A stretch of 64,000 nt of DNA, taken from contig CACYHR010000004.1 of the NCBI GenBank assembly GCA_902774265.1, forward strand, positions 110,426 through 174,425, read 5' to 3'. Both the position numbers and the translations under genes were made by a program. Below, piece after piece: positions 1 through 64,000 of this stretch (its first letter is position 1; each line of letters begins with the position of its first letter). Under the pieces are notes generated by a model that was not told the origin of the DNA, ran no database searches, and saw nothing but the letters and a program-made list of their open reading frames with translations. This DNA comes from an uncultured Eubacteriales bacterium. Lineage in GTDB: Bacteria > Bacillota > Clostridia > Peptostreptococcales > Anaerovoracaceae.

Positions 1-503
1 TCGGACAGGTATTCTTCGCAAAGAGGAATATGGAGTATTATGACCCGGCGTATACCGAGGGATACTCGTTCCCGCACAATGCGCCCGATAAGCTTCGGAT
101 CAAGCATATTGTCTGCCAGCACAAGGTCAGTGATCCCCTCCTCCTTTATCATGCGCTTCCATCTTTCGGGATCCCGCAGATCGGATATATGTACCATAGA
201 GACAGACGCCCCTGTCATGTTAAGAGCATAAAAGGCGATAACGGTCTCTGCCGCCGGCGTGCCGGTCATACCGACTCTTGCACCCCTCCTGCCGGTGATG
301 CCAAGCGCCGAAAACACCTCTGCATAAAGCTCCCATCTGCGAAACATCAGACGGTATGTGTAATCACAGCTTCCGTCCGAAAGGGCAACACAATCAAGGC
401 GCTCTTCGTCTGCCGAATTGAGCGCCCTGATAAACTGCCAGCATTTCTGATCCGCACTGACAGCATCTGTTATGTTTTCTTTTCTATTTGTTTTCTCCGC
501 CAT
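1..503 (-). CDS. Adenylate-forming (AMP-binding) enzyme, N-terminal part, cut by window edge
   Basis: About 167 codons of the N-terminal half of an AMP-dependent synthetase/ligase are present; the rest lies before base 1. The reading frame starts at the ATG at 503 and contains the block shared with the other four paralogues here: a QKxWxFI-xLNS opening, TYRxMFRxWELYAEVFSALGI, an ALNMTGASVSM helix and a SLGIRRVIILHIP strand. The P-loop and catalytic lysine would be beyond the edge. The start lies 20 bases inside the 3' end of the acidic Cys-repeat gene upstream, so the two are probably translationally coupled. Family members activate a carboxylate as acyl-AMP; the substrate cannot be told. Identity as a paralogue is firm, function is not. 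Confidence 0.8.
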   Translation of the reverse strand, partial: MAEKTNRKENITDAVSADQKCWQFIRALNSADEERLDCVALSDGSCDYTYRLMFRRWELYAEVFSALGITGRRGARVGMTGTPAAETVIAFYALNMTGASVSMVHISDLRDPERWKRMIKEEGITDLVLADNMLDPKLIGRIVRERVSLGIRRVIILHIPLCEEYLS

Positions 504-1104
504 CAGTCTCTGCTTTTACAGCATCATCTTTCTTTTCTGTTTTCTTTCTCGGAGCGGCCTTCTTTGGCGGTTCTTCCTTTTTTTCCGGCTCGTCCTTCTC
601 AGAAGGCTCTTCTTTCTTTGCAGGTTCGGGCTTCTTTGCCGCAGCTTTCTTTACAGGCTCCTTCTTCTCTGCCGCAGCAGCCTTCTCTGCAGGCTCTTCT
701 TTCTTTGCCGCGGAAGTCTTCTTAGCAGGTTCTTCCTTCTTTACAGGGTCAGGAGCTTCGTCGTCGTCATCGTCGTCATCATCGTCATCATCGTCGTCAT
801 CATCATCATAATCGTATTCTCTGAAGCACGGCGCGTCGTCGCAGGCTCTGCTGTCGTCATCATCTTCGTCGTCTAAATCATCATCATCATCGTCGTCTTC
901 TTCGTCATCATCGTCATCATCACGATTTTTGAAGCATGGCGCACTGTCGCAGGCTCTGCCATCTTCATCTTCGTCGTCTTCATCTTCGTCATCGTCTCTG
1001 AAGCACGGCGCACCATCGCAGGCAAAGCCTTCCTCTGCGAATTCCTCTGCTTTTTCGACCATTTCCGCAAAGCATGCTATTCCTCTTATCAGCTCACATA
1101 TCAT
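484..1104 (-). CDS. Acidic protein with three Ala-Cys-x3-Pro-Cys-Phe repeats and a Lys/Pro/Ala tail
   Basis: The protein has 206 residues and fits no family I recognise. A short N-terminal helix-like stretch (1-25, MICELIRGIACFAEM...) leads into three copies of a unit reading (GF/R)AC-D-xxPCF(R/K), with cysteine pairs at 29/34, 52/57 and 88/93. The units are separated by runs of Asp and Glu, including one of about 17 Asp near 99-115. Residues 119-206 are a Lys/Glu/Pro/Ala-rich low-complexity tail. The ATG at 1104 has a GGAGG six bases upstream. A sister protein with two units lies at 5264-5617, and both sit directly beside adenylation enzymes. Candidate roles are a multi-core peptide precursor, a thiol or metal carrier, or an acidic scaffold; none is proven. 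The Asp tract is encoded by GAY repeats and may slip. Confidence 0.75.
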   Translation of the reverse strand: MICELIRGIACFAEMVEKAEEFAEEGFACDGAPCFRDDDEDEDDEDEDGRACDSAPCFKNRDDDDDDEEDDDDDDDLDDEDDDDSRACDDAPCFREYDYDDDDDDDDDDDDDDDDEAPDPVKKEEPAKKTSAAKKEEPAEKAAAAEKKEPVKKAAAKKPEPAKKEEPSEKDEPEKKEEPPKKAAPRKKTEKKDDAVKAETDGGENK

Positions 1105-1212
1105 ACTGAACCTCCCTTTCCCCTATACTGTCTGCATTTCAGGCAGCTTCATAAGCCTTACCATATAAGTATTTACTATCAGACTTTCAGTCCTGTCAAA
1201 CGATCACAGAAG

Positions 1213-3054
1213 CTATCTTAAAACCCTTGTCATTTGTCCGGGAGCTGCTTCAGCCTTTACGAGTCTTATGTCTGTAAGAACACCATCGCTGTATTCTGCT
1301 TCTGTCCTGTAGGCTTTACCGCCTATCTCGTTATTCAGGATCTTATGTATATCTACTTTTCCGGACTCGTTATAAGGGATGTTATCCGTTATTACGCACC
1401 AGCTCGGAAGATTGTTATCTTTGATCCTGTCATCATATATGAAAACATTCTTCAGCGCCTGAATCAGCTTTGCTTTGCGATTTTTTGTCTCTCCTGCCAT
1501 CTGTACATAAAGAGCAGGCACTGTATCATGTTCTCTCTTATCAAGCACTGGCGCGATTCCGCAGCTTTCGATACCCGGCTGCTCCGCAACAGCGGTTTCA
1601 ACAAGTCCGGCATCGAACCTCTTGCCTGCCTGATTGACGAAATACTTGTTCGTCCTCCCTGCATAAGAGAGACTGCCGTCATCATTGACGAACACAAGGT
1701 CGTTTGTATCAATGTACAGATCGCCGTCTATTTCGACCAGATCAAAGTATTTCCTGCCATCTAAACACCCGCTGCTGATTCCCGCTGAAGACACCAAAAG
1801 ACCTCCCGTACGAGGTCCGTCCTCCGGATCATAATATTCGTTCGTATTCTCATCACGTATCTTAAGCTTAATACCGGGCAGAGGGTAGCCTATCATGCTC
1901 TTATCCGCATCAGGAGGTGAAAGCAGGCAGGCACCGCCGAGCTCTGTCATCCCGTATCCTACCGAAACCTTTGTATCCGTTCCGGATTCCTTCAGCAATT
2001 TATCAAATCTCTTTTTTGTGTCAATGGATACATAGCCTGCTCCTATGAATACGAATCTTATTTTTGAAAGATCGAACCTGAAAGGCAGCTTGCTCAAACG
2101 CTCAATATTAGAAGGCGTCACAAAGATAATATTTCCTCCGAATTGTACAACAGCTCTCAGACCATCACGACGAAAGTCTTTCAAAGGGACTGTCACCAGT
2201 TTCCCGCCGAATGCAAGCGGGAGGCACATCATATCAAAGAATGCATATCCCATTGAGATCTTCATAAACAGTACACATACCGCTGTACCCTTCATTGATT
2301 CGAATCTCTCATCTCGAAGCAGCCTTCGTGAACTTTCATTAAGAGCCCTGTCAGACATAGGAACGGGCTTGTGAACAGCAGTTGTGGTTCCCGATGTATG
2401 TACAATAAAAGCATCGTCCGACGATGCGCCGCTGCCATAGCTTATCGGAAAACCGCAGTACTCCTCAAGCAGATCCTCCATGAACAGCACGCCCCTGAAC
2501 CTTCTGAGTTTACGGTAATTCTCCTCCGCTTCCCATTTCTCGTAACAATCCAGAAAATCATCCCATTGCGGAACATGCATAAGTATGACATTGCGTATTC
2601 CGAGGGATATCCTTTCACACATTATCCGGTGCAGCAATTCGGGGCTGGTTCCGAAATCCGTTAGTATAAGATCTGTAATATGCTCTTCCTGAACGATATT
2701 CTTCCAGGCTTCCGTATCTTCAAGATCCATATCATATACCATAGACAGTGAGGCCCCCGTGATATTCAGGCCAAAGTATGCCGATATAGTCTCAACGCAC
2801 GGCACACCTGTCATTGCAGCTCTTGAATGGTTTTTTCCCGTAATTCCCAGGGCAGAGAATACCTCGGCAAAACGATCCCATTTGCGGAACATCTGACGGT
2901 AGGTATATTCTCTCTTACTGTCAACAAGAGCAACTCTGTTCAGGCTTTCTTCGCTGAATGAGTTGAGTTCCTTTATGAATTTCCAGTTCTTCTGTTCTAT
3001 TATAGCTCCGCTGCTCATTCTATCAGAGATCGTATCTAAATTGTTCAGAATCAT
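1213..3054 (-). CDS. Adenylate-forming (AMP-binding) enzyme, paralogue D
   Basis: This is a 613-residue member of the acyl-CoA synthetase/NRPS A-domain superfamily. Visible motifs are the P-loop HTSGTTT (about 219-225), YGMTE (367-371), the YIDTNDLVF block near 447-455 (canonical TGD changed to TND), the hinge block AGRTNKYFVNQAG, and the catalytic lysine in YNESGKVD (about 567). It should adenylate a carboxylic acid. No carrier-protein domain or phosphopantetheine site is seen, so the acceptor must be another molecule. The start has AGAGGTG upstream. It follows the remnant symporter by 20 bases and precedes the three-unit acidic gene by about 108. Substrate is unknown; fatty acid, amino acid or peptide carboxylate are all possible. 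Confidence 0.85.
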   Translation of the reverse strand: MILNNLDTISDRMSSGAIIEQKNWKFIKELNSFSEESLNRVALVDSKREYTYRQMFRKWDRFAEVFSALGITGKNHSRAAMTGVPCVETISAYFGLNITGASLSMVYDMDLEDTEAWKNIVQEEHITDLILTDFGTSPELLHRIMCERISLGIRNVILMHVPQWDDFLDCYEKWEAEENYRKLRRFRGVLFMEDLLEEYCGFPISYGSGASSDDAFIVHTSGTTTAVHKPVPMSDRALNESSRRLLRDERFESMKGTAVCVLFMKISMGYAFFDMMCLPLAFGGKLVTVPLKDFRRDGLRAVVQFGGNIIFVTPSNIERLSKLPFRFDLSKIRFVFIGAGYVSIDTKKRFDKLLKESGTDTKVSVGYGMTELGGACLLSPPDADKSMIGYPLPGIKLKIRDENTNEYYDPEDGPRTGGLLVSSAGISSGCLDGRKYFDLVEIDGDLYIDTNDLVFVNDDGSLSYAGRTNKYFVNQAGKRFDAGLVETAVAEQPGIESCGIAPVLDKREHDTVPALYVQMAGETKNRKAKLIQALKNVFIYDDRIKDNNLPSWCVITDNIPYNESGKVDIHKILNNEIGGKAYRTEAEYSDGVLTDIRLVKAEAAPGQMTRVLR

Positions 3055-3074
3055 CTTGCACCTCTGTCTGTCAT

Positions 3075-3456
3075 TTACTTCGCTTCTTTTTTAGCTAACG
3101 CTTCGGGATGTTTCTTTTCGAGATCGAAGAACACAACGAAAATTATCAATACCAATGTGAAACACGCACAAGGAACCCAGGAATACATAGTCTTGATAAC
3201 AGGGACGACGGATTCAGGCTGACTATCGAGAGCAGCATTGAAGCCGGCTAATGAAAGGCCGAAACCCAGCAAAATGGTCGCAGCACCCTGACCAAGCTTT
3301 ACTGCCGCAGAAACACAGGCATAACCCGCTCCTGCGATCAGTTTTCCGGTAGTATACTTTGTATACCTTACCTACTCCGCCTATACCGAATGCCGCATAT
3401 TCTCCGAAACCTATCTTGTCTTTCACTTCAATTTCTTTGTCTTTTGACTGTCTCAT
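3075..3456 (-). pseudogene. Remnant of a GPH-type (MFS) sugar symporter
   Basis: Only the two ends of a transporter survive. The first about 27 codons (from the ATG at 3456) encode the typical opening KIGFGEYAAFGIGGVG of GPH-family symporters. After a junction near 3352-3366 the sequence resumes, in another frame, with the last part of such a protein: a helix beginning GKLIAGAGYACVSAA, then LLGFGLSLAGFNA, a final hydrophobic segment and a charged tail ending AKKEAK at 3075. A normal family member has about 450 residues, so some 300 codons are missing. The junction holds the inverted repeat GTATAC-TTT-GTATAC. The gene lies between the MATE fusion and paralogue D and was presumably a transporter of this operon before deletion. 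Confidence 0.8.
3352..3366. repeat. Inverted repeat at the symporter deletion junction
   Basis: The 15-base sequence GTATAC-TTT-GTATAC is a perfect inverted repeat exactly where the N-terminal and C-terminal symporter pieces meet. It may be the scar of the deletion or of an excised element. Confidence 0.55.
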
Positions 3457-3478
3457 TACGAATTCTTCCCTTTGCTTT

Positions 3479-5245
3479 TTAAAGAGTTATTATCAGATTA
3501 TTCATCTCCATTGCGGCCATGTAATGGACATTCTTTGCCAGTCCTGTTACGACACGGATCCCGAGACCAGATACCGGATCATCTCCCGAATTCTTTTCGA
3601 GCCATCTGATCGGATCGAACGGTTTACCATCGTCCCTCATCCTTATAACACCGGAATCCCCGTGTAATATAAGCCTGAGATTCACATTCTTCTCTTCTCC
3701 TTCAGCGTATCCGTGTTCTATGGTATTCCCGGCCATTTCTTCTATAAACAACGCCATATGCACTGCCTGTTTCTTATCTATGCCTCTGTTTATGCAGAAA
3801 TTCCGCACTTCCTCTGATGAATTGATCACATCATTCATATCGTGCATGGATGCCTCATACAGTTCGTCGGGACTTGCCCCGAAATCATCACTGAGTATAA
3901 GAAAATCCGCTGCTTTCTTCGGAAAAGTCCCATTATATATTACAGGTATAATGCAGCACAGAATAAGCACCAGCACTCCGGAAAGTACAATCGCCGCCTC
4001 TACTCCGCGCAGGCCGAACAATTTGCCCAGCACAGTCACACAGATAACAGGAAAACCGGCCTCTCTCATTATATTGATCAGATAGTTCAATTTGAACTGA
4101 CGTGTGCCCTGATATATACCGGTGACAGGAAAACTGACCACCATGACAATGAACTGTACAGCCATCAGTCTGATGAAACGTGCAGCCTGAACCAGCGCAT
4201 CCGCAGAGTTTGTCTTTATAAACAATGCAGCCACAACTTTAGGGAACAGTAACATAAGCAGCGTGACTACACAGAAAATGCTCAGGGTGCTTTTTATCGA
4301 TATCGAAGTCACGGTTTCGAGTCCGTGCCTGTCCTCCTCACCGTAAAGCAGACTGCTTATTACGGAGGTGCTTACGAATATTCCCAGAGCTACCGCAAAA
4401 ACTATCGAGAAAGAACTGAAGCATACTGAGATCGCGGCAACAGCGCTTTTCCCGGCAATGGCCAGCAGAACAGCATTGTAGCACGCTGTTCGTAACGCCT
4501 GTCCTCCCATAGTGAGAGAACTCGGGGCTCCGCAGAGTACAATATCCTTTATATGCGAAGCATTAAAGTATTTCGGCGAGAATCGAAGCACACGGTTCTT
4601 TCTGAAAAAATGAGTCATCATGACCAGGAATCCTGCTACGCAGCTAAGTACTGTAGCGATGGCCATGCCAAACATTCCGCCGTGGAATATAATAACATTT
4701 GCGAGGTCGAAGATTATATCCATGACAAGCGTAGTTCCCATGCACATCATGCTGCGCCGCTTGTCATTATCTACGACCATAATACCTGCAAGCAGGATGT
4801 TGATACGCTGCGGCAGCAGACTGAAGCTGAAGCCTCTCAGATAATCGCTTATCATTCTTACTATCTCATCGCTTCCGGTGTTTCTTCCCAGCACGGACGC
4901 GATGACAGGTGCGCAAAAGAACACGATCGCATTCAGAGCAATTGTCAGCACAATCGAAATGAGCATAGATGTGCTGTACACCTGATTGACCTTGTCGTGC
5001 TGAGCTTTTCCGAGATATCTTGTCAGCAGTGTTCCGAGACCGCCCCCGAACAGAGTCACGACGAGATTGATGACCAATACTACCGGCTGCAGCAGTCCTG
5101 CCGCAGCAACCGCATCCTCACCCAGAAAGCGTCCGGTTACCATCGCATCTACCATTACACAGGCAATGCCCGATACGATACCGATCACATTAACGATCAG
5201 TATGCTGCTGTACATTTTTTTCAGCAAATTATTATCTGTACCCAT
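3479..5245 (-). CDS. MATE-family transporter fused to an RsbW/SpoIIAB-like ATPase domain
   Basis: The protein has 588 residues. Residues 1-430 hold about twelve hydrophobic segments in two related halves, matching MATE-type multidrug/Na+ antiporters and polysaccharide flippases. Residues 450-588 are a soluble GHKL ATP-binding domain of the anti-sigma serine kinase type, with an N-box (FIEEMAGNTIEHGY), a G1 box (RDDGKPFDP) and a G2 box (GLGIRVVTG). Fusions of this shape occur in gut Firmicutes, but I know of no characterised one. It starts 18 bases after the two-unit acidic gene, so a role in exporting or sensing the cluster's product is a reasonable inference. The ribosome site is weak (AGAGAAAAG). 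Domain assignment is solid; cargo and the ATPase's role are unknown. Confidence 0.87.
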   Translation of the reverse strand: MGTDNNLLKKMYSSILIVNVIGIVSGIACVMVDAMVTGRFLGEDAVAAAGLLQPVVLVINLVVTLFGGGLGTLLTRYLGKAQHDKVNQVYSTSMLISIVLTIALNAIVFFCAPVIASVLGRNTGSDEIVRMISDYLRGFSFSLLPQRINILLAGIMVVDNDKRRSMMCMGTTLVMDIIFDLANVIIFHGGMFGMAIATVLSCVAGFLVMMTHFFRKNRVLRFSPKYFNASHIKDIVLCGAPSSLTMGGQALRTACYNAVLLAIAGKSAVAAISVCFSSFSIVFAVALGIFVSTSVISSLLYGEEDRHGLETVTSISIKSTLSIFCVVTLLMLLFPKVVAALFIKTNSADALVQAARFIRLMAVQFIVMVVSFPVTGIYQGTRQFKLNYLINIMREAGFPVICVTVLGKLFGLRGVEAAIVLSGVLVLILCCIIPVIYNGTFPKKAADFLILSDDFGASPDELYEASMHDMNDVINSSEEVRNFCINRGIDKKQAVHMALFIEEMAGNTIEHGYAEGEEKNVNLRLILHGDSGVIRMRDDGKPFDPIRWLEKNSGDDPVSGLGIRVVTGLAKNVHYMAAMEMNNLIITL

Positions 5246-5263
5246 TTCTTTTCTCTTCTACCG

Positions 5264-5617
5264 TTAATCCTCATAATCATAATCCACATCAGAAGAATCG
5301 AACATGCATTTCAGAATATCACGCATAGGTCCTCCGCTCAGCATTCCGCCATGAGAATTATCTTCATTTTCATCTTCATTATCTTCTTCATCGGATTCTC
5401 TGAAGCAAGGCATTTCACCGCAGGCAAAGCCTTCTTCTTCCTCATCATCGTCATCTGCTTCATCTCTGAAGCAAGGTGCCTGACCGCATGCAAAACCATC
5501 TTCCTCATCCCCGGATTTCTTTGATCTGCGTTCCTCAGAGTCTTCTGCGCATCCGTTCAGCTCCTTGCTGATGAGGTCAAAAACATATGCAATATCCTCA
5601 AGAAAACCTTTATACAT
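5264..5617 (-). CDS. Acidic protein with two GFAC-x3-PCFR repeats
   Basis: A 117-residue protein of no known family. An N-terminal helix-like segment (MYKGFLEDIAYVFDLISKEL) is followed by a charged stretch, two units GFACGQAPCFR and GFACGEMPCFR (Cys 44/49 and 66/71) joined by Asp/Glu runs, and a tail with GGMLSGGPM, one more Cys and a Tyr/Asp-rich end. The architecture (short leader, repeated Cys units, acidic spacers) matches the larger protein at 484-1104, but without the Lys/Pro/Ala tail. The start has AGGAGG eight bases upstream. It lies 14 bases after the hydrolase-adenylation fusion and 18 before the MATE fusion, clearly one transcript. It could be a peptide precursor or carrier served by those enzymes. 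Confidence 0.8.
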   Translation of the reverse strand: MYKGFLEDIAYVFDLISKELNGCAEDSEERRSKKSGDEEDGFACGQAPCFRDEADDDDEEEEGFACGEMPCFRESDEEDNEDENEDNSHGGMLSGGPMRDILKCMFDSSDVDYDYED

Positions 5618-5631
5618 ATCAGTAAACCTCC

Positions 5632-8484
5632 TTACTCATCATAGTGTTTCTTCATATCTTTCGTCATGGCTTTTTTATCTGATTCTGCGAAATCATATTT
5701 CTCAAGACGGATATCCTTCAACACACCGTTTTCTCTTACCGGTACTATGCCGTAATGGATTCCGGATATCTTTTCCGTAGTGATCTTATAAACATCCACC
5801 TTTCCGCCGTCATTGTACGGTATATCTTTCGTGATGGTAAGATCAAACGGCAGATATGATTCAGATGCAAGATCCTGACCGATGAACACCTCTTTAAGAG
5901 CCTTTCTGGCTGCAGCTGCAGGATTTCCCGATCCTCTCCTGATCTTAAGATAAAGAGACGGGACTGTATCACGAATGATCCTTGAGAATCTCGGTGCTAT
6001 GCCGCAGTCTTCTATTTCCGGCTGAGCTGACAGCGCTCTTTCGACCGGACCGGCATCAAAGCGCACACCTTCATTGTTAATGAAGTATTTGTTCATTCTC
6101 CCTATGAAGTAATATGCTCCATCCTCTCTGACCTCGACCATATCATATGTGTTCAGATACTTTTCTCCGTCGATATCCACCAGCTCAAACAGGACCTTGT
6201 CATCCAGCCGTCCGCTGCTGATTGAAGGTGAGCAGATATGCATCACTCCCCTGCATGGTCCGTCGGCAGGATCTTTGAATTCATTCCGGTCTTCATCAAA
6301 CAGTTTTATCTTTACGCCCGGAAGAGGATAACCTATGGCATCATCCTTCCTGTCCGCATCAGACACTATCACAGCAGCCCCGGCCTCAGAATTGCCATAG
6401 CCTATTGTAACACCGGTCTTCGCTCCGCATTTCTTAAGATATTTATCGAATCTGCGCCTGGTATCAGCTGATATATATCCTCCGCCCGCAAATATCAGTT
6501 CTATAAATGACAGGTCAGGATGCACAGGAATCTCCATTAACATTTTCATAAAATGAGGCAATGTGAACAGTATGTTAGGACGGCAGTCCATGATTGCCTT
6601 AAATATTTTCACGCTGCCTTTCCCAGCATTCAATTCGATGTTTGGATAAACTATCACCTTTCCTCCGAATGCCAGCGGCAGATTGAGCATATCAAACATC
6701 GCATATGCTATTGAAAGCTCCATAAAGAGGCAGCTGGACACGCTGTTTCTGAGTTCTTCATAGCGGGGATCAGCAAGCATCCTTCTCGCTGACTCATTGA
6801 GCCCTCTGTCGGAAACAGGTACGGATTTGCGCTTACCCGTAGTTGTTCCCGAAGTATGTATTATAAATGCATCATCTCTGCACTCTTCCGAATAGCATAT
6901 CGGCGTCGCTTCATACTTTTTCAGCAGATCATCAAAGAACAGCACATCCGAAATCTTTTTCATTTCCTTATATTTACGGATGCTCTCTCTTTCCTCCCAT
7001 TCTTCCTTTGTCTTATCGAACAGAGGAATGTGGATCACTATAATGTTTCTGATCCCGAGATCGTCCTTTTCTGCTCTGATCTTTTTGAGCTGCCTGATTG
7101 AAAGCCCGCAGTCCGGCAGAATAAGATCCGTGATATTCTCCCGCTTCGCCATATCCCTGAGTTTTGACATATCATTGGACTGCTCGCGTATAAGCGAGAC
7201 CGAAGCGCCGGTCATGTTCAGCGCATACATAGCAGAGATTATCTCCGACGAAGGCATTCCTCTCATCATTACTCTGGAATGATCCTTTCCGGTCAGGCCA
7301 AGAGCAGAGAAGACCTCGGCATATCTCTCCCACTTACGGAACATCTGACGATAAGTGTATTCCCTCCTTCCGTCATCCAGCGCAACTGAATCAAGCCTGT
7401 CCCTGCTGTAGGAGTTCAGCTCTCGGATGAACTTCCAGCTCTTCTGCTCGATGATCTCTCCGTTTTCTATGCGTTTATTGATTTCATTCAGTGCTTCCTT
7501 CTCTGCTTCAAATCTCTTCAGATCTTCCTGATACTGCTCTGCCTGCTCTTCGAACCAGTCGACCATCCTGTCTATGGCATCTATGCTTTCAGACCTGTAG
7601 GGCTCGGTTGCAACGAAGGCATGGTTCAGATCGTCGCTGCCAAAGTACATTAAGTGTGACTTGCGCCCTGCCTTCTTAAGAGCATCGTGATACATCAGGG
7701 TGTAATTGTTAAGAAAGTCTCCTCTGCTTGTCGTGAGGAATACAGGCGGAAGATTCTTTATTATCTCCTCATGTTCAGGATCAAGATACTGGCGGAAGTT
7801 TTCATCTGCTTCCTTATCCCCGTACAACTGATCTGCCAGCAGCCATCCGATCGGATCATCAAGTTCTGTATAGAACATACCGCAGTGAAGTCCGAGTGCA
7901 TGAAAATACATTTTCGTCGGTTCATATCCTATGGCTTCCTGCAGCTTTTCTGAATTCTTCATAGCTGCTACATATGTTGCGAGATATGCACCGGCGCTCT
8001 CCGCCGTCAGGAACATTCTCGAAAAATCAACATTAAAGTCAACGAGTCTGCGTCCTATACAGTCCATGCCCGCACATACATCATCGAGCTGCTCACAGGC
8101 ATTTGCCCTCGGTGCCAGACGGTATTCGATTGAAAATACCAAATACCCCCTGGATGCAAGCGATCTCGCATATACTCTTGACATTTTACGGTCGCCGATA
8201 ACAAGTCCGCCGCCGTGTATGACGACTATTACCGGTAGTTCTGTGTCCTCATCCACTACAGGTTTGAATATATCCATAGCAAGAGGAACCTCATCCCTGT
8301 TCATGTAAGCGTTATTGAGGATGTCCTCGACTTCATACTTTGCCTTAGGACTGATCTTTTCAGGTTCCGGAATCTCTCTTTCTCTTCTTTTTTTTAGCCT
8401 TTCTCCCTGCATACGCTCAAGAAACGTACGGACAATTTCTTTGCACAGGATGCCATTCTCAGCGTAACTGTTTTTATTGCTCAT
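5632..8484 (-). CDS. Fusion of an HSL-type alpha/beta-hydrolase with an adenylate-forming enzyme (paralogue C)
   Basis: The protein has 950 residues. Residues about 50-320 form an alpha/beta-hydrolase of the hormone-sensitive-lipase type: oxyanion motif HGGG (90-93), nucleophile motif AESAGA (Ser 163, where most relatives have GDSAGG), acid near Asp 256 in SRGDFL and His 288 in DLNHAF. A charged helical linker follows, then from about 345 a complete adenylation domain with HTSGTTTG, GYGNSEAG, YLNTYDMV, the hinge GRMNKYFINNEG and the catalytic lysine in YNDGGKVD. The hydrolase may release or transfer what the adenylation domain activates. A stand-alone copy of the hydrolase is at 12351-13247, so fusion or fission happened within this cluster. 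The start has AGGAG upstream and follows paralogue B by 23 bases. Confidence 0.87.
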   Translation of the reverse strand: MSNKNSYAENGILCKEIVRTFLERMQGERLKKRREREIPEPEKISPKAKYEVEDILNNAYMNRDEVPLAMDIFKPVVDEDTELPVIVVIHGGGLVIGDRKMSRVYARSLASRGYLVFSIEYRLAPRANACEQLDDVCAGMDCIGRRLVDFNVDFSRMFLTAESAGAYLATYVAAMKNSEKLQEAIGYEPTKMYFHALGLHCGMFYTELDDPIGWLLADQLYGDKEADENFRQYLDPEHEEIIKNLPPVFLTTSRGDFLNNYTLMYHDALKKAGRKSHLMYFGSDDLNHAFVATEPYRSESIDAIDRMVDWFEEQAEQYQEDLKRFEAEKEALNEINKRIENGEIIEQKSWKFIRELNSYSRDRLDSVALDDGRREYTYRQMFRKWERYAEVFSALGLTGKDHSRVMMRGMPSSEIISAMYALNMTGASVSLIREQSNDMSKLRDMAKRENITDLILPDCGLSIRQLKKIRAEKDDLGIRNIIVIHIPLFDKTKEEWEERESIRKYKEMKKISDVLFFDDLLKKYEATPICYSEECRDDAFIIHTSGTTTGKRKSVPVSDRGLNESARRMLADPRYEELRNSVSSCLFMELSIAYAMFDMLNLPLAFGGKVIVYPNIELNAGKGSVKIFKAIMDCRPNILFTLPHFMKMLMEIPVHPDLSFIELIFAGGGYISADTRRRFDKYLKKCGAKTGVTIGYGNSEAGAAVIVSDADRKDDAIGYPLPGVKIKLFDEDRNEFKDPADGPCRGVMHICSPSISSGRLDDKVLFELVDIDGEKYLNTYDMVEVREDGAYYFIGRMNKYFINNEGVRFDAGPVERALSAQPEIEDCGIAPRFSRIIRDTVPSLYLKIRRGSGNPAAAARKALKEVFIGQDLASESYLPFDLTITKDIPYNDGGKVDVYKITTEKISGIHYGIVPVRENGVLKDIRLEKYDFAESDKKAMTKDMKKHYDE

Positions 8485-8507
8485 TTTTTAGTCCTTTCTC
8501 CTGTTAT

Positions 8508-10379
8508 CTAACCGAAGAACTGATCGCAGCCCATTCCGCTGTATCCGTCTTCGCAGGCTTTGATATAAAAATCAATGTCCGCAAGCCGTCCCTCACTGCA
8601 GACAGCTTCAACAGTATACACCGTCCCTTTCACATAACCTTTTGTTATAAGGTTTATATCGACCTTTCCGGTCGCGTTATACGGCAGATTATCCGTTATA
8701 ACGCATTCCTTAGGAAGCTGATCAGGATCAAACTCATCCCGATCGGCAAAAGCGGAGATCAATGCGTCCTTAACGATCGTTCTGACACGGCTTCCATATC
8801 CGTTTGCCTGTACATACAGCACAGGTATCGTGTCATATATCTCCTTATCGTATTTTGGTACGATAGCGCACGCCTCTATGCCATCCTGCTTTGATACCGC
8901 AGTTTCTATCACACCGGCATTGAATTCGACTCCCTCGTTGTTCGCAAAGAAGCGATTCATCCTTCCGGCATATGTTATCGTCCCGTCACCGTTCGTTACA
9001 ACGAGATCATATGTACAGATATACTGCTTTCCGTCGATCTCTGTTGTTTCAAAGAACACATTATCGCCTATACGCCCGCCGCTGATAAAATCCGATGAGA
9101 TATACAGTCCGCCTGTTCTCGGGCCGTCGTCGAGGGTATAGAAATTGCCGTTATCCTCATCGTATATGCGTACTTCTACGCCCGGGAGCGGTCTTCCTAT
9201 AGTATCCGCCGCATCCGATCCCGTATCAGGCAGCATGCAGGCTCCTCCGGCCTCGGACAGGCCGTATCCGCTGACAGCCTTAACATGACCGCCGTGCTTT
9301 CTTATGAAACTGTTGATGCGGCTCAGCATATCCGGAGAAACATACGAACCTCCGAGCGTCACGAGCTCAAGACTCGAAAAATCAAAAGACTTGCCTGAAG
9401 GATAATCCATCCATTCCTCGAACTGCTGCGAGCTCGTAAGCAGCACGTTTATTTTATATTTCTTTATCGCACTGTGAAAACCCGGATTAAAACCGCCCAT
9501 AGGTATCATGATATTGGTGAGTCCGAGAGCGAGCGGCACATGCACCATATCTACCATACTGTATGCAGCAGTCATTTCCTTAGTCATAGCCGTTACGCCG
9601 CCGTCTCTGAATCCCTGAAACATTTCGTGCTTCATCATGCTCAGAGCTGCGCTGTTCAGCGCAAAGTCCGAAAGCGGAATAGGTTTATGTATGCCCTTTG
9701 TAGTGCCCGATGTGTGAGTTATTACAGCCGTTTCATCATTTCTTTTGCGGCTTTCGGCATAGCTTGTCGCCTCGTATATATCAAAAAGATCCTCCATGAG
9801 CTTTACGTCAGGACAGATGCGTACGATCCAATCGTAAAGCTTAGTCTGCAGCCTCTCGACGGGAGCAGCATAAGGTCCGTCGACAAACGCCGGCAGCACG
9901 ATCGCGTTTCTGATCCCCAGATCATCCTTGTTTTCAGACAGCAGGCGAAGCTGTCCCGGCCATGCGTAAGTCTCCGCAAAGATAAGGTCTGTTATCCCTT
10001 CCTTGCGAATGGTATCACACCAGCGCTCCTCGTCGTGAGACTCCTCTACCGGTATCATCGAGACAGAAACGCCCAGCATATTGAGCGCATAAAAAGCTAT
10101 TATGCACTCTGCCGAAATGTTTCCGGTCATCCCGACACGTGAGCCGTTATGCTCTGTTATGCCCAGAGAAGCGAAAACCTCGGCATATCTGTCCCAGTTA
10201 CGAAAGAGCTGGCGATATGTGTACTTGCGTCTGCCGTCTCTCAGAGCGACCCGCCCAAGGCGTTCCTCGCTGTATGAGTTCAGTTCCTTAACGAATTTCC
10301 ACGCCTTCTGGTCCGCTATAGTCCCTCTGCTTATACGTCCGTTGATTATCTGCAGCTTATCTGCTTCCTTCTTTGTCAT
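8508..10379 (-). CDS. Adenylate-forming (AMP-binding) enzyme, paralogue B, with C-terminal YSGMGCD tag
   Basis: The enzyme has 623 residues from the ATG at 10379, which I prefer over an in-frame TTG at 10400 because GGAGATGG lies just upstream. Motifs are HTSGTTKG, GYGLSEAGG, the ICTYDLV block, AGRMNRFFANNEG and the catalytic lysine in YNATGKVD. The last residues, GYSGMGCDQFFG, are not part of the usual fold and closely resemble the first residues of paralogue A (DKYSGMGCDCNFF), suggesting a shared docking or modification tag. It heads the leftward operon continuing through 8484-5632 and beyond. Substrate unknown. The 250 bases upstream carry the divergent amidohydrolase promoter and a dispersed repeat. 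Confidence 0.85.
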   Translation of the reverse strand: MTKKEADKLQIINGRISRGTIADQKAWKFVKELNSYSEERLGRVALRDGRRKYTYRQLFRNWDRYAEVFASLGITEHNGSRVGMTGNISAECIIAFYALNMLGVSVSMIPVEESHDEERWCDTIRKEGITDLIFAETYAWPGQLRLLSENKDDLGIRNAIVLPAFVDGPYAAPVERLQTKLYDWIVRICPDVKLMEDLFDIYEATSYAESRKRNDETAVITHTSGTTKGIHKPIPLSDFALNSAALSMMKHEMFQGFRDGGVTAMTKEMTAAYSMVDMVHVPLALGLTNIMIPMGGFNPGFHSAIKKYKINVLLTSSQQFEEWMDYPSGKSFDFSSLELVTLGGSYVSPDMLSRINSFIRKHGGHVKAVSGYGLSEAGGACMLPDTGSDAADTIGRPLPGVEVRIYDEDNGNFYTLDDGPRTGGLYISSDFISGGRIGDNVFFETTEIDGKQYICTYDLVVTNGDGTITYAGRMNRFFANNEGVEFNAGVIETAVSKQDGIEACAIVPKYDKEIYDTIPVLYVQANGYGSRVRTIVKDALISAFADRDEFDPDQLPKECVITDNLPYNATGKVDINLITKGYVKGTVYTVEAVCSEGRLADIDFYIKACEDGYSGMGCDQFFG

Positions 10380-10510
10380 AAACCATCTCCGATATTGCAA
10401 CTATATATTCCCTTTAACTATATCACAGATATTCATTATCTGGCACAGTCATTAGCATCTATTATGCAAAAAGAATGTTACACTTAAGTAAACACCTTGA
10501 GTCGTATATA

Positions 10511-10544
10511 AAGCGAGCTTGTTGGAGCTTTGCTCCTGGTTGAA
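10511..10544 (+). repeat. 34-base dispersed repeat with GGAGC-TTT-GCTCC hairpin (copy 1)
   Basis: This stretch is identical over 34 bases to the reverse complement of 63905-63938, some 53 kb away, and contains the short hairpin GGAGC-TTT-GCTCC. It lies between two divergent genes. Confidence 0.75.
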
Positions 10545-10590
10545 CTGATGATAAGAAGAGTGATATCTTTTAAAAACGTACTCTGAATGG

Positions 10591-10596
10591 TATAAT
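10591..10596 (+). promoter_or_regulatory. Probable extended -10 promoter of the amidohydrolase gene
   Basis: TGG-TATAAT matches an extended -10 element. The base 17 upstream region offers only a poor -35 (TTTTAA). Transcription would start near 10603, giving a leader of about 40 bases before the AGGAG-preceded ATG at 10646. Confidence 0.5.
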
Positions 10597-10645
10597 TTGC
10601 TTAATTCAATTACTCAGAACATTATTTTGATCAGGAGAATCAGCA

Positions 10646-11923
10646 ATGAGAAAAAGACATTATCTTAAAACAGCATTTGTAGGAGGCCAGCTGATAACCG
10701 GCAGGCACAAGGATGCCATACAGGATTCACTGGTAATGATTGACCGCGGCGGGATCATTTATGCCGGCGAACGCAATTATGATATGGCTCCGAGTCTTGA
10801 AGGCTTTGATGTCGTAGACATCACCGGAAAGACCCTCATGCCGGGTCTTATCGATACGCATCTTCATTTCAGCGGCAATCTCAATGACAATGATTCCGAC
10901 TGGGTCAGAGAGCCTCTCCTTCAGAAGCAGGTCATGGCTGTTCAGCAGGCTCATGAATGCCTTGAAAACGGTCTCACTTCAGTAGGCGAAATTTCCAGAT
11001 TCGGTATCCCTATCAGAGATATGGTCAATACCGGTCAGATGCAGGGACCGAGGATCATTGCTTCCGGCAGAGGCTTTTGCGCCACAGCATCGCACGGCGA
11101 TTCGCATAACTGCTCCATTGAAGAAGTAGCTGCCGGTCATCCATGGGCAGAGACAGTGGACGGACCATGGGAACTCCGTAAGGCGGTAAGACGCAGACTC
11201 AGAGAATGCCCTGATGCCATCAAAATCTGGGCAACAGGCGGCGGTATCTACAGATGGGATACCTCCCGTGATCACCATTACACATTCGAAGAAATAAAGG
11301 CTGTCGTAGATGAGTCTGCTATGAGAGGGATCCCGGTATGGTCTCACACTTACGGAGCAGTAACACCTTCGGTCGATGCGGGTGCTGATTTCATTATCCA
11401 CGGATTTGAGATCAATGACGATGATATGGAGAAAATGTTCATTAAGGGCATATATTTCTGCCCGACGATCAACTTCCTGCCGGCATGGCTGTCGACTTAT
11501 CCTCCGTCATACATTCCGGGTGTGCATGACAAATACGAAGGTGCAACTCTGATCGACAAGGAACTCGCTAGACTTTATGACAATGTCAACAAAGCCTATA
11601 AAATGGGTGTCATAATCACTGTCGGATCCGACAGCTTCAATTCTGATTCAACGCCTTACGGAGTCACAGCTATAGGCGAGATACACAGATTCGTGGATTC
11701 ATGCGGAATGAGCGAGATGGATGCTATCATAGCCGGTACGGCAAACGGTGCCAGGGCGCTCGGATGCTATCATCTTACCGGTTCCATCACCAGAGGCAAA
11801 AATGCCGACATGCTGTTGATCAACGGAGATCCGCTGAAAAACATCTATGACATCAGTGTAGAAAACATGGATATGATCATCAAGGACGGCGAAGAGGTTC
11901 TTCGTTACAAGGATAAGAAGTAA
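10646..11923 (+). CDS. Metal-dependent amidohydrolase (imidazolonepropionase/prolidase-like)
   Basis: The protein has 425 residues and the layout of the amidohydrolase superfamily: a small beta-sandwich N-terminus, then a TIM barrel. Metal ligands are visible: HxH in DTHLHF (72/74), a probable carbamylated lysine in AIKIWATGG (Lys 193), His 234 in VWSHTYG, His 252 in IIHGFEI and an Asp in VGSDSF. Relatives hydrolyse imidazolone propionate, Xaa-Pro or acylated-lysine dipeptides and related cyclic or peptide amides. No signal peptide is seen. It is on the opposite strand to the surrounding adenylation cluster and pairs with the small gene starting at 11942. ATG preceded by AGGAG. Substrate not identifiable. 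Confidence 0.88.
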   Translation: MRKRHYLKTAFVGGQLITGRHKDAIQDSLVMIDRGGIIYAGERNYDMAPSLEGFDVVDITGKTLMPGLIDTHLHFSGNLNDNDSDWVREPLLQKQVMAVQQAHECLENGLTSVGEISRFGIPIRDMVNTGQMQGPRIIASGRGFCATASHGDSHNCSIEEVAAGHPWAETVDGPWELRKAVRRRLRECPDAIKIWATGGGIYRWDTSRDHHYTFEEIKAVVDESAMRGIPVWSHTYGAVTPSVDAGADFIIHGFEINDDDMEKMFIKGIYFCPTINFLPAWLSTYPPSYIPGVHDKYEGATLIDKELARLYDNVNKAYKMGVIITVGSDSFNSDSTPYGVTAIGEIHRFVDSCGMSEMDAIIAGTANGARALGCYHLTGSITRGKNADMLLINGDPLKNIYDISVENMDMIIKDGEEVLRYKDKK

Positions 11924-11941
11924 TGCGGGAGGTACAGTGCT

Positions 11942-12244
11942 ATGATGAACAATGATATTAATCAGTTGCGTAAAGAGATCGGACAGGTCCTTACCACGCA
12001 GTACGATTATCCGCCAAACGGAATGGGTTCACTCGGTTATAAAGGGAACAATATGTACAGATTCAAGGTGGATGATCTCGGAGACATAATGCTTTTTTTG
12101 GCTGAAAGAACCGAATCGTACAGTCACTCATATAATGTCGACATGCTTGCTCAGGAGATAATCACGGATCTGCTTGATCAGGGGCTGATCTGTTACGGCG
12201 GCTATAGATTCAAGCAGCAGCAGAAAGAACGCCACAGCATCTGA
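11942..12244 (+). CDS. Small hypothetical protein downstream of the amidohydrolase
   Basis: The protein has 100 residues, is soluble, and I recognise no family. The start overlaps a GGGAGG-type ribosome site 18 bases after the amidohydrolase stop, so it is cotranscribed. Notable are a Gly/Tyr/Asn-rich middle (PPNGMGSLGYKGNNMY) and a C-terminal half that looks alpha-helical (MLAQEIITDLLDQGL). A role as a partner or regulator of the amidohydrolase is only a guess. A hairpin terminator follows about 65 bases later. Confidence 0.7.
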   Translation: MMNNDINQLRKEIGQVLTTQYDYPPNGMGSLGYKGNNMYRFKVDDLGDIMLFLAERTESYSHSYNVDMLAQEIITDLLDQGLICYGGYRFKQQQKERHSI

Positions 12245-12309
12245 TGCCGCCATCAGGGCAAGAGCTCAGGGCAAAGCAGTGAAACAGCAAATTTAATCAA
12301 TTAAAAAAA

Positions 12310-12342
12310 CGGACTGCCGCACTTATGAAGTGAGGCGGTCCG
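12310..12342. terminator. Bidirectional hairpin terminator
   Basis: A stem of 13 positions (arms 12310-12322 and 12330-12342, with wobbles) encloses a 7-base loop. On the minus strand it is followed by seven Ts, and on the plus strand by CTTTATT. It lies between convergent genes and can serve both. Confidence 0.8.
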
Positions 12343-12350
12343 CTTTATTA

Positions 12351-13247
12351 TTATACTGATGCTTCAAACCACTCGCATATTTTATCAAGGGCATCCCTGC
12401 TCTCGGGCAGATACGGCCTTAAGTTAACAAATGCATGGGTCAGTTCTTTGTTTTTCTGTCCGTAATACAGAAATCTGCACTTATTACCTGCAGCTTTCAA
12501 AGCGCGATAATACTGTTTGCTTGCTTTTTTCAGAGGATCTGCGCGGCTGCTCGTTAATATCGCAGGAGGGAGACAGCTTATTACTCTACTGTTCTCAGGA
12601 TCCATATATGACATAAATGTCTTATCCTTCCTGAGTTCTCTGAAAATAGCCTTCGGATAAAGCAGTCCTATGAAATTCTTTTTCGTTGTGTAAAACATAC
12701 CGCTTACAAACGCCAGCGCCTTAAGGTCAAGCCGCGAAGATCTGCATCCGAGAATATTGCTCAGCTCCGGCGAGCGGGCTGATGCTGCAGCGTACAGTCC
12801 GAGGAATGCGCCGGCGCTCTCCGCTATCATAAACGCTCTGTCCGGATCACCGCCTCTTTCTTCGAGGGCATCGGCTGCAAAATCGAGTGCAGCGCAGATG
12901 TCCGAAATCTCGCCCGGAGCATCCGCTTCATCCATCATGCGGTATGACGGAGCAAACACAAGATATCCCTTTCCGGCAAGCAGTTCGCATACATCCCGTT
13001 CCATAATCGGTTTTCCTAAAAAAAGTCCTCCCCCATGCAGGAGTACGATCACGGGAAGCTTCTCCCCGCGGCATTCTTTCGGTCTGTATATATCCGCATA
13101 AAGATCATTTCCGTCTCTCCCGCTGTAAGTGACATTGAATTCCTCAATTATGTCATCAGGCGCTTCATGCTCCCACTTATGCCGGTCAGTATGTCCGGCT
13201 ATCTTCCTTCTGATATGCCTTGCATATTTGTACATCAATGGTTCCAT
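12351..13247 (-). CDS. Alpha/beta-hydrolase, HSL family, stand-alone
   Basis: The protein has 298 residues and is the same type as the N-terminal half of the fusion at 5632-8484. It has the HGGG oxyanion motif (71-74), AESAGAF nucleophile motif (Ser 144), an Asp near 243 in SRADPL and a His in ELTHAFV near 273. The Glu in AESAG, instead of the usual Asp in GDSAG, is shared with the fused copy and marks a common origin. Probable esterase, thioesterase or peptide hydrolase acting in the cytoplasm (no signal peptide). It follows paralogue A by 68 bases and ends at the bidirectional terminator. Confidence 0.87.
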   Translation of the reverse strand: MEPLMYKYARHIRRKIAGHTDRHKWEHEAPDDIIEEFNVTYSGRDGNDLYADIYRPKECRGEKLPVIVLLHGGGLFLGKPIMERDVCELLAGKGYLVFAPSYRMMDEADAPGEISDICAALDFAADALEERGGDPDRAFMIAESAGAFLGLYAAASARSPELSNILGCRSSRLDLKALAFVSGMFYTTKKNFIGLLYPKAIFRELRKDKTFMSYMDPENSRVISCLPPAILTSSRADPLKKASKQYYRALKAAGNKCRFLYYGQKNKELTHAFVNLRPYLPESRDALDKICEWFEASV

Positions 13248-13315
13248 ACTATCCCGTTCTTCCTTCCTCGAATTTTTTTATTATTTGTCAGGAAAGGTCT
13301 TTCCGGACTGCTTTG

Positions 13316-15268
13316 TCATTCTGTATCGAGTTCTTCCGGAAGACCTGTTTCTGCAAATACTGATCTGCTATGAGTCACAAGCCTTATATCTTTCAGTACG
13401 CCGTCACGTCTGACAGGTATAACATTATAGCGGTATCCTTCAACATCTCCGGTCACGATCTGATGATTATCCACCTTACCGGAAGCATTATACGGTATAT
13501 CATCCGTGATAACACACTCTAACGGGAGATTAGACTCTTTTATAACTCCGTCTGTGATAAAAGCTCCTCTCAATGCATTTATGACCGCATGTTTTGCGCT
13601 GTCTGCAGGTAGTGTTGCCTTAACATACAGTACCGGGATCGTATCACGGATGCGTTTGCTGTATCCGGGCACAAGTCCGCAGCTCTCGATCTTTGGCTGC
13701 GCAGAAACTGCATTTTCCACAAGTCCTGCATCAAAACGCACGTTATCGTTATTGACAAAAAATTTGTTCATCCTTCCGGCATAGTAGAAAACGCCCTCTT
13801 CGTCCGTCTTTACATAATCAAAAGTATTCAGATACTTCTCTCCTTCAATCTCTTCAAGCTCAAAAATCGTCTTATCGCCCAGTTTGCCCGAACTGACAGA
13901 TGGAGAACTGATATACATTATACCCTCTGCCGGTCCGTCTGCCGGATCAAGGAAACGTCCGCTTTCTTCATCAAAAAGTCTTATTTTTATTCCATCCACA
14001 GGACGACCTATAGCATCGTCCTCTCTGTCAGAAGATGAAATTATGCAGGCTCCTCCGGCCTCAGAGAGTCCGTATCCTATCGTCACGCGCGCTTTTGAGC
14101 CGCATCTCTTAAGATATCTGTTATATCTATTCCTCGCATCTGCGGAGGCATACGAGCCTCCGAGGAATATAAATTCAAGATCGCTGAGATCCGGGCGGTA
14201 AGGCAGTTTCATCAGCATTTCCATTATGACAGGTCCGCCGAATAAAACATTGACACGGTAATACGATATAGCCCTCAATGTATCTATATTGAACCCGCCT
14301 GTCGACATAACAGCGATCCTGCCTCCGAATGCAAGAGGAAGAACAAGTTCATCGCACAGAGCATAAGCCGAGCCAAGCTCAGCGGCCAGAAATGCCGAAG
14401 CTCTGCCGTACAGAGATTCAAATCTGCTGTCTGCAAGAAGTCTCGCAGATGTCTCATTGATGCCTCTGTCCGACAGCGGAACAGGTTTGCTGGCACCTGT
14501 CGTCGTTCCGGATGTATGCGCGATCATCGCAGCATCGTCACATTCTGTCTGAGCATAAACTATATCTTCGTTCTTATATTTTTTCAGAAGTTCGTCCATA
14601 AAGAGTACGCCCTGTATACTCTTCAGTTCATCATATTTCATCAGAGCAAACATTTCCTCAAAGGGATTGGCAAATTCACCAAAAACAGGGATATGAATAA
14701 CTATCACATTCCTGATTCCGAGTTCATCTTTTTCCTCCATGAGCTGTTTCAGGTATTTTTTGCTCAGATCATAGTCAGGCAAAATGATATCTGTTATGTT
14801 CTCGTTCTGATCCATTCCCCTGAGTCCGTCAATATTGTTTGCACTTCTCATAAGGCTTATGGAAACAGACGCACCCGTCATATTCAGCGCAAACAAAGCC
14901 AGAATGATCTCTGCGGCAGGCGTGCCTCTCACTGCAACTCTTGCATGCTCTTTTCCTGTCATGCCAAGAGTCGAAAACACTCTCGCATAACGTTTCCATT
15001 TCCTGAACATCTGGCGGTAGGTGTACTGCCGCCTTCCGTCTACAAGCGCAACAGCGTCAAGCCTTTCATCGCTGTATGAATTCAGCTCCTTTATAAACTT
15101 CCAGCATTTCTGTTCGATGATCTCTCTGCTTTCAATACGTTTTCTGATCTCGTCAGGAATAACGCGGGCTGCAGTACTTATTCCGGCATCCGCTGCATAG
15201 TCCGGACCATCCGGACATGAAAAGAAATTACAATCGCATCCCATACCGCTGTATTTATCGTTGATCAT
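13316..15268 (-). CDS. Adenylate-forming (AMP-binding) enzyme, paralogue A, with N-terminal Cys-rich tag
   Basis: The protein has 650 residues. It opens with an unusual stretch, DKYSGMGCDCNFFSCPDG, with three cysteines; the first half matches the C-terminal end of paralogue B. From about residue 40 it is a normal adenylation domain: QKCWKFIKELNSYS, HTSGTTTG, IGYGLSEAGG, YLNTFDYV, AGRMNKFFVNNDN and the catalytic lysine in YNASGKVD. It should form an acyl-AMP; the acceptor is unknown. It is the first gene of the leftward group and is followed by the stand-alone alpha/beta-hydrolase, the same pair of activities as in the fusion. Start ATG at 15268 has AAAGGA upstream. Confidence 0.86.
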   Translation of the reverse strand: MINDKYSGMGCDCNFFSCPDGPDYAADAGISTAARVIPDEIRKRIESREIIEQKCWKFIKELNSYSDERLDAVALVDGRRQYTYRQMFRKWKRYARVFSTLGMTGKEHARVAVRGTPAAEIILALFALNMTGASVSISLMRSANNIDGLRGMDQNENITDIILPDYDLSKKYLKQLMEEKDELGIRNVIVIHIPVFGEFANPFEEMFALMKYDELKSIQGVLFMDELLKKYKNEDIVYAQTECDDAAMIAHTSGTTTGASKPVPLSDRGINETSARLLADSRFESLYGRASAFLAAELGSAYALCDELVLPLAFGGRIAVMSTGGFNIDTLRAISYYRVNVLFGGPVIMEMLMKLPYRPDLSDLEFIFLGGSYASADARNRYNRYLKRCGSKARVTIGYGLSEAGGACIISSSDREDDAIGRPVDGIKIRLFDEESGRFLDPADGPAEGIMYISSPSVSSGKLGDKTIFELEEIEGEKYLNTFDYVKTDEEGVFYYAGRMNKFFVNNDNVRFDAGLVENAVSAQPKIESCGLVPGYSKRIRDTIPVLYVKATLPADSAKHAVINALRGAFITDGVIKESNLPLECVITDDIPYNASGKVDNHQIVTGDVEGYRYNVIPVRRDGVLKDIRLVTHSRSVFAETGLPEELDTE

Positions 15269-15326
15269 AATACTTCAGTCCTTTCCGGGTTTATTTCTCA
15301 GGTCCCTTCATCGAGAAATGATATTC

Positions 15327-15332
15327 ATTATA
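15327..15332 (-). promoter_or_regulatory. Possible -10 box for paralogue A
   Basis: A TATAAT hexamer sits about 60 bases before the start codon on the minus strand. No good -35 hexamer is seen at the usual distance, so this is tentative. Confidence 0.35.
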
Positions 15333-15387
15333 TAATACATATTAAGATCGTTGCATCTTTTTTTATCCGGATCATTCCCGGGAAAAA

Positions 15388-15420
15388 AGCCGGGGCAGTA
15401 CGTTATGTACAGTCCCGGCT
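15388..15420 (-). terminator. Terminator of the thiamin operon
   Basis: Arms 15388-15401 and 15407-15420 form an AGCCGGG-based stem with one wobble and one mismatch, followed on the minus strand by six Ts. It lies 25 bases past the cytX stop. Confidence 0.8.
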
Positions 15421-15444
15421 CGTATTGTCATATGCATCAGCATA

Positions 15445-16641
15445 TCAATTTTCTGTATCAGCAGCTTTTTTTGCAGCTGCAGCCCTCTCTGCAAACCCGG
15501 CAGCAATACATATTGCTATCGTTGCTGCGATATCTACAAGAGTGCTTCCTATCGGCAGATCTATCGTCATGAGTTTTCTGTACAGAAGGAATCCGGCAAA
15601 CCATATGACAAGATTCTTTATGCATACCGCTTCTTCGTCATGTCTTCTCCTGATGATGAAAAAGTCTGCTATCATAACTCCTATCATCGGCGCAAATACC
15701 GATCCTATGAGATACAGAAAGCTCGTAAAGTCATCCATAGGAAATGCTATGGCGGCAGCGGTCCCTATCGCAGCCGCAGCTATCGCCACTTTTTTCCCGT
15801 CTATCTTTTCCGAGAACAGTTCGCTGGAGATTCCCGCAGAATATGCATCGAGGAATGTTGTAGTTACTGTGGACAGAACTATGATCACCAGTCCGGCAAC
15901 CCCAAGACCTGCTTTAAGCATGATCTCAGCGATATCAGAGGTACCGGCAAGCAGAGCAGATCCCATTCCTATTATGTACATCCAGCAGCTGACAGCTCCG
16001 TATACGATTGCAGACCATGCAGATGCTGCCGCAGGCTTTTCCGCTTCTCTGGTGTAGTCGCTTATGAGCGGAAGCCAGGATAAAGGCATTGCCACATTCA
16101 GCTCGATAGCCGCACCGAAGGAAAGGCCTCCCTCAGCGGCAGCAGAGAGATCTCCTCTTCGGAATATCACAAAAGAAAGAACTATCGTAAGTATGAACAG
16201 CGCACTCATGGCGATAAGGTTCACCTTTCCCAGGCTCTGTATACCGATGACCAGCCACAGAATTATAAGGCCGCCTATAACAAGAGCCCATTCCCATCGG
16301 CCGCAGGAAACAGCTCCGTTTGCAGCGAGCGCTCCGTCATAGATCATGATCGCAGTCCATCCGACGAGCTGCAGGACATTCAGCATGGCAAAGAGCAAAG
16401 CTCCTTTGCTGCCAAAACTGAGCGTGACAGTCTCCATCGCGCTCATACGTGTTTTTCCGCCCATATATCCGGCCAGGAAAAGCAGGAAGCAGCCTATGAC
16501 GTGTCCTGTCAGTATCGAAAGCAGCGCTTTTGAAAAGCCAAGCGGAGCAAGGAAGGTCCCGGTCATTATCTCGGCCAGACTAACGCCTGCGCCAAACCAT
16601 ATAAGGGCATTCTCAAATATCGTTGTTCTTTTCTCCTGCAT
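15445..16641 (-). CDS. cytX: Hydroxymethylpyrimidine permease, CytX-type (NCS1 family)
   Basis: The protein has 398 residues with about twelve hydrophobic segments and the look of NCS1 cytosine/purine permeases: early GAGVSLAEIMTG, ALLFAMLNVLQLVGWTAIM and MPLSWLPLISDYTREAEKP. CytX transporters are typically TPP-riboswitch controlled and import the pyrimidine moiety of thiamin. Position supports this: it is the last gene of the thi operon, starting 3 bases after the thiD stop with GGAGG inside thiD. It would supply the substrate for ThiD. Specificity is inferred from operon context. Confidence 0.87.
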   Translation of the reverse strand: MQEKRTTIFENALIWFGAGVSLAEIMTGTFLAPLGFSKALLSILTGHVIGCFLLFLAGYMGGKTRMSAMETVTLSFGSKGALLFAMLNVLQLVGWTAIMIYDGALAANGAVSCGRWEWALVIGGLIILWLVIGIQSLGKVNLIAMSALFILTIVLSFVIFRRGDLSAAAEGGLSFGAAIELNVAMPLSWLPLISDYTREAEKPAAASAWSAIVYGAVSCWMYIIGMGSALLAGTSDIAEIMLKAGLGVAGLVIIVLSTVTTTFLDAYSAGISSELFSEKIDGKKVAIAAAAIGTAAAIAFPMDDFTSFLYLIGSVFAPMIGVMIADFFIIRRRHDEEAVCIKNLVIWFAGFLLYRKLMTIDLPIGSTLVDIAATIAICIAAGFAERAAAAKKAADTEN

Positions 16642-16644
16642 CTG

Positions 16645-17454
16645 CTACGCCTCCTCCCTGAATGCTTCGGGAAGTGCGTAATTATGTGCAAGAGGTCCGG
16701 AGCCCTTTCCGAGATCAAGCATCTCTGCCAAAGCTCCCGAGAGATATGCTTTAGCCTTGCTGACGGATTCCTCAATACTGAATCCTTTGGCGAGCCCCGA
16801 GGCAATTGCGCTTGAAAGCGTACAGCCTGTTCCATGAGTGTTCGGATTATCTATTCTTTTACCGGTAAACCAGAGCGGTTCGTCCATCCCTTCTCCGAAC
16901 AGTACATCGTTGGCGTCGTTTACCCTGTGCCCGCCCTTTACGAGGGCTGCGCATCCGTATCTTTCAAAGAGGATCTTCGATGCGGTCTCCATATCCGACT
17001 GATCTTTGATATCCATTCCGACAAGTATCTCCGCTTCGGGAATGTTAGGCGTTATCACTCCGGCAATCGGGAGGAGTCTCGATTTGAGGGTCTCTGTAGC
17101 CGCCTCTTCTATCAGGCGTGCTCCGCTTGTAGCCACCATAACCGGATCAACGACAATATTATGCGCTCCATACTGCCCGAGTTTGTCAGCGATGACCTCT
17201 ATAAGTCCTGACGATGATACCATTCCGATCTTGACAGCGTCAGGGAATATGTCCTCAAAGACAGCATCCAGCTGTTTTGCGAGAAACTCCGGTGAAACCT
17301 CGAGTATACCTGTAACGCCGGTGGTATTCTGAGCAGTAAGTGCTGTGACAGCGCTCATTGCATATACCCCATTCATAGTCATCGTCTTGATGTCTGCCTG
17401 AATACCGGCGCCTCCACAGGAATCCGACCCTGCGATCGTCAATGCTTTTCTCAT
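16645..17454 (-). CDS. thiD: Hydroxymethylpyrimidine/phosphomethylpyrimidine kinase ThiD
   Basis: The enzyme has 269 residues, normal for ThiD, and is a ribokinase-fold kinase that phosphorylates HMP and then HMP-P to give the pyrimidine diphosphate for thiamin phosphate synthesis. Visible are the opening TIAGSDSCGGAGIQAD, the NTTGV segment, DPVMVATSG and the anion-hole block NPNTHGTGCTLSSAIA. It lies 123 bases downstream of the HAD gene and directly before cytX. It should be controlled by the upstream TPP riboswitch. Confidence 0.94.
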   Translation of the reverse strand: MRKALTIAGSDSCGGAGIQADIKTMTMNGVYAMSAVTALTAQNTTGVTGILEVSPEFLAKQLDAVFEDIFPDAVKIGMVSSSGLIEVIADKLGQYGAHNIVVDPVMVATSGARLIEEAATETLKSRLLPIAGVITPNIPEAEILVGMDIKDQSDMETASKILFERYGCAALVKGGHRVNDANDVLFGEGMDEPLWFTGKRIDNPNTHGTGCTLSSAIASGLAKGFSIEESVSKAKAYLSGALAEMLDLGKGSGPLAHNYALPEAFREEA

Positions 17455-17457
17455 TTT

Positions 17458-17574
17458 CTTTATCTCCTTTCAATAAAGCATTCACTTTTATATAGCGACA
17501 GAAAGTGGTGCCCCCGGCCTGCCGCTTAACAAAGGCTCATACTGATGAGCCCCTGGTTTAGCTATTCAATTGCG
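17458..17574 (-). other. Intergenic gap inside the thiamin operon, with short hairpin
   Basis: The gap between the HAD gene and thiD contains a perfect inverted repeat GGCTCAT-ACTG-ATGAGCC near 17533-17550 followed only by a weak T-rich stretch on the minus strand. I recognise no second riboswitch. It could tune readthrough or protect the mRNA end. Confidence 0.35.
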
Positions 17575-17577
17575 AGA

Positions 17578-18240
17578 TCATATTGAGAGCTCATTCAGTT
17601 CACTTATATATATGTCTGATAACTCCTCAAGTCCCTTCTGATCCGATTCGCCATTTGCATCAAAGATCCCGATAGTATGGTAATCTGCATTTGCGGCAGT
17701 TCTCAGCGCATAAAGCGAATCCTCGATCACATATGTCTCATCTGCAGCAGTCCCCATATATTCCGCTGCTCTATTATATATTTCCGGGGAATGCTTGCTT
17801 GTTCCCGTCTCCGCGCTTGTGAACAGGCGCTCTATATATCCGAGGAGTCCGTTTCTCTCAAGAGCTCTTTCAATATGTTCTCTCGGGCTGGATGTCGCCG
17901 CAGTGATCCTCATCCCCGCTGCCTTTAACTTGCTGAGGACTTCCTCCGCACCGGGCTTTGCACATACCTCATAGAAATAGTAATCCCTCAGCATTGCCCT
18001 GAGACCGTCCATTACCTGGTCAGCCGATCTGTGCAGCTGATAATGATCATTCAGGTATTCAGCGCCCTGCTCCATACTCATTGAAAAAAGTATGCTGCCA
18101 AGACCTTCTTCGGCCTCTATACCGAGACTTTTAAGATATCTGGCTCCGAGATCCGTCCATATCTCCATGGAATCAAGGAGCACTCCGTCTACATCAAATA
18201 TGATCCCCTTGTTTGCAGTTGTGTCTATATTCTTTTTCAC
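17578..18240 (-). CDS. HAD-superfamily phosphatase in the thiamin operon
   Basis: The protein has 220 residues and is a subfamily I (beta-phosphoglucomutase/Gph-like) HAD hydrolase. It has motif I FDVDGVLLDSMEIW (Asp 16 nucleophile, Asp 18), motif II Thr/Ser in AATSSPREH, a Lys in the SKHSPEIY segment, and the acidic motif IV in VIEDSLYALR. Such enzymes dephosphorylate small phospho-metabolites. Sitting between thiE and thiD, 27 bases after thiE, it may act on a thiamin intermediate such as thiamin phosphate or HMP-phosphate; that is inferred from context only. A general phosphosugar or nucleotide phosphatase is the alternative. Confidence 0.85.
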   Translation of the reverse strand: MKKNIDTTANKGIIFDVDGVLLDSMEIWTDLGARYLKSLGIEAEEGLGSILFSMSMEQGAEYLNDHYQLHRSADQVMDGLRAMLRDYYFYEVCAKPGAEEVLSKLKAAGMRITAATSSPREHIERALERNGLLGYIERLFTSAETGTSKHSPEIYNRAAEYMGTAADETYVIEDSLYALRTAANADYHTIGIFDANGESDQKGLEELSDIYISELNELSI

Positions 18241-18267
18241 TCCTGTATTGCTCCTGTCTTCCTGTGC

Positions 18268-18924
18268 CTAAGCATCGATTGTTTCTGCAGTTACTTTTTT
18301 TAGTGCCGCAGCGGCTTCTTTAATGTTCTTCTGAGCATATATCGCACTTATGACTGCTATACCGCAAATTCCGCTTCCGGCAAGTTCATGAGTATTCTCA
18401 TATGTGATGCCGCCTATGGCAACTACAGGGATGGATACAGCACTGCATATTTCCCTGAGTGTTTCATGCCTTACCTCCACTGCATCGTCCTTTGATCCTG
18501 TCGGGAATACCGCGCCTACGCCCAGATAGTCAGCACCCCTTTTCTCTGCCAGAACAGCCTGTTCCACAGTCTGCGCGGATACACCCAGTATTTTGTCCGG
18601 CCCAATCAGAGCTCTCACATCGCCTGCTTCCATATCGCTCTGTCCGACATGGACTCCGTCCGCATCCATTTTTACGGCGATCTCCACATTGTCGTTTACA
18701 ACGAAGGGAACGCCGTATTCCCTTGCCATATCCTGAAGTCTGACGGCTTCTTCATAGAAGTTCTCATCATCAAGATCTTTTTCTCTGAGCTGGAGAAATG
18801 TAACGCCGCCGTCAAGGCTCTCGCGCACGACATCGTAAAGGCTGCGCCCGTCAAGCCAATGCCGGTCCGTCACGGCATACAGCAGCAGTGAATTTTTAAG
18901 ATCGTCTTTCATCGCATTGTTCAT
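18268..18924 (-). CDS. thiE: Thiamin phosphate synthase ThiE
   Basis: The enzyme has 218 residues and is a TIM-barrel synthase that joins HMP-PP and thiazole phosphate into thiamin phosphate. Landmarks in order are LYAVTDRHWL, LQLREKD, VNDNVEIA, DGVHVGQSD, the phosphate loop YLGVGAVFPTGSK, and VVAIGGI near the C-terminus. Length is normal. It follows thiM by 14 bases and precedes the HAD gene by 27. The start ATG at 18924 is accepted, though a second ATG lies four codons inside. Confidence 0.95.
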   Translation of the reverse strand: MNNAMKDDLKNSLLLYAVTDRHWLDGRSLYDVVRESLDGGVTFLQLREKDLDDENFYEEAVRLQDMAREYGVPFVVNDNVEIAVKMDADGVHVGQSDMEAGDVRALIGPDKILGVSAQTVEQAVLAEKRGADYLGVGAVFPTGSKDDAVEVRHETLREICSAVSIPVVAIGGITYENTHELAGSGICGIAVISAIYAQKNIKEAAAALKKVTAETIDA

Positions 18925-18938
18925 AGCTCTGCCGTCCC

Positions 18939-19760
18939 CTATCTGATCTCATATTTAGCGCCGTTATCGAGAGTTTCTTTATCCATGTTGCATACAGCAT
19001 CGATAATACGGTTTCTGTATGTCGAATTACCGTCACCGTCCTGCATCCTGCTCCAGCCTATCTCGCCCGCAAGTCCCATTGTGCAGACTGCAGCAGCTGC
19101 GGCTTCAAGCTGTTTGTCAGGATTTGCAACCACAAATGCCGTCATCATTCCCGAAAGCTGACAGCCTGTTCCTGTAATTTTTCCCATCTCAGCACGGCCG
19201 TTTCTGATGACAAAGCATCTTTCCGGATCGGCGACGAGATCGATCGCTCCCGTAACTGCTATTATCGATCCTGTCTTTGCTGCAAGCTCTTTGACAAAAG
19301 CGACGGCCTTATCAAGAGTGTCCTCCGTTACGGCATCGGCCACATCTGCATCAACGCCTTTTGTCGTACCGCTTCCGAGAGCAATAGTCTTGATCTCCGA
19401 AATATTGCCGCGGATGACATTGAATTTTATTTTATCCATCAGCTCTGCTGCTGTATTCGTACGAAGAGCCGATGCCCCTGCTCCTACAGGGTCAAGCAGC
19501 ACTGCATGTCCGAGTTCATTTGCTTTCCTTCCCGCAACGAACATGCTCTCAATGCTGCGTTTGTTAAGAGTACCGATATTGATATTAAGTCCGCCGCATA
19601 TCGAAGTGATATCCGCGACATCTTCGGGCTCATCAGACATGATCGGACTGCCTCCGCATGCAAGCAGCACATTAGCCACATCATTGACGGTTACATAATT
19701 TGTGATATTGTGCACCAGCGGCACATTTTTCCTGACGTTTTCAAGACATTCTCCAAACAT
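18939..19760 (-). CDS. thiM: Hydroxyethylthiazole kinase ThiM
   Basis: The enzyme has 273 residues, is of the ribokinase fold, and salvages the thiazole moiety by phosphorylation. Seen are PLVHNITNYVTVNDVAN, a GGSPIMSDEPEDV segment, LLDPVGAGAS, the NVIRGNISEI strand and the catalytic-cysteine block GTGCQLSGMMTA. It is the first gene after the TPP riboswitch and has AGGAGG upstream of the ATG. With ThiE, ThiD and CytX it makes a salvage rather than de novo set; no thiC or thiG is in the window. Confidence 0.95.
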   Translation of the reverse strand: MFGECLENVRKNVPLVHNITNYVTVNDVANVLLACGGSPIMSDEPEDVADITSICGGLNINIGTLNKRSIESMFVAGRKANELGHAVLLDPVGAGASALRTNTAAELMDKIKFNVIRGNISEIKTIALGSGTTKGVDADVADAVTEDTLDKAVAFVKELAAKTGSIIAVTGAIDLVADPERCFVIRNGRAEMGKITGTGCQLSGMMTAFVVANPDKQLEAAAAAVCTMGLAGEIGWSRMQDGDGNSTYRNRIIDAVCNMDKETLDNGAKYEIR

Positions 19761-19808
19761 TTAAGAGCCTCCTTACTTTAATAAAAGAACAATCAGTTCA
19801 TAAAAAAA

Positions 19809-19833
19809 CAGCTACATCCGTAGGACATAACTG
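19809..19833 (-). terminator. Riboswitch-controlled intrinsic terminator before thiM
   Basis: An 11-bp stem (arms 19809-19819 and 19823-19833) with G-U pairs, a 3-base loop and seven Ts on the minus strand sits between the TPP aptamer and thiM. It is the likely expression platform. Confidence 0.8.
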
Positions 19834-19869
19834 CTCAGTTCACATCAAACATATAATCATGCGAGATGC

Positions 19870-19965
19870 TGACGTTATTTCCCTACGTTGGCATTATCCA
19901 AATCAGGTTATGGGTCCGGAATCCGATCCGTTCTCAGCCTGCGTACGCAAGCTCCCCTTTTTGTT
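19870..19965 (-). promoter_or_regulatory. TPP riboswitch (THI element)
   Basis: On the minus strand the conserved aptamer blocks appear in order: GGGGAGC at the 5' side, GGCTGAGA, GACCC, ACCTGATTTGGATAATGCC and a closing GTAGGGA. These match the TPP aptamer core. With the terminator at 19809-19833 it should switch off thiM-thiE-HAD-thiD-cytX when thiamin pyrophosphate is plentiful. Confidence 0.96.
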
Positions 19966-20060
19966 GCGAAACAATTTTACTACATGCCGGTCACTTATGC
20001 AAGAATTTGTTTGCCGCTGAAAAGTTACACGATTAGGATAATATATGCTAGAATACTGAT

Positions 20061-21890
20061 ATGAATATGAAAAAGATTATAGTTATGATAGTGTTAATTA
20101 CGATGCTGGCTGCGGCCGGATTCTTTTTGTTTGCGATCATGGCAGACACGGAGGAGGAGAAAGAGACGGCAAGTGCTCCGGGCAGCTTTAAGCTGTCGGA
20201 TATTTCCGGATTTTACATTGTTTCTGACGAGTCTCCTGACGAGGATCTTCTCGAAACGGTCCGCACCATGGATTCCCTTTTCTCCGCAGCGGAAATACCA
20301 TCTGAAAATGCGCTTCCGATACATTACGGGGAAAAAGAATGGGCTGAAGCCGGTGATATTGTAGTTATTCTCAATCCCCTGTACAAGTCGGATCTGCCGA
20401 ACGGAAAAGCTCAGGGCTTTACTATCTTTCCATGCAGCAATGGCACACTGGAGATTTCCGCGGGAACAACGGACGGTCTATGGTACGGAATGAACGATCT
20501 GCTGCAGCGCTGTCTGGAGGACGATTCTGCTATTGAAAACGAGGTCACCGATGCGCCGGAAAGCCCTGAACGCACCCTTCTCCTGGACTGCGGACGTAAA
20601 TACTACAGCAGAAACTGGATAGAGAATCTGATAAGACGCATGTCATGGCAGCGTTACACTTCACTGCACCTGCATTTTTCCGATGCCGAAGGATTCGGAG
20701 TTGAGTCCGCTCTGTATCCGTGGCTTAACGAAGGCGATTATCTCAGTTTTGATGATCTGACCTCGATCTGCGAAACAGCACGCATGTACCACATAGAGAT
20801 AATCCCTGAGCTGGACAGTCCGGGACATCTGCGCTATATCATCCAAAAATATGCTGCTCATGCAGCTGAAGAACCCGGGTTCAGTTTTACATATCAGGGA
20901 CAGACTTACTCCGCTACAGACGAGGGAGGAAGCAATATATCAAACTATTATGTATATAACGGCTCCCGCTCTGCATTCAGCAATTCGGGAATCGATCTGT
21001 CGAACAAAACCGCTGTTGCTTTTCTTAATTCACTGATCGATGAGTATGCGGACTATTTTGCCGCGCAGGGCAGCACACACTTCTGCATCGGCGGTGATGA
21101 GCTCTTCGGCTGGAGCGGTGCAACCGCAGGCGGCAGGAGTTTTTCGCCCAATGAGCTCTGGTTCGCCATGGAACACTGGGCTGCCTATGCACAGGACGAG
21201 CTTGGCATAGAGAACGGTTCTGCCGGCGATACCTTTGTTTCATATCTGAACGAACTGAGTGAGCATCTCGGCGAAAAAGGCTTTAGCTGCCGTGTATGGA
21301 ATGACCAGCTTTTGCGCATTGATAATCAGCATATCGCGCTGGATCCTTCCATCGATATCATTTACTGGAGCAACGATTACACACCAATGGAAAAACTTGC
21401 CTCTTTCGGCAATAAGATCCACAGCAGCAATACCGACTGGTGTTATTATGTGATTCGCAGGGACAAACGCGGCGGAGATATCATGGACCGCACACGCAGA
21501 TATTGCTCCGGCCGGTACATTTACGAAAACTGGAATCCGCGTAACTGCGCAACCCCGAAGCAAGATGAAACACTGATCCCGGAAAGCAGCTATGCAGGCG
21601 GTTATTTCTGCATCTGGTCTGACAGTCCGGATTATAAGACTGCCGTCACCGTATGGGAGGATACCGAATACCGCAGCTGGGCCAATGCCGCTAAACTATG
21701 GGATCATGATGTGAACAAGGAAATGTCATATAATGAATTCAAAGAGCATGTGAAAAAAACAGGAACATTTCCGGGATTCACCGGAAACTGTGAAGCAGAA
21801 TACACGCTGCCGCGGGCAGGTGAAGAAGAGCAGGTCCGCCCCGGCTGGCGGGAACAGCTGAAACACAGGCTGCAGAAAATTTCCGGCTGA
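20061..21890 (+). CDS. Secreted or membrane-anchored GH20 beta-N-acetylhexosaminidase
   Basis: The protein has 609 residues. Residues 1-28 form a signal anchor (MKKIIVMIVLITMLAAAGFF). An N-terminal GH20b-like domain spans about 45-165 and the catalytic barrel follows from about 170: SLHLHFSDAEGF (200-212), IIPELDSPGH (247-256) and the paired acids Asp 346-Glu 347 in FCIGGDELFGW. The family removes terminal GlcNAc or GalNAc from glycans, chitin or peptidoglycan fragments with substrate-assisted catalysis. The region upstream has no clear ribosome site for either ATG (20061 or 20067), and a TTACAC-18-TAGAAT promoter would give an almost leaderless mRNA. It is a stand-alone gene facing the minus-strand transporter. 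Confidence 0.9.
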   Translation: MNMKKIIVMIVLITMLAAAGFFLFAIMADTEEEKETASAPGSFKLSDISGFYIVSDESPDEDLLETVRTMDSLFSAAEIPSENALPIHYGEKEWAEAGDIVVILNPLYKSDLPNGKAQGFTIFPCSNGTLEISAGTTDGLWYGMNDLLQRCLEDDSAIENEVTDAPESPERTLLLDCGRKYYSRNWIENLIRRMSWQRYTSLHLHFSDAEGFGVESALYPWLNEGDYLSFDDLTSICETARMYHIEIIPELDSPGHLRYIIQKYAAHAAEEPGFSFTYQGQTYSATDEGGSNISNYYVYNGSRSAFSNSGIDLSNKTAVAFLNSLIDEYADYFAAQGSTHFCIGGDELFGWSGATAGGRSFSPNELWFAMEHWAAYAQDELGIENGSAGDTFVSYLNELSEHLGEKGFSCRVWNDQLLRIDNQHIALDPSIDIIYWSNDYTPMEKLASFGNKIHSSNTDWCYYVIRRDKRGGDIMDRTRRYCSGRYIYENWNPRNCATPKQDETLIPESSYAGGYFCIWSDSPDYKTAVTVWEDTEYRSWANAAKLWDHDVNKEMSYNEFKEHVKKTGTFPGFTGNCEAEYTLPRAGEEEQVRPGWREQLKHRLQKISG

Positions 21891-21919
21891 CGCGGTCCGG
21901 TCAATTCCGCTATATTCTG

Positions 21920-23302
21920 TTATTTCGCTGCTTTTGAACGGCGTCCCACTTTGAAGATAAGCACATCCAGAACAAGCAGGTAAAGGAATGCAAGCACAAG
22001 GGTCACATAGCACATTGCAGGACTCTTTGCAGCCAGACCGACAAGTATCAGGACGGGTGCTCCCAGCAGTATGCCGAATCCGGATCCCGCCACCATATTA
22101 TTGGCCGCAGGAGTTTCAAGCTGCGGATCTATCTCACGCACCAGCAGCACACCCGAACTGATCGTTCCGGTCAGCATGCCGTACATGGAGATGAGTCCTT
22201 CATAATAATAATCTCTATAGACAGCTCTGCACACCCAGCGCAGATGCAGCCATGTCACTACCGTACCTGCCGAGACAAGCAAAATGAATGGAATAACAAG
22301 ACCGTGTATTTCCTCAATATTAATGCATCCGATACCTGCAACAATCATGATGTCGAAGAATGAGCTCGACAGTCTGTTGAGAAGATAGTTGTCCTGATAT
22401 CGTCTCTTTATGGCGTCTTTCTTCCTTAGGCTTTCAAGTATGACCCTGAGAAGAATGGCAATAGATGAGCCGATGATAAAATTGAACCCCCATAGAAGAG
22501 TATTGACAGTCCCTGCAAGTCCTTCGCTGAGCGCAGCTATTCCTGATGCGAGTCCGTCCGTCGCTGCATAGGTGACCAGATAAACTATAACTATCATGGC
22601 AAGCTGTACACTCAGTTTATCTATCGATTCTGATATCCCGCCCTGCTTTTCCGCGTGAAAATAGTCGGTTTCATGATCAGCCGGTCTTATTCCCGTGCTG
22701 ATCCTGATTTTTCCCCTGCTGCGCAGAATATTAAGGATTATGACTCCGACGACACAGGCAACAATATAACCGGCAGCAGCGATAGCAAGTCCGAAGCTGT
22801 GTCCTCCCTCAAATCCGAGTGACTGGTAGCTCGCTCCGACATTATTTGCCTGACCCGGACCCTGTCCGAATCCCATAGGGAGCAGGAGTCCCGCAGCTCT
22901 GAACATATCCGGTCTGACAGTAAGCGCAAGACCGATCGTGATGATGAGCCCGGTAACGCCCTGTATCATATATGTGCTGACAATAACAGCACCCGAGCGG
23001 AAACCCACTTTTCCTTCAGAACCGACCTCTCTCTCAGCAGGAGTTCGCAGGCTCATCGCGATGAATCCAAGAGCGATACCGTGGTATGTCAGCGCCTCGA
23101 GAAACTCCACATCGAGCTGCACTATTCCGCACTGTTTGAGTATCAAAAGGATAAATCCTCCCAGAACTGCCACAGGCAGCAGACTTTTTTGTATGGGTTT
23201 GATTGTCTGCCTCAGAAAATTAGCGAACAGTATTACAGCGGCAATGAATCCAAGCTGTATTATAGGATTCCATAACTGATGATTTACTGCTGAATAATCC
23301 AT
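21920..23302 (-). CDS. ESS-family (GltS-like) sodium:carboxylate symporter
   Basis: The protein has 460 residues from the ATG at 23302 and about eleven membrane segments in two halves, each with the Gly-rich re-entrant motif of glutamate:sodium symporters (GFGQGPGQANNVGA in the first, NNMVAGSGFGILLGAP in the second). The start is chosen because GGAGAG precedes it and its ATG overlaps the stop of the acyltransferase gene as TAATG, showing translational coupling. Family members move glutamate or similar anions with sodium; the substrate here is not certain. Why it is coupled to an acyltransferase is unknown. Confidence 0.82.
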   Translation of the reverse strand: MDYSAVNHQLWNPIIQLGFIAAVILFANFLRQTIKPIQKSLLPVAVLGGFILLILKQCGIVQLDVEFLEALTYHGIALGFIAMSLRTPAEREVGSEGKVGFRSGAVIVSTYMIQGVTGLIITIGLALTVRPDMFRAAGLLLPMGFGQGPGQANNVGASYQSLGFEGGHSFGLAIAAAGYIVACVVGVIILNILRSRGKIRISTGIRPADHETDYFHAEKQGGISESIDKLSVQLAMIVIVYLVTYAATDGLASGIAALSEGLAGTVNTLLWGFNFIIGSSIAILLRVILESLRKKDAIKRRYQDNYLLNRLSSSFFDIMIVAGIGCINIEEIHGLVIPFILLVSAGTVVTWLHLRWVCRAVYRDYYYEGLISMYGMLTGTISSGVLLVREIDPQLETPAANNMVAGSGFGILLGAPVLILVGLAAKSPAMCYVTLVLAFLYLLVLDVLIFKVGRRSKAAK

Positions 23303-24516
23303 TACTTTACTCTCTCCAATCCCCACGTTATAACATACTTCCTAAGATTCGTACTCCCGGACTTATCTGCTTTCAGCTCGTAATAACCTCCCGCATCGCT
23401 GAATACGATACGGTTTGCCAGCACCATAGTCATATCGCGTATATCCTTCAGTGCAAAGCTCATGCCCGGAGCACTAAGCATATGCTCACTTCCGTTATAT
23501 CCAAGTTCAAGTCTGCCCTTGCCCAGGATCTCATCCGTATGGTCAGTGTTTACCCGCCTGAGGGTGACCCGCTCATCAGAAAACAATGTACCGGTTTCCT
23601 TTTCATCCAGAAGTTCTGCAATTTTTTTGCGGTCATACTCTTCCCATTCCGCTGTATATTCAAATGGTGCACCCTTTTCAAAGAATCCGGTATCTGTGAG
23701 CCGGGCACTGAAACCGCATGAACAGCTTATATCGTCACCCAGAGAAACCAGTCCGCCTATGCGTCCGCATTCAGGACATGCACATACAGCTCTCTCCAGA
23801 CCTTCAGCATTACCGCCTTTTTTGCATACGTATCTTACCGGACCTCCGCTCTGTTCTTTTTGCCACTTTGCAGAGTCATCACGTATATCCTCATTTATAG
23901 CAGATTCGATCTCGCTGTCAGTCATTCCGGCAAGGACTTCCGGCGTATATACATTGACCGGATGCCCGTATATCCTGCCCTTTCTCGGATATCTTGCCCA
24001 TCTCGGGTAAGAAAGATATGCTCCCTCAAGCTTGTATGTCACAAGCGATGCGCCGCTTCCCTTTACAAGTTTTCCGGTATAAGGCATTACATCAACGGAT
24101 AATCCGTTCCAGGTCTGCTCACCTTCTGCGGCAAGAAAGACGGACTCTCCCCGTTTGATCTTTTTGATTGCCACAAGTGCGGTTTTCCTGCCTTTTGCTC
24201 CCTTTGTATGTGGTATCATCGATCCCAGATAATTCAGTACGGGACCCCAGGGTCTCATTCTGAGCAGATGCTCGCTTGCAACAAATGCGAGTGGTTTGTT
24301 TCTGAATGCGGATGCAAGCAGGACAGGATCGAAGGCATTTGAGTGATTGATGACTGCGATCACAGGGCCTTCAATATCCGCCGGTTCGAAGTCCTCAAAG
24401 CTGTAATTGAACTTCTTCCTCATCCATATACCGGTAACGGGCACAACAATGCGCCATACCCGGAGATGCCGCTTATCAGCCTTTTCTCTTTTTTCTAAAT
24501 CTTTTTTTCCGGCCAT
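23302..24516 (-). CDS. PlsC-type acyltransferase with a C-terminal Cys-rich domain
   Basis: The protein has about 404 residues from the ATG at 24516 (a GTG at 24549 would add 11). The first 200 residues are a 1-acyl-glycerol-3-phosphate acyltransferase-like domain with the NHSNAFD form of the NHx4D motif, a PHTKGAKGRKTALVAIKKIKRG block and AAEGEQTWNG in place of the EGTR block. Unlike a standard PlsC of about 240 residues it continues with a CPECGR...CSCGF zinc-ribbon-like segment and a beta-rich C-terminal domain. It probably acylates a lysophospholipid or other hydroxyl acceptor at the membrane face. The extra domain is unusual. Neither start has a strong ribosome site. Confidence 0.83.
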   Translation of the reverse strand: MAGKKDLEKREKADKRHLRVWRIVVPVTGIWMRKKFNYSFEDFEPADIEGPVIAVINHSNAFDPVLLASAFRNKPLAFVASEHLLRMRPWGPVLNYLGSMIPHTKGAKGRKTALVAIKKIKRGESVFLAAEGEQTWNGLSVDVMPYTGKLVKGSGASLVTYKLEGAYLSYPRWARYPRKGRIYGHPVNVYTPEVLAGMTDSEIESAINEDIRDDSAKWQKEQSGGPVRYVCKKGGNAEGLERAVCACPECGRIGGLVSLGDDISCSCGFSARLTDTGFFEKGAPFEYTAEWEEYDRKKIAELLDEKETGTLFSDERVTLRRVNTDHTDEILGKGRLELGYNGSEHMLSAPGMSFALKDIRDMTMVLANRIVFSDAGGYYELKADKSGSTNLRKYVITWGLERVK

Positions 24517-24698
24517 ATGTATTTCAATTTTTTTGCGATTCTTAATCACACCATTGGAAAAACTCTTTTATGCCGTGACAGAGAGATTTACTCCCGGCCG
24601 CGTCTAAAATACGTATACAATTTTATTATATTCAAAAACAATATACATATCCAGCATTACTATAGCAGAGTTTGCAGTGATCATACGTTTCGTATATA

Positions 24699-24750
24699 TT
24701 CAGCCCTCGGCCGGTACGTTATGCATCTAAGCGCGAAATACATCTGCGCA
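24699..24750. repeat. 52-base dispersed repeat, copy 1
   Basis: This matches 56360-56411 at 42 of 52 positions by eye. Shared cores are GGCCGGTAC, ATCTAAGC, CGAAATAC and TCTGCGCA. It lies just past the helicase stop. A GCGC/GCGC pairing at one end is kept as GCGC/GTGC in the other copy. Confidence 0.65.
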
Positions 24751-24758
24751 CGAAAATC

Positions 24759-27700
24759 TTATTTCGGGTTTCCGGCTCCCTGTCTGCGAAGCTCATTCAC
24801 TCCAAGCTCTTCATCTATCTTTTCCAGTTTCGCCGTATACTTATCTATCAGCTCAGAATAGTTCCCGGTTTTCTCAAGCTCGCTTTCAGTTTCTCTGAGT
24901 TCCTGCTCAAGCAGGTCCTTCTGTCGCCTGATCTTACCGGCATGTTCGTCCAGCCTGTCAAGGAAATTATCTATCCTGATGAGGAGACCCGTCTCCTTGT
25001 CACTCATATCGACTCTGTATCTGCCTTCTCTTACAAGGCAGATATACGGGTGCTTTTCATCCATTCCTGCAGGAAGAACTATAGTAAAGCCCCTGTACTC
25101 CATAAGCGACTCATCTCCGGGCTGCATCACATAATCATACAGAGACTCTGCAAGATACTCTCTCAGGTATTTACGCCATGCTGCTATCTGCTTCCTGTCT
25201 CTGTAGCCGGAACCTGAGTAAAGGTCTTTGCCGTTTGCCTTGACGTATGCAGCATCCGAAAGACAGATGTCCAGTTCAAGCTGCTTGGCTGCAATGGCAT
25301 CAGGCAGCTCTGTATATCTCTGTTCCAGTCTGAGTCTGGCTTCCAATCCCTTCCTCTGCAGTATCGAAAGTCTTGATATCTCGTTTCGCGTCTCGACCCT
25401 GCTTTTAAGAAGCGGATTTCCGAGAGCAAGAGCCTTGACCTCTGCATAATCGAGCACAGTATCATCAACCTCGCTGCCGCTCCTGCCTGCGATGGTGCCG
25501 GAAAGGATATCGCTTATGAATCTCTGCTTGGTCTCCAGGAGCTGCCATGAGTACGCATCAAAGCTGCCCTCTGTTATGTAGCGATAGATCTCGACCTTGT
25601 CGTTGAGATTGCCTGTTCTGAGTATACGGCCCTCGCGCTGCATCATGTCAGCCGGTCTCCACGGCAGGTCGAGATGATGCACAGCCACGAGTCTGTCCTG
25701 CACATTGACTCCAAGTCCCAGTTTGAAGGTGGATCCGATAAGTATGCGTATCTTACCCTCTCTCATATTCCTGAAGAGTTTCTCGCGTCTGGCTTCAGTA
25801 GATGCATCATGTATGTATGCGATTTCGCTTTCATCGACGCCAAGATCGATCAGGCGCCGTTTCAGCTCGTCATACATGTTGAAGCCGGCCTTAGGTGTCG
25901 ATGTGTCGCAGAATATGAGCTGTGTCTGTCTGCCCTCTCCGGTCTTATGCCATATAAGAGCTGTCCGTTCGGCACATTCACTTACCTTGCAGCGGCCAAC
26001 CGGTTTATCCTCTCCCTCTACAAGCCGTATATCCAGAGCGGCCTTCCTGCCGTCGCTCGTGATCTTCAGAATATTATCCTCATCAGGTTTCACCTTGTGC
26101 TCATGTACTTTGTCCGCACGTTTTGATATCTCTTCAAGATACGCCCTGAGGTCGGAGCTTCGCGGTATCACTATATCTGTGTATCCGTCAAACTCAGGAA
26201 GATCACCACCGGCATTTATGCTGTGAAAATCTGCTATCGATGAAAGTATGGTCGTCAGCTCAGGTATATTGTGGAATCGGGCAAACCTCGTCGCCAGTCT
26301 GTAGCTGCCTGTGTCCACTGCAATCTCAAACTCTGTTGTCTTCTCGGCGAACATACCTACCCAGCTGTCAAATGTCTGAAGATCCAGAAGGTCAAGCTCG
26401 CCGCTCTGAAGATACTGCTGGAATACATAAATGTCCGATATAGAATTGGTTATAGGCGTGCCTGTTGCCATTACGACACCGCCTCCGTTATTAGTCTTCT
26501 GAACATAGTGGACCTTGTCCATCATACTGTCGCATTTCGCAGACCCTTTGCGGTTTATGCCGTAAACTCCCGAAATGGAAGTCTCTATTGATACATTCTT
26601 GTAATTGTGCGCTTCATCAACAAAGAGCCTGTCTATGCCAAGCTCATTAAAGCAAATGAGATCTCTTCCGGCATCCTTCTCTGCAGCCAGCTCTCCGAGC
26701 TCTTTTGTCAGCTTATCGAGTTTTCGTTTGAAGCCGGCAGTTACCTTCTTTCTGCGGCTCTGTATCGCAAGCATCTCATCCCGCTTTGCTTTAAGAGCCT
26801 CTATATGCGCATGCTTCGACATCGGGATTCTGTCAAAGCAGCTGTATGCGATGATGATACCGTCATATGAGTTTTTGATGACCTTTTTCATCGTCTGATT
26901 GCGTCTGTCAGGATCCATGTCCTTTGGTGCTATACACAGCAGCTCTGCATCAGGGTATAGCATCAGGAATATGCTTCTCCACTGCTCTACCAGATTATTC
27001 GGCACCGCAAACATGCACTTCTCAGCCATTCCCAGACGTTTCAGCTCCATGGCTGCAGCTATCATGATATAGGTCTTTCCCGCTCCGACATCATGCGCAA
27101 GAAGCGTATTAGGTGTGAAGAGTATGCGTGCGACAGCATCCTTCTGGTACGGATACAGGCTGACATTCTCGGACATTCCGGGAAACTCAAGGAATCTGCC
27201 GTCGAATTGACGGGCTACCATACAGCCGTATTTGCGCTCGAACAGATTCTTTATCTTATGTTTGCGCCTTTCGTCCTGCCATATCCATCGTCTGAATTCA
27301 GCGATGATCAGCTTTTGCTTTTCCTGCGCGGCAGCAGTCTCCTCTCTGTTGATCACTCTCTTAAATCCGGACTTTGAAGTCTTTGAACGCACTTCATCAG
27401 TCACACGAATGGTCTTCATGTTGAGAGTTCTCTCAAGTATCTTCACTGCCTCGATTCGCGATGTACCGAAGGTATTGGTATTTCGAACATACCTTGAATA
27501 GACGGACTTATCAGGTATTTCCCAGCTTCCTGTCTCCTCATCATGTATGGTGCCTTTGCACCTGTGATAGTCATGCGGCTGGATCAGATGATTGACGAAG
27601 TCATCGATGATCTCAGTCGGGAGCCATGGGGAACCGATAGTGACATAGATATCCTCTGCCTTCATCTCAGGAGGAAGCAGCGCCTCCAGGGCCTCGACAT

Positions 27701-28112
27701 TGTCCTTGAACGCGCCCCTATAGATCTTATAGGCTATACGTGCTTTGATCAGCTTGTATCTCAGATTGCCGGACAGATACTCATCAGCCGTCTCCCAGCC
27801 CTGATCTGAGCGGCAATTCCATGTATCCGGGTTGCGGTATATGGATCCGCGAAGAGTTTCAATGACTTCTGTTGCCGAAGAGCCTGAAAGCTCTGCGATC
27901 CTGTTTATATCTACCCGTCCTGTCTCTCTCAGGCACCTGATAAAGGCATCCGAAATGCTGTCCGAATGCGTCTGTCCCGCCTCAGCTTCAAAAGGAAATA
28001 TACCCGGCATTACTGAATCTACAGGCAGGTCTATTATGCTGCCTCTGACAGTCTCCGGATGTGAAAATTCATCTGCCTTAAAAGCAAGGTTTGTTTTATT
28101 GATTTCAGTCAT
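24759..28112 (-). CDS. Large SNF2/DEAH-type helicase
   Basis: The protein has 1,117 residues, with the start set at the ATG at 28112 because GGAGG lies seven bases upstream; an in-frame start at 28151 lacks this. The N-terminal third resembles the helicase part of large methylase-helicase proteins of conjugative elements, but no methylase domain is present. Helicase motifs are AHDVGAGKT (Walker A), FVDEAHNYKN (DEAH box), VMATGTPITNS (motif III), and the C-terminal block ILIGSTFKLGLGVNVQ...QREGRILRTGN (motifs V-VI). The C-terminus is predicted coiled coil (about 1040-1110). It should be an ATP-driven DNA translocase. Its promoter carries two LexA-type boxes, so it is probably damage-inducible. 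Confidence 0.9.
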   Translation of the reverse strand: MTEINKTNLAFKADEFSHPETVRGSIIDLPVDSVMPGIFPFEAEAGQTHSDSISDAFIRCLRETGRVDINRIAELSGSSATEVIETLRGSIYRNPDTWNCRSDQGWETADEYLSGNLRYKLIKARIAYKIYRGAFKDNVEALEALLPPEMKAEDIYVTIGSPWLPTEIIDDFVNHLIQPHDYHRCKGTIHDEETGSWEIPDKSVYSRYVRNTNTFGTSRIEAVKILERTLNMKTIRVTDEVRSKTSKSGFKRVINREETAAAQEKQKLIIAEFRRWIWQDERRKHKIKNLFERKYGCMVARQFDGRFLEFPGMSENVSLYPYQKDAVARILFTPNTLLAHDVGAGKTYIMIAAAMELKRLGMAEKCMFAVPNNLVEQWRSIFLMLYPDAELLCIAPKDMDPDRRNQTMKKVIKNSYDGIIIAYSCFDRIPMSKHAHIEALKAKRDEMLAIQSRRKKVTAGFKRKLDKLTKELGELAAEKDAGRDLICFNELGIDRLFVDEAHNYKNVSIETSISGVYGINRKGSAKCDSMMDKVHYVQKTNNGGGVVMATGTPITNSISDIYVFQQYLQSGELDLLDLQTFDSWVGMFAEKTTEFEIAVDTGSYRLATRFARFHNIPELTTILSSIADFHSINAGGDLPEFDGYTDIVIPRSSDLRAYLEEISKRADKVHEHKVKPDEDNILKITSDGRKAALDIRLVEGEDKPVGRCKVSECAERTALIWHKTGEGRQTQLIFCDTSTPKAGFNMYDELKRRLIDLGVDESEIAYIHDASTEARREKLFRNMREGKIRILIGSTFKLGLGVNVQDRLVAVHHLDLPWRPADMMQREGRILRTGNLNDKVEIYRYITEGSFDAYSWQLLETKQRFISDILSGTIAGRSGSEVDDTVLDYAEVKALALGNPLLKSRVETRNEISRLSILQRKGLEARLRLEQRYTELPDAIAAKQLELDICLSDAAYVKANGKDLYSGSGYRDRKQIAAWRKYLREYLAESLYDYVMQPGDESLMEYRGFTIVLPAGMDEKHPYICLVREGRYRVDMSDKETGLLIRIDNFLDRLDEHAGKIRRQKDLLEQELRETESELEKTGNYSELIDKYTAKLEKIDEELGVNELRRQGAGNPK

Positions 28113-28162
28113 ATGATCCTCCATTTTCACTTCACCTGATAGCCGCAGCAATTGGGATTTGT

Positions 28163-28191
28163 ATTATACCAGAACTATTGTTCGCAAACAA
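28163..28191 (-). promoter_or_regulatory. Promoter of the helicase gene
   Basis: TTGTTT (28186-28191), a 17-base spacer and TATAAT (28163-28168) with an extended TGG give a strong sigma-A promoter. Two LexA-type boxes overlap it. Confidence 0.85.
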
Positions 28192-28197
28192 CTGTTC
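28171..28197 (-). promoter_or_regulatory. Tandem LexA (SOS) boxes at the helicase promoter
   Basis: Box 2 (28171-28184) reads CGAAC-AATA-GTTCT and fits the Gram-positive GAAC-N4-GTTC consensus. Box 1 (28184-28197) reads GAAC-AGTT-GTTT. They overlap the -35 and spacer, where repressor binding would block RNA polymerase. The arrangement is repeated at 36064-36091. Confidence 0.75.
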
Positions 28198-28218
28198 TGT
28201 CAGTTTTGCTGCACGCAA

Positions 28219-28255
28219 AAAGCATCGGTTTTTTGCTGTTTTTTACCGGTGCTTT
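28219..28255 (-). terminator. Terminator of the nuclease gene
   Basis: An 11-bp stem (28219-28229 with 28245-28255, one wobble) has a 15-base loop and five Ts on the minus strand. It separates the nuclease gene from the helicase promoter. Confidence 0.65.
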
Positions 28256-28338
28256 TGTATTTAAGGTAGTATATTACTTCGTATTTTTCTTATGTATCTG
28301 AAATTGAGTGATGGCGGTCATTGCCGCCCCCCATTACC

Positions 28339-29424
28339 TTACGGATTGCAGTTGCCGCACGGAGTGAAGCCGCGACCTATGAGATCTTCTCTTGTGGCCT
28401 CGATCTCCTGCTTGTTTCTGTCATTCATATCCATAACGCTCCTGCAGTCAGGATAATGGAATTTGCCGGTATTGGTATTCAGAACATATGTCATTTTATG
28501 CTCATCCTGTTCTGACGCTCCCTCCCGATCCTCATCATACGATCCGTCCGCCTCTTCGGATACAGCAGTTCCTGATTCTCCGGACGGGACAGATCCCAGT
28601 GTATTGGCTCTCACGGTATACTTGCCTGCCAGGTAGTTATCAAGCATTTCCGTATCCTCTGACAGCCTGTTATCGCCTGTCTTATAGTTTATATATATTC
28701 CCGGCTGTACATTATAGCAAAACACATTAAATGCAAGGCCTTCGCCTTCATCCTCGACAGAGATCGCTTCCATGTGAACGCCTCTGCAGACCAGTTCATC
28801 ATCTTTGAATACAGGCGTCACTCTGTACATGACATGATTGCCTGTGTCTCTGACATAATCAGCGATCGCGATCTCAAAGGGCAGCATACCGTCTCTGTTC
28901 ATATAGCTGGTACCGGTAACAAGGTTTTTGGGAACGGCGTCATCGCCTGAAAGCATATGCGCTATGAGATGACACCTGTTATACAGCGCTTCGCCCTCAA
29001 CGAAATCATATCTGTCACTATGCCAGCCGCTTGGTCTTATCTCGCTAATGTCACCTCTCGGCTCAGTCGGCATCCCGTCTGTCCCTATACATGAATTCGC
29101 GGTACCGCATCTGCCGAGTTCATCGAGAGGATCGATCGACTCCCTGGTTCTTGTCCATATCTCATCAGGCTCGAAATCAGGGCAATTGCCGTTTACATAA
29201 CAAAACGCGTAACCGCTCCATTCCGGAAGAGATTCCAGGAATTCGGCTGCATCATATGATTCCGTATTTTTTGTCTTCTTCTGTTCCTTTGTATTCGCGG
29301 TCTGAGATATGCCCTGATCACCGGCGGAAGTATCAGCTCCGCAGCTGCAGATGAATACTGTCATCATTATCAGCAGCAGCACAAGGAGAGGAATTCTTTG
29401 ATTTCTGATTATTCTTTTATTCAT
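28339..29424 (-). CDS. Secreted lipoprotein, DNA/RNA non-specific endonuclease
   Basis: The protein has 361 residues. A lipobox (LIMMTVFICSCGA) ends the signal peptide, so it should be a membrane-anchored lipoprotein. The central domain has the EndA/NucA-type motif YNRCHLIAHML, where the His is the catalytic base, followed by the NLVTGTSYMNRDGMLPFE block with the metal-binding Asn. After a Glu/Asp/Ser-rich linker, the last 50 residues carry YVLNTNTGKFHYPDC...CGNCNP, a small Cys-rich module seen at the end of other clostridial nucleases. Likely role is nutrient scavenging or DNA processing at the surface. It has its own promoter (TTGTAT-17-TATAGA) and terminator. Confidence 0.88.
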   Translation of the reverse strand: MNKRIIRNQRIPLLVLLLIMMTVFICSCGADTSAGDQGISQTANTKEQKKTKNTESYDAAEFLESLPEWSGYAFCYVNGNCPDFEPDEIWTRTRESIDPLDELGRCGTANSCIGTDGMPTEPRGDISEIRPSGWHSDRYDFVEGEALYNRCHLIAHMLSGDDAVPKNLVTGTSYMNRDGMLPFEIAIADYVRDTGNHVMYRVTPVFKDDELVCRGVHMEAISVEDEGEGLAFNVFCYNVQPGIYINYKTGDNRLSEDTEMLDNYLAGKYTVRANTLGSVPSGESGTAVSEEADGSYDEDREGASEQDEHKMTYVLNTNTGKFHYPDCRSVMDMNDRNKQEIEATREDLIGRGFTPCGNCNP

Positions 29425-29443
29425 ATCATCCTTATCATCAGAA

Positions 29444-29472
29444 TCTATACAATCACATTGCGGTTAATACAA
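29444..29472 (-). promoter_or_regulatory. Probable promoter of the nuclease gene
   Basis: TTGTAT (29467-29472), 17 bases and TATAGA (29444-29449) precede the nuclease start by about 20 bases. A direct repeat CATTAGTGAAT occurs twice just upstream. Confidence 0.5.
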
Positions 29473-29494
29473 ATTATTCACTAATGATAATTCA

Positions 29495-30976
29495 CTAATG
29501 TATATTGTAAACAAATATCTCATGTATCTCTCTGTCATAGCCGTCATAGAAGCCCGTTGGCATTCCCCTGACTATGATCGCTCCTCTGTTATAGCTGATA
29601 AGCATTTGTCTCCTGTCCTTGTCAAAAGAGATCCCCTCGATCTCTCCCTGACGCGTCACATCATCAAGAGTCTTTTCTGTCAGAACAGTAAACTCATCCA
29701 GTCCCGGATCAGCAAAACACTTATAGACATGATCCGGTTCATCATCGTCTGCAGATCCGTCGTCTGCTGTGATATACAGCCAGCCATCATAATATGCTAT
29801 GCCCTGTATCAGCTGAGGCGGCTCACTCATGCGGGTCCTTCCCATATATTCTCCGCTTTCAAGATCATATCTGTACAGATAGCTGCTGCTCTCATCATCT
29901 ATCCATGAGCACATCCATATCAAGTTATGGTCAGGATCGACTGCAATGCCGGATACTTCCATCTGTCCGCTGTCCGGTTCAAACATATATGTGCGATTCA
30001 GTTTCAGAGTCTCTGCATCGTAAACAGCCATCTGAATATTGGATCCGACTCCGTCCATGAAATACTCAACGCCTGCATATATCTCCCCGTTATATACATC
30101 GATATCTCCGATGTGATTCACCTCGGCCTTGTAGCCATCGAATGGCTCTGATTCTGTCCTGATCAGATTCCATTCCGAATCATAAACGGAAAGTGTAGTG
30201 CTGCCGCTCACATAGTATCTGTCACCCTCCCGGGCAATTCCCTGTCTGCCATCGACCTCATGTGATGATTCAAGTGTATAATCAGAATTCATGTGAGTAA
30301 TCCTCCCGTCACCATCGATCGGGATCTCATCATCGAGGAATGTCGGCTCCGGTCTTATCATAGCTTTGATCAAATCCTTGCCCCGCGCCAGTACTTCTCT
30401 TACCTCTCTGAAAAATCTATTTCTATATTTCCGCTGATCGGACGCAATACCTTCAGCCTTTATCCCGAGAATGTCACAGGTCTTGAGCGCTCTGAACAGA
30501 TGATACTTCTGTGTAACCACTATAAATCTGTCCGCCATGAATACAGCTTTAGCCCTGTATACAGAGTCATAAGTTGCGAATCCGGCATAGTCCAGATAGA
30601 TATCCTCCGATGGAACGCCCTGCTTCAGAGCATACTCAAGCATGCAGTCAGGCTCGCTGTAATCCTCCACACTGTTGTCTCCGCTGAGGAGCAATTTGGG
30701 TGCAGCCCCCTTCCTGTATAATTCAATTGCAGTGTCCAGCCTGTCCTTCAGCATTGGCGATGGTTCATTATTCGCCCATACAGCACAGCCAAGCACCAGT
30801 ATACACTGCGGATTGATGCTTTTGCACTCATCGATCGTCTCCTGACTGATGCCTTTTCCGTTGTCTATACCTGCAATATCTGCTGAAGTTGTCATTGTCA
30901 CATATGCACTCATACCAAACACCGCAATGATCAGTATTGCTATTATTATCGTTATGATCCTTATACTTTTTCTCAT
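29495..30976 (-). CDS. ElyC/SanA-like DUF218 protein fused to a beta-propeller-like domain
   Basis: The protein has 493 residues. An N-terminal membrane anchor (about 5-28) precedes a DUF218 domain (about 50-210): ILVLGCAVWANNEPSPML, LLLSGDNSVEDYSEPDCM, a TYDSVYRAK block and VTQKYHLFRAL. SanA/ElyC/YdcF proteins act in the envelope of other bacteria, possibly on lipid carriers. Residues 230-493 look like repeated beta-propeller blades (IAREGDRYYVSGSTTLSVYD, VSGIAVDPDHNLIWMC, IEGISFDKDRRQMLISY), an addition I have not seen in standard members. It lies 98 bases after the radical SAM gene and may share its transcript. Confidence 0.83.
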   Translation of the reverse strand: MRKSIRIITIIIAILIIAVFGMSAYVTMTTSADIAGIDNGKGISQETIDECKSINPQCILVLGCAVWANNEPSPMLKDRLDTAIELYRKGAAPKLLLSGDNSVEDYSEPDCMLEYALKQGVPSEDIYLDYAGFATYDSVYRAKAVFMADRFIVVTQKYHLFRALKTCDILGIKAEGIASDQRKYRNRFFREVREVLARGKDLIKAMIRPEPTFLDDEIPIDGDGRITHMNSDYTLESSHEVDGRQGIAREGDRYYVSGSTTLSVYDSEWNLIRTESEPFDGYKAEVNHIGDIDVYNGEIYAGVEYFMDGVGSNIQMAVYDAETLKLNRTYMFEPDSGQMEVSGIAVDPDHNLIWMCSWIDDESSSYLYRYDLESGEYMGRTRMSEPPQLIQGIAYYDGWLYITADDGSADDDEPDHVYKCFADPGLDEFTVLTEKTLDDVTRQGEIEGISFDKDRRQMLISYNRGAIIVRGMPTGFYDGYDREIHEIFVYNIH

Positions 30977-31074
30977 ATTTTTCCATCAGATCCCTTATTA
31001 TAAGAGTTTCTGCAATACCTACACCTTCCATCCATGGACCGGAGGGTATCCTTATTCTGTCATATATTGCTATT

Positions 31075-32094
31075 TCAAACTCCGGTTATCACACAATCCT
31101 TATGGTTATACAATTCGCCGCTTGTGAAGTAATTGTATGACCTGCATCCGCCTGCGCAGATACTTCCATATATACATCCGGCGCAGGAACCGGTGAGCAG
31201 GTCGTTTGTGAATTTCCTGTTGTACGAAAACGCATCAGGATCGTCCCATATCGATTTCAGAGATCTGTCGCGCAAATTGCCCTCTATGAAAATATCAGAA
31301 TACATGGACTCGCAGCCTCTGACATTTCCTATACTGTCGATTCCGACAGAATCCAGTCCTGCACCGCATCCTCTGAAATATGCTCTCCCGCTTGTATTGC
31401 CTCTTAAGCTGCCCTCGGATTCAGAATAATATCCTATATTATCTGCTACGCCAATGGCAAGCGGCGCATCATACATGTGCTCTTCAACAAAGCGTATCGC
31501 CTGCTTATGATCAAAGCTGTAATCTATGCCTGTTTTTACCGCATTGCCCATCGGTGAACATGCCTGAATCTGCCACACCATGATGTCCTTCTGCAATAAA
31601 ACAGATCGCATTTCTTCAAGACACTGTATATTCATGCTGTTAAGGGTAGTAATTACCGATACGGGAATAGCTGCGGAATTCAGTTTATCGACTGCCCTGA
31701 GCGCTCTGCTATAGCTTCCTTTCTGTCTCATGAAGTCATGTATATCCTCAGTTCCGTCTATCGATATTGCTATCGATTCGATGCAGATTTCCCTGAGCCT
31801 GTTTATGATATGATCATCAAAATCAAAGCCGTTTGTGATGATCGAAGCTGAAATGCCGTAATCCGTCAAAGATTTTATGATCAGTGCCCAGTCATCACGC
31901 ATGAAAACTTCTCCGCCGATAAGAGATACCCGGCGGCAGCCAAGCTCTGAAAGCTGACGTGCGACATCCAGGCATTCTTCCGTTGACAGTTCATTCTCTC
32001 TTGCTCTGCCCGCACGCGAACCGCAGTGTCTGCACGAAAAGCAGCACGCCAGAGTGATTTCCCATACGCAGTTCTTTAGTCTGTACTGATTCAT
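31075..32094 (-). CDS. Radical SAM enzyme with SPASM-type C-terminal cluster domain
   Basis: The protein has 339 residues. Cys 17, 21 and 24 form the CxxxCxxC motif for the SAM-binding 4Fe-4S cluster. The barrel continues with RVSLIGGEVFMRDDW and an AISIDGTEDIHDFMR segment. The C-terminal quarter has many cysteines (RGCGAG, VRGCES, SCAGCIYGSICAGGC, KDC) as in SPASM/twitch maturases that modify peptides, with a GGCR-type motif. Its ATG overlaps the kinase stop as ATGA, so the two are translationally coupled. The substrate is unknown; a protein of this module or a peptide elsewhere are both possible. No small precursor gene is evident nearby. Confidence 0.88.
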   Translation of the reverse strand: MNQYRLKNCVWEITLACCFSCRHCGSRAGRARENELSTEECLDVARQLSELGCRRVSLIGGEVFMRDDWALIIKSLTDYGISASIITNGFDFDDHIINRLREICIESIAISIDGTEDIHDFMRQKGSYSRALRAVDKLNSAAIPVSVITTLNSMNIQCLEEMRSVLLQKDIMVWQIQACSPMGNAVKTGIDYSFDHKQAIRFVEEHMYDAPLAIGVADNIGYYSESEGSLRGNTSGRAYFRGCGAGLDSVGIDSIGNVRGCESMYSDIFIEGNLRDRSLKSIWDDPDAFSYNRKFTNDLLTGSCAGCIYGSICAGGCRSYNYFTSGELYNHKDCVITGV

Positions 32095-33251
32095 TTGCCA
32101 AATATTTTTTTCAGCTTTGATAAAAAACCTGTATCCGGTGATGCATATAGGATCATCGTTGGATAAGGTTCCGGAAAAGGTGATTCATACGGCATCCGGA
32201 TATTGTCTTCCTCTTCAAGCCTGCTTCCGCAACTACAGCAGAAAATATTTTCTGCAGGATTGGAATATCCGCACCTTTGACAAATCTGCTCTGCAAAGTC
32301 GGAAGGATATGTCCCGCCTGATATTATTTCCAGATCCCTCCGCATCTCTCCGGCAGATCTGTATCTGTTTCCCATGTTATATTCGCATGCTTTGAGGACG
32401 ATCTTCTTCAAAGCATGCGTTCCATGTTCAGGCTCAGGGAGCGGTACTCCATCCAAATGCGTTATTAACGCTCTGTGAACACTTAAACCACTTTTATTTT
32501 CTGAAGTGAAAGCAGGCCCGAAACCGCTCAGGAGTTCATACATGATGATTCCCAGAGAATAGATATCTGCAGTTCTGTTATAACAATCCTTTTTATTTAT
32601 TTCAGGCGGCATGTAAAACTGCACATTGTCGCGCGCGTCATATATGTCGTCATAAAATAACCTGCCCATACCTAAATCTGCCAGTTTATAATCTCCGTTC
32701 TTATCGACAAGTATGTTGTCGGGTTTTATATCTCCGTGAATGATATTCACCCTGTCACAGCGCTCAAGTGCTGTACAGATATCTTTCCCGAGCTTTATTA
32801 CATCCGTCTCTGTTACCGGCTTTGATCTGAACTGTTCCCTTAATGGTGTAAGCAGTTCCATGTAAATGAAGATATACCAGCCGGATCCATTTTCTTTTTC
32901 GATTGCTCTCCAGTCATAAATCGATACGATGTTCGGACAGTCATTCATAATATGAATGAACTCTATGTGATTCATCATTTCAGCAAGATATCTGTCCGCC
33001 TCCTCTTCACCCTCAAGTGAAGTCCGGACTGAATCATATCGGCTTTTATTATTTGGGATGCTAATAACTTTAATAGCAGCACTTTCTGTTATCCCCTCCT
33101 GAGTTCGCTCTATCTTATACACCCTTCCGCATCTGCCTTCTCCAAGAAAGTCTGTTATCTGCCATGCCGGTAGATTTGAAGTGCGCAATTCCATAGAATC
33201 GAAATATCTGCTTATTTCACTGTCCACGTCGTTGTTTTTATTTTTCATCAT
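32091..33251 (-). CDS. Hanks-type Ser/Thr protein kinase with C-terminal zinc ribbon
   Basis: The protein has 386 residues from the ATG at 33251 (AGGT just upstream); a longer start at 33293 lacks a ribosome site. Kinase landmarks are the Gly loop LGEGRCGRVYK, Lys in AAIKVI, the catalytic loop IIHGDIKPDNIL (HGD replacing HRD), DLG in LADLGMGRL (replacing DFG) and a YMPPE activation segment end. A zinc ribbon (CQRCGYSNPAENIFCCSCGS) follows near the C-terminus. No membrane segment or PASTA repeat is present, so it is cytosolic. It is coupled to the radical SAM gene and lies downstream of the MoxR-VWA pair, a combination typical of regulated NTPase conflict systems. Confidence 0.88.
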   Translation of the reverse strand: MMKNKNNDVDSEISRYFDSMELRTSNLPAWQITDFLGEGRCGRVYKIERTQEGITESAAIKVISIPNNKSRYDSVRTSLEGEEEADRYLAEMMNHIEFIHIMNDCPNIVSIYDWRAIEKENGSGWYIFIYMELLTPLREQFRSKPVTETDVIKLGKDICTALERCDRVNIIHGDIKPDNILVDKNGDYKLADLGMGRLFYDDIYDARDNVQFYMPPEINKKDCYNRTADIYSLGIIMYELLSGFGPAFTSENKSGLSVHRALITHLDGVPLPEPEHGTHALKKIVLKACEYNMGNRYRSAGEMRRDLEIISGGTYPSDFAEQICQRCGYSNPAENIFCCSCGSRLEEEDNIRMPYESPFPEPYPTMILYASPDTGFLSKLKKIFGK

Positions 33252-33491
33252 ATACCTGATCTTTCTTGCCCTTTTCACTGACCATGCAGTCATCGATGAA
33301 AATTCATAACTGAAAAATTCAAAGTGCTCGCTATCCCTTCGAGTAAAATCCCTTATATTTTAATAGTATTCTGAAAAGCTGTCAAACAACGGCAGCTGTA
33401 AGTAATATAGCTGCACAGCTTTAATTTATACGGCTATCTTTCTCTGCTAACCGTATCATTTTGCAGCTCATGTAGTACTTCACAGCAGCAT
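33252..33491 (-). other. Gap between VWA and kinase genes, with hairpins
   Basis: This gap of about 240 bases holds inverted repeats, the best being AAAGCTGT...ACAGCTTT enclosing a smaller stem (about 33368-33421), followed by only four Ts on the minus strand. A 17-codon ORF beginning ATGAGCTGC is visible but unsupported. The hairpins may attenuate transcription into the kinase gene. Confidence 0.35.
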
Positions 33492-34805
33492 CTATAGTCT
33501 TGCCGCTTTACCCCATGGAGGAGTGATATCATCATTGTTGATCATCCACAGCACAGGTATGCCCATTGCTGCCGACTCCTCGGGGAAAGGCGCCCATCCG
33601 TCTGTCATGATTATGATGCTTGCGATTTCCCTGTCATCCATTTCGCTGCGTACATAATCGAATATGACATCGAAGCTTGTGCCTCCCCCTCCTTCAGGTC
33701 TGATCACTTTAAATTCATCCTCATCAGCAAAAGGCTTCGGCGGAACTACTTCAGCATCAAAGAATCCGAGCCATCCCTCAAGCCTGCCGCCAAACTGATC
33801 TATCGCTCCTTTGATCTCGGAATATGCCTGTGTGATCTCTTCATCAGACATCGAACCAGAGGTGTCTATCATAAAGAGTATGTCCCTGACAATCGTTTCC
33901 GTATCATTAAAATCAGGCAGGAGAAAAGGACTATCCGAAAATCTGCGGTCAGGCGGCATAAACGAGTAATCCACTACCTCTTCCTGTATGAAGTCATTTA
34001 GAAGCGTCCGCCAATCCACCTTCGGATCCATCAGCTCCTTTACAGCCCTCTCCGCTCCCATCGGAATGCTGCCTCTGCTTTTGTTTGTCCTGCTTGCCTC
34101 ATAAGCATCCCGTATCCTGTTGCTCCACAGAGCTTCAAGAGCTTCATCCTTAACATTTCCCCATTTTGAATGATTATCGCATAAGCCTCCGCCATTTCCG
34201 GCAGCATTTCCGACGCCATTCCCGACAGCATTTCCAGTGGCATTTCCGACAGCGCTTCCGGCAGTATTTCCGGTGCTGCTTCCGGATCCGGTACCGTTCT
34301 TCATTCCGAAACCGCTACCGTAACCATTTCCCGGACCTCCCGCCTTTACACCGGCAGGCAGCATTTCATATACCTCTTCCGCAGTATAATTGTATCCTTC
34401 GCGCCCGTCCGGAGCTATGTGCATCGATTCACCGTATTTCGACAGTGTGATGCTCTTAAGATTTCCGCCGGCTGACTGCAGGATATTCGAATTGACCACT
34501 ATGTCACAGGCGATGTTGAATCCGTATTCATCTCTGCCGTCCGTTCTGAAAGAGTGATTCAGAACCACATGCATAATCTCATGCATAAGCAAAAAAATAA
34601 GCTCACTGTCAGATATCTCATTCAGAAACTTCGGATCAAAGAATATCCTCTCTCCGTCTGTCGCAGCAGTACCGATCGTATCATCAAGAGCAAACTTCAT
34701 GTGCATCAGGAGCAAACCGAAAAAACCGTTTCGGGTCAGTATGCTCATTCGCGCAATCAGTATCCTTCGAATATATTCCCTCTGTTTATCTGCACTCAGT
34801 TCCAT
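33492..34805 (-). CDS. Metallopeptidase-like/VWA protein (DUF2201 type), MoxR partner
   Basis: The protein has 437 residues. The N-terminal half has a zincin-like motif LMHEIMHVVLNH (HExxHx4H). A low-complexity Gly/Asn/Ala stretch (about 175-215, many GNA/GNG steps) follows. The C-terminal half is a von Willebrand A domain with the MIDAS motif FMIDTSGSMS and a late DGWAPFPEES block, ending in WGKAARL, as such proteins usually do. It is 12 bases downstream of the MoxR ATPase. MoxR/VWA pairs work as ATP-driven chaperones that remodel or insert a cofactor into a partner; here the partner is unknown. The whole operon is behind LexA-type boxes. Confidence 0.88.
   Translation of the reverse strand: MELSADKQREYIRRILIARMSILTRNGFFGLLLMHMKFALDDTIGTAATDGERIFFDPKFLNEISDSELIFLLMHEIMHVVLNHSFRTDGRDEYGFNIACDIVVNSNILQSAGGNLKSITLSKYGESMHIAPDGREGYNYTAEEVYEMLPAGVKAGGPGNGYGSGFGMKNGTGSGSSTGNTAGSAVGNATGNAVGNGVGNAAGNGGGLCDNHSKWGNVKDEALEALWSNRIRDAYEASRTNKSRGSIPMGAERAVKELMDPKVDWRTLLNDFIQEEVVDYSFMPPDRRFSDSPFLLPDFNDTETIVRDILFMIDTSGSMSDEEITQAYSEIKGAIDQFGGRLEGWLGFFDAEVVPPKPFADEDEFKVIRPEGGGGTSFDVIFDYVRSEMDDREIASIIIMTDGWAPFPEESAAMGIPVLWMINNDDITPPWGKAARL
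34163..34340. repeat. Minisatellite-like GC-rich repeats inside the VWA gene
   Basis: Tandem 12-15-base units built on CATTTCCGAC/CATTTCCGG variants encode the Gly-Asn-Ala linker. Repeat number may vary between strains. Confidence 0.55.
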
Positions 34806-34817
34806 ATTTCCTCCCTG

Positions 34818-35948
34818 CTATTTGATCCCGTTCAGCAGAGCGCCTCTGCTTCGCACCCACTTAACAAATCCCGGCAGCATCATCAGCTTATCCTTATAGT
34901 CCTCCTCCAGGCACATATAGTCCTGCATCAGTACTACCGAAAAGTCCGGCGGAAGCTGTTCGGCATACGCTATTGAATTGGCTATAGCATTAAGATCATC
35001 TCTGTGCTCTGATGCATACTTCGACATAGATGAAACAAGAGCATACAGCGCATCGATGCCCTTAGGAACCGAATGCTCCGTGCCATTGAATATACCCTCT
35101 ATATCCGGCAGCTTGTCATAAATCCGTGACCATGTACGGAACTCCGCAGCTGTACCGCTCCCTATCACTCCTGCAATAAGCGTGTACATACTGTCTATGT
35201 CATTGCTCACATGATTAAGCAGATTACTGACCATCTCCCATGCTCTCGGAGTGGCAAAGGCGAGTTCGTCAGCAGCTGTGTCAAAAGCCATGAGCTTATC
35301 CGGCTTGAATGACAGAAAGCCGGTTACCTTTGCATTGATACCATGCGAAACAGCCCAGGCTCTCCATGAATCCGCATCTGTTGATATCTCAAGATGCATC
35401 AGTCTGTTGGCAAGCGCTTTCGGCATCTTATACGCGACCGATTTGTCCGTGACTCTGTTGCCGGCTGCTATGACGATGCAGTTGGAAGGCAGCTTATGCT
35501 CTCCTACAGTGCGGTCAAGTGTTATCTGATAAGCAGCGGCCTGCACAGACTGTGGTGCGGCTGAAATCTCGTCCAGAAACAGGATGTTGATGATATCGTC
35601 CGATGGATCCATATTGAATATCTGCGGCCTCAGCCAAACAGCAAGTGTCTTGTCCTCATTTGCGGTCGGGATTCCTCTCAGATCAATCGGATTGAACAGC
35701 AGCAGCCTTACATCTGTCACCCTGACTGTTTTGCCTGTCGCAGCTTCTATCCTGCCCGCTATCTGTCTGACGCCCTGCGACTTGCCCACACCCGGTGCGC
35801 CCCAGAGCATCACCGACGGAACAGCCTTTATTCCAAAGCCGCCTCCAATTACGCTGCAGTACATATCTGACAGCCTTGATACTGCTTCTCCTACATTGAC
35901 CGAAGGTACATTGCCGAGATTTGCGTTCTGTGAATTCTTATTGCTCAT
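34818..35948 (-). CDS. MoxR-type AAA+ ATPase
   Basis: The protein has 376 residues. It has Walker A GAPGVGKS (50-57), Walker B NILFLDEISAAP near 137-148 and a sensor-1-like segment IVIAAGNRVTDKS with the Asn. It belongs to the MoxR/RavA-like AAA+ group, which assembles as a hexamer and drives a VWA partner, here the next gene 12 bases downstream. The ATG at 35948 follows GGAGGGCG. It heads an operon that probably runs through VWA, kinase and radical SAM genes. The promoter carries two LexA-type boxes. Confidence 0.91.
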   Translation of the reverse strand: MSNKNSQNANLGNVPSVNVGEAVSRLSDMYCSVIGGGFGIKAVPSVMLWGAPGVGKSQGVRQIAGRIEAATGKTVRVTDVRLLLFNPIDLRGIPTANEDKTLAVWLRPQIFNMDPSDDIINILFLDEISAAPQSVQAAAYQITLDRTVGEHKLPSNCIVIAAGNRVTDKSVAYKMPKALANRLMHLEISTDADSWRAWAVSHGINAKVTGFLSFKPDKLMAFDTAADELAFATPRAWEMVSNLLNHVSNDIDSMYTLIAGVIGSGTAAEFRTWSRIYDKLPDIEGIFNGTEHSVPKGIDALYALVSSMSKYASEHRDDLNAIANSIAYAEQLPPDFSVVLMQDYMCLEEDYKDKLMMLPGFVKWVRSRGALLNGIK

Positions 35949-36055
35949 CTTTCGCCCTCCATGTTTTCCGTTGAGGTAGTAATAACTTTATATTATTTCA
36001 GCCATTTGATCCTTCATGTTTATTTCACAGGTAAACTGCAACAATCGGGAAATGT

Positions 36056-36084
36056 ATTATATCAGAACTATTGTTCGTAAACAA
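36056..36084 (-). promoter_or_regulatory. Promoter of the MoxR-VWA operon
   Basis: TTGTTT (36079-36084), 17 bases and TATAAT (36056-36061) form a promoter nearly identical to that of the helicase. The leader is about 100 bases and its sequence also resembles the helicase leader. Confidence 0.85.
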
Positions 36085-36091
36085 GCGTTCG
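36064..36091 (-). promoter_or_regulatory. Tandem LexA (SOS) boxes at the MoxR promoter
   Basis: Box 2 (36064-36077) is CGAAC-AATA-GTTCT, identical to the helicase copy. Box 1 (36078-36091) is CGAAC-GCTT-GTTTA. They cover the promoter spacer and -35, as at the helicase gene. Confidence 0.75.
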
Positions 36092-36113
36092 GTCAGTTAA
36101 CTTTCACGAAAAA

Positions 36114-36146
36114 AGCACTGCCGAACTATATTGTTCATTCAGTGCC
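36114..36146 (-). terminator. Terminator upstream of the MoxR promoter
   Basis: Arms GCACTG and CAGTGC, extended by an inner GAAC/GTTC pairing, are followed on the minus strand by six Ts. It closes the histidine phosphatase remnant. Confidence 0.7.
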
Positions 36147-36223
36147 TTTTGCAGGAATCATTACCCCTTTCCCTGCCGTCTATATTCATGTATTCGTAAA
36201 GAATCTCTCCATCCAGCTTGTTG

Positions 36224-37325
36224 TCAGAATGCATGGCTGTATTTCGCCGCTATACGGTTGTATTCTCTGATCGCTTTTCTGAAACGTCCTTTGATGTCCT
36301 TATCAGTGTACAGTCCGTCCTCATTGGCTTTGAGTCCTTTGAAAGAAATGTCCACGGAAGCCGGGTGTTCTTTCTCAGTCAGTATATCGGCATTCCTGAG
36401 CTGGTCAGTCGTCTGATATACGAGATCGGCATCCCAGTATTCCTCCCCGTTCTTATCTTTCCACTTCGAGAAAACGAGTTTGGATCCGATCGGAGTCTTT
36501 CTTTCCAGTGCTCCGGGAAGGATATAGTCTTCAGCTTCAAGAGCCGACAGGACGCTCAACAGATTGGAATCATGTCCGCAAAGGAAAGTGAATTCCCTTT
36601 CGTCATTTGAGATCTCAGAAAGCATCTCTTTGAGAAGCGGATTTGCCACGTTGCACGATATGAGCGGCGCAGTGAAAAGGACATCGCTGTACAGATCTTT
36701 TATCTCCGTGATCTCATCCCACTGTTCCCGGCTCAGAGACTTTCCGAATGCGGCCTTTGCCGGATCCTCCTCCTCATAATACTGCAGGGTCATTGCATCG
36801 CTTACCGAGCAGCCGGTTTTCAGGGAGCCCTCCATTGCAGGCTCTTGATCCTTTTCGATCGTTATCTCAGTGTCGTCAGTTCTGAATGCCCTGACACTTC
36901 CGTCTTTAAAGGCCTCTGAATCTTCCATGTCTATCACATCGCTGATCAGTTCATAATTGTCTTTCAGATCTTCTATGTCGTCAGAATACATTTCATCGAT
37001 CTGCTCCTTCGCTGCTCTTGCGTATTCATCGGATACAAAAGTCAGCTGTACTTCTTCATTGGAAGCAGGAAGCAGGCCTGATGTAAAGAACCTGGCGGTT
37101 GCGATGGTCCGCTGTTTTGAATTTGCATATATCCTTACATCTTCCTTATCAGGCCGGTAGTTCTCAGGGAAGAGTCCTTCGTCCTCGAGCCATTTACGAA
37201 AGTACTGCCCCATACCTGTTTCCAGAGTTCCTCCGCGGACGGACAGCTGGCTTGCCGGAGAAGTCCATTATAACCGGAAACCACATGTGTCGATCACTGT
37301 TTGACCCTGCCGGCGTTGATTCCCT
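36224..37325 (-). pseudogene. Truncated histidine acid phosphatase (phytase/Agp-like)
   Basis: The open frame from 37213 gives 329 residues with good family features: GQYFRKWLEDEGLFPENY, YANSKQRTIATARFF and the distal catalytic GHDSNL. The essential N-terminal RHGxRxP motif and the signal peptide are absent. Upstream, family-like sequence continues in frame back to a TAA at 37268-37270 (WTSPASQLSVRGGTLETGM), and before that in another frame (SDRHMWFP near 37270-37290) until a further stop at 37326. A frameshift plus loss of the 5' end are therefore visible. Without the His nucleophile the protein cannot be a working phosphatase. A family member is normally about 400-450 residues and secreted. 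Confidence 0.8.
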
Positions 37326-37436
37326 TTAATCAATCATAGAACCACTCTGAAGGTATCAGATATACATATGGAGCTGTAAATACCGCCAGTCTTATTGCTG
37401 ATTTCTTTGCCCGGTCTATATCCAGTCCTGCCCTGA

Positions 37437-38399
37437 TCAATATCCGGTTTCAGGGTCTACGAGGTTGATGAGTTCTTCTCCCTCTGCGTATCTCTTAAGA
37501 TTCTCGCTGAAGAGCTCGAAGGTTTTGTCTACCGAGTATTCCAGCCCCATATCGCCCGAACAGTGCGGCGTTATTATGCAGTTCCGCGCCGTCCACAGCG
37601 GGTGGTCCGCCGGAAGAGGCTCCGGTGTTACTACATCGAGCGCAGCGCCTGCTATCCTGCCTTCATTAAGCGCTCTGATTAGAGCCTCCTGATCTACAGT
37701 TACTCCCCTTCCTACATTGATCAGATAAGCCGATGCAGGCATCTCAGATATCCTGACTTCACTGAATATTCCTTTGGTCTCAGGCGTATCAGGCAGGCAG
37801 AGCACTACAACATCCGTGTCGACGACGTTCTCCGCAAACCCGCTCATTTTATACACATCATCAAAAGGCTCTTTGACCTTCCCGCTCCTGCTGAACCCTA
37901 TTACCTTGCCTGCGCCGAGTCCTTTGAAGTTACAGGCTGCAGTCTGCCCCAGATTGCCCGTACCGATAATAGCTATATTGCTGTCAGCAATCGAACGGAT
38001 CGGCAGGTCGTGTTTCCACTTCCTGTCATTGATGATTCCTTGATAATCAGGCATTTTTCTCATGAGCATGAGAGTGACCATTATTATGTGCTCTGCAATA
38101 GCTCTGCCGAAAGCTCCCGAACTGTTGGTCAGCTTTATCGACCTGTCGTCGAACAACCCGGTCGCAATATAATTGTTGACGCCTGCGCTATCGGCATGAC
38201 ACCACTTCAGATTCTTCATCTGACAAAGTATTTCAGGATTTGTGGTATAGACTACCTCAGCATCAGCAACCAGTCCATCCGCCTCTTCCGCATTATTATA
38301 GCAGGTTAAATCATAGCCGTATTTTTCGCACGTCGCATTGATCTTTCTGTTACTTTTGTCTGTTAAATACCCGGATATGCAATATACCTTGATCATCAC
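37437..38399 (-). CDS. D-isomer-specific 2-hydroxyacid dehydrogenase
   Basis: The enzyme has 320 residues. The NAD-binding motif is GTGNLGQ in IAIIGTGNLGQTAACNF, and the catalytic trio is visible: Arg in NVGRGVTVD, Glu in DVVTPEPLP and His in TPHCSGDM. It interconverts 2-keto acids and D-2-hydroxyacids with NAD(P)H; the exact substrate cannot be read. The start has AAGGAG upstream. It lies 27 bases after the giant surface-protein gene on the same strand and could be read from the same mRNA, though a functional link is not obvious. Confidence 0.9.
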   Translation of the reverse strand: MMIKVYCISGYLTDKSNRKINATCEKYGYDLTCYNNAEEADGLVADAEVVYTTNPEILCQMKNLKWCHADSAGVNNYIATGLFDDRSIKLTNSSGAFGRAIAEHIIMVTLMLMRKMPDYQGIINDRKWKHDLPIRSIADSNIAIIGTGNLGQTAACNFKGLGAGKVIGFSRSGKVKEPFDDVYKMSGFAENVVDTDVVVLCLPDTPETKGIFSEVRISEMPASAYLINVGRGVTVDQEALIRALNEGRIAGAALDVVTPEPLPADHPLWTARNCIITPHCSGDMGLEYSVDKTFELFSENLKRYAEGEELINLVDPETGY

Positions 38400-38426
38400 T
38401 GCTCTCCTTCCACTGGTTTTCCGTTT

Positions 38427-41400
38427 TCATCGAGCGCTGAGTCTTCCGCTTTGACATTGACGATCCTGCCTCTGCTTTTGCTTTCTGCGGTGGACAATTA
38501 TGCTTGCCAGGCTGCCTGCTGACAGCATCAGGAGCATGAGCCACAGTCCAAGGTTATTACTGTCTCCTGTCTTAGTTACTTTGTACGGTTTGTCCGGATC
38601 GTCCGGTTTCTTCGGTTTTTTAGGATCTTTCGGGTCACGCGGCTTCTTAGGATCTTCAGGATCTTTCGGGTCATCCGGATCAACAGGTTCAGTTACTTCT
38701 TTCCACTGTGCGGTAAATGTGTGATCCTCTGTCACCGTGTACTTGTCGCCCGGCTGATATTCTGAACCCTTCCAGTAACTGAATTCATAGCCTTTTCTGG
38801 TCGGAGCTGCGTGTATGTCAATGACTGTTCCGTATGGATACGTCTCAACGATGTCACTATCGCTGCCGTTGTATTCGCCGCCATTCAGGTTGTAGGTGAT
38901 AGTGAACGTTTTATCGTATATGGTCGGTATGTACTTGTTGGTGACATTCATGCCGTTTATCTCAGTGGTGTATCCCTCGACATGATCCTCGAGCAAAGTA
39001 TACCGGATCTCTTCACCGTTGCGGTACTTCTGTACGCCTGTGAATACCCACCGCCAGTCAGCCGCCTCTGTTACGTTCCTGGATGCGACTTCATTGCTGC
39101 CGTCCATGAGGTGAACTGTGATGCTCCGCGGTCTCTTGCCTGCGGCATCGTTGTTGTCATCCCAGGTCTTGGTACCGCTTATATCGATGGTCTCAGGTTC
39201 GTGCCTGTTGGTTATATTGAAGCCGTCAGCACTTGCTTCGTAGCCTTCCGGCACATCTTCCCTGACAGAGTACTCGATCTCTTTTCCATTTTTGTACTTC
39301 TGCCATTTGCCGAAATCCCATTTCCAGTCATCATCCGCTGTGACAGTCTTTGACTGGATCTCTTCTTCATCTTTATCTTCTTCATCTTTTCTATAGAGAT
39401 GAACTGTGATGCTTTCCGGTCTGATCCTGTCATTGTCATCCGCATCCTCCCAGAACTTCTCGCCTGCGATCGGAATCATCTCAGGATCATGTACTTTCGT
39501 TAGAATATATGATACGTCATTAATGCTGATGGTATCCAGTGATTCATAGCCAGGCACCGGATCATCAGTGACTGTGTACCTGATCTTCTCGCCCCTCTTC
39601 ATTGCCGGCAGATCGCTGAAGGTGCCGATCCAGTCATCATCTGCTGTAAGTGTGATCTTCCTGCCGCGATACTCTCCGTCTTCAAGCAGCCTTACCTCGA
39701 TCGACTCTGGGCGTATCCCATCATTATTAAGCCTGTCGATCCAGAGATTGCCGACAGTTACCTGGGTCTTTCCCGGTGTATATGAGTTGGTAACAGTAAA
39801 GCCCTTATCAGCATCACCGGTGACCTTATAGGTATAGTCAGTGACGGTGTCTTCAATTACAGTGTACCGGATGGGCTCCCCGCCCTCGTTCACAGGGACG
39901 CCTTTGAATGTGCACTCCCATTTGTCTGCAGCTGTAATGGTCTGATCACCGTATTCTTCGCCGTTTCCGAACAGATGGACATGTACGCTGCCGGGGCGCT
40001 TGCCGTCCTGATCATCGGCATCATCCCAGACCTTGCTGACTCTTATATCGGTAGTCTTTCTGTCATGAAGATTGAATACGAAGAATATGCCTCCGGCTGC
40101 ATCTTCAAAACTGTTGCGCATTACATGCGACTCGTATCCTTCGAACGGGTTGACTTCTCTGACGGTATATTTAATCAGTTTCTTTTCATCCGAATCCGGG
40201 TCAACGGACATTGCATCAAGGTCTTCAAATATGCCGCCCCAGTTATTTTCCTTATTCAGCACCAGAGTTTTTCCGGTTCCCTCGATATCATCAGATCCGC
40301 CTCCCTGTGTGCACAGCTCAACTGTTACAGATTCAGGACGCATGCCGTCAGCGTCAAAATCGTCGCCCCACTTCTTATATACATATACCTGAGTTTTACC
40401 CGGATCATACTTATTAGTCACTACAAAGCCTGTTTCTGCATTTCCTTCGATACTGGTAGTGAAATCTTCCACAGGATCTTCAACGATGTTATAGACTATC
40501 TCGCTGCCGGTCTTCTCATCATATTTTGGCAGATGTGTAAATTCACATTTCCAGCCATCATCAAGTGTAACTGTTTTGCTGTCTGCTTCATTCCCGTCAG
40601 CAAGAAGAGTGATGTTTATTTTGTTTGGAATTATCTGATTGTAGTCATTGCCCTCCATCCGGCCATCCTGGTCTGTCCAGATCTTTTCGACTTTGATATT
40701 GATGTATTCGTTGGTATGGGTATGAGTGTTGGTTATCGTAAAGTTGTTCGAGCCTTCGCCGTCTCTGCTGATATCGTATGCGTAAGTAGTACGACCGCTG
40801 GTACCGGTGATGACATCAGTCAGCTCTTCCTCGACAGTATAGGTGATCTCTGTATCATTCTTATTGAACTTATCGAGTTTACTGAATGTATAAATCCAGT
40901 CGTTGGAGGCGCTCAGTGTCGCCGGTTCGCCGATCTCATTGCCGTCTGCCAGCAGCTTGACTGTGACCGAAGCCGGCCTGATGCCATCCCTGTTATCCTC
41001 ATCCTCCCACACCTTGTGGACCGTGACCTGCGTCTTGCCAGGCTTATATGTGTTGACGATGGTGAAGCCTCTCGCTGCATCTCCGGTGATCTCGGTAATG
41101 TAATTCTCTATCTCGTCTTCGGTGATCGTGTATGAGATTTCCCTGCCGTTATCATATTTAGGAAGATCTGTGAATCTGCACACCCATTGCGATCCTTCAT
41201 CAGCAGTTGCTGTCTGCACCTCTTTGCCGTCCGCCTTCAGGTGCACAGTAATACTTGCCGGGCGATCCGATTCAGGATTGCTCTTATGTTTCCACTCCTT
41301 GTTTACGACGATCTTGATCTTCTCAGGTGTATGAGTGTTTCTGATAACGAATCCCGCGGCTGCATCGCCTTCCACTTTGTCCTCGTATGAGCCCGGTCTG

Positions 41401-44400
41401 TCATGCCCGGTTATCACAGAATCATGAGCTTCTTCAACCGTGTAGGAAATTTTCTCTCCGCCTTTGGTCATGTCAAGATCTACGAATGAGCCTTCCCAGT
41501 TGTTCTTTTCAGACAAAACCAGGGTCTTACCGGTCTCAGCATCATCGGCAAGAAGCTTGACTGTTACTGAGCCAGGGCGTATTCCATCCTGATCATCCCC
41601 GTCATCCCACACCTTACGCACATTGATCTGTGTCTTGCCAGGTGTGTATCTATTGCTGATCTCGCAGCTTATTGACCCGTTATCCTTATGTGATATATCA
41701 CCGACAACGGTCTCATAGTTATCTACTGCATCTTCGCTGACGGTGTAGCTGATCTCCTTTCCGTCTATGGACTTAGGCAGATCTTCAAACGTGCAGCTCT
41801 GTTTATCAGCGCCGGTATCCCTGGAGATCTCGGCTGTTATCTCATTGCCCTGCTCATCCTTAGCTGCCTCGCCGTCGGCAAACAGCCTGATAGTGATCTT
41901 GTCAGGACGAGCATCTGTATTATTTTCATCGCTCCAGGTCTTGGTGACATCGACCTTTACCTTTTCTTCCGGAGCAGACTCATAGGTGTTGGTTACCGTA
42001 AATCCTTCAGATACGCTGCCGGTCACCTCGCTCTTGTACTTGCCGTCTCCACCGTCCCCGGAAATGATATCCGTCTCTTCTTCTCTTACAGAGTAATTGA
42101 TGGCGTCTGTTTCCTTTACCGGATCAAGGTCGGCAAAAGATCCGCTCCAGTTGTTGCTTCCCGACAGGGTCAGCTTCTTATCTGTATCTTCGCCGTCGGC
42201 AACGAGGATCACATTGACGGAGTTAGGACGTTTGCCGGCCTTGTCATTTTCATCGACCCAGATCTTGTTGACATTGATGTGGATCCTGCCCGGAACATAT
42301 GTATTGACTACCGTGAAGCCTCCTGCAGCATCACCCGTGATCTCAGTCTTATAGTCTGTTACCTTGTCTTCAGTAACGGTATAGGTGATCTCTTTGCCCT
42401 TTTCGTATTTTGGCTGATTTTCAAAAGTGCATTCCCAGCTGCCTGCGGAGATCACTTTCTGATCGACCTCTTTGCCGTTAGCCTTCAGATGAACGGTCAC
42501 TGAATCAGGGTGGACATCTTCATTGTCGCCTTGCCATTCTTTTCTGACCTGGATATCGATCTTTTCAGGCTCGTGCTTATTGGTCACATTAAAACCGTTC
42601 ACCTGAGGAGTATATCCGCTTACTTTGTCCTCGGTGATGCTGTACTGTATCTCCTTTGTTGTCCCTTCTCTGTACTTAGGTAGGTCGGTAAAAGTCCATT
42701 TCCAGCCTGCCGCCGCTGATGTTTTTGCGACGCGCTCTTTGCCTTTATTCAATGCCGGCTGTCCGTCAGCCAGGAGCCTTACAGTGATCTCATTCGGGCG
42801 TATGCCGTCCCGATCATTATCGTCATCCCATGTCTTCCTGCCTGAGACTGTGGTCTTTCCCTCTTCGTCTTCATGCCAGACATTGGTGATGTCGTATCCG
42901 CTTATATCTGAGGTGTATTTATCCTTGTTTTCAAATCCTTCAGGATATTCCTCAGATACTGTGTATTCGGCATCTTCGTCAGCATCTTCATCAGGACTGA
43001 TCTCCCACGTCCATTCGTCCTTGCCCTCGAAGTCATACTTCTTCAGTTCTACAGGTGAGCCTTTGATATCCTTTCCTTCTGAATCCTTTACATGGATCTT
43101 AATGGTATCCGGACGGTTCCCTTCAGTATCGCCTTCCCAGATCTTGCTTCCTCTTATGGTGTTGTCATCATCGCTGTCGATCTTGATCCTGATGTTGATG
43201 ACATTGGCCATCAGTCTCCACATGTCAAGTATGCTGCCCCAGCCAAAACCATTGATGTCGTCCATGGTTATCGTCCGGGCTTTTTCCTTGGCAACACCCT
43301 TGAGTGTATCGAAGTCGATCAGGTCTTCCGGATCAGTGATGCCGCCAATAGTAGGTATCGCTTTGGTCGGGATACTGATGAAATTCTGCAGCGGATTATA
43401 TGAAACAGGAATATCAATTCCCGTCAGATACTTGATGATCTGACGGATGATCTCGCTGCCGAGCTCTGCGCCCTTGAATTCAAGAGGGATGCCATAAGCA
43501 TACTTGCTGACTACATAGTCGGTCCTCCAGTTCTTGTCCTTGTTCTCTTCGTCTTTACTTACCTTATCTATGGCCATCATGAGAGGGCTCACAGAGTCGA
43601 GTATGCTGAGATCGATCCCGAGAGTCAGCTGGCTGATGATGTCTACAGGATTTTTCCCTCCGTCAAGAAGGATCTCGATCACATGCGGCACTGAGAATAC
43701 AGGGAACTCATAGTCCTGCAGCTCGCCGACATCTACACCCATGTCCTGAGCTTTTTCCATCGCCTTAGGGTTAGGCTTGAACATCAGGACCACCCATACA
43801 TTTTCCGGAAGGTCCTTATCATCAGCCCCGAGCTTGAGCCAGCGCTTGATCAGGTCTATCTCAAGGATCGCCTTGTTGGTGATCCTGACCTTTTTGCCGC
43901 CGTCGGACTCTTCGTATTCGACCATGTAACGTGTGACGTGAGCTCCTTCATTTTCGCCTGTCAGAGTCGAATCGTACGCCTTTACATGATATGAAACGCG
44001 GTTGGCCTCATTGATCTTTTCTTTTTTGTCCTCGTCGCTTAAGTCCTTATACTCCTGGTCGTTCTTGTCATATACGATGCGCTGTTCAGGCTCATAAGCA
44101 ATATTGAGCTGTTCCATCAGCTTGTCGTAGAGATCATCCTTGGTGGCATTGAGTTTCTTTAGCAGAGCTTCGTAATTCGTATTGGCCGCATCCTTGATGT
44201 CATCCGGCAGGCATTCGAAATACCCGCTTTCCCTGAACTGATCGATCCACTGTGTATACTCGTTCCGGCCTGCATCTATCTTGTCCTTCAGACCATTCAT
44301 GTATTCAGCAACAGCGCTCTCTTCTTTCAGCTCACGGACGCGGTATGTTATGGTTTCCTCTTCGCCGTTCTTCTTTTTAGCCTTTTCAGGCAAAATGACG

Positions 44401-47400
44401 CTTGCCTTGTAACTGTCATCATTAGTAAGACTGACTATCCTGACTTTTTCCCACTTGTCCTTGTTGTCATCGCCTTTTGTCTTCTTCTGGATGATGACGC
44501 CTATGCTTTCAGGCTTATCTTTCTTCTCGAGATCGATTTCCCATTCCTTCTCTATCTCGAGAGTGAATGCATTGAGCTTATTAGTGATCACGAAATTGCC
44601 TTCGTCGCCCATGCCCTCATATGTGACGTCAAACGAGGCATCCGTGTCTTCTCCGCTGTCATCTTTGACTGAGAAAACAGCAGAGTTCTTGTCCGCACCG
44701 TCAGCAGCATCGCTGTCGCCGGCATCATAAATGACCTTGCCGTCTTTATCCAGCTCCCGGACACGGTAAGTGCTCATGTCAGCATCTTCACCTATAAAGG
44801 TGCCGAACACGTTTTTCCAGTTGTTTTCCTTGCTGAGAGTCTCCGGCTCAACGACATTCTCCCAGCTGTCCCCGCTCTTGTGCTGCAGTACGACTTTGAC
44901 ACTTTCCGGCTTGAGTTTATCAAGCTCCTTGCCGTCCTTGTCCTGCCATTTCTTCTCAACGGAGAGATATCCTCTCTGCTTGTTGTTGATTATGAAGTCG
45001 CCGTTCTCGTCTCTTTCATATGACACTTCGAACGAGGTCTTTTCAAAAGTATTGTCGTCGATCTTGAATGATGCTCTGAATACCGGCTTCTCATGACCTG
45101 TATTATCCTCATCATCCGGTGCGAGCATGATCTTATAACCATCAGGCGGCGCTGTATCAAAGTAAGTAATGTAACGATAATATGCACCGTGTTCTGTGAA
45201 GTGGTGCACATATTCTCTGACTCGATAGTCTTCCGCTTTGAGCTCATCGGTTAACGGGATCTCCGGAAAACTGTCTTCCCATGAGTCAAGATGTGTCAGC
45301 CTCAGTTCTTTTCCGACTCTATCCCATGTGACATTACCCGATTTGTCCTTCACCTTGTGCTGGAGCACTGCATACACAAAATCCACGCGGTCAGGCCACG
45401 GGCTGTCCTCAGGGAATCCCCAGTTTTTCCTGACCTTGAAGAAGATCCCCGTTCTCTTATTGGTTATGACCGTATGATGAGTCTTTTCATCTGCAGCATA
45501 GCTGACATCGTATGAGTACGCGTTGGTTTTCTCGTTTTCAGTTACTGTATACCTGGCTTTGTTGTGCTTATCTCCGTAATAGTGGACAGGTATCTGCTCA
45601 CCCTGATCAAATACAGTATGTCCGTTACTGCTTTCCTCCCGGATCACAAAATTCCTGCCTGCTTCTATAACAGGGGCGAAGTCTGCCTTCCAGTTATTGG
45701 ATGCGTTCAGCTCCGTGGATTGAAGATAACCCAGGGAGCCGGTTCCACTGACCCCATACAGCCCAACCTTCACAGATTCCGGAGTGGCTGTGTCTGCATT
45801 ACCTTTATAATCTTCCCACTTGATCTCAGCAGAGAATACCGTGCCGGCTTTGTTGGTGATTTTGACCAGACCGTCATCGGACATTGCATCATAGGTGACA
45901 CTGTATTCGATATCCAACGGTTCTGAATCTATTATCACCTGCAGTGTAGCCGCAGGATCTTTGCCATCACCGTCTTTATCTGTCTTATCAAGTACCAGAT
46001 TATCGTCTTTGTCCAGCTCACGGATACGGTAAACAGCGGCATTGTCTGCACCGAGATCTTCCACCGGCTTAAAGTCTTCTTTCCAGTCCTTATCACTACT
46101 GAGTTCGACAGTCTCTATTGTCTTCCAGGAGCCATCGCTTTGTTTCCTCTGCAGGACGGCCTTCACGATATCCGGTCTGTAAGAATCATTTGCTCCGTCA
46201 ACCCAGTTCTTCTGAACTGTAAAGACCTTCGACTTGATATTAGTAAGGGTCAGTTCAGCGCTTCCATTCCTGACTGCTGCAAGCGCATTTTCGTAATCCT
46301 CGTTGCTGAGACCGGAACTCTCTTTACTGAGCAGATCAAGCCTTGCCCAGGAGAACTCTCCGACAGGCAGGTCGATACTCACGGCTTTTCCTTTTGCATC
46401 ACGGCCTGAGAGCACCCAACCGCCGTTAAGGTATCCGTCCTTATGATCCTCTCTGATCTCGAGCACAGATTCTTCTGTGATCGTTAACGTATCTGACCAG
46501 CTGTTCTGAGGGGAAACGGTAAAGCTGTCGCTGACGCATCTGCCTTGCGGATCTCTGGTCATCTGCAGATTGTAGTCGAGCTTAAGGGACTCCGGAGCAT
46601 TTGCTCCGGCCGGCCATACTTTCCTGATCTTCAGATCACACGTTTTGAGCCATCTTGCATACAGAGTCATGCTGCTCTTATTGACCGGCAGGTTGAAATT
46701 AAATAAATTGATACATTCTTTCTCCATGTACCATCCATCGAACAGATATCCTTTTGCCACCGGTTCAGCCGGCTCTTCGATAGGCTGCCCGCCCTTGGTC
46801 TGTATGTCAGCCGGCGCCACGCCGTGTCCCTGGACATCAAAATGGACCGTACAGTTGCCCGGCTCTATTTTTGCATATGCATTATCCCTGCATCTGTCAG
46901 CACGTTTATCGGGATCACCGTGCTGCTCAACACCAAGCTCCTGGACTCCGCTGTTGGATATTTTCCCATAGGTAACCTGAGCATTGTCATACAGCGTTAT
47001 ACTGGCCTTTCCGCCGGCGTCATCTCCGTGCCCGATAGCCTGGGCAGAGTTCATTCCTGCTGTTGCAGCGACAACGCCTCCGTTGATGATCACAATTCCG
47101 CCTGCCGCACTATCGCCGCCGCCTATACCGGCGCCGCCCCACTGGCCTTTCTCAAACAGCGGGGCTATGAGCTCCGCTATGATAGTTCCGTACTTGCCGG
47201 CCTCGCCCGGGGTGTATGGAGGAAGAGCAGGATTAGGCAGATTCTGTTTTATATTGTAGAAATTCAGGCTTTCGAGGTAGGACTTTTTGAGTCCGCCGCC
47301 CATAGCAAGTACAAGGCCGTCATTAATCGTTACCTTGCCGCCTTTACCTTTGTTGCCTCCGCCGATCCCGGCGCCTTTGCCATATGATAATGCATAGACA

Positions 47401-49031
47401 ATACCATTATTGATCGTGATATCATTGTTTGATGCTTCATATCCACCGCCTATCCCGGCCCCGGACGCACCGATTGCCTTGACCGTACCGCCGTTGATTA
47501 TGACTCTCGGGCCACTGATACTGTATCCGCCGCCGATCGCAGCACCCCATGCATCTCCTCCGGCAATTGCGGTTACATATCCGCGATTGATCGTGATATC
47601 ACCCGGAGTTTCTCTCAGTGTATGGGACCATCCTCCTCCGGTACCGATAGCAGCTGCGTAAACTTCCTCAGGAAAGCCCTGGCCCTTTTGTCCGCCATAC
47701 TCCACTTTTGCATAAACGCTGCCGTTGTTGATCGTGATCTTGCCGTTGGCCTGTCCGTCAGCCCCGCCGATCGCTGCATCATGGTGCATGCCGCCGCCGG
47801 CAATGATTATGCCGCCGTTGATAGTGATGTCACCGCATTTGTTCTCACCGCAATCATGGTCGCCGCCAATACCGGCATTGTACACCTCAAGTATTTCTCC
47901 CTTATACTTATACTGAGGATTTTCCTGACATATGAGTTCTCCGGTCTGGTCCTTCTGCCCGTAGATTGTCAGAGATGCGCCTTCATGAACGCCGATTCCC
48001 TGCAGGAACTCTGCTTTGACGCCGTCACAGATGATAAGGTGCGCATCTCCTACCTGGACTGAAGCACGCTCCGGGCAATACAAATCCTGATCCAGTACAT
48101 ACCAGCCTCCTGACATACCGAGGTCATTGATCCTTCTGATGCGTCTGAAATTATGACACTCTTTTGTTCGCCCGTTCTCATCAACGTATTCAATTACATC
48201 GCCGTACTGATCGCATGAGACCTCTATCTCATATGTGACACCATCGGCTGTGACATAGAGCTTCTCTTTGCCGTAGAAGAAGTCATTCACCCTGACCATC
48301 CTGGCTCCATTGATACTGTCAACAAACGGCACGATCAGATCCGGATTGCTGGAACTGACCTCAGTGACATCTTTCACTTTCACTTCCAGATGAGCGCCTT
48401 CCAGAATATACCTGAGAAAGCATTCACCTTCATTTATGTTATCCGGCGTGAACTGATAACTGTCCCTGTCATATTCAAACACTACTGTATAGTAGGAGAA
48501 TCCGGCAGTCTCAGCCACAATTATCTCGTTCTTCTTATCTGTTTCGGCATCGAGCCTCTCAGCCGTCAGCCCGTTTCCCTTACTGTTCCCGGAGATGTGG
48601 TAAATCTCAGCCTCGAGGTTAGGATTGGACGCATGGACACTCTCAAAAGACACTTCAACCTTCCGGCCTTCTGCCGGCTGGATCTCACGTCCGTCTGCAT
48701 CGAGGATCTTGATATCAAAAGTATATGAAAGTGCGACATTCTTATCCTCAGACTGCTCGTCTTCCATAGCCGCATCGACTTTGTTCTGTTCTTTTCTGCT
48801 GAGTTTTTTCACGCTGAGTACAGCATCCTCCGGGAAAACACCTTCATCTGCCCTTACAGTAACGACAACGTCATCCAGCTTTTCTGACATCACAAAACCA
48901 CCGGCATTACCGGATGTTTCCGGTACTGTATCGATCCCGGCTGTCGCAAATACATTGAGCGGCATCATGGTGACTGTCAGTATTAATGACAATACCATTG
49001 TGAATACCTTTGATATCATCTTATATCTCAT
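38427..49031 (-). CDS. Giant Cna-B repeat surface protein (3,534 residues)
   Basis: A signal peptide (1-30, ending NVFATA) is followed by an N-terminal domain, a glycine/asparagine-rich beta-helix-like region (about 350-700, repeated GDITINGG and AAIGGG steps), an InlB-type Listeria-Bacteroides repeat (about 725-795) and 21 tandem Cna-B domains that I can count up to about 3390. Most begin K-x-W-x-D...RP-x-S-V-x-V-x-L-x-ADG and end ITN-x-Y/H, with the Lys, Glu and Asn expected for isopeptide bonds. Another InlB repeat (about 3395-3460), a Pro-Lys-Asp spacer and a hydrophobic anchor with RRK tail close the protein. The sorting signal is VTKTGD instead of LPxTG. It is probably a long cell-wall stalk or adhesin. 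Start ATG has GGAG. Confidence 0.92.
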   Translation of the reverse strand: MRYKMISKVFTMVLSLILTVTMMPLNVFATAGIDTVPETSGNAGGFVMSEKLDDVVVTVRADEGVFPEDAVLSVKKLSRKEQNKVDAAMEDEQSEDKNVALSYTFDIKILDADGREIQPAEGRKVEVSFESVHASNPNLEAEIYHISGNSKGNGLTAERLDAETDKKNEIIVAETAGFSYYTVVFEYDRDSYQFTPDNINEGECFLRYILEGAHLEVKVKDVTEVSSSNPDLIVPFVDSINGARMVRVNDFFYGKEKLYVTADGVTYEIEVSCDQYGDVIEYVDENGRTKECHNFRRIRRINDLGMSGGWYVLDQDLYCPERASVQVGDAHLIICDGVKAEFLQGIGVHEGASLTIYGQKDQTGELICQENPQYKYKGEILEVYNAGIGGDHDCGENKCGDITINGGIIIAGGGMHHDAAIGGADGQANGKITINNGSVYAKVEYGGQKGQGFPEEVYAAAIGTGGGWSHTLRETPGDITINRGYVTAIAGGDAWGAAIGGGYSISGPRVIINGGTVKAIGASGAGIGGGYEASNNDITINNGIVYALSYGKGAGIGGGNKGKGGKVTINDGLVLAMGGGLKKSYLESLNFYNIKQNLPNPALPPYTPGEAGKYGTIIAELIAPLFEKGQWGGAGIGGGDSAAGGIVIINGGVVAATAGMNSAQAIGHGDDAGGKASITLYDNAQVTYGKISNSGVQELGVEQHGDPDKRADRCRDNAYAKIEPGNCTVHFDVQGHGVAPADIQTKGGQPIEEPAEPVAKGYLFDGWYMEKECINLFNFNLPVNKSSMTLYARWLKTCDLKIRKVWPAGANAPESLKLDYNLQMTRDPQGRCVSDSFTVSPQNSWSDTLTITEESVLEIREDHKDGYLNGGWVLSGRDAKGKAVSIDLPVGEFSWARLDLLSKESSGLSNEDYENALAAVRNGSAELTLTNIKSKVFTVQKNWVDGANDSYRPDIVKAVLQRKQSDGSWKTIETVELSSDKDWKEDFKPVEDLGADNAAVYRIRELDKDDNLVLDKTDKDGDGKDPAATLQVIIDSEPLDIEYSVTYDAMSDDGLVKITNKAGTVFSAEIKWEDYKGNADTATPESVKVGLYGVSGTGSLGYLQSTELNASNNWKADFAPVIEAGRNFVIREESSNGHTVFDQGEQIPVHYYGDKHNKARYTVTENEKTNAYSYDVSYAADEKTHHTVITNKRTGIFFKVRKNWGFPEDSPWPDRVDFVYAVLQHKVKDKSGNVTWDRVGKELRLTHLDSWEDSFPEIPLTDELKAEDYRVREYVHHFTEHGAYYRYITYFDTAPPDGYKIMLAPDDEDNTGHEKPVFRASFKIDDNTFEKTSFEVSYERDENGDFIINNKQRGYLSVEKKWQDKDGKELDKLKPESVKVVLQHKSGDSWENVVEPETLSKENNWKNVFGTFIGEDADMSTYRVRELDKDGKVIYDAGDSDAADGADKNSAVFSVKDDSGEDTDASFDVTYEGMGDEGNFVITNKLNAFTLEIEKEWEIDLEKKDKPESIGVIIQKKTKGDDNKDKWEKVRIVSLTNDDSYKASVILPEKAKKKNGEEETITYRVRELKEESAVAEYMNGLKDKIDAGRNEYTQWIDQFRESGYFECLPDDIKDAANTNYEALLKKLNATKDDLYDKLMEQLNIAYEPEQRIVYDKNDQEYKDLSDEDKKEKINEANRVSYHVKAYDSTLTGENEGAHVTRYMVEYEESDGGKKVRITNKAILEIDLIKRWLKLGADDKDLPENVWVVLMFKPNPKAMEKAQDMGVDVGELQDYEFPVFSVPHVIEILLDGGKNPVDIISQLTLGIDLSILDSVSPLMMAIDKVSKDEENKDKNWRTDYVVSKYAYGIPLEFKGAELGSEIIRQIIKYLTGIDIPVSYNPLQNFISIPTKAIPTIGGITDPEDLIDFDTLKGVAKEKARTITMDDINGFGWGSILDMWRLMANVINIRIKIDSDDDNTIRGSKIWEGDTEGNRPDTIKIHVKDSEGKDIKGSPVELKKYDFEGKDEWTWEISPDEDADEDAEYTVSEEYPEGFENKDKYTSDISGYDITNVWHEDEEGKTTVSGRKTWDDDNDRDGIRPNEITVRLLADGQPALNKGKERVAKTSAAAGWKWTFTDLPKYREGTTKEIQYSITEDKVSGYTPQVNGFNVTNKHEPEKIDIQVRKEWQGDNEDVHPDSVTVHLKANGKEVDQKVISAGSWECTFENQPKYEKGKEITYTVTEDKVTDYKTEITGDAAGGFTVVNTYVPGRIHINVNKIWVDENDKAGKRPNSVNVILVADGEDTDKKLTLSGSNNWSGSFADLDPVKETDAINYSVREEETDIISGDGGDGKYKSEVTGSVSEGFTVTNTYESAPEEKVKVDVTKTWSDENNTDARPDKITIRLFADGEAAKDEQGNEITAEISRDTGADKQSCTFEDLPKSIDGKEISYTVSEDAVDNYETVVGDISHKDNGSISCEISNRYTPGKTQINVRKVWDDGDDQDGIRPGSVTVKLLADDAETGKTLVLSEKNNWEGSFVDLDMTKGGEKISYTVEEAHDSVITGHDRPGSYEDKVEGDAAAGFVIRNTHTPEKIKIVVNKEWKHKSNPESDRPASITVHLKADGKEVQTATADEGSQWVCRFTDLPKYDNGREISYTITEDEIENYITEITGDAARGFTIVNTYKPGKTQVTVHKVWEDEDNRDGIRPASVTVKLLADGNEIGEPATLSASNDWIYTFSKLDKFNKNDTEITYTVEEELTDVITGTSGRTTYAYDISRDGEGSNNFTITNTHTHTNEYINIKVEKIWTDQDGRMEGNDYNQIIPNKINITLLADGNEADSKTVTLDDGWKCEFTHLPKYDEKTGSEIVYNIVEDPVEDFTTSIEGNAETGFVVTNKYDPGKTQVYVYKKWGDDFDADGMRPESVTVELCTQGGGSDDIEGTGKTLVLNKENNWGGIFEDLDAMSVDPDSDEKKLIKYTVREVNPFEGYESHVMRNSFEDAAGGIFFVFNLHDRKTTDIRVSKVWDDADDQDGKRPGSVHVHLFGNGEEYGDQTITAADKWECTFKGVPVNEGGEPIRYTVIEDTVTDYTYKVTGDADKGFTVTNSYTPGKTQVTVGNLWIDRLNNDGIRPESIEVRLLEDGEYRGRKITLTADDDWIGTFSDLPAMKRGEKIRYTVTDDPVPGYESLDTISINDVSYILTKVHDPEMIPIAGEKFWEDADDNDRIRPESITVHLYRKDEEDKDEEEIQSKTVTADDDWKWDFGKWQKYKNGKEIEYSVREDVPEGYEASADGFNITNRHEPETIDISGTKTWDDNNDAAGKRPRSITVHLMDGSNEVASRNVTEAADWRWVFTGVQKYRNGEEIRYTLLEDHVEGYTTEINGMNVTNKYIPTIYDKTFTITYNLNGGEYNGSDSDIVETYPYGTVIDIHAAPTRKGYEFSYWKGSEYQPGDKYTVTEDHTFTAQWKEVTEPVDPDDPKDPEDPKKPRDPKDPKKPKKPDDPDKPYKVTKTGDSNNLGLWLMLLMLSAGSLASIIVHRRKQKQRQDRQCQSGRLSAR

Positions 49032-49123
49032 AAAAGCATCTCCGTATAACAGGCTGTCGCATTCTGATCCGGATGCGGCAACCCTTTAAAATGAAGTGTG
49101 AGGCTATTTTTGTCTTTCTATCG

Positions 49124-50665
49124 TCACTCCTTGCCGTTATATCTGAATGTGAGCATTGTGATATCATCGAACTGCGGCGCATCAGCAACAAAGTCATCTA
49201 TAGCACTTCTTACATTGGTGTCAATCTGTTCAAGCTCCGCATTTATGTCGATGTTAAGAGCATCGAGCATCCTGTCCATACCAAAGAGCTCGTCTTCTGC
49301 ATTTGTAGCCTCTGTTACACCGTCGGTATATACGTAGATTACATCACCTTTTTTCAGTTCCATATCGCCGCCGCGGAATCTCAGTCCCTCCATAGTGGCA
49401 AGCGGAGGTGAATTCTTTTCTCTCATTATGAAGAAATCTCTGCCTTCTGTGCTGATCGCAGGATATTCATGACCTGCATTAGCGTAATCCAAATGGCCTG
49501 TGGACAGCGTGATTATTCCGAGCCATGCTGTAACGAAAAGCTCCATTTCATTGCCCTCGCACAGCTGGTTGTTGACCTCGGCTAGTATTACCTTAGGATC
49601 CCTGCTGAAAGATGCTCCCTGTGTCTGGTTTTTGATGAGAGTCCTCGCCACCATCATGAAAAGCGCAGCGGGCATACCCTTTCCCGATACATCAGCTATG
49701 ACTATGGCAATATGGTCATCGTCTATCATGAAGAAATCATAAAAGTCCCCTCCAACCTCTTTGGCCGGAGTCATTGTAGCGTACAGATCGAATTCCTCAC
49801 GTTCGGGCAGAAAAGGAAAAATCTTAGGTAAAATGTTCTTTTGTATGCCTGAAGCAACCGCAAGATCTCTGTCAGCCAGTGCTTTTTCTCTTCCCTGTGT
49901 AACATTGAGCACACAGTACATCAGCAAGAGCACAAGCATGATCACCGAGCTGCTGACGGAAAGGCCATACACCAGCGCTGTCAGTACAGTTGCCGCAAAC
50001 GGTGCAGCGATATACAGCACCGTTGCTACTTTCTGATATTTCTGCATCTGCTTTCTTTCGGCGATGGCTACGGAAGCAACAGCTAACAGCGTCAGCACCG
50101 GGGAGATCATTGACAGCAGATACAGAGATCCTCTCTGATATACGCCGTCGGCATCCACGGTAAAGTACATACCGGTAAAGATGTTTACAAGCCGAATCAC
50201 GACAGCAGCTATAACTATGTATTTGAGCAGTTTATCCAGAACTCTTTCGAACGGACGGTTCATTACGACCATGCCGGCCAGGTATTTCCAGAAGAAATAC
50301 GCAGAGAGAGAAGTACATATGAACAGCACAGTATTATCCAGACAATTGAGAACCCTGAGTCCGGCAACTCCATCCAGCAGCCATGCGCCGGCATCCGTAA
50401 ACGCCCACCATATGGTAACATTTACCATATAAATGAACCATTTGAGATCCGATCCCGACTTTTGTACATCTATAATGCAGCTTACGAAGAGCATGTATCC
50501 TGTCAGCATTGCAAATATCTCTATACCGACATTCAGCACATATATGCTCGGCATGTTCTCCAGTCCGTGCAGCCAAAGTCCTATTACGCACAAAACTGCC
50601 ATCGCCAGATATACTGCAGATGAAATCATTGCAATATACATATCCCTTTTCTTAAGGTATTCCAT
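49124..50665 (-). CDS. Membrane PP2C/SpoIIE-type phosphatase (RsbU-like)
   Basis: The protein has 513 residues. The first 255 hold about seven hydrophobic segments, then a short linker beginning ALADRDLAVASGIQKNILP leads to a SpoIIE/RsbU phosphatase domain (about 285-513) with metal-binding blocks KEVGGDFYDFF, IVIADVSGKGMPAALFM, NAGHEYPA and YTDGVTEA. It should dephosphorylate an anti-sigma antagonist or another phosphoprotein in response to a membrane signal. Neighbouring proteins of the same signalling type are the RsbW-like domain at 3479 and the kinase at 32091, though far away. AGGA precedes the ATG at 50665. Confidence 0.9.
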   Translation of the reverse strand: MEYLKKRDMYIAMISSAVYLAMAVLCVIGLWLHGLENMPSIYVLNVGIEIFAMLTGYMLFVSCIIDVQKSGSDLKWFIYMVNVTIWWAFTDAGAWLLDGVAGLRVLNCLDNTVLFICTSLSAYFFWKYLAGMVVMNRPFERVLDKLLKYIVIAAVVIRLVNIFTGMYFTVDADGVYQRGSLYLLSMISPVLTLLAVASVAIAERKQMQKYQKVATVLYIAAPFAATVLTALVYGLSVSSSVIMLVLLLMYCVLNVTQGREKALADRDLAVASGIQKNILPKIFPFLPEREEFDLYATMTPAKEVGGDFYDFFMIDDDHIAIVIADVSGKGMPAALFMMVARTLIKNQTQGASFSRDPKVILAEVNNQLCEGNEMELFVTAWLGIITLSTGHLDYANAGHEYPAISTEGRDFFIMREKNSPPLATMEGLRFRGGDMELKKGDVIYVYTDGVTEATNAEDELFGMDRMLDALNIDINAELEQIDTNVRSAIDDFVADAPQFDDITMLTFRYNGKE

Positions 50666-50790
50666 TTGATCCTTTACCTCACAATCTGTATCTGTCTATA
50701 TACGCCGCAACTCATTCCAATAGTCGTGTCCGGCTGACCTTATGATTATACAGCATCAACGGCTGTTATAGTCAGAGAAAATGTTCTTTC

Positions 50791-50932
50791 TTACGAGTTT
50801 TGGGGCGAGACTTCCGGACAGAAATCGGCCAAGAAAAAAGGCCTTTTGGAGAGAAAGTACTCTCTCCAAAAGGCCTTGGTTTGTTTGGCTGATTTATGCT
50901 GCTTCGTGACAAACTCTGCACTATTCCCACTC
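50791..50932 (-). repeat. Duplicate of the guaA 3' end with terminator (copy A)
   Basis: It matches 53403-53543 at about 90% by eye, starting upstream at the last codons and stop of a guaA-like frame (EEWE-stop, stop at 50921-50923) and running through the terminator hairpin. No intact guaA coding sequence is attached here. Confidence 0.75.
50838..50877 (-). terminator. Perfect 17-bp hairpin terminator
   Basis: Arms 50838-50854 and 50861-50877 pair without mismatch and are followed on the minus strand by a six-T run. It is the paralogue of the guaA terminator at 53451-53490, with compensating base changes in the stem. Confidence 0.85.
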
Positions 50933-51082
50933 TTCAGATGTAACCATTGTAACCGACCCAAGACCTATAAATACAGCAATTTATGCACATTTTTTCTTTT
51001 ATTTTTATCAGTTCAATGGGCTCTTCAGTTTTTTAGTATCAAAAAAGTATCAATGTATTATTACCGAATATTGTTGTCACGA

Positions 51083-51202
51083 TTATCCCTGGTAGTAACC
51101 TTCTTTTGAATACTCTGACCATTTTTCGTACATGGTCAGATAATTGATCTTAATTATCATATCCGCATTATCCGCAATGCTGATTATTTCCTTTTCAGAC
51201 AT
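51083..51202 (-). CDS. Tiny 39-residue protein overlapping the upstream gene
   Basis: The frame begins ATG-TCT-GAA at 51202, inside the last codons of the 91-residue gene, whose stop TGA lies within the ATGTCTGA. It encodes MSEKEIISIADNADMI... and ends YYQG before TAA at 51083. No family recognised. The stop/start overlap and matched strand argue for translational coupling and a real gene, but its small size leaves doubt. Confidence 0.5.
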   Translation of the reverse strand: MSEKEIISIADNADMIIKINYLTMYEKWSEYSKEGYYQG

Positions 51203-51470
51203 TTCTGACCTCAACTTTCTTTATATTCCCTAGGAATTTCTCGGGATCAATGTAAAGATTCTTCAAAATTGGTACAAGATCTATATATTCCTCAATTAGC
51301 TCTTCGGTGTGGCTGAATCTCGTCATAACCTCTATATAGCCATTATCCCATTCTTTCACGTGATCAAAGCACACCAAACTATATGGCCCTCTGAATCTGA
51401 TCCTTCGGCCATTATAGTTGAAGCAGATTATGTCACCATTATTTGAAAGATATGCAGTGTTATTGATCAT
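51195..51470 (-). CDS. Small conserved-looking hypothetical protein (91 residues)
   Basis: The protein is soluble. Its core reads IICFNYNGRRIRFRGPYSLVCF and ends in a helical segment EELIEEYIDLVPILKNLYID. I have a vague recollection of similar short proteins of unknown function in Clostridia but cannot name the family. It overlaps the 39-residue gene by eight bases. A toxin-antitoxin-like or accessory pair is possible. No strong ribosome site is seen; the start sits 16 bases after the stop of the YwaF-like gene. Confidence 0.65.
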   Translation of the reverse strand: MINNTAYLSNNGDIICFNYNGRRIRFRGPYSLVCFDHVKEWDNGYIEVMTRFSHTEELIEEYIDLVPILKNLYIDPEKFLGNIKKVEVRNV

Positions 51471-51486
51471 ATGTCTCCCAACCCAT

Positions 51487-52263
51487 TTATTTGATGTAGA
51501 AATTATACCACATAGCTCTGCTGCTCCTCTCTATGAACTTCCAGATAAACCACATTGCGTGAAAAATCAGAATTATAAGCCCTGTATAGATCAGAGCGCG
51601 CATGTACTGGCTCTCCGGAAACAGCGAGATATCCAGTTTCAGGAACAGATAATCAGAACCCGGAAATGCTTCATTAAGCCTGATGCTCGGGATCAGCATG
51701 AACAAAAGAGATCCCACTGCGAACCAGATGTCTCTGTAACGTGGTCTCATCCGGTGGATGATGATCATATATATCGTGCAGAATACGGGTATAAGGTGTT
51801 CCCCGAAATACTGGTAGTATCTGAAATATGTCGGATCTGCGCAGTCGAGCACTGTCTGCGGGATAATACACGCAAGTATGGCCCCGAATAAAGTTACAAA
51901 AAAGTTTATACCGAACAGAGTCCTGTTTTTGCTTGGTACCATAAACATGCATATGATAAGTCCCATATCGCAGGCATGCAGCGGCAGTTTTGCCATCATG
52001 AGATTGTTTCCGCTGGTATCACCTACATAGAGGAGCCATACGAAAAAACCGAACTCCATCACGAACATGCTGAAAGACAGCACAAATCTAAGATGTATCT
52101 CTCCTTCCCAGTTCCGCAAAGCATCTCTATTGCGCCATACCAGAAATATGCATATCAGGCACACGATCAGCGGGGCAAAATGCATGAGTGTGTAGGGCCG
52201 GAATGTTCCGGGTTCCCCAAACCCGAAAAAACCCGCACTGTAATATGTATAGTTACCGCTCAT
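51487..52263 (-). CDS. YwaF-type integral membrane protein (TIGR02206-like)
   Basis: The protein has 258 residues and about seven hydrophobic segments, with PLHACDMGLIICMFM and FGEHLIPVFCTIYMIIIHRMRP in the places that mark the YwaF/TIGR02206 family, known in Bacillus and many Firmicutes without assigned function. The start overlaps the Pr6Pr-like gene end by 11 bases, so the two are coupled. Both end in front of the small gene pair. Function unknown. Confidence 0.8.
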   Translation of the reverse strand: MSGNYTYYSAGFFGFGEPGTFRPYTLMHFAPLIVCLICIFLVWRNRDALRNWEGEIHLRFVLSFSMFVMEFGFFVWLLYVGDTSGNNLMMAKLPLHACDMGLIICMFMVPSKNRTLFGINFFVTLFGAILACIIPQTVLDCADPTYFRYYQYFGEHLIPVFCTIYMIIIHRMRPRYRDIWFAVGSLLFMLIPSIRLNEAFPGSDYLFLKLDISLFPESQYMRALIYTGLIILIFHAMWFIWKFIERSSRAMWYNFYIK

Positions 52264-53192
52264 TTATCGCTTCGTCTTCCTTACTGTAATATTCGTCTAT
52301 ATAGATGCTGCACATTTCCCTGATCGAAAGCCCGCTCACATACTTCTTTTCCATCATGTTCATGATCCGGCGCGGCACGGTCAGCTCACCGCCTTTATCT
52401 CTTAAGCGGTCCTGATCTGCCAGCGCCCTGATAGCCTGCTCGATATCCGGATATGAGAATTCATCTGCCTGCTGATAATAGCTTTCCATACCGGCCTTTC
52501 TGCGTCTGTGGATCGCGTTATGCGCAAGCCTCAGTGCAGCGGCAATAACAAAGCTGATAAGTGCAAACAGTACGATCAGTAACGGCATAGGTATAATTTC
52601 CAGGATCCGGTATATCTGGTAATGATCACGCCAGCCGCCCGACTCCTCTCCGACAGCAAAGACCAGTATCAGATACATTGCCATATATATGCACACAGGC
52701 GTTATGGCAATGATGGTGTCCTTCCATTTGATCTGATGATCGGAGTTAATGAAAAGAAACAGCAGTATTGATAAGACCGGGCAGGTCAGATGAAGGAGCA
52801 GATTGTTGGAAAACAGCATTACCCTGTAAAAGCCTGCTGCAGGAGCCAGTACTGTAAGAGCGATAATGAAGGTTATAGCTACCCCTGTGGTTCCGGCGTA
52901 CATCAGATTCACATACCATCTCGGAAGATGATAGTTACGGTATCTCATGCCATCGACTGCAAACGGAATACACATTGCCGCAGCAACAGCCATCAGCAGA
53001 TTGGACTGAATGGTAAACATGTGATACGACTTCCATCCAACTTCTTTTATAAGCGGATCCGGGTCTCTCAGCACCTGATCGGTGACCCCAAGATACACAA
53101 GAATGCAGATCAGACTGCATACTATTATCGCCAGTATGCAGCGATTCCTGTTGATTTGAAGCGCATTGGGTGATTTCCGGAGTTTTATCCAT
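52253..53192 (-). CDS. Pr6Pr-like membrane protein with an early frameshift
   Basis: The protein has six hydrophobic segments, with SYHMFTIQSNLLMA early and HLTCPVLSILLFLF later, as in Pr6Pr family proteins. The good ribosome site (AAGGAG) lies before an ATG at 53192, whose first codons are MDKT. The membrane-protein frame is open from there only if one base of the A4 run (53183-53186 on this strand, TTTT on the plus strand) is removed. Corrected, it would read MDKLRKSPNALQ and then ILAIIVCSLICILVYLG, about 312 residues. As written, only a GTG at 53098 starts the frame, giving 281 residues. Either a true frameshift, phase variation or a sequencing error explains this. Confidence 0.72.
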
Positions 53193-53290
53193 TATTTCTC
53201 CTTATCTTACTTATCTACGGTCAATAGACACACACGGGTAAGCGGATCTTCAACTTTAGTATAAAAAAGGTCCGCGGCTATTACAACACA

Positions 53291-53322
53291 TTATTTCTAA
53301 CGGTATATACCGTTAGAAATAA
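53291..53322. repeat. 32-bp perfect palindrome
   Basis: The 32 bases form a perfect palindrome centred between 53306 and 53307, with TTCTAACGGT to one side. It lies in the gap between the Pr6Pr-like gene start and the guaA terminator. It may be an operator or a hairpin; no T run follows. Confidence 0.75.
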
Positions 53323-53402
53323 AAGTGCGCGTTGCACAGAAGTCCTGGAACGAAGTTATTTCAACGGTTTGCAGTTGGAATCAGATCTCTTCACAAGTCT
53401 CG

Positions 53403-53543
53403 TTATGAGTTCCGGGGCGAGACTTCCGGGCAGAAATCGGCCAATGAAAAAAGGACTTGAGGAGAGAAAGTACTCTCTCCAAAAGTCCTTGGTTTGTTTG
53501 GCTGATTTATGTTGCCCTGTGACAACTCTGCACTATTCAAACT
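53403..53543 (-). repeat. guaA 3' end and terminator (copy B)
   Basis: This is the functional counterpart of 50791-50932. It comprises the guaA stop (53533-53535), the 3' untranslated region and the terminator. Confidence 0.75.
53451..53490 (-). terminator. guaA terminator
   Basis: Arms 53451-53467 and 53474-53490 pair with two mismatches and are followed on the minus strand by a T run. One stem position is A-T here but C-G in copy A, a compensating change. Confidence 0.8.
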
Positions 53544-54501
53544 CTATCGTGGATACCGGTTTGTCGGAGATGTCCCACATTACTCTGTTGACGCCCGGCA
53601 CGGTCTCGATGATGCGGTCTCTCATGGTTTTGAGCATTTCCCATGGGATCTCAACGGATTCCGCTGTGACTGCATCAACTGTGTTGATGGCTCTGATGAT
53701 GACCGGCCATCCCATATATCTCTTGCCGTCCTTGATGCCTGTGGATTTCATGTCAGGAATGACTGCGAAATACTGCCATGGTGTTTGTTCCATTTTGCCG
53801 ATCTCTTCTCTTACTATGGCATCCGCCTCGCGCAGTGCTTCGAGTCTGTCTCTTGTGATAGCTCCCGTGCATCTAACTCCGAGTCCCGGACCCGGGAACG
53901 GCTGTCTGTAAACCATGCTGTCAGGCAGTCCGAGTGCCGAACCGACGACTCTTACCTCGTCCTTGTACAGGAGTTTGACAGGCTCAACGAGTTCAAACTG
54001 CAGATCTTCAGGCAGACCTCCCACGTTGTGGTGGGCTTTTACGCCGTCAGATTCGAGTATGTCAGGGTAGATGGTTCCCTGTCCGAGGAACTCGATTCCT
54101 TCGAGCTTTGCCGCTTCTTCTGCAAATACTTCTATAAACTCCTTGCCTATGATCTTGCGCTTTGTCTCAGGATCATCGATGCCGGCAAGCTTATCGAGGA
54201 ATCTGTCTACAGCATCAACATAAATGAGATTTGCACCGAGTTCTTCCCTGAATACTTTGACTACCATCTCAGGTTCGCCCTTGCGGAGCAGTCCGTGATT
54301 CACATGAACGCATACCAGATTGTCGCCGATAGCCTTTATAAGCAGCGCAGCTACTACGCTTGAATCAACTCCGCCCGAAAGAGCAAGCAGTACTTTTTTA
54401 TCTCCCACCTGAGCCTTTATCTCTGCAAGCTGTTCCTCGATGAACTTTTCAGCGAGCTCACGTGTAGTGATTCTTTCCATTGTTTCCGGTCTTCTGTCCA
54501 T
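53533..54501 (-). CDS. guaA: GMP synthase, ATP-pyrophosphatase subunit only (split GuaA)
   Basis: The protein has 322 residues. The PP-loop is SGGVDSSVVAALL, followed by VHVNHGLLRKGE, the KVKLLYKDEVRVVGSALGLP block (here EPVKLLYKDEVR) and RQPFPGPGLGVRCTGAIT, ending in the dimer-domain STIEFE. A usual bacterial GuaA of about 510 residues has an N-terminal glutaminase domain; this starts directly at the PPase domain, as in archaeal two-subunit enzymes (about 305 residues). It amidates XMP to GMP with ATP, taking ammonia from a glutaminase encoded elsewhere or free ammonia. ATG has GGAGGAG upstream. It follows guaB by 60 bases. Confidence 0.93.
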   Translation of the reverse strand: MDRRPETMERITTRELAEKFIEEQLAEIKAQVGDKKVLLALSGGVDSSVVAALLIKAIGDNLVCVHVNHGLLRKGEPEMVVKVFREELGANLIYVDAVDRFLDKLAGIDDPETKRKIIGKEFIEVFAEEAAKLEGIEFLGQGTIYPDILESDGVKAHHNVGGLPEDLQFELVEPVKLLYKDEVRVVGSALGLPDSMVYRQPFPGPGLGVRCTGAITRDRLEALREADAIVREEIGKMEQTPWQYFAVIPDMKSTGIKDGKRYMGWPVIIRAINTVDAVTAESVEIPWEMLKTMRDRIIETVPGVNRVMWDISDKPVSTIEFE

Positions 54502-54561
54502 TGTTTCTCCTCCGCTTCTTTACTGTGATTTGATTATGCCGTATCCATGTATCGTTCTCTG

Positions 54562-56076
54562 CTATCTGTCTGAATTGCCGCGCATTGAAACATCCTTGAG
54601 TATGACGTCATGAGCTCCGCCTTCTACGATACTTACTGCAGATACCAGAGTCAGTTTTGCATTTTTGTGCAGATCCGGAATATTGAGCACTCCGCAGTTG
54701 CACATTGTGGATTTTACCTTGCTGAGCGACAGCTGTACATTGTCATGCAGCGATCCGGCGTACGGTACATATGAATCTACGCCTTCCTCGAATTTGAGTT
54801 TTTTGTCTCCTCCGAGATCGTATCTCTGCCAGTTTCTCGCTCTTGAAGATCCTTCGCCCCAGTACTCCTTGACATAGCTGCCGTTCAGCATAAGTCTTCT
54901 TGAAGGAGATTCGTCAAATCTCGCGAAATATCTGCCGAGCATTATGAAGTCTGCACCCATTGCAAGGGCCAGTGTCATATGATAATCGTAAACGATGCCG
55001 CCGTCAGAGCAGATAGGGATGTATACGCCTGTCTTCTTGAAATAATCATCTCTTGCCTGAGCTACTTCGAGTACAGCTGAAGCCTGTCCTCTGCCTATGC
55101 CTTTCTGTTCTCTTGTGATACAGATCGAGCCTCCGCCTATGCCTATCTTAATGAAATCAGCTCCGCAGTCAGCGAGGAAATTGAATCCGTCAGCATCGAC
55201 GACATTGCCGGCGCCGACCTTTACGGTATCACCGTACGTATCTCTGATCCACTTGAGTGTTATAGCCTGCCATTCCGAATAACCCTCTGAAGAGTCTATA
55301 GTCAGTATATCTGCTCCTGCTTCGATCAGTGCAGGAACTCTCTCCTTGAAATCCCTTGTGTTGATACCGGCGCCGACCACATATCTCTTATCCGCATCAA
55401 GCAGTTCGTCCGGGTGCTCCTTATGCATTTCGTAGTCCTTACGGAATACGAACGCTGTCAGTCTCTGATTGTCATCTACGATAGGCAGCTGATTGACCTT
55501 ATTGTCCCAGATCAGGTCATTGGCCTCCGAAAGAGTTATTCCATCCCTGCCGTACACGATCTTGTCAAACGGTGTCATGAACTCTGAGACAGGTGTATCG
55601 AGAGACATCCTTGACAGTCTGTAGTCACGGCTTGTAACGATACCGAGCAGCTTGCCCTCTGCCGTCCCGTCCTCCGTGATAGCTATAGTCGAGTGTCCTT
55701 TCTCAGCCTTGAGATCGAGCACATCCTGCAGTACGGAATCCGGTCTGAGATTTGAATCGCTCGGAACAAATCCGGCCTTATAGCTCTTTGCCCTTCTTAC
55801 CATAGCTGCCTGGCTTTCGATCGACTGTGATCCGAATATAAAGGAAATACCGCCCTCTTTTGCGAGTGCAACGGCCATTCCGTCATCTGATACAGCCTGC
55901 ATTACAGCCGATGTCAGGGGAATGTTCATCGACAGAGCAGGCTCCTCGCCTTTTCTGAATTTTACTACCGGTGTTTTGAGAGAAACGTTTTCCGGTCTGG
56001 CATCCGCACTGGAGTATCCGGGAATCAAAAGATATTCGTTAAAAGTTCTTGACGGCTCTTTGAGAACAGTTGCCAT
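54562..56076 (-). CDS. guaB: IMP dehydrogenase GuaB
   Basis: The enzyme has 504 residues and oxidises IMP to XMP with NAD+, the step before guaA next door. The barrel opens with [15 protein letters not shown] and [10 protein letters not shown], contains two CBS domains (about 95-225, with [13 protein letters not shown] and [12 protein letters not shown]), the active-site loop [17 protein letters not shown] with the catalytic Cys, and [24 protein letters not shown]. The active-site loop differs slightly from the usual GPGSICTTR. The start ATG at 56076 has AGAGGTGG upstream, after a leader of about 200 bases. Confidence 0.95.
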
Positions 56077-56485
56077 ATTCCACCTCTTTCATTTTTCATT
56101 TGTAAATAATCACTTTAGCTGCTTAGAATTTTCTGAAATCGATATCCCTGATCTTCGGTCGGGTTTTGTCATCGATTGTCAGCAGCGCATTCCGGGTTAA
56201 TAGGATAGGTAAAACGATCAGGATTGTATTCAATCTGTATGTTTGATAATTTTAACTTTTCGCCTGTTTTACGCTATTTTCACTACTATATCACTAAAAA
56301 TCGCTAATACAAGGGTTTTTCGCAAGTTTTATCGTGCTAACTTTTGAGATCGCTAACAATTCATCCTTAGGCCGGTACATAAAATATCTAAGCACGAAAT
56401 ACTTCTGCGCATCAGCATTCGGCTGAATGAAGATACAATTCAGGTGTACTCGGCAGTTCGAACACATAGAGCCGTATATTCAAAT
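56077..56485 (-). other. guaB upstream region with long leader
   Basis: On the minus strand a promoter TTGTAT (56307-56312), 16 bases and TATAGT (56285-56290) is plausible. It would give a guaB leader of about 200 bases. I see no purine, PRPP or ppGpp aptamer in it. Further upstream lie the 52-base dispersed repeat (56360-56411) and the deacetylase terminator. Confidence 0.4.
56360..56411. repeat. 52-base dispersed repeat, copy 2
   Basis: Counterpart of 24699-24750 (42 of 52 identical by eye), in the same orientation. It lies upstream of the guaB promoter. Confidence 0.65.
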
Positions 56486-56511
56486 CGGGGTGCACATTTC
56501 TGTACACCCCG
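56486..56511 (-). terminator. Stable hairpin after the deacetylase gene
   Basis: An 11-bp stem (56486-56496 with 56501-56511) closes a GAAA loop on the minus strand. The T run after it is poor, so it may be a terminator or an mRNA end stabiliser. Confidence 0.6.
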
Positions 56512-56564
56512 GGTTCATTTCCGCACCGTTCAAACGTTTATCGGAACAGTTTCATGTTAAATCT

Positions 56565-57800
56565 TTATTGAGCGGCTCCAATAGACTGCAACCATGTTTC
56601 ATATGGCAGAACGCTCTCTACTCTCACTCTCGGCAGTTTGGTCTTGTCCATTCCCTGTAATACCTTTCCGTATTCCGTGGTAAATGAACACAGTATTCCC
56701 TGTTCTCTGAGCGCTTCCTGTGCTTCCGGAGTGTAATCTCCGTAAGGATAAGCAAAAGCATCATTATTTCCTGTCATCATCGCTGCAGCTCTTAGGTCTG
56801 ATCCTATCTCCTCCTTTGTCATAGAAGCGATTATCCCCCTGTGTCCCGGGACATATCCTGGCTGGTGCATTGCATATGAATGATTTTCAAAATCAATATA
56901 CTCGGACGCATAGTCCTTTATCTTGTTTTCGGCGTCATTTTTCTCCCAGCATATTAGGAATGAGGTCACAGGGATCCCGTATTTTTCAAACAACGGTATT
57001 CCGTGTTCGTAAAATGCCTTTTTGCCGTCGTCAAATGTCAGGATTATGCTCTTTTCCGGAAGCGATATTCTTCCGTCTATCCAGGCGCTAAGCTCTCTCC
57101 AGCTCGGATAATAGTAATCATTCTGATCAAGATATTCCAGGTGCTTCTCCAGTACCTTATCCTCTATCCAGTTCGAATCGATCACATCAGGCAGATCATC
57201 CTGCGAATAGATCCAGTGGTACATCATTACAGGGACTTCTTCACACGCTTTGTAATCATCTCCGGATACGACCTTTACTGTCCGTTCCTTTTCGCGTTTC
57301 ACATCACCGGAATAAGCAGTGTATTTCACGGTATACTCTCCGGGAGTATCGGTGTTCACTTTTCCGCTTACTCTTATTTTACTGCTGTTTATCGCTCCTC
57401 TTTTGCGGTCGATCGCAAAGGCTCCGCTCTCCACGTACGGATCACCCTGACGGACTATCTGGACTTCAGAGCCTTTCAGTCCCACAACGAGCTGTTCCGG
57501 ATCGACTACATGTACTCTTCTGATGGCCTTTTTGTCCCACAATGTGTATTCCACGCTGTAATATCCCGGTACATCCACATTGACATAATTCGATACATGC
57601 GCGAGGGAAGATCTCACTCCGGGATCTCTGTATTCCTGTCCGAGATCTGTAACAACATACTCACTGCCCTTCATGTCAAGACCGTGATCGTATTCATACT
57701 TGCAGAAACCGCACAGCACCAGAGCCACGAGAAGCAGGTCTGCGGCAAGTATGAGAAATATCTTTTTTGACTTTTTTCTGCCTTTTTTCGCCTTTTTCAT
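56565..57800 (-). CDS. Polysaccharide deacetylase with two DUF5011-like domains
   Basis: The protein has 411 residues. A basic start and one membrane helix (about 13-32) anchor it. Two Ig-like domains of the DUF5011 type follow (about 45-110 and 115-180; VDVPGYYSVEYTL and NTDTPGEYTVKYTA), then the NodB-type deacetylase domain: MMYHWI, ILTFDDG (metal-binding Asp), FENHSYAMH (zinc His pair) and AYPYGDYT. It probably removes acetyl groups from peptidoglycan or another surface glycan outside the cell. A hairpin follows the stop. It stands alone between guaB and groEL. Confidence 0.92.
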   Translation of the reverse strand: MKKAKKGRKKSKKIFLILAADLLLVALVLCGFCKYEYDHGLDMKGSEYVVTDLGQEYRDPGVRSSLAHVSNYVNVDVPGYYSVEYTLWDKKAIRRVHVVDPEQLVVGLKGSEVQIVRQGDPYVESGAFAIDRKRGAINSSKIRVSGKVNTDTPGEYTVKYTAYSGDVKREKERTVKVVSGDDYKACEEVPVMMYHWIYSQDDLPDVIDSNWIEDKVLEKHLEYLDQNDYYYPSWRELSAWIDGRISLPEKSIILTFDDGKKAFYEHGIPLFEKYGIPVTSFLICWEKNDAENKIKDYASEYIDFENHSYAMHQPGYVPGHRGIIASMTKEEIGSDLRAAAMMTGNNDAFAYPYGDYTPEAQEALREQGILCSFTTEYGKVLQGMDKTKLPRVRVESVLPYETWLQSIGAAQ

Positions 57801-57845
57801 GTCTCAATTGTACCACCACAACGAAAATTGTCAAAAACCAAAAAA

Positions 57846-57869
57846 AACGGACAGCTAAGATGCCATCCG
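57846..57869 (-). terminator. groESL terminator
   Basis: A 9-bp stem with two wobbles (57846-57854 with 57861-57869) and a 6-base loop is followed on the minus strand by a run of at least six Ts. Confidence 0.85.
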
Positions 57870-57923
57870 TAATTTTAATATTTATGATCTCATCTGATCA
57901 TCTGCGATGCAATCTGTCTGCAA

Positions 57924-59555
<1,632 letters not shown>

Positions 59556-59575
59556 TTATTATAAATCCCGCACTC

Positions 59576-59854
59576 TTATTCTATTGTTGCGAGAATATCT
59601 TTCTGATTGATGATTGTATATTCTGTACCCTTATATTTGAGATCGTTTCCACCGTATCTGCTGAAGATTACGATGTCGCCTACCTTGAGTTCCATCGGTT
59701 CGTCCTTTGTTCCAGGACCTACAGCCAGAACCTCAGCCTGCTGTGGCTTTTCCTTAGCGCTGCCCGACAGCAGAAGACCCGCTTCAGTCTTCTCCTCTGC
59801 ATCCATCTTCTTTATAACAACTCTTGCTCCGAGCGGTTTGATTCCTATACTCAT
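59576..59854 (-). CDS. groES: 10-kDa co-chaperonin GroES
   Basis: The protein has 92 residues. It has the KPLGARVVIKK opening, the mobile-loop region (EEKTEAGLLLSG) and the LKVGDIVIFSRYGGNDLKYKG core. It caps GroEL. AGGAGG precedes the ATG at 59854. It is the first gene of the CIRCE-controlled operon. Confidence 0.98.
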   Translation of the reverse strand: MSIGIKPLGARVVIKKMDAEEKTEAGLLLSGSAKEKPQQAEVLAVGPGTKDEPMELKVGDIVIFSRYGGNDLKYKGTEYTIINQKDILATIE

Positions 59855-59919
59855 TTTGTTGCCTCCTGATTAATATTATTCTTTATTTGCTGCGGCTGTG
59901 ATCCGCATTCTCTGTTTTG

Positions 59920-59946
59920 TTAGCACTCTTCGTCTTCGAGTGCCAA
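59920..59946 (-). promoter_or_regulatory. CIRCE operator (HrcA site)
   Basis: TTAGCACTC, nine bases and GAGTGCCAA match the CIRCE consensus with one altered base. It lies between the groES promoter and start codon. Confidence 0.95.
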
Positions 59947-59957
59947 CCACCTTCACT

Positions 59958-59986
59958 ATTCTACTCAGATGGAGCAGTATTGTCAA
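59958..59986 (-). promoter_or_regulatory. groESL promoter
   Basis: TTGACA (59981-59986), 17 bases and TAGAAT (59958-59963) make a strong housekeeping promoter right before CIRCE. Confidence 0.9.
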
Positions 59987-60030
59987 CACCCAATATGTGA
60001 AGAAATCGCCATAAAAAGGCTCCTCAGTGA

Positions 60031-60918
60031 TTACACCCTTCTGTCACGATAGTAATAGAAAAGATACTGCTGCGCATATCCCGCATATTCTCCGAATTTT
60101 TCTGCTGCAAACTTCTGCATACCCTTCAGATCGTTTTCATCGAATCCGTACATATCGTTCATTATATGCCGCACCCATGTATCTATCGGAAATGCCGCTG
60201 TATCATGCAGGCCGAACAGCATAATGCAGTTTGCCACTTTTGGCCCCACGCCGTGAAAGGCCAGAACCTCTTCGCGGCATGCCGGGCACTTGCCCTCTGC
60301 AAAAGCGCGTGCCGTTTCTTTGATATACGGTGCGCGGTATCCGAGTTTCAATCCCATCAGATCATCGATATCCGCTGCTGCGAGCTTTTCAGCTGATGGA
60401 AAGGCATGCCATTCTCTCCCGTATGCCTCTCCGATCGTTTCGCCGTACTTATCGCATATCGATTCGATATTCTTACGTATACGCGGAATATTGTTGTTCT
60501 GCGAAATAATAAAGGAAATTATGGTCTCAAAGAGATCCTGATTGAGTATCCTGATCCCGTGTCCGTAATCCACGGCAGCTTCTATATCCGGATCGTTTGA
60601 GATAAGAGTCTTCTTTACGGAAGAATAATCTGTATCGAGATCAAAGTATCTGCGCCAGAATGCTTCATCGCCTCCGCTTACTTCCATAGACACCAGACCG
60701 TTTTCCGACCGGCTGCCTGCAATAGTACTGCGCGCCTGTCCGTCCGGTGCCTGTATTCCTGCACTGCCGCTCCAGGATAATCTTGCAGCATACGAAGAGG
60801 CAGCTCCGATATAATCTCCGCTGCCGTCACCGGCCGGTACCCATCGAAAACACTGCCCGCATTCAAATATGTGTTCCGGATCAAAATCCGCCACATTTTC
60901 AAATATTATTTTTTTCAT
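60031..60918 (-). CDS. OGG-type 8-oxoguanine DNA glycosylase/lyase
   Basis: The protein has 295 residues. An N-terminal domain with the FECGQCFRWVP motif of OGG1 proteins precedes the HhH-GPD domain. Catalytic features are the hairpin GVGPKVANCIMLFG, where the Lys is the expected nucleophile, and FPIDTWVR with the catalytic Asp. It should remove oxidised guanine and cut the strand. The NNNIPRIRKNIES helix is also typical. It lies between the groESL promoter and the DapF-like racemase gene. Confidence 0.9.
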   Translation of the reverse strand: MKKIIFENVADFDPEHIFECGQCFRWVPAGDGSGDYIGAASSYAARLSWSGSAGIQAPDGQARSTIAGSRSENGLVSMEVSGGDEAFWRRYFDLDTDYSSVKKTLISNDPDIEAAVDYGHGIRILNQDLFETIISFIISQNNNIPRIRKNIESICDKYGETIGEAYGREWHAFPSAEKLAAADIDDLMGLKLGYRAPYIKETARAFAEGKCPACREEVLAFHGVGPKVANCIMLFGLHDTAAFPIDTWVRHIMNDMYGFDENDLKGMQKFAAEKFGEYAGYAQQYLFYYYRDRRV

Positions 60919-60944
60919 TTACATCCTCCGCTTAGCTGTACGTA

Positions 60945-61889
60945 TCACCGTATCAGTTTTGCGCTTCCGTACAGCCACGTCTCGCCCGTGTCCGGATCGC
61001 TCATCACCCTGAGTCTGCCGGCAGGCTCTGCAACACTTATATCTATACTGCTGTCATGCTCGGCAGCAAGATACATTCCGGCTGCAGCAGTACCGCTCGC
61101 GCACGAATTCTCCCAGAATATGGTATCAGCTCCCGGTACATAAACAAGGGGTTTCATATTATATTCACCATCCTCGTCGTTTAGGAACATCATGCCGAGG
61201 CAGTCCGAGCCGAGTATACTGCAGAACTCTTTAATCGCCTCCTCCGCAGCGCTGTTCACAGATCCGAGAGCATACAGTCCCGAGCTCCGGGTAATCACTA
61301 TATGATCTATTCCCGGGAGCCGGACTATCGATTCAACACCTGAGACTTTCAGTTCTTCCGAGCTGAATTCGAGCTTTTTCTTCTCTATGCCAAGGGCGTC
61401 AGGCATCATAATTCCGACGTTGAATTCTGTTCCTGCCATACCTTCGCTATCCTTACCCGGGCAGCATGCTGCATCTGTGCATCTTACCGACAGTCTCACT
61501 CTGAGCGGCTCATCTACTCCGGAAGTCTTAACAAGTATCTCCTCCGAAGCATCATCAGGCAGGCCGGACTGTTCTTTTCCGTTCCCGTTTTCAGGATCAC
61601 GTTTACCTTCCTCGCGTCTGATGAAATACAGAGCAGCTGCGCACATGGTCGCATTTCCGCAGAACTCTCCGCCGGCCATACGCAGCTGTACGGGAGCCCG
61701 GCTGCCGGTTTCATCAAAACGAACAAACCCCACCTGCTCGACATCCGGATGCATCCGCATTATATCAGCAGCTATATCCGGCTGCCGGCCGATATCGACA
61801 TACGATTCAACCAGCGCTGTTATATTGCCTGTCGGATCGAATATGCTGTATCTGATATTCCCTGTCAGATCACGTTCATTTATACACAT
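60945..61889 (-). CDS. DapF-like amino acid racemase/epimerase
   Basis: The protein has 314 residues from the ATG at 61889, chosen because AGGAGG lies six bases before it; an earlier in-frame ATG lacks one. Two catalytic cysteines are seen in the DapF arrangement: AGGEFCGNATMC and ENSCASGTAAAG. The fold family includes diaminopimelate epimerase, PLP-independent histidine racemase (CntK) and proline racemase. The VQLRMAGGEFCGN form suggests the CntK-like branch rather than true DapF, but the substrate is uncertain. Confidence 0.8.
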   Translation of the reverse strand: MCINERDLTGNIRYSIFDPTGNITALVESYVDIGRQPDIAADIMRMHPDVEQVGFVRFDETGSRAPVQLRMAGGEFCGNATMCAAALYFIRREEGKRDPENGNGKEQSGLPDDASEEILVKTSGVDEPLRVRLSVRCTDAACCPGKDSEGMAGTEFNVGIMMPDALGIEKKKLEFSSEELKVSGVESIVRLPGIDHIVITRSSGLYALGSVNSAAEEAIKEFCSILGSDCLGMMFLNDEDGEYNMKPLVYVPGADTIFWENSCASGTAAAGMYLAAEHDSSIDISVAEPAGRLRVMSDPDTGETWLYGSAKLIR

Positions 61890-61977
61890 AATACTCCTCC
61901 TGCACTTAAGCTGCACATTTCCTTACAGATGGTACTGATCTGACCGCGGCCAATGTCATAAGCGATGTTTTACTGCT

Positions 61978-62856
61978 TCAGTGGAGCTTTTTCGAATACA
62001 GCTCCTCGCGGTCCCGAACGGTCTCGCGTATCCTGACATTGACGCTCTCTATGGTGAATGATGTCATATTGGCTATTGCATGGAACACATCCTGCTGAAA
62101 GGCTACACATTCATCGACTGCATTCTCGTCCTTGACAGTCCTGACATCTATGGTAACAGACATGTTAAGCTGTCTGCCGTTACTGAGTCTGTCCATCACG
62201 ACCAGGGAGGATGCGTATTTTTCGGCAGTGATCCTGACTATATCCCTTATGACCTGCTCACTTATGTAAAAGCTGCCGAAATAGCTGAAGCTCGGTCTTA
62301 CGACCGTCCTGTCATTCTGTTCATTCTCATCGGCTGATTTAAGATGAGAGTCATCGACGGCATTGCCCATGGCCATATCGAAAAAATATTTGATCGGGTT
62401 CATAAAATACCCTGCAAAATCGCGTCTCAGCTGTCCGACCGGTGCCGGTATGACGTGTTCGCCCTCGACATTGCGGTAATGAGCCGCCATTTCCCTGTCT
62501 TCCGCTGTGGATACATCTTCTATATATATCCGCTCCTCAGGTTCCGGCAGTCCCAGCTGCTCTGCAATGATATTAGTCATCTTATCCGAGGTTCCGATTA
62601 TCATCAGAACCTCCGGATCATATTTTTCAAGAGCTTCCCTGACTGCCTCGCGGTGATCGTCATAACTGAAAAGCGCGGTCCGCATCGCAGCAGCCTTGGT
62701 AGTACACCTTTTTGCTGATGTACCCGCCACGATCCTGCCCTTATAGATCAGCAGACCGTCATCTATTATGGCATCAAAGCCCCTGCTCTGTGCCAGCCTT
62801 GTAGCCTGGAAGCTTTTCCCTGTCCCGCTTTTTCCTGTAAAAGATACTATTTTCAT
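61978..62856 (-). CDS. P-loop NTPase fused to an Asp23/Alx-like domain
   Basis: The protein has 292 residues. Walker A is FTGKSGTGKS (about 6-15), with a second block LMIIGTSDKMTNIIAEQLGL resembling a kinase-like core. The last 100 residues (RPSFSYFGSFYISEQVIRDIV... to the end) match Asp23/Gls24 envelope-stress domains. The gene is divergent from ferredoxin with 70 bases between start codons. Its role is unknown; nucleotide-dependent control of an envelope process is inferred from the domains. Confidence 0.78.
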   Translation of the reverse strand: MKIVSFTGKSGTGKSFQATRLAQSRGFDAIIDDGLLIYKGRIVAGTSAKRCTTKAAAMRTALFSYDDHREAVREALEKYDPEVLMIIGTSDKMTNIIAEQLGLPEPEERIYIEDVSTAEDREMAAHYRNVEGEHVIPAPVGQLRRDFAGYFMNPIKYFFDMAMGNAVDDSHLKSADENEQNDRTVVRPSFSYFGSFYISEQVIRDIVRITAEKYASSLVVMDRLSNGRQLNMSVTIDVRTVKDENAVDECVAFQQDVFHAIANMTSFTIESVNVRIRETVRDREELYSKKLH

Positions 62857-62860
62857 TTTG

Positions 62861-62889
62861 TTTACAAATCCGGTTTTACATGCTATACT
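62861..62889 (+). promoter_or_regulatory. Ferredoxin promoter
   Basis: TTTACA (62861-62866), 17 bases and TATACT (62884-62889) lie about 37 bases before the ferredoxin ATG. Confidence 0.8.
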
Positions 62890-62926
62890 TGCGTTGTAGA
62901 TATTTATTTAAGAAGGAGGATCAATC

Positions 62927-63094
62927 ATGGCTTATAAGATCACTGAAGATTGCATCGGCTGCGGTGTTTGTGCAGGCAACTGCCCTGTAGAGGCTATCAC
63001 AGAGGGTACACCTTATGTAATCGATGAGAGTGCTTGCATTGATTGCGGTGCATGCGCTTCCAACTGCCCTGTTGGCGCACCTGTAGAAGCTTAA
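62927..63094 (+). CDS. 2[4Fe-4S] ferredoxin
   Basis: The protein has 55 residues and two complete CxxCxxCxxxCP clusters: CIGCGVCAGNCP and CIDCGACASNCP. It is a clostridial-type ferredoxin carrying electrons at low potential in fermentation. GGAGG precedes the ATG. It is short, so easily missed, but promoter, ribosome site, motif and terminator all agree. Confidence 0.97.
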   Translation: MAYKITEDCIGCGVCAGNCPVEAITEGTPYVIDESACIDCGACASNCPVGAPVEA

Positions 63095-63128
63095 TTGCTC
63101 AGCAGCAGATTACAAATGATTTAAAAAG

Positions 63129-63150
63129 TCCCGCAGCCAATGCTGCGGGA
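63129..63150 (+). terminator. Ferredoxin terminator
   Basis: TCCCGCAGC, a 4-base loop and GCTGCGGGA form a perfect 9-bp stem followed by six Ts. It also lies downstream of the convergent rex gene. Confidence 0.93.
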
Positions 63151-63201
63151 TTTTTTCATCTCTGCACCTTCACAGACGATCGCAGACTATCCGTTTACAG
63201 A

Positions 63202-63855
63202 CTATCTGTTCCTGTCACTTTCGGGATCCATGTTCTTTATCATGAATGACAGTGCGTGAAGGCTGTCAGACAGATGCACTGATTCAATTGCTACTCCTTC
63301 AGGTACTACCAGATCGATAGGAGCAAAATTCCAGATTCCTTTTACTCCGCCTTCGATCAGACTGTCTGCAACTTCCTGAGCATTTTCTCTGTTAACACAG
63401 ATAATGCCGATATCTATGCCTTCTTTTCTGACATACTCTTCAAGCCTGCTGCAGTCCATAACTTCAACATCATTTATCCAGTTTCCGATGATCTTTGGAT
63501 TTACATCGAAAAGTCCCATGATATTGAAACCAATCTTATAATAATAAGTATAATTTGTTATAGCCTGCCCAAGATTACCTACTCCGACTACTACTGTCCT
63601 GTATTCTCTGTCCAGTCCCAGTATACGGTTTATCTCTTTATAGAGCTTATCAACTTCATATCCGTAACCCTGCTGACCGAACTCACCAAATGTATTGAGA
63701 TCCTGTCTTATCTGAGATGCAGTATAACCTATCATCTCACTCAGTTCGTTGGAGGAGACTTTTTTGACTCCTTTAGTCTGAAGATATCCTAGATATCTCC
63801 TGTATCTTGGGAGCCTTCTGATTATAGCATTTGAAACCTTAGGTTTATTGCCCAT
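63202..63855 (-). CDS. rex: Redox-sensing repressor Rex
   Basis: The protein has 217 residues from the ATG at 63855, chosen because GAGGGAG lies just upstream; the frame is open further but that would add 38 residues outside the family. The N-terminal winged helix (KVSNAIIRRLPRYRRYL, ELSEMIGYTASQIRQDLNTFGEFGQQG) binds DNA, and the Rossmann domain (VVVGVGNLGQAI) senses the NADH/NAD+ ratio. Rex represses fermentation genes when NADH is low. It lies next to the convergent ferredoxin gene. Confidence 0.96.
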   Translation of the reverse strand: MGNKPKVSNAIIRRLPRYRRYLGYLQTKGVKKVSSNELSEMIGYTASQIRQDLNTFGEFGQQGYGYEVDKLYKEINRILGLDREYRTVVVGVGNLGQAITNYTYYYKIGFNIMGLFDVNPKIIGNWINDVEVMDCSRLEEYVRKEGIDIGIICVNRENAQEVADSLIEGGVKGIWNFAPIDLVVPEGVAIESVHLSDSLHALSFMIKNMDPESDRNR

Positions 63856-63904
63856 ATTCTCCCTCTTTCCCATATTAATAATTAAGCTGCCTGTCGAGGA
63901 CTGA

Positions 63905-63938
63905 TTCAACCAGGAGCAAAGCTCCAACAAGCTCGCTT
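63905..63938 (-). repeat. 34-base dispersed repeat with hairpin (copy 2)
   Basis: Reverse-complement copy of 10511-10544, identical over 34 bases. Flanking sequence adds two more small inverted repeats (GCTCGCT...AGCGAGC and GGAGCT...AGCTCC), so this copy sits in a larger structured region upstream of rex. Confidence 0.75.
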
Positions 63939-64000
63939 GATTGGAGCGAGCGACGCCGTCAACAGACACCGGGAGCTTCAGCTCCTGAGAGCATCAGTGG

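Follow-up and report, generated by a model that had tools for sequence, protein, structure and literature searches.

The question raised by this locus is what a run of adenylate-forming ligases is doing beside serine hydrolases and two small acidic proteins with repeated cysteine units. The genes lie at the start of the window, that is, the whole 64,000-nucleotide stretch of DNA analysed, and all of the following are on the minus strand. From high to low coordinates, they comprise ANL ligase 1 (13316..15268, 650 aa, PF00501, with the N-terminal Cys motif YSGMGCDCNFFSC); a free-standing HSL-type hydrolase with HGGG and AESAG (12351..13247, 298 aa); and ligase 2 (8508..10400, 630 aa, PF00501), which ends in YSGMGCDQFFG and whose orthologue L069:5010-6875 ends in SSGMGCDQLFG. 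There follow a fusion of an N-terminal HSL-type hydrolase, with the motifs HGGG, AESAG and HAF, to an ANL ligase (5632..8484, 950 aa; PF07859 E 9.5e-21, PF00501 E 1.9e-35), the alpha-type ('MYKGF') acidic protein (5264..5617, 117 aa), with two GFACGxxPCFR units and the C-terminal tag CMFDSSDVDYDYED, and a MATE transporter with a C-terminal HATPase_c_2 fusion (3479..5245, 588 aa; PF01554 E 1.6e-33, PF13581 E 3.8e-15). A decayed GPH/MelB-type transporter (3084..3456), revealed when the transporters of L044 and L039 served as tblastn queries, has lost its middle, and its two ends persist in different frames. The set closes with ligase 4 (1213..3054, 613 aa, PF00501, catalytic residues retained), the beta-type ('MICE') acidic protein (484..1104, 206 aa, three units) and ligase 5 (1..503; PF00501 E 7.2e-38), which is 47% identical to ligase 4 and is cut by the window edge; its complete copy is L011:1067-2929 (620 aa). 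An earlier note had described a tightly packed, single-strand cluster. The gaps across 10400-3479 are indeed only 14-23 bases, but the plus strand is also occupied, by a divergent amidohydrolase and a 100-aa ORF (10646-12244). A relative of the MATE protein occurs in 9 of 44 loci, the HATPase domain having been scanned in the window copy only.

The ligases look active, judging by their residues. The five adenylation enzymes proposed to share one lineage do so, as five PF00501 ligases of one deep clade; in the window their PF00501 scores are 122.8-135.5 bits, and 1213-3054 shares 40-48% identity with each of the other four. Across 79 domains, the A5 Glu, A7 Asp and A8 Arg are each kept in 79/79 and the A3 Lys in 77/79, while the A10 Lys is present in all 77 ungapped rows, two rows being gapped. 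The 79-row ligase tree excludes rows with fewer than 380 aligned residues and the duplicate loci L035 and L099-L102, and its labels are crude and length-based (L049 is tagged hydrolase-A owing to its long N-terminal part). The PF00501 core and motifs A3, A5, A7, A8 and A10 place the enzymes in the ANL superfamily, from which they differ in their low-complexity tails, their tag and the hydrolase fusion. As to substrate, we take the position of GrsA Asp235 to report on alpha-amino-acid adenylation: it is Tyr in most type-I rows and non-acidic in type-II, and an acidic residue sits five positions before it, in a hand-read alignment of tentative register. NRPS genes lie ~8-23 kb away on the contig that carries the cluster, NRPS-like genes occur in L049, L056 and L061 and an NRPS-type adenylation protein in L042; an NRPS-linked product was rejected, no such match being found in the remaining loci.

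Both of the AESAG hydrolases noticed earlier are present, although one is not separate but fused to a ligase. HGGG and S-A-G occur in 30 of 31 hydrolases, including the two in the window (L041:8993 has neither), and a narrow His-region regex is matched by 24 of the 31. The hydrolases match PDB esterases down to E 5e-20 and share HGGG and S-A-G with hormone-sensitive-lipase-like esterases (Abhydrolase_3), differing from them in being frequently fused to ligases. Such enzymes could form a common acyl- or aryl-CoA ligase and esterase cluster, for example for taking up and activating plant phenolic or other esters in the ruminant gut, with the acidic proteins as fast-evolving accessories of minor importance. 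Among families with solved structures or curated models, the ligases come nearest to fatty-acyl/aryl-CoA ligases, DltA and NRPS adenylation domains; the hydrolases are HSL esterases, GPH transporters occur in 8 of 44 loci, a MarR-type gene is present in L039, L040 and L069 (Pfam check in L039 only), and the host genomes are mainly ruminant-gut according to their titles. However, the four ligases scanned score far below the NCBIfam cut-offs shown, no neighbour but a Met-rich protein is common to at least three type-II loci, the tags discussed below are seen in two phyla, and the acidic proteins are under purifying selection. We therefore regard an ordinary cluster as possible, if rather doubtful.

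The genes of the two acidic proteins are each preceded by a good ribosome-binding site, GGGAGG in one case and AAGGAGG in the other. The beta protein has an amphipathic N-terminus, units of the form [G/S]-x-A-C-D-x2-P-C-F, poly-Asp runs and a K/E/P/A-rich tail, and has relatives in L039, L040, L043 and L069; the alpha protein likewise has an amphipathic N-terminus ahead of its two Cys units. Six of the seven alpha/beta N-termini tested lie at the 90th-99.6th percentile for hydrophobic moment, window beta being at the 99.6th and the L041 alpha only at the 60th, and the C-terminal tag region is not strongly amphipathic (42nd-79th percentile, four tested). Neither 484-1104 nor 5264-5617 has a Pfam match, the PP-binding carrier domain included, and in NCBIfam the only match of beta, of a low-complexity type, is with a tRNA ligase model (E 5e-4). 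Alpha and beta relatives are under purifying selection: between L039 and L040, dN/dS is 0.17 for beta and 0.09 for alpha, and between the window and L069 it is 0.12 for beta and a looser 0.37 for alpha, which evolves faster among these more distant relatives. The extreme C-terminus of alpha is conserved to the same degree as its N-terminus.

The Cys unit itself is beyond chance, since the coding pattern AC-x3-PCF has eight matches in the genome and the reversed pattern none; five of the eight fall in alpha and beta and the remaining three in non-acidic reading frames. The earlier description of two such proteins, with three and two units, holds for their presence but not for the constancy of the second Cys, which is found in 14 of 26 units from 10 related alpha/beta proteins and is missing in 12, 10 of them in L041. 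These 26 units were identified via their first Cys, so the constancy of that Cys is no independent evidence; at least one [AG]C[DGE] unit is kept in all 10 proteins examined. AC-x3-PC units in an acidic context could suggest metal-binding (C-x4-C) proteins that supply metal to the enzymes. Against this, the second Cys is often lacking, and ANL and HSL enzymes are not known to need a transition metal; we give this explanation almost no credence.

The distribution of the genes ties the acidic proteins to the ligases. Of 47 genomes of the genus, four have alpha, and each of them carries this ligase cluster; the 42 of the 47 that have no such ligases all lack alpha. The fifth ligase carrier, G399, bears the other cassette type alone and is without alpha. 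In a sample of the order, alpha occurs in 3 of 393 genomes, each ligase-positive. In these samples alpha was thus seen only in ligase carriers, an association that had been suggested as a check, although the genomes of the genus are not independent samples. Furthermore, loci were collected by exact match to either of two short peptide patterns, so the count of at least 37 loci is a lower bound, and neighbours are undercounted since the named loci are at most 20.6 kb each. The gene set is patchily spread, in Bacillota and Actinomycetota, and its carriers are mostly ruminant-gut bacteria. Searches of open-licence literature listed no description of such a system, and the terms adenylation, NRPS-like, low complexity and Mogibacterium do not occur in the passages retrieved from a rumen gene-cluster survey (PMC8241843).

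The clue to the role of the acidic proteins comes from other lineages, in which the ligases themselves carry long, fused low-complexity tails that finish in the same F-x-A-S...Y-E-D tag as the small proteins. A regex for the tag matches 17 ORFs in the 37 loci and the window, namely nine ligases and eight small proteins adjoining ligases, and no reversed protein; it was composed after examples were seen, and three of the nine ligases fit its loosest branch only. Between these ends the repeats are hypervariable and change with lineage (MGCDQKPEKE, MPQGMGC, NPMQGYGQ, PHPQMP, MMGCMPDMSK). The MGCD-type Cys unit is common to the small proteins and to the termini of separate ligases (8508-10400, 13316-15268, L032, L039, L041, L069). 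Together with co-occurrence, the shared tag and this unit bear out the idea that enzymes and repeat proteins are one system. Low complexity per se is not a clean marker of it: 60-residue entropy below 2.75 bits is seen in 8 of 75 ligases, but also in 13 of 385 other ORFs, the latter being five small system proteins, two C4 NRPS genes, four antisense frames and two unrelated. Since the tag also occurs on fused tails, the ends are conserved while the repeats are hypervariable, and several lineages have no Cys, the small acidic proteins look like detached equivalents of ligase tails; they may have split off from ligases, or the ligases may have acquired their tails by fusion.

The same observations bear on two further explanations, in which the repeats are substrates. 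In the first, which had been proposed earlier, the proteins are ribosomal peptide precursors with multiple cores; the adenylating enzymes would modify them and the MATE protein would export the result. A short helical N-terminus before repeated Cys units and the adjacent MATE gene would suit this, as would the divergent amidohydrolase, whose best NCBIfam match, an Xaa-Pro dipeptidase family, is below cut-off (202.7 of 500 bits). The proposal is not supported: repeats are also embedded in entire ligases, both ends of alpha are conserved, and a Pfam scan of 12 proteins, from the cluster and immediately beside it, shows no RiPP-type modifying enzyme and, as a candidate maturation peptidase, only that sub-cut-off amidohydrolase, which lies outside the protein clusters common to at least three loci. 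We consider precursors very unlikely.

Second, the repeated units had been proposed as acceptors loaded by the enzymes, and a LuxE-like version would pass acyl groups from acyl-AMP to Cys residues of tails and repeat proteins, with serine hydrolases removing or transferring them. There is precedent, in that LuxE, as described in PMC8301110, takes the acyl group of acyl-AMP onto a C-terminal Cys and has the serine transferase LuxD as partner. The gene set resembles that pair in having a serine hydrolase beside an adenylate-forming enzyme in which a Cys lies close to the C-terminus, and each of the 10 alpha/beta proteins, like the separate-ligase termini, carries at least one MGCD-type Cys unit. 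It differs in that no LuxC-type fatty-acid reductase is among the cluster proteins scanned and in that Cys is not universal: the tails of L049 (0 in 370 aa), L052 (0 in 518 aa), L055, L058 and L063 lack it, and in the type-II repeats one position alternates between Cys, Gly and Ser among close relatives (MGC/MGG/MGS-MPDMSK). A conserved acyl-accepting Cys near the C-terminus is thus not the common denominator of the tails, although the window branch could still qualify, and for the system as a whole we find a Cys carrier distinctly improbable. Fused tails, conserved ends, variable repeats and missing Cys count against both multi-core precursors and an obligatory carrier.

Our preferred reading, to which we assign a probability of about one half, is an assembly for acid activation and hydrolysis in which ligases and hydrolases are organised by phasin-like or condensate-like scaffold proteins. 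The ANL ligases would convert carboxylic acids to acyl-adenylates and probably on to thioesters, and the HSL-type hydrolases, one of them ligase-fused, would cleave or transfer acyl esters or thioesters. Alpha and beta would be scaffolds rather than substrates, counterparts of the covalent tag-ended tails seen elsewhere. Their N-terminal amphipathic helices and the F-x-A-S...Y-E-D tag may attach to the enzymes or a hydrophobic surface, while repeats and charged blocks, which we infer to be disordered, may give multivalent assembly, so that the separate tails probably gather the enzymes on a granule or droplet. Points against such scaffolds include the [AG]C[DGE] unit kept in all 10 alpha/beta proteins examined, which a purely generic scaffold would not need, the faster evolution of alpha between more distant relatives, and the lack of strong amphipathicity in the tag region and in the L041 alpha N-terminus.

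The closest analogy may be the coat of Pseudomonas medium-chain PHA granules, with the phasins PhaF and PhaI, PhaC, PhaZ and the acyl-CoA synthetase ACS1. Both combine a ligase with an alpha/beta-hydrolase, with amphipathic and probably disordered proteins and with basic AAKP-like tails (PMC5658603, PMC2959000); besides a ligase and a hydrolase, the gene set resembles that coat in its amphipathic helices, in its KPA-rich tails and in a marginal similarity to phasins. The phasin similarity is found in type-II tails, not in window alpha and beta, which match nothing in Pfam: among 14 such tails, Phasin_2 matches three (best E 0.0018) and Phasin one (0.041), none above the Pfam cut-off, and the same scan gives equal scores for BAR_3 (0.0011) and ATG17-like (0.0027), in one tail each, and histone-like HC2 matches in two (best 7e-7). 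Unlike the PHA coat, the gene set has several ligases per cluster and ligase-fused tails. Furthermore, PHA synthase was absent from all 19 carriers tested (own genome and 18 others; the control matched in 1 of 14 genomes, Caulobacter), and there is thus no known granule core. Encapsulin PF04454 was not found in the own genome, which is 90.8% complete (control matched in 3 of 14 genomes), and the result of 0/19 carriers for wax/TAG synthase PF03007 says nothing, no control having matched either.

A bolder form of the scaffold reading, which we hold to be unlikely, is a membraneless metabolic body, built by a self-contained gene set, in which ligases and a serine hydrolase are concentrated by detachable disordered scaffolds and the Cys units of one branch accept acyl groups. 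Butyrivibrio sp. LC3010, which carries both cluster types (L059 and L074), and Lachnospiraceae bacterium NE2001 are probably cultured isolates, since their genome titles say neither MAG nor uncultured; if so, localisation, substrate and knock-out work look feasible. If true, the membraneless body would amount to an organelle for acyl processing in bacteria, with no relation to PHA granules, encapsulins or microcompartments. The locus connects a ligase clade that is still uncharacterised with a probable scaffold that changes fast, in which many repeat chemistries sit between the same conserved ends. This scaffold, being both fused and free, would offer a natural experiment on the organisation of bacterial metabolism by low-complexity regions.

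The minus strand of the window (positions 110426–174425 of contig C4, in a 3.26-Mb draft genome that is 90.8% complete) encodes five AMP-binding enzymes, two hydrolases of the hormone-sensitive-lipase-like (HSL) type, one of them fused to a ligase, a MATE–HATPase_c_2 fusion and two acidic proteins with repeated Cys units (AC-x3-PCF), here called alpha (117 residues, 5264–5617) and beta (206 residues, 484–1104). The earlier note had grouped the ligases, hydrolases and acidic proteins together, an association that proved right and is the interesting part, and its expectation that the repeat proteins co-occur with the ligases holds for alpha, which is absent from the ligase-free genomes sampled. 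In the genus sample, an alpha profile search found 4 of 47 genomes (G000, G394, G401 and G435), each with this cluster type, and none of the 42 lacking ligases; the fifth ligase carrier, G399, has a type-II cassette only and no alpha. The hypergeometric chance of 4/5 carriers versus 0/42 is about 3e-5, by hand arithmetic and uncorrected for relatedness. All three alpha-positive genomes in the order sample (3/393) are ligase-positive, and in the window and at loci L039, L040, L043 and L069 the gene immediately preceding one shared orthologous ligase encodes a beta-type protein. We conclude that the small acidic proteins belong to the ligase system. A MarR-type gene directly precedes the beta-type protein at L039:15131–15568, L040:9935–10372 and L069:10824–11312 (Pfam check for L039 only).

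Good ribosome-binding sites precede both small genes. Purifying selection acts on related copies of alpha and beta: between L039 and L040, dN/dS is 0.09 for alpha and 0.17 for beta, with four neighbouring genes at 0.05–0.18, and between the window and L069 it is 0.12 for beta and a looser 0.37 for alpha. A whole-genome search with the unit pattern gave eight matches versus none for the reversed pattern; the two acidic proteins account for five of the eight, and the other three lie in frames that are not acidic. Ten alpha/beta proteins hold 26 units, with the second Cys in 14; because units were located by their first Cys, only the presence of at least one per protein is informative. Six of seven alpha/beta N-termini lie at the 90th–99.6th percentile of amphipathicity, and the C-terminal tag region is unremarkable (42nd–79th). 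The proposal that these proteins are peptide precursors, for which the dipeptidase-like amidohydrolase adjoining the cluster would speak (10646–11923, divergently transcribed; best NCBIfam match an Xaa-Pro dipeptidase family, below cut-off), is not supported.

Ligase-fused low-complexity tails in L042, L046, L048, L050, L052 and L074 also terminate in the alpha tag (CMFDSSDVDYDYED), as do separate small proteins encoded beside ligases in L045, L047 and L053. Seventeen ORFs match the tag pattern, nine ligases and eight small proteins, three ligases doing so via its loosest branch only, and reversed proteins gave no matches. Between the conserved ends the sequence is hypervariable (MGCDQKPEKE, MPQGMGCANN, NPMQGYGQ, PHPQMP, PQ-rich), with Cys frequent in some tails and absent from others. 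The small proteins thus look like 'detached' ligase tails, although the change may have run in either direction, by tails splitting from ligases or by fusion of once-separate small proteins.

Further ligases of the clade occur in the window's genome on contigs C33 (a ligase whose N-terminus bears a Cys motif, FTGMGCDMLPCIFDPCDESEDEDD), C94 (partial) and C20. The last holds a second, type-II cassette, which encodes two ligases, one of them carrying a Met-rich tail with MMGCMPDMSK repeats and a KPA-rich end, as well as a 145-residue Met-rich protein and a hydrolase–ligase fusion. At one position of the type-II repeats the window's genome has Cys, L060 has Gly and L066 has Ser. Very Met-rich small type-II proteins with NPMQFMN-type repeats (L058:11868–12506, L062:4483–5082, L065:2641–3249 and L059:14642–15226) share the C-terminal stretch IPPExLxKLMQMDMSPENLxKLQKFLDF; NCBIfam gave no match for two shorter relatives. 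The end of C4 (window 63905–63985) and start of C33 (L032:1–158) have two stretches in common, of 55 bp and 24 bp, with identical sequence, where a repeat probably broke the assembly.

An alignment of 79 ligase domains shows invariant A5 Glu, A7 Asp and A8 Arg; A3 Lys is kept in 77 of them, and A10 Lys in all 77 rows that have no gap there. Dead paralogues are therefore not evident. NCBIfam scores for four ligases fall far below the displayed cut-offs. Among solved structures, the closest are NRPS adenylation domains, DltA, luciferases, luciferase-type fatty-acyl-CoA synthetases, 4-coumarate ligases and beta-aminoacyl-ACP synthetases. The equivalent of GrsA Asp235, in a hand alignment of uncertain register, is Tyr in most type-I (window-like) rows and non-acidic in type II, which would argue against alpha-amino-acid substrates. 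Of 31 hydrolases, 30 retain both HGGG and the S-A-G nucleophile, and a narrow regex for the His region picks out 24; the one at L041:8993 has none of the three.

MATE relatives of window 3479–5245, whose protein bears the HATPase_c_2 domain, occur in 9/44 loci; an internally deleted GPH/MelB-type remnant (3084–3456) separates the MATE gene from a ligase gene, and longer relatives adjoin ligases in L032, L039, L040 and L044. A SpoIIE phosphatase with a 5TM sensor is encoded near the window cluster (L010:16432–18501), and next after the C33 ligase comes an SDF-type symporter that has a long N-terminal extension (L032:3942–5546). The transporters are possibly wired to a partner-switching signal. 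Neighbouring NRPS genes, which lie on C4 some 10 kb beyond the window, bear repeats too: a protein with two PP-binding matches, a long QMCTP run and GFGAP repeats (L010:9426–10727), and a condensation-domain protein with N-terminal GGWGNQGWPQQ repeats and a cNMP-binding domain near its end (L010:7067–9349). Window 38427–49031 encodes a 3534-residue protein with 16 Cna_B and two Flg_new stretches.

Scanning genome contigs with an aligned ligase N-terminal region gave at least 37 loci, from 32 genomes by title. A ruminant or rumen sample is named in nine of these titles, a further twelve are 'RUG' (rumen uncultured genome) bins, and eleven are neither. Titles span Anaerovoracaceae, Lachnospiraceae, Oscillospiraceae, Eubacteriaceae, Coriobacteriaceae and Atopobiaceae. 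Counting the window's own genome, the clade is rare: 5/47 genomes in the genus, 2/148 in the family (single-protein query), 4/393 in the order and 2/391 in the class samples. That two phyla carry it so patchily suggests horizontal spread.

As a minority option, acyl groups may pass to the Cys units in the window's branch, where an MGCD-type unit is found at ligase termini too. According to PMC8301110, a serine hydrolase paired with an adenylate-forming enzyme, as in LuxD/LuxE, is able to transfer acyl groups onto a C-terminal Cys, a precedent that keeps such a carrier role alive for this branch.

Amphipathic N-termini, KPA-rich tails and marginal phasin similarity, together with a ligase and a hydrolase, recall the coat of a PHA granule, but PHA synthase (PhaC) was found in none of 19 carriers searched, and no encapsulin was found in the window's genome. 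The preferred reading is therefore that the system, while no PHA granule, would work like an assembly for acyl activation and hydrolysis bound to a granule or condensate.
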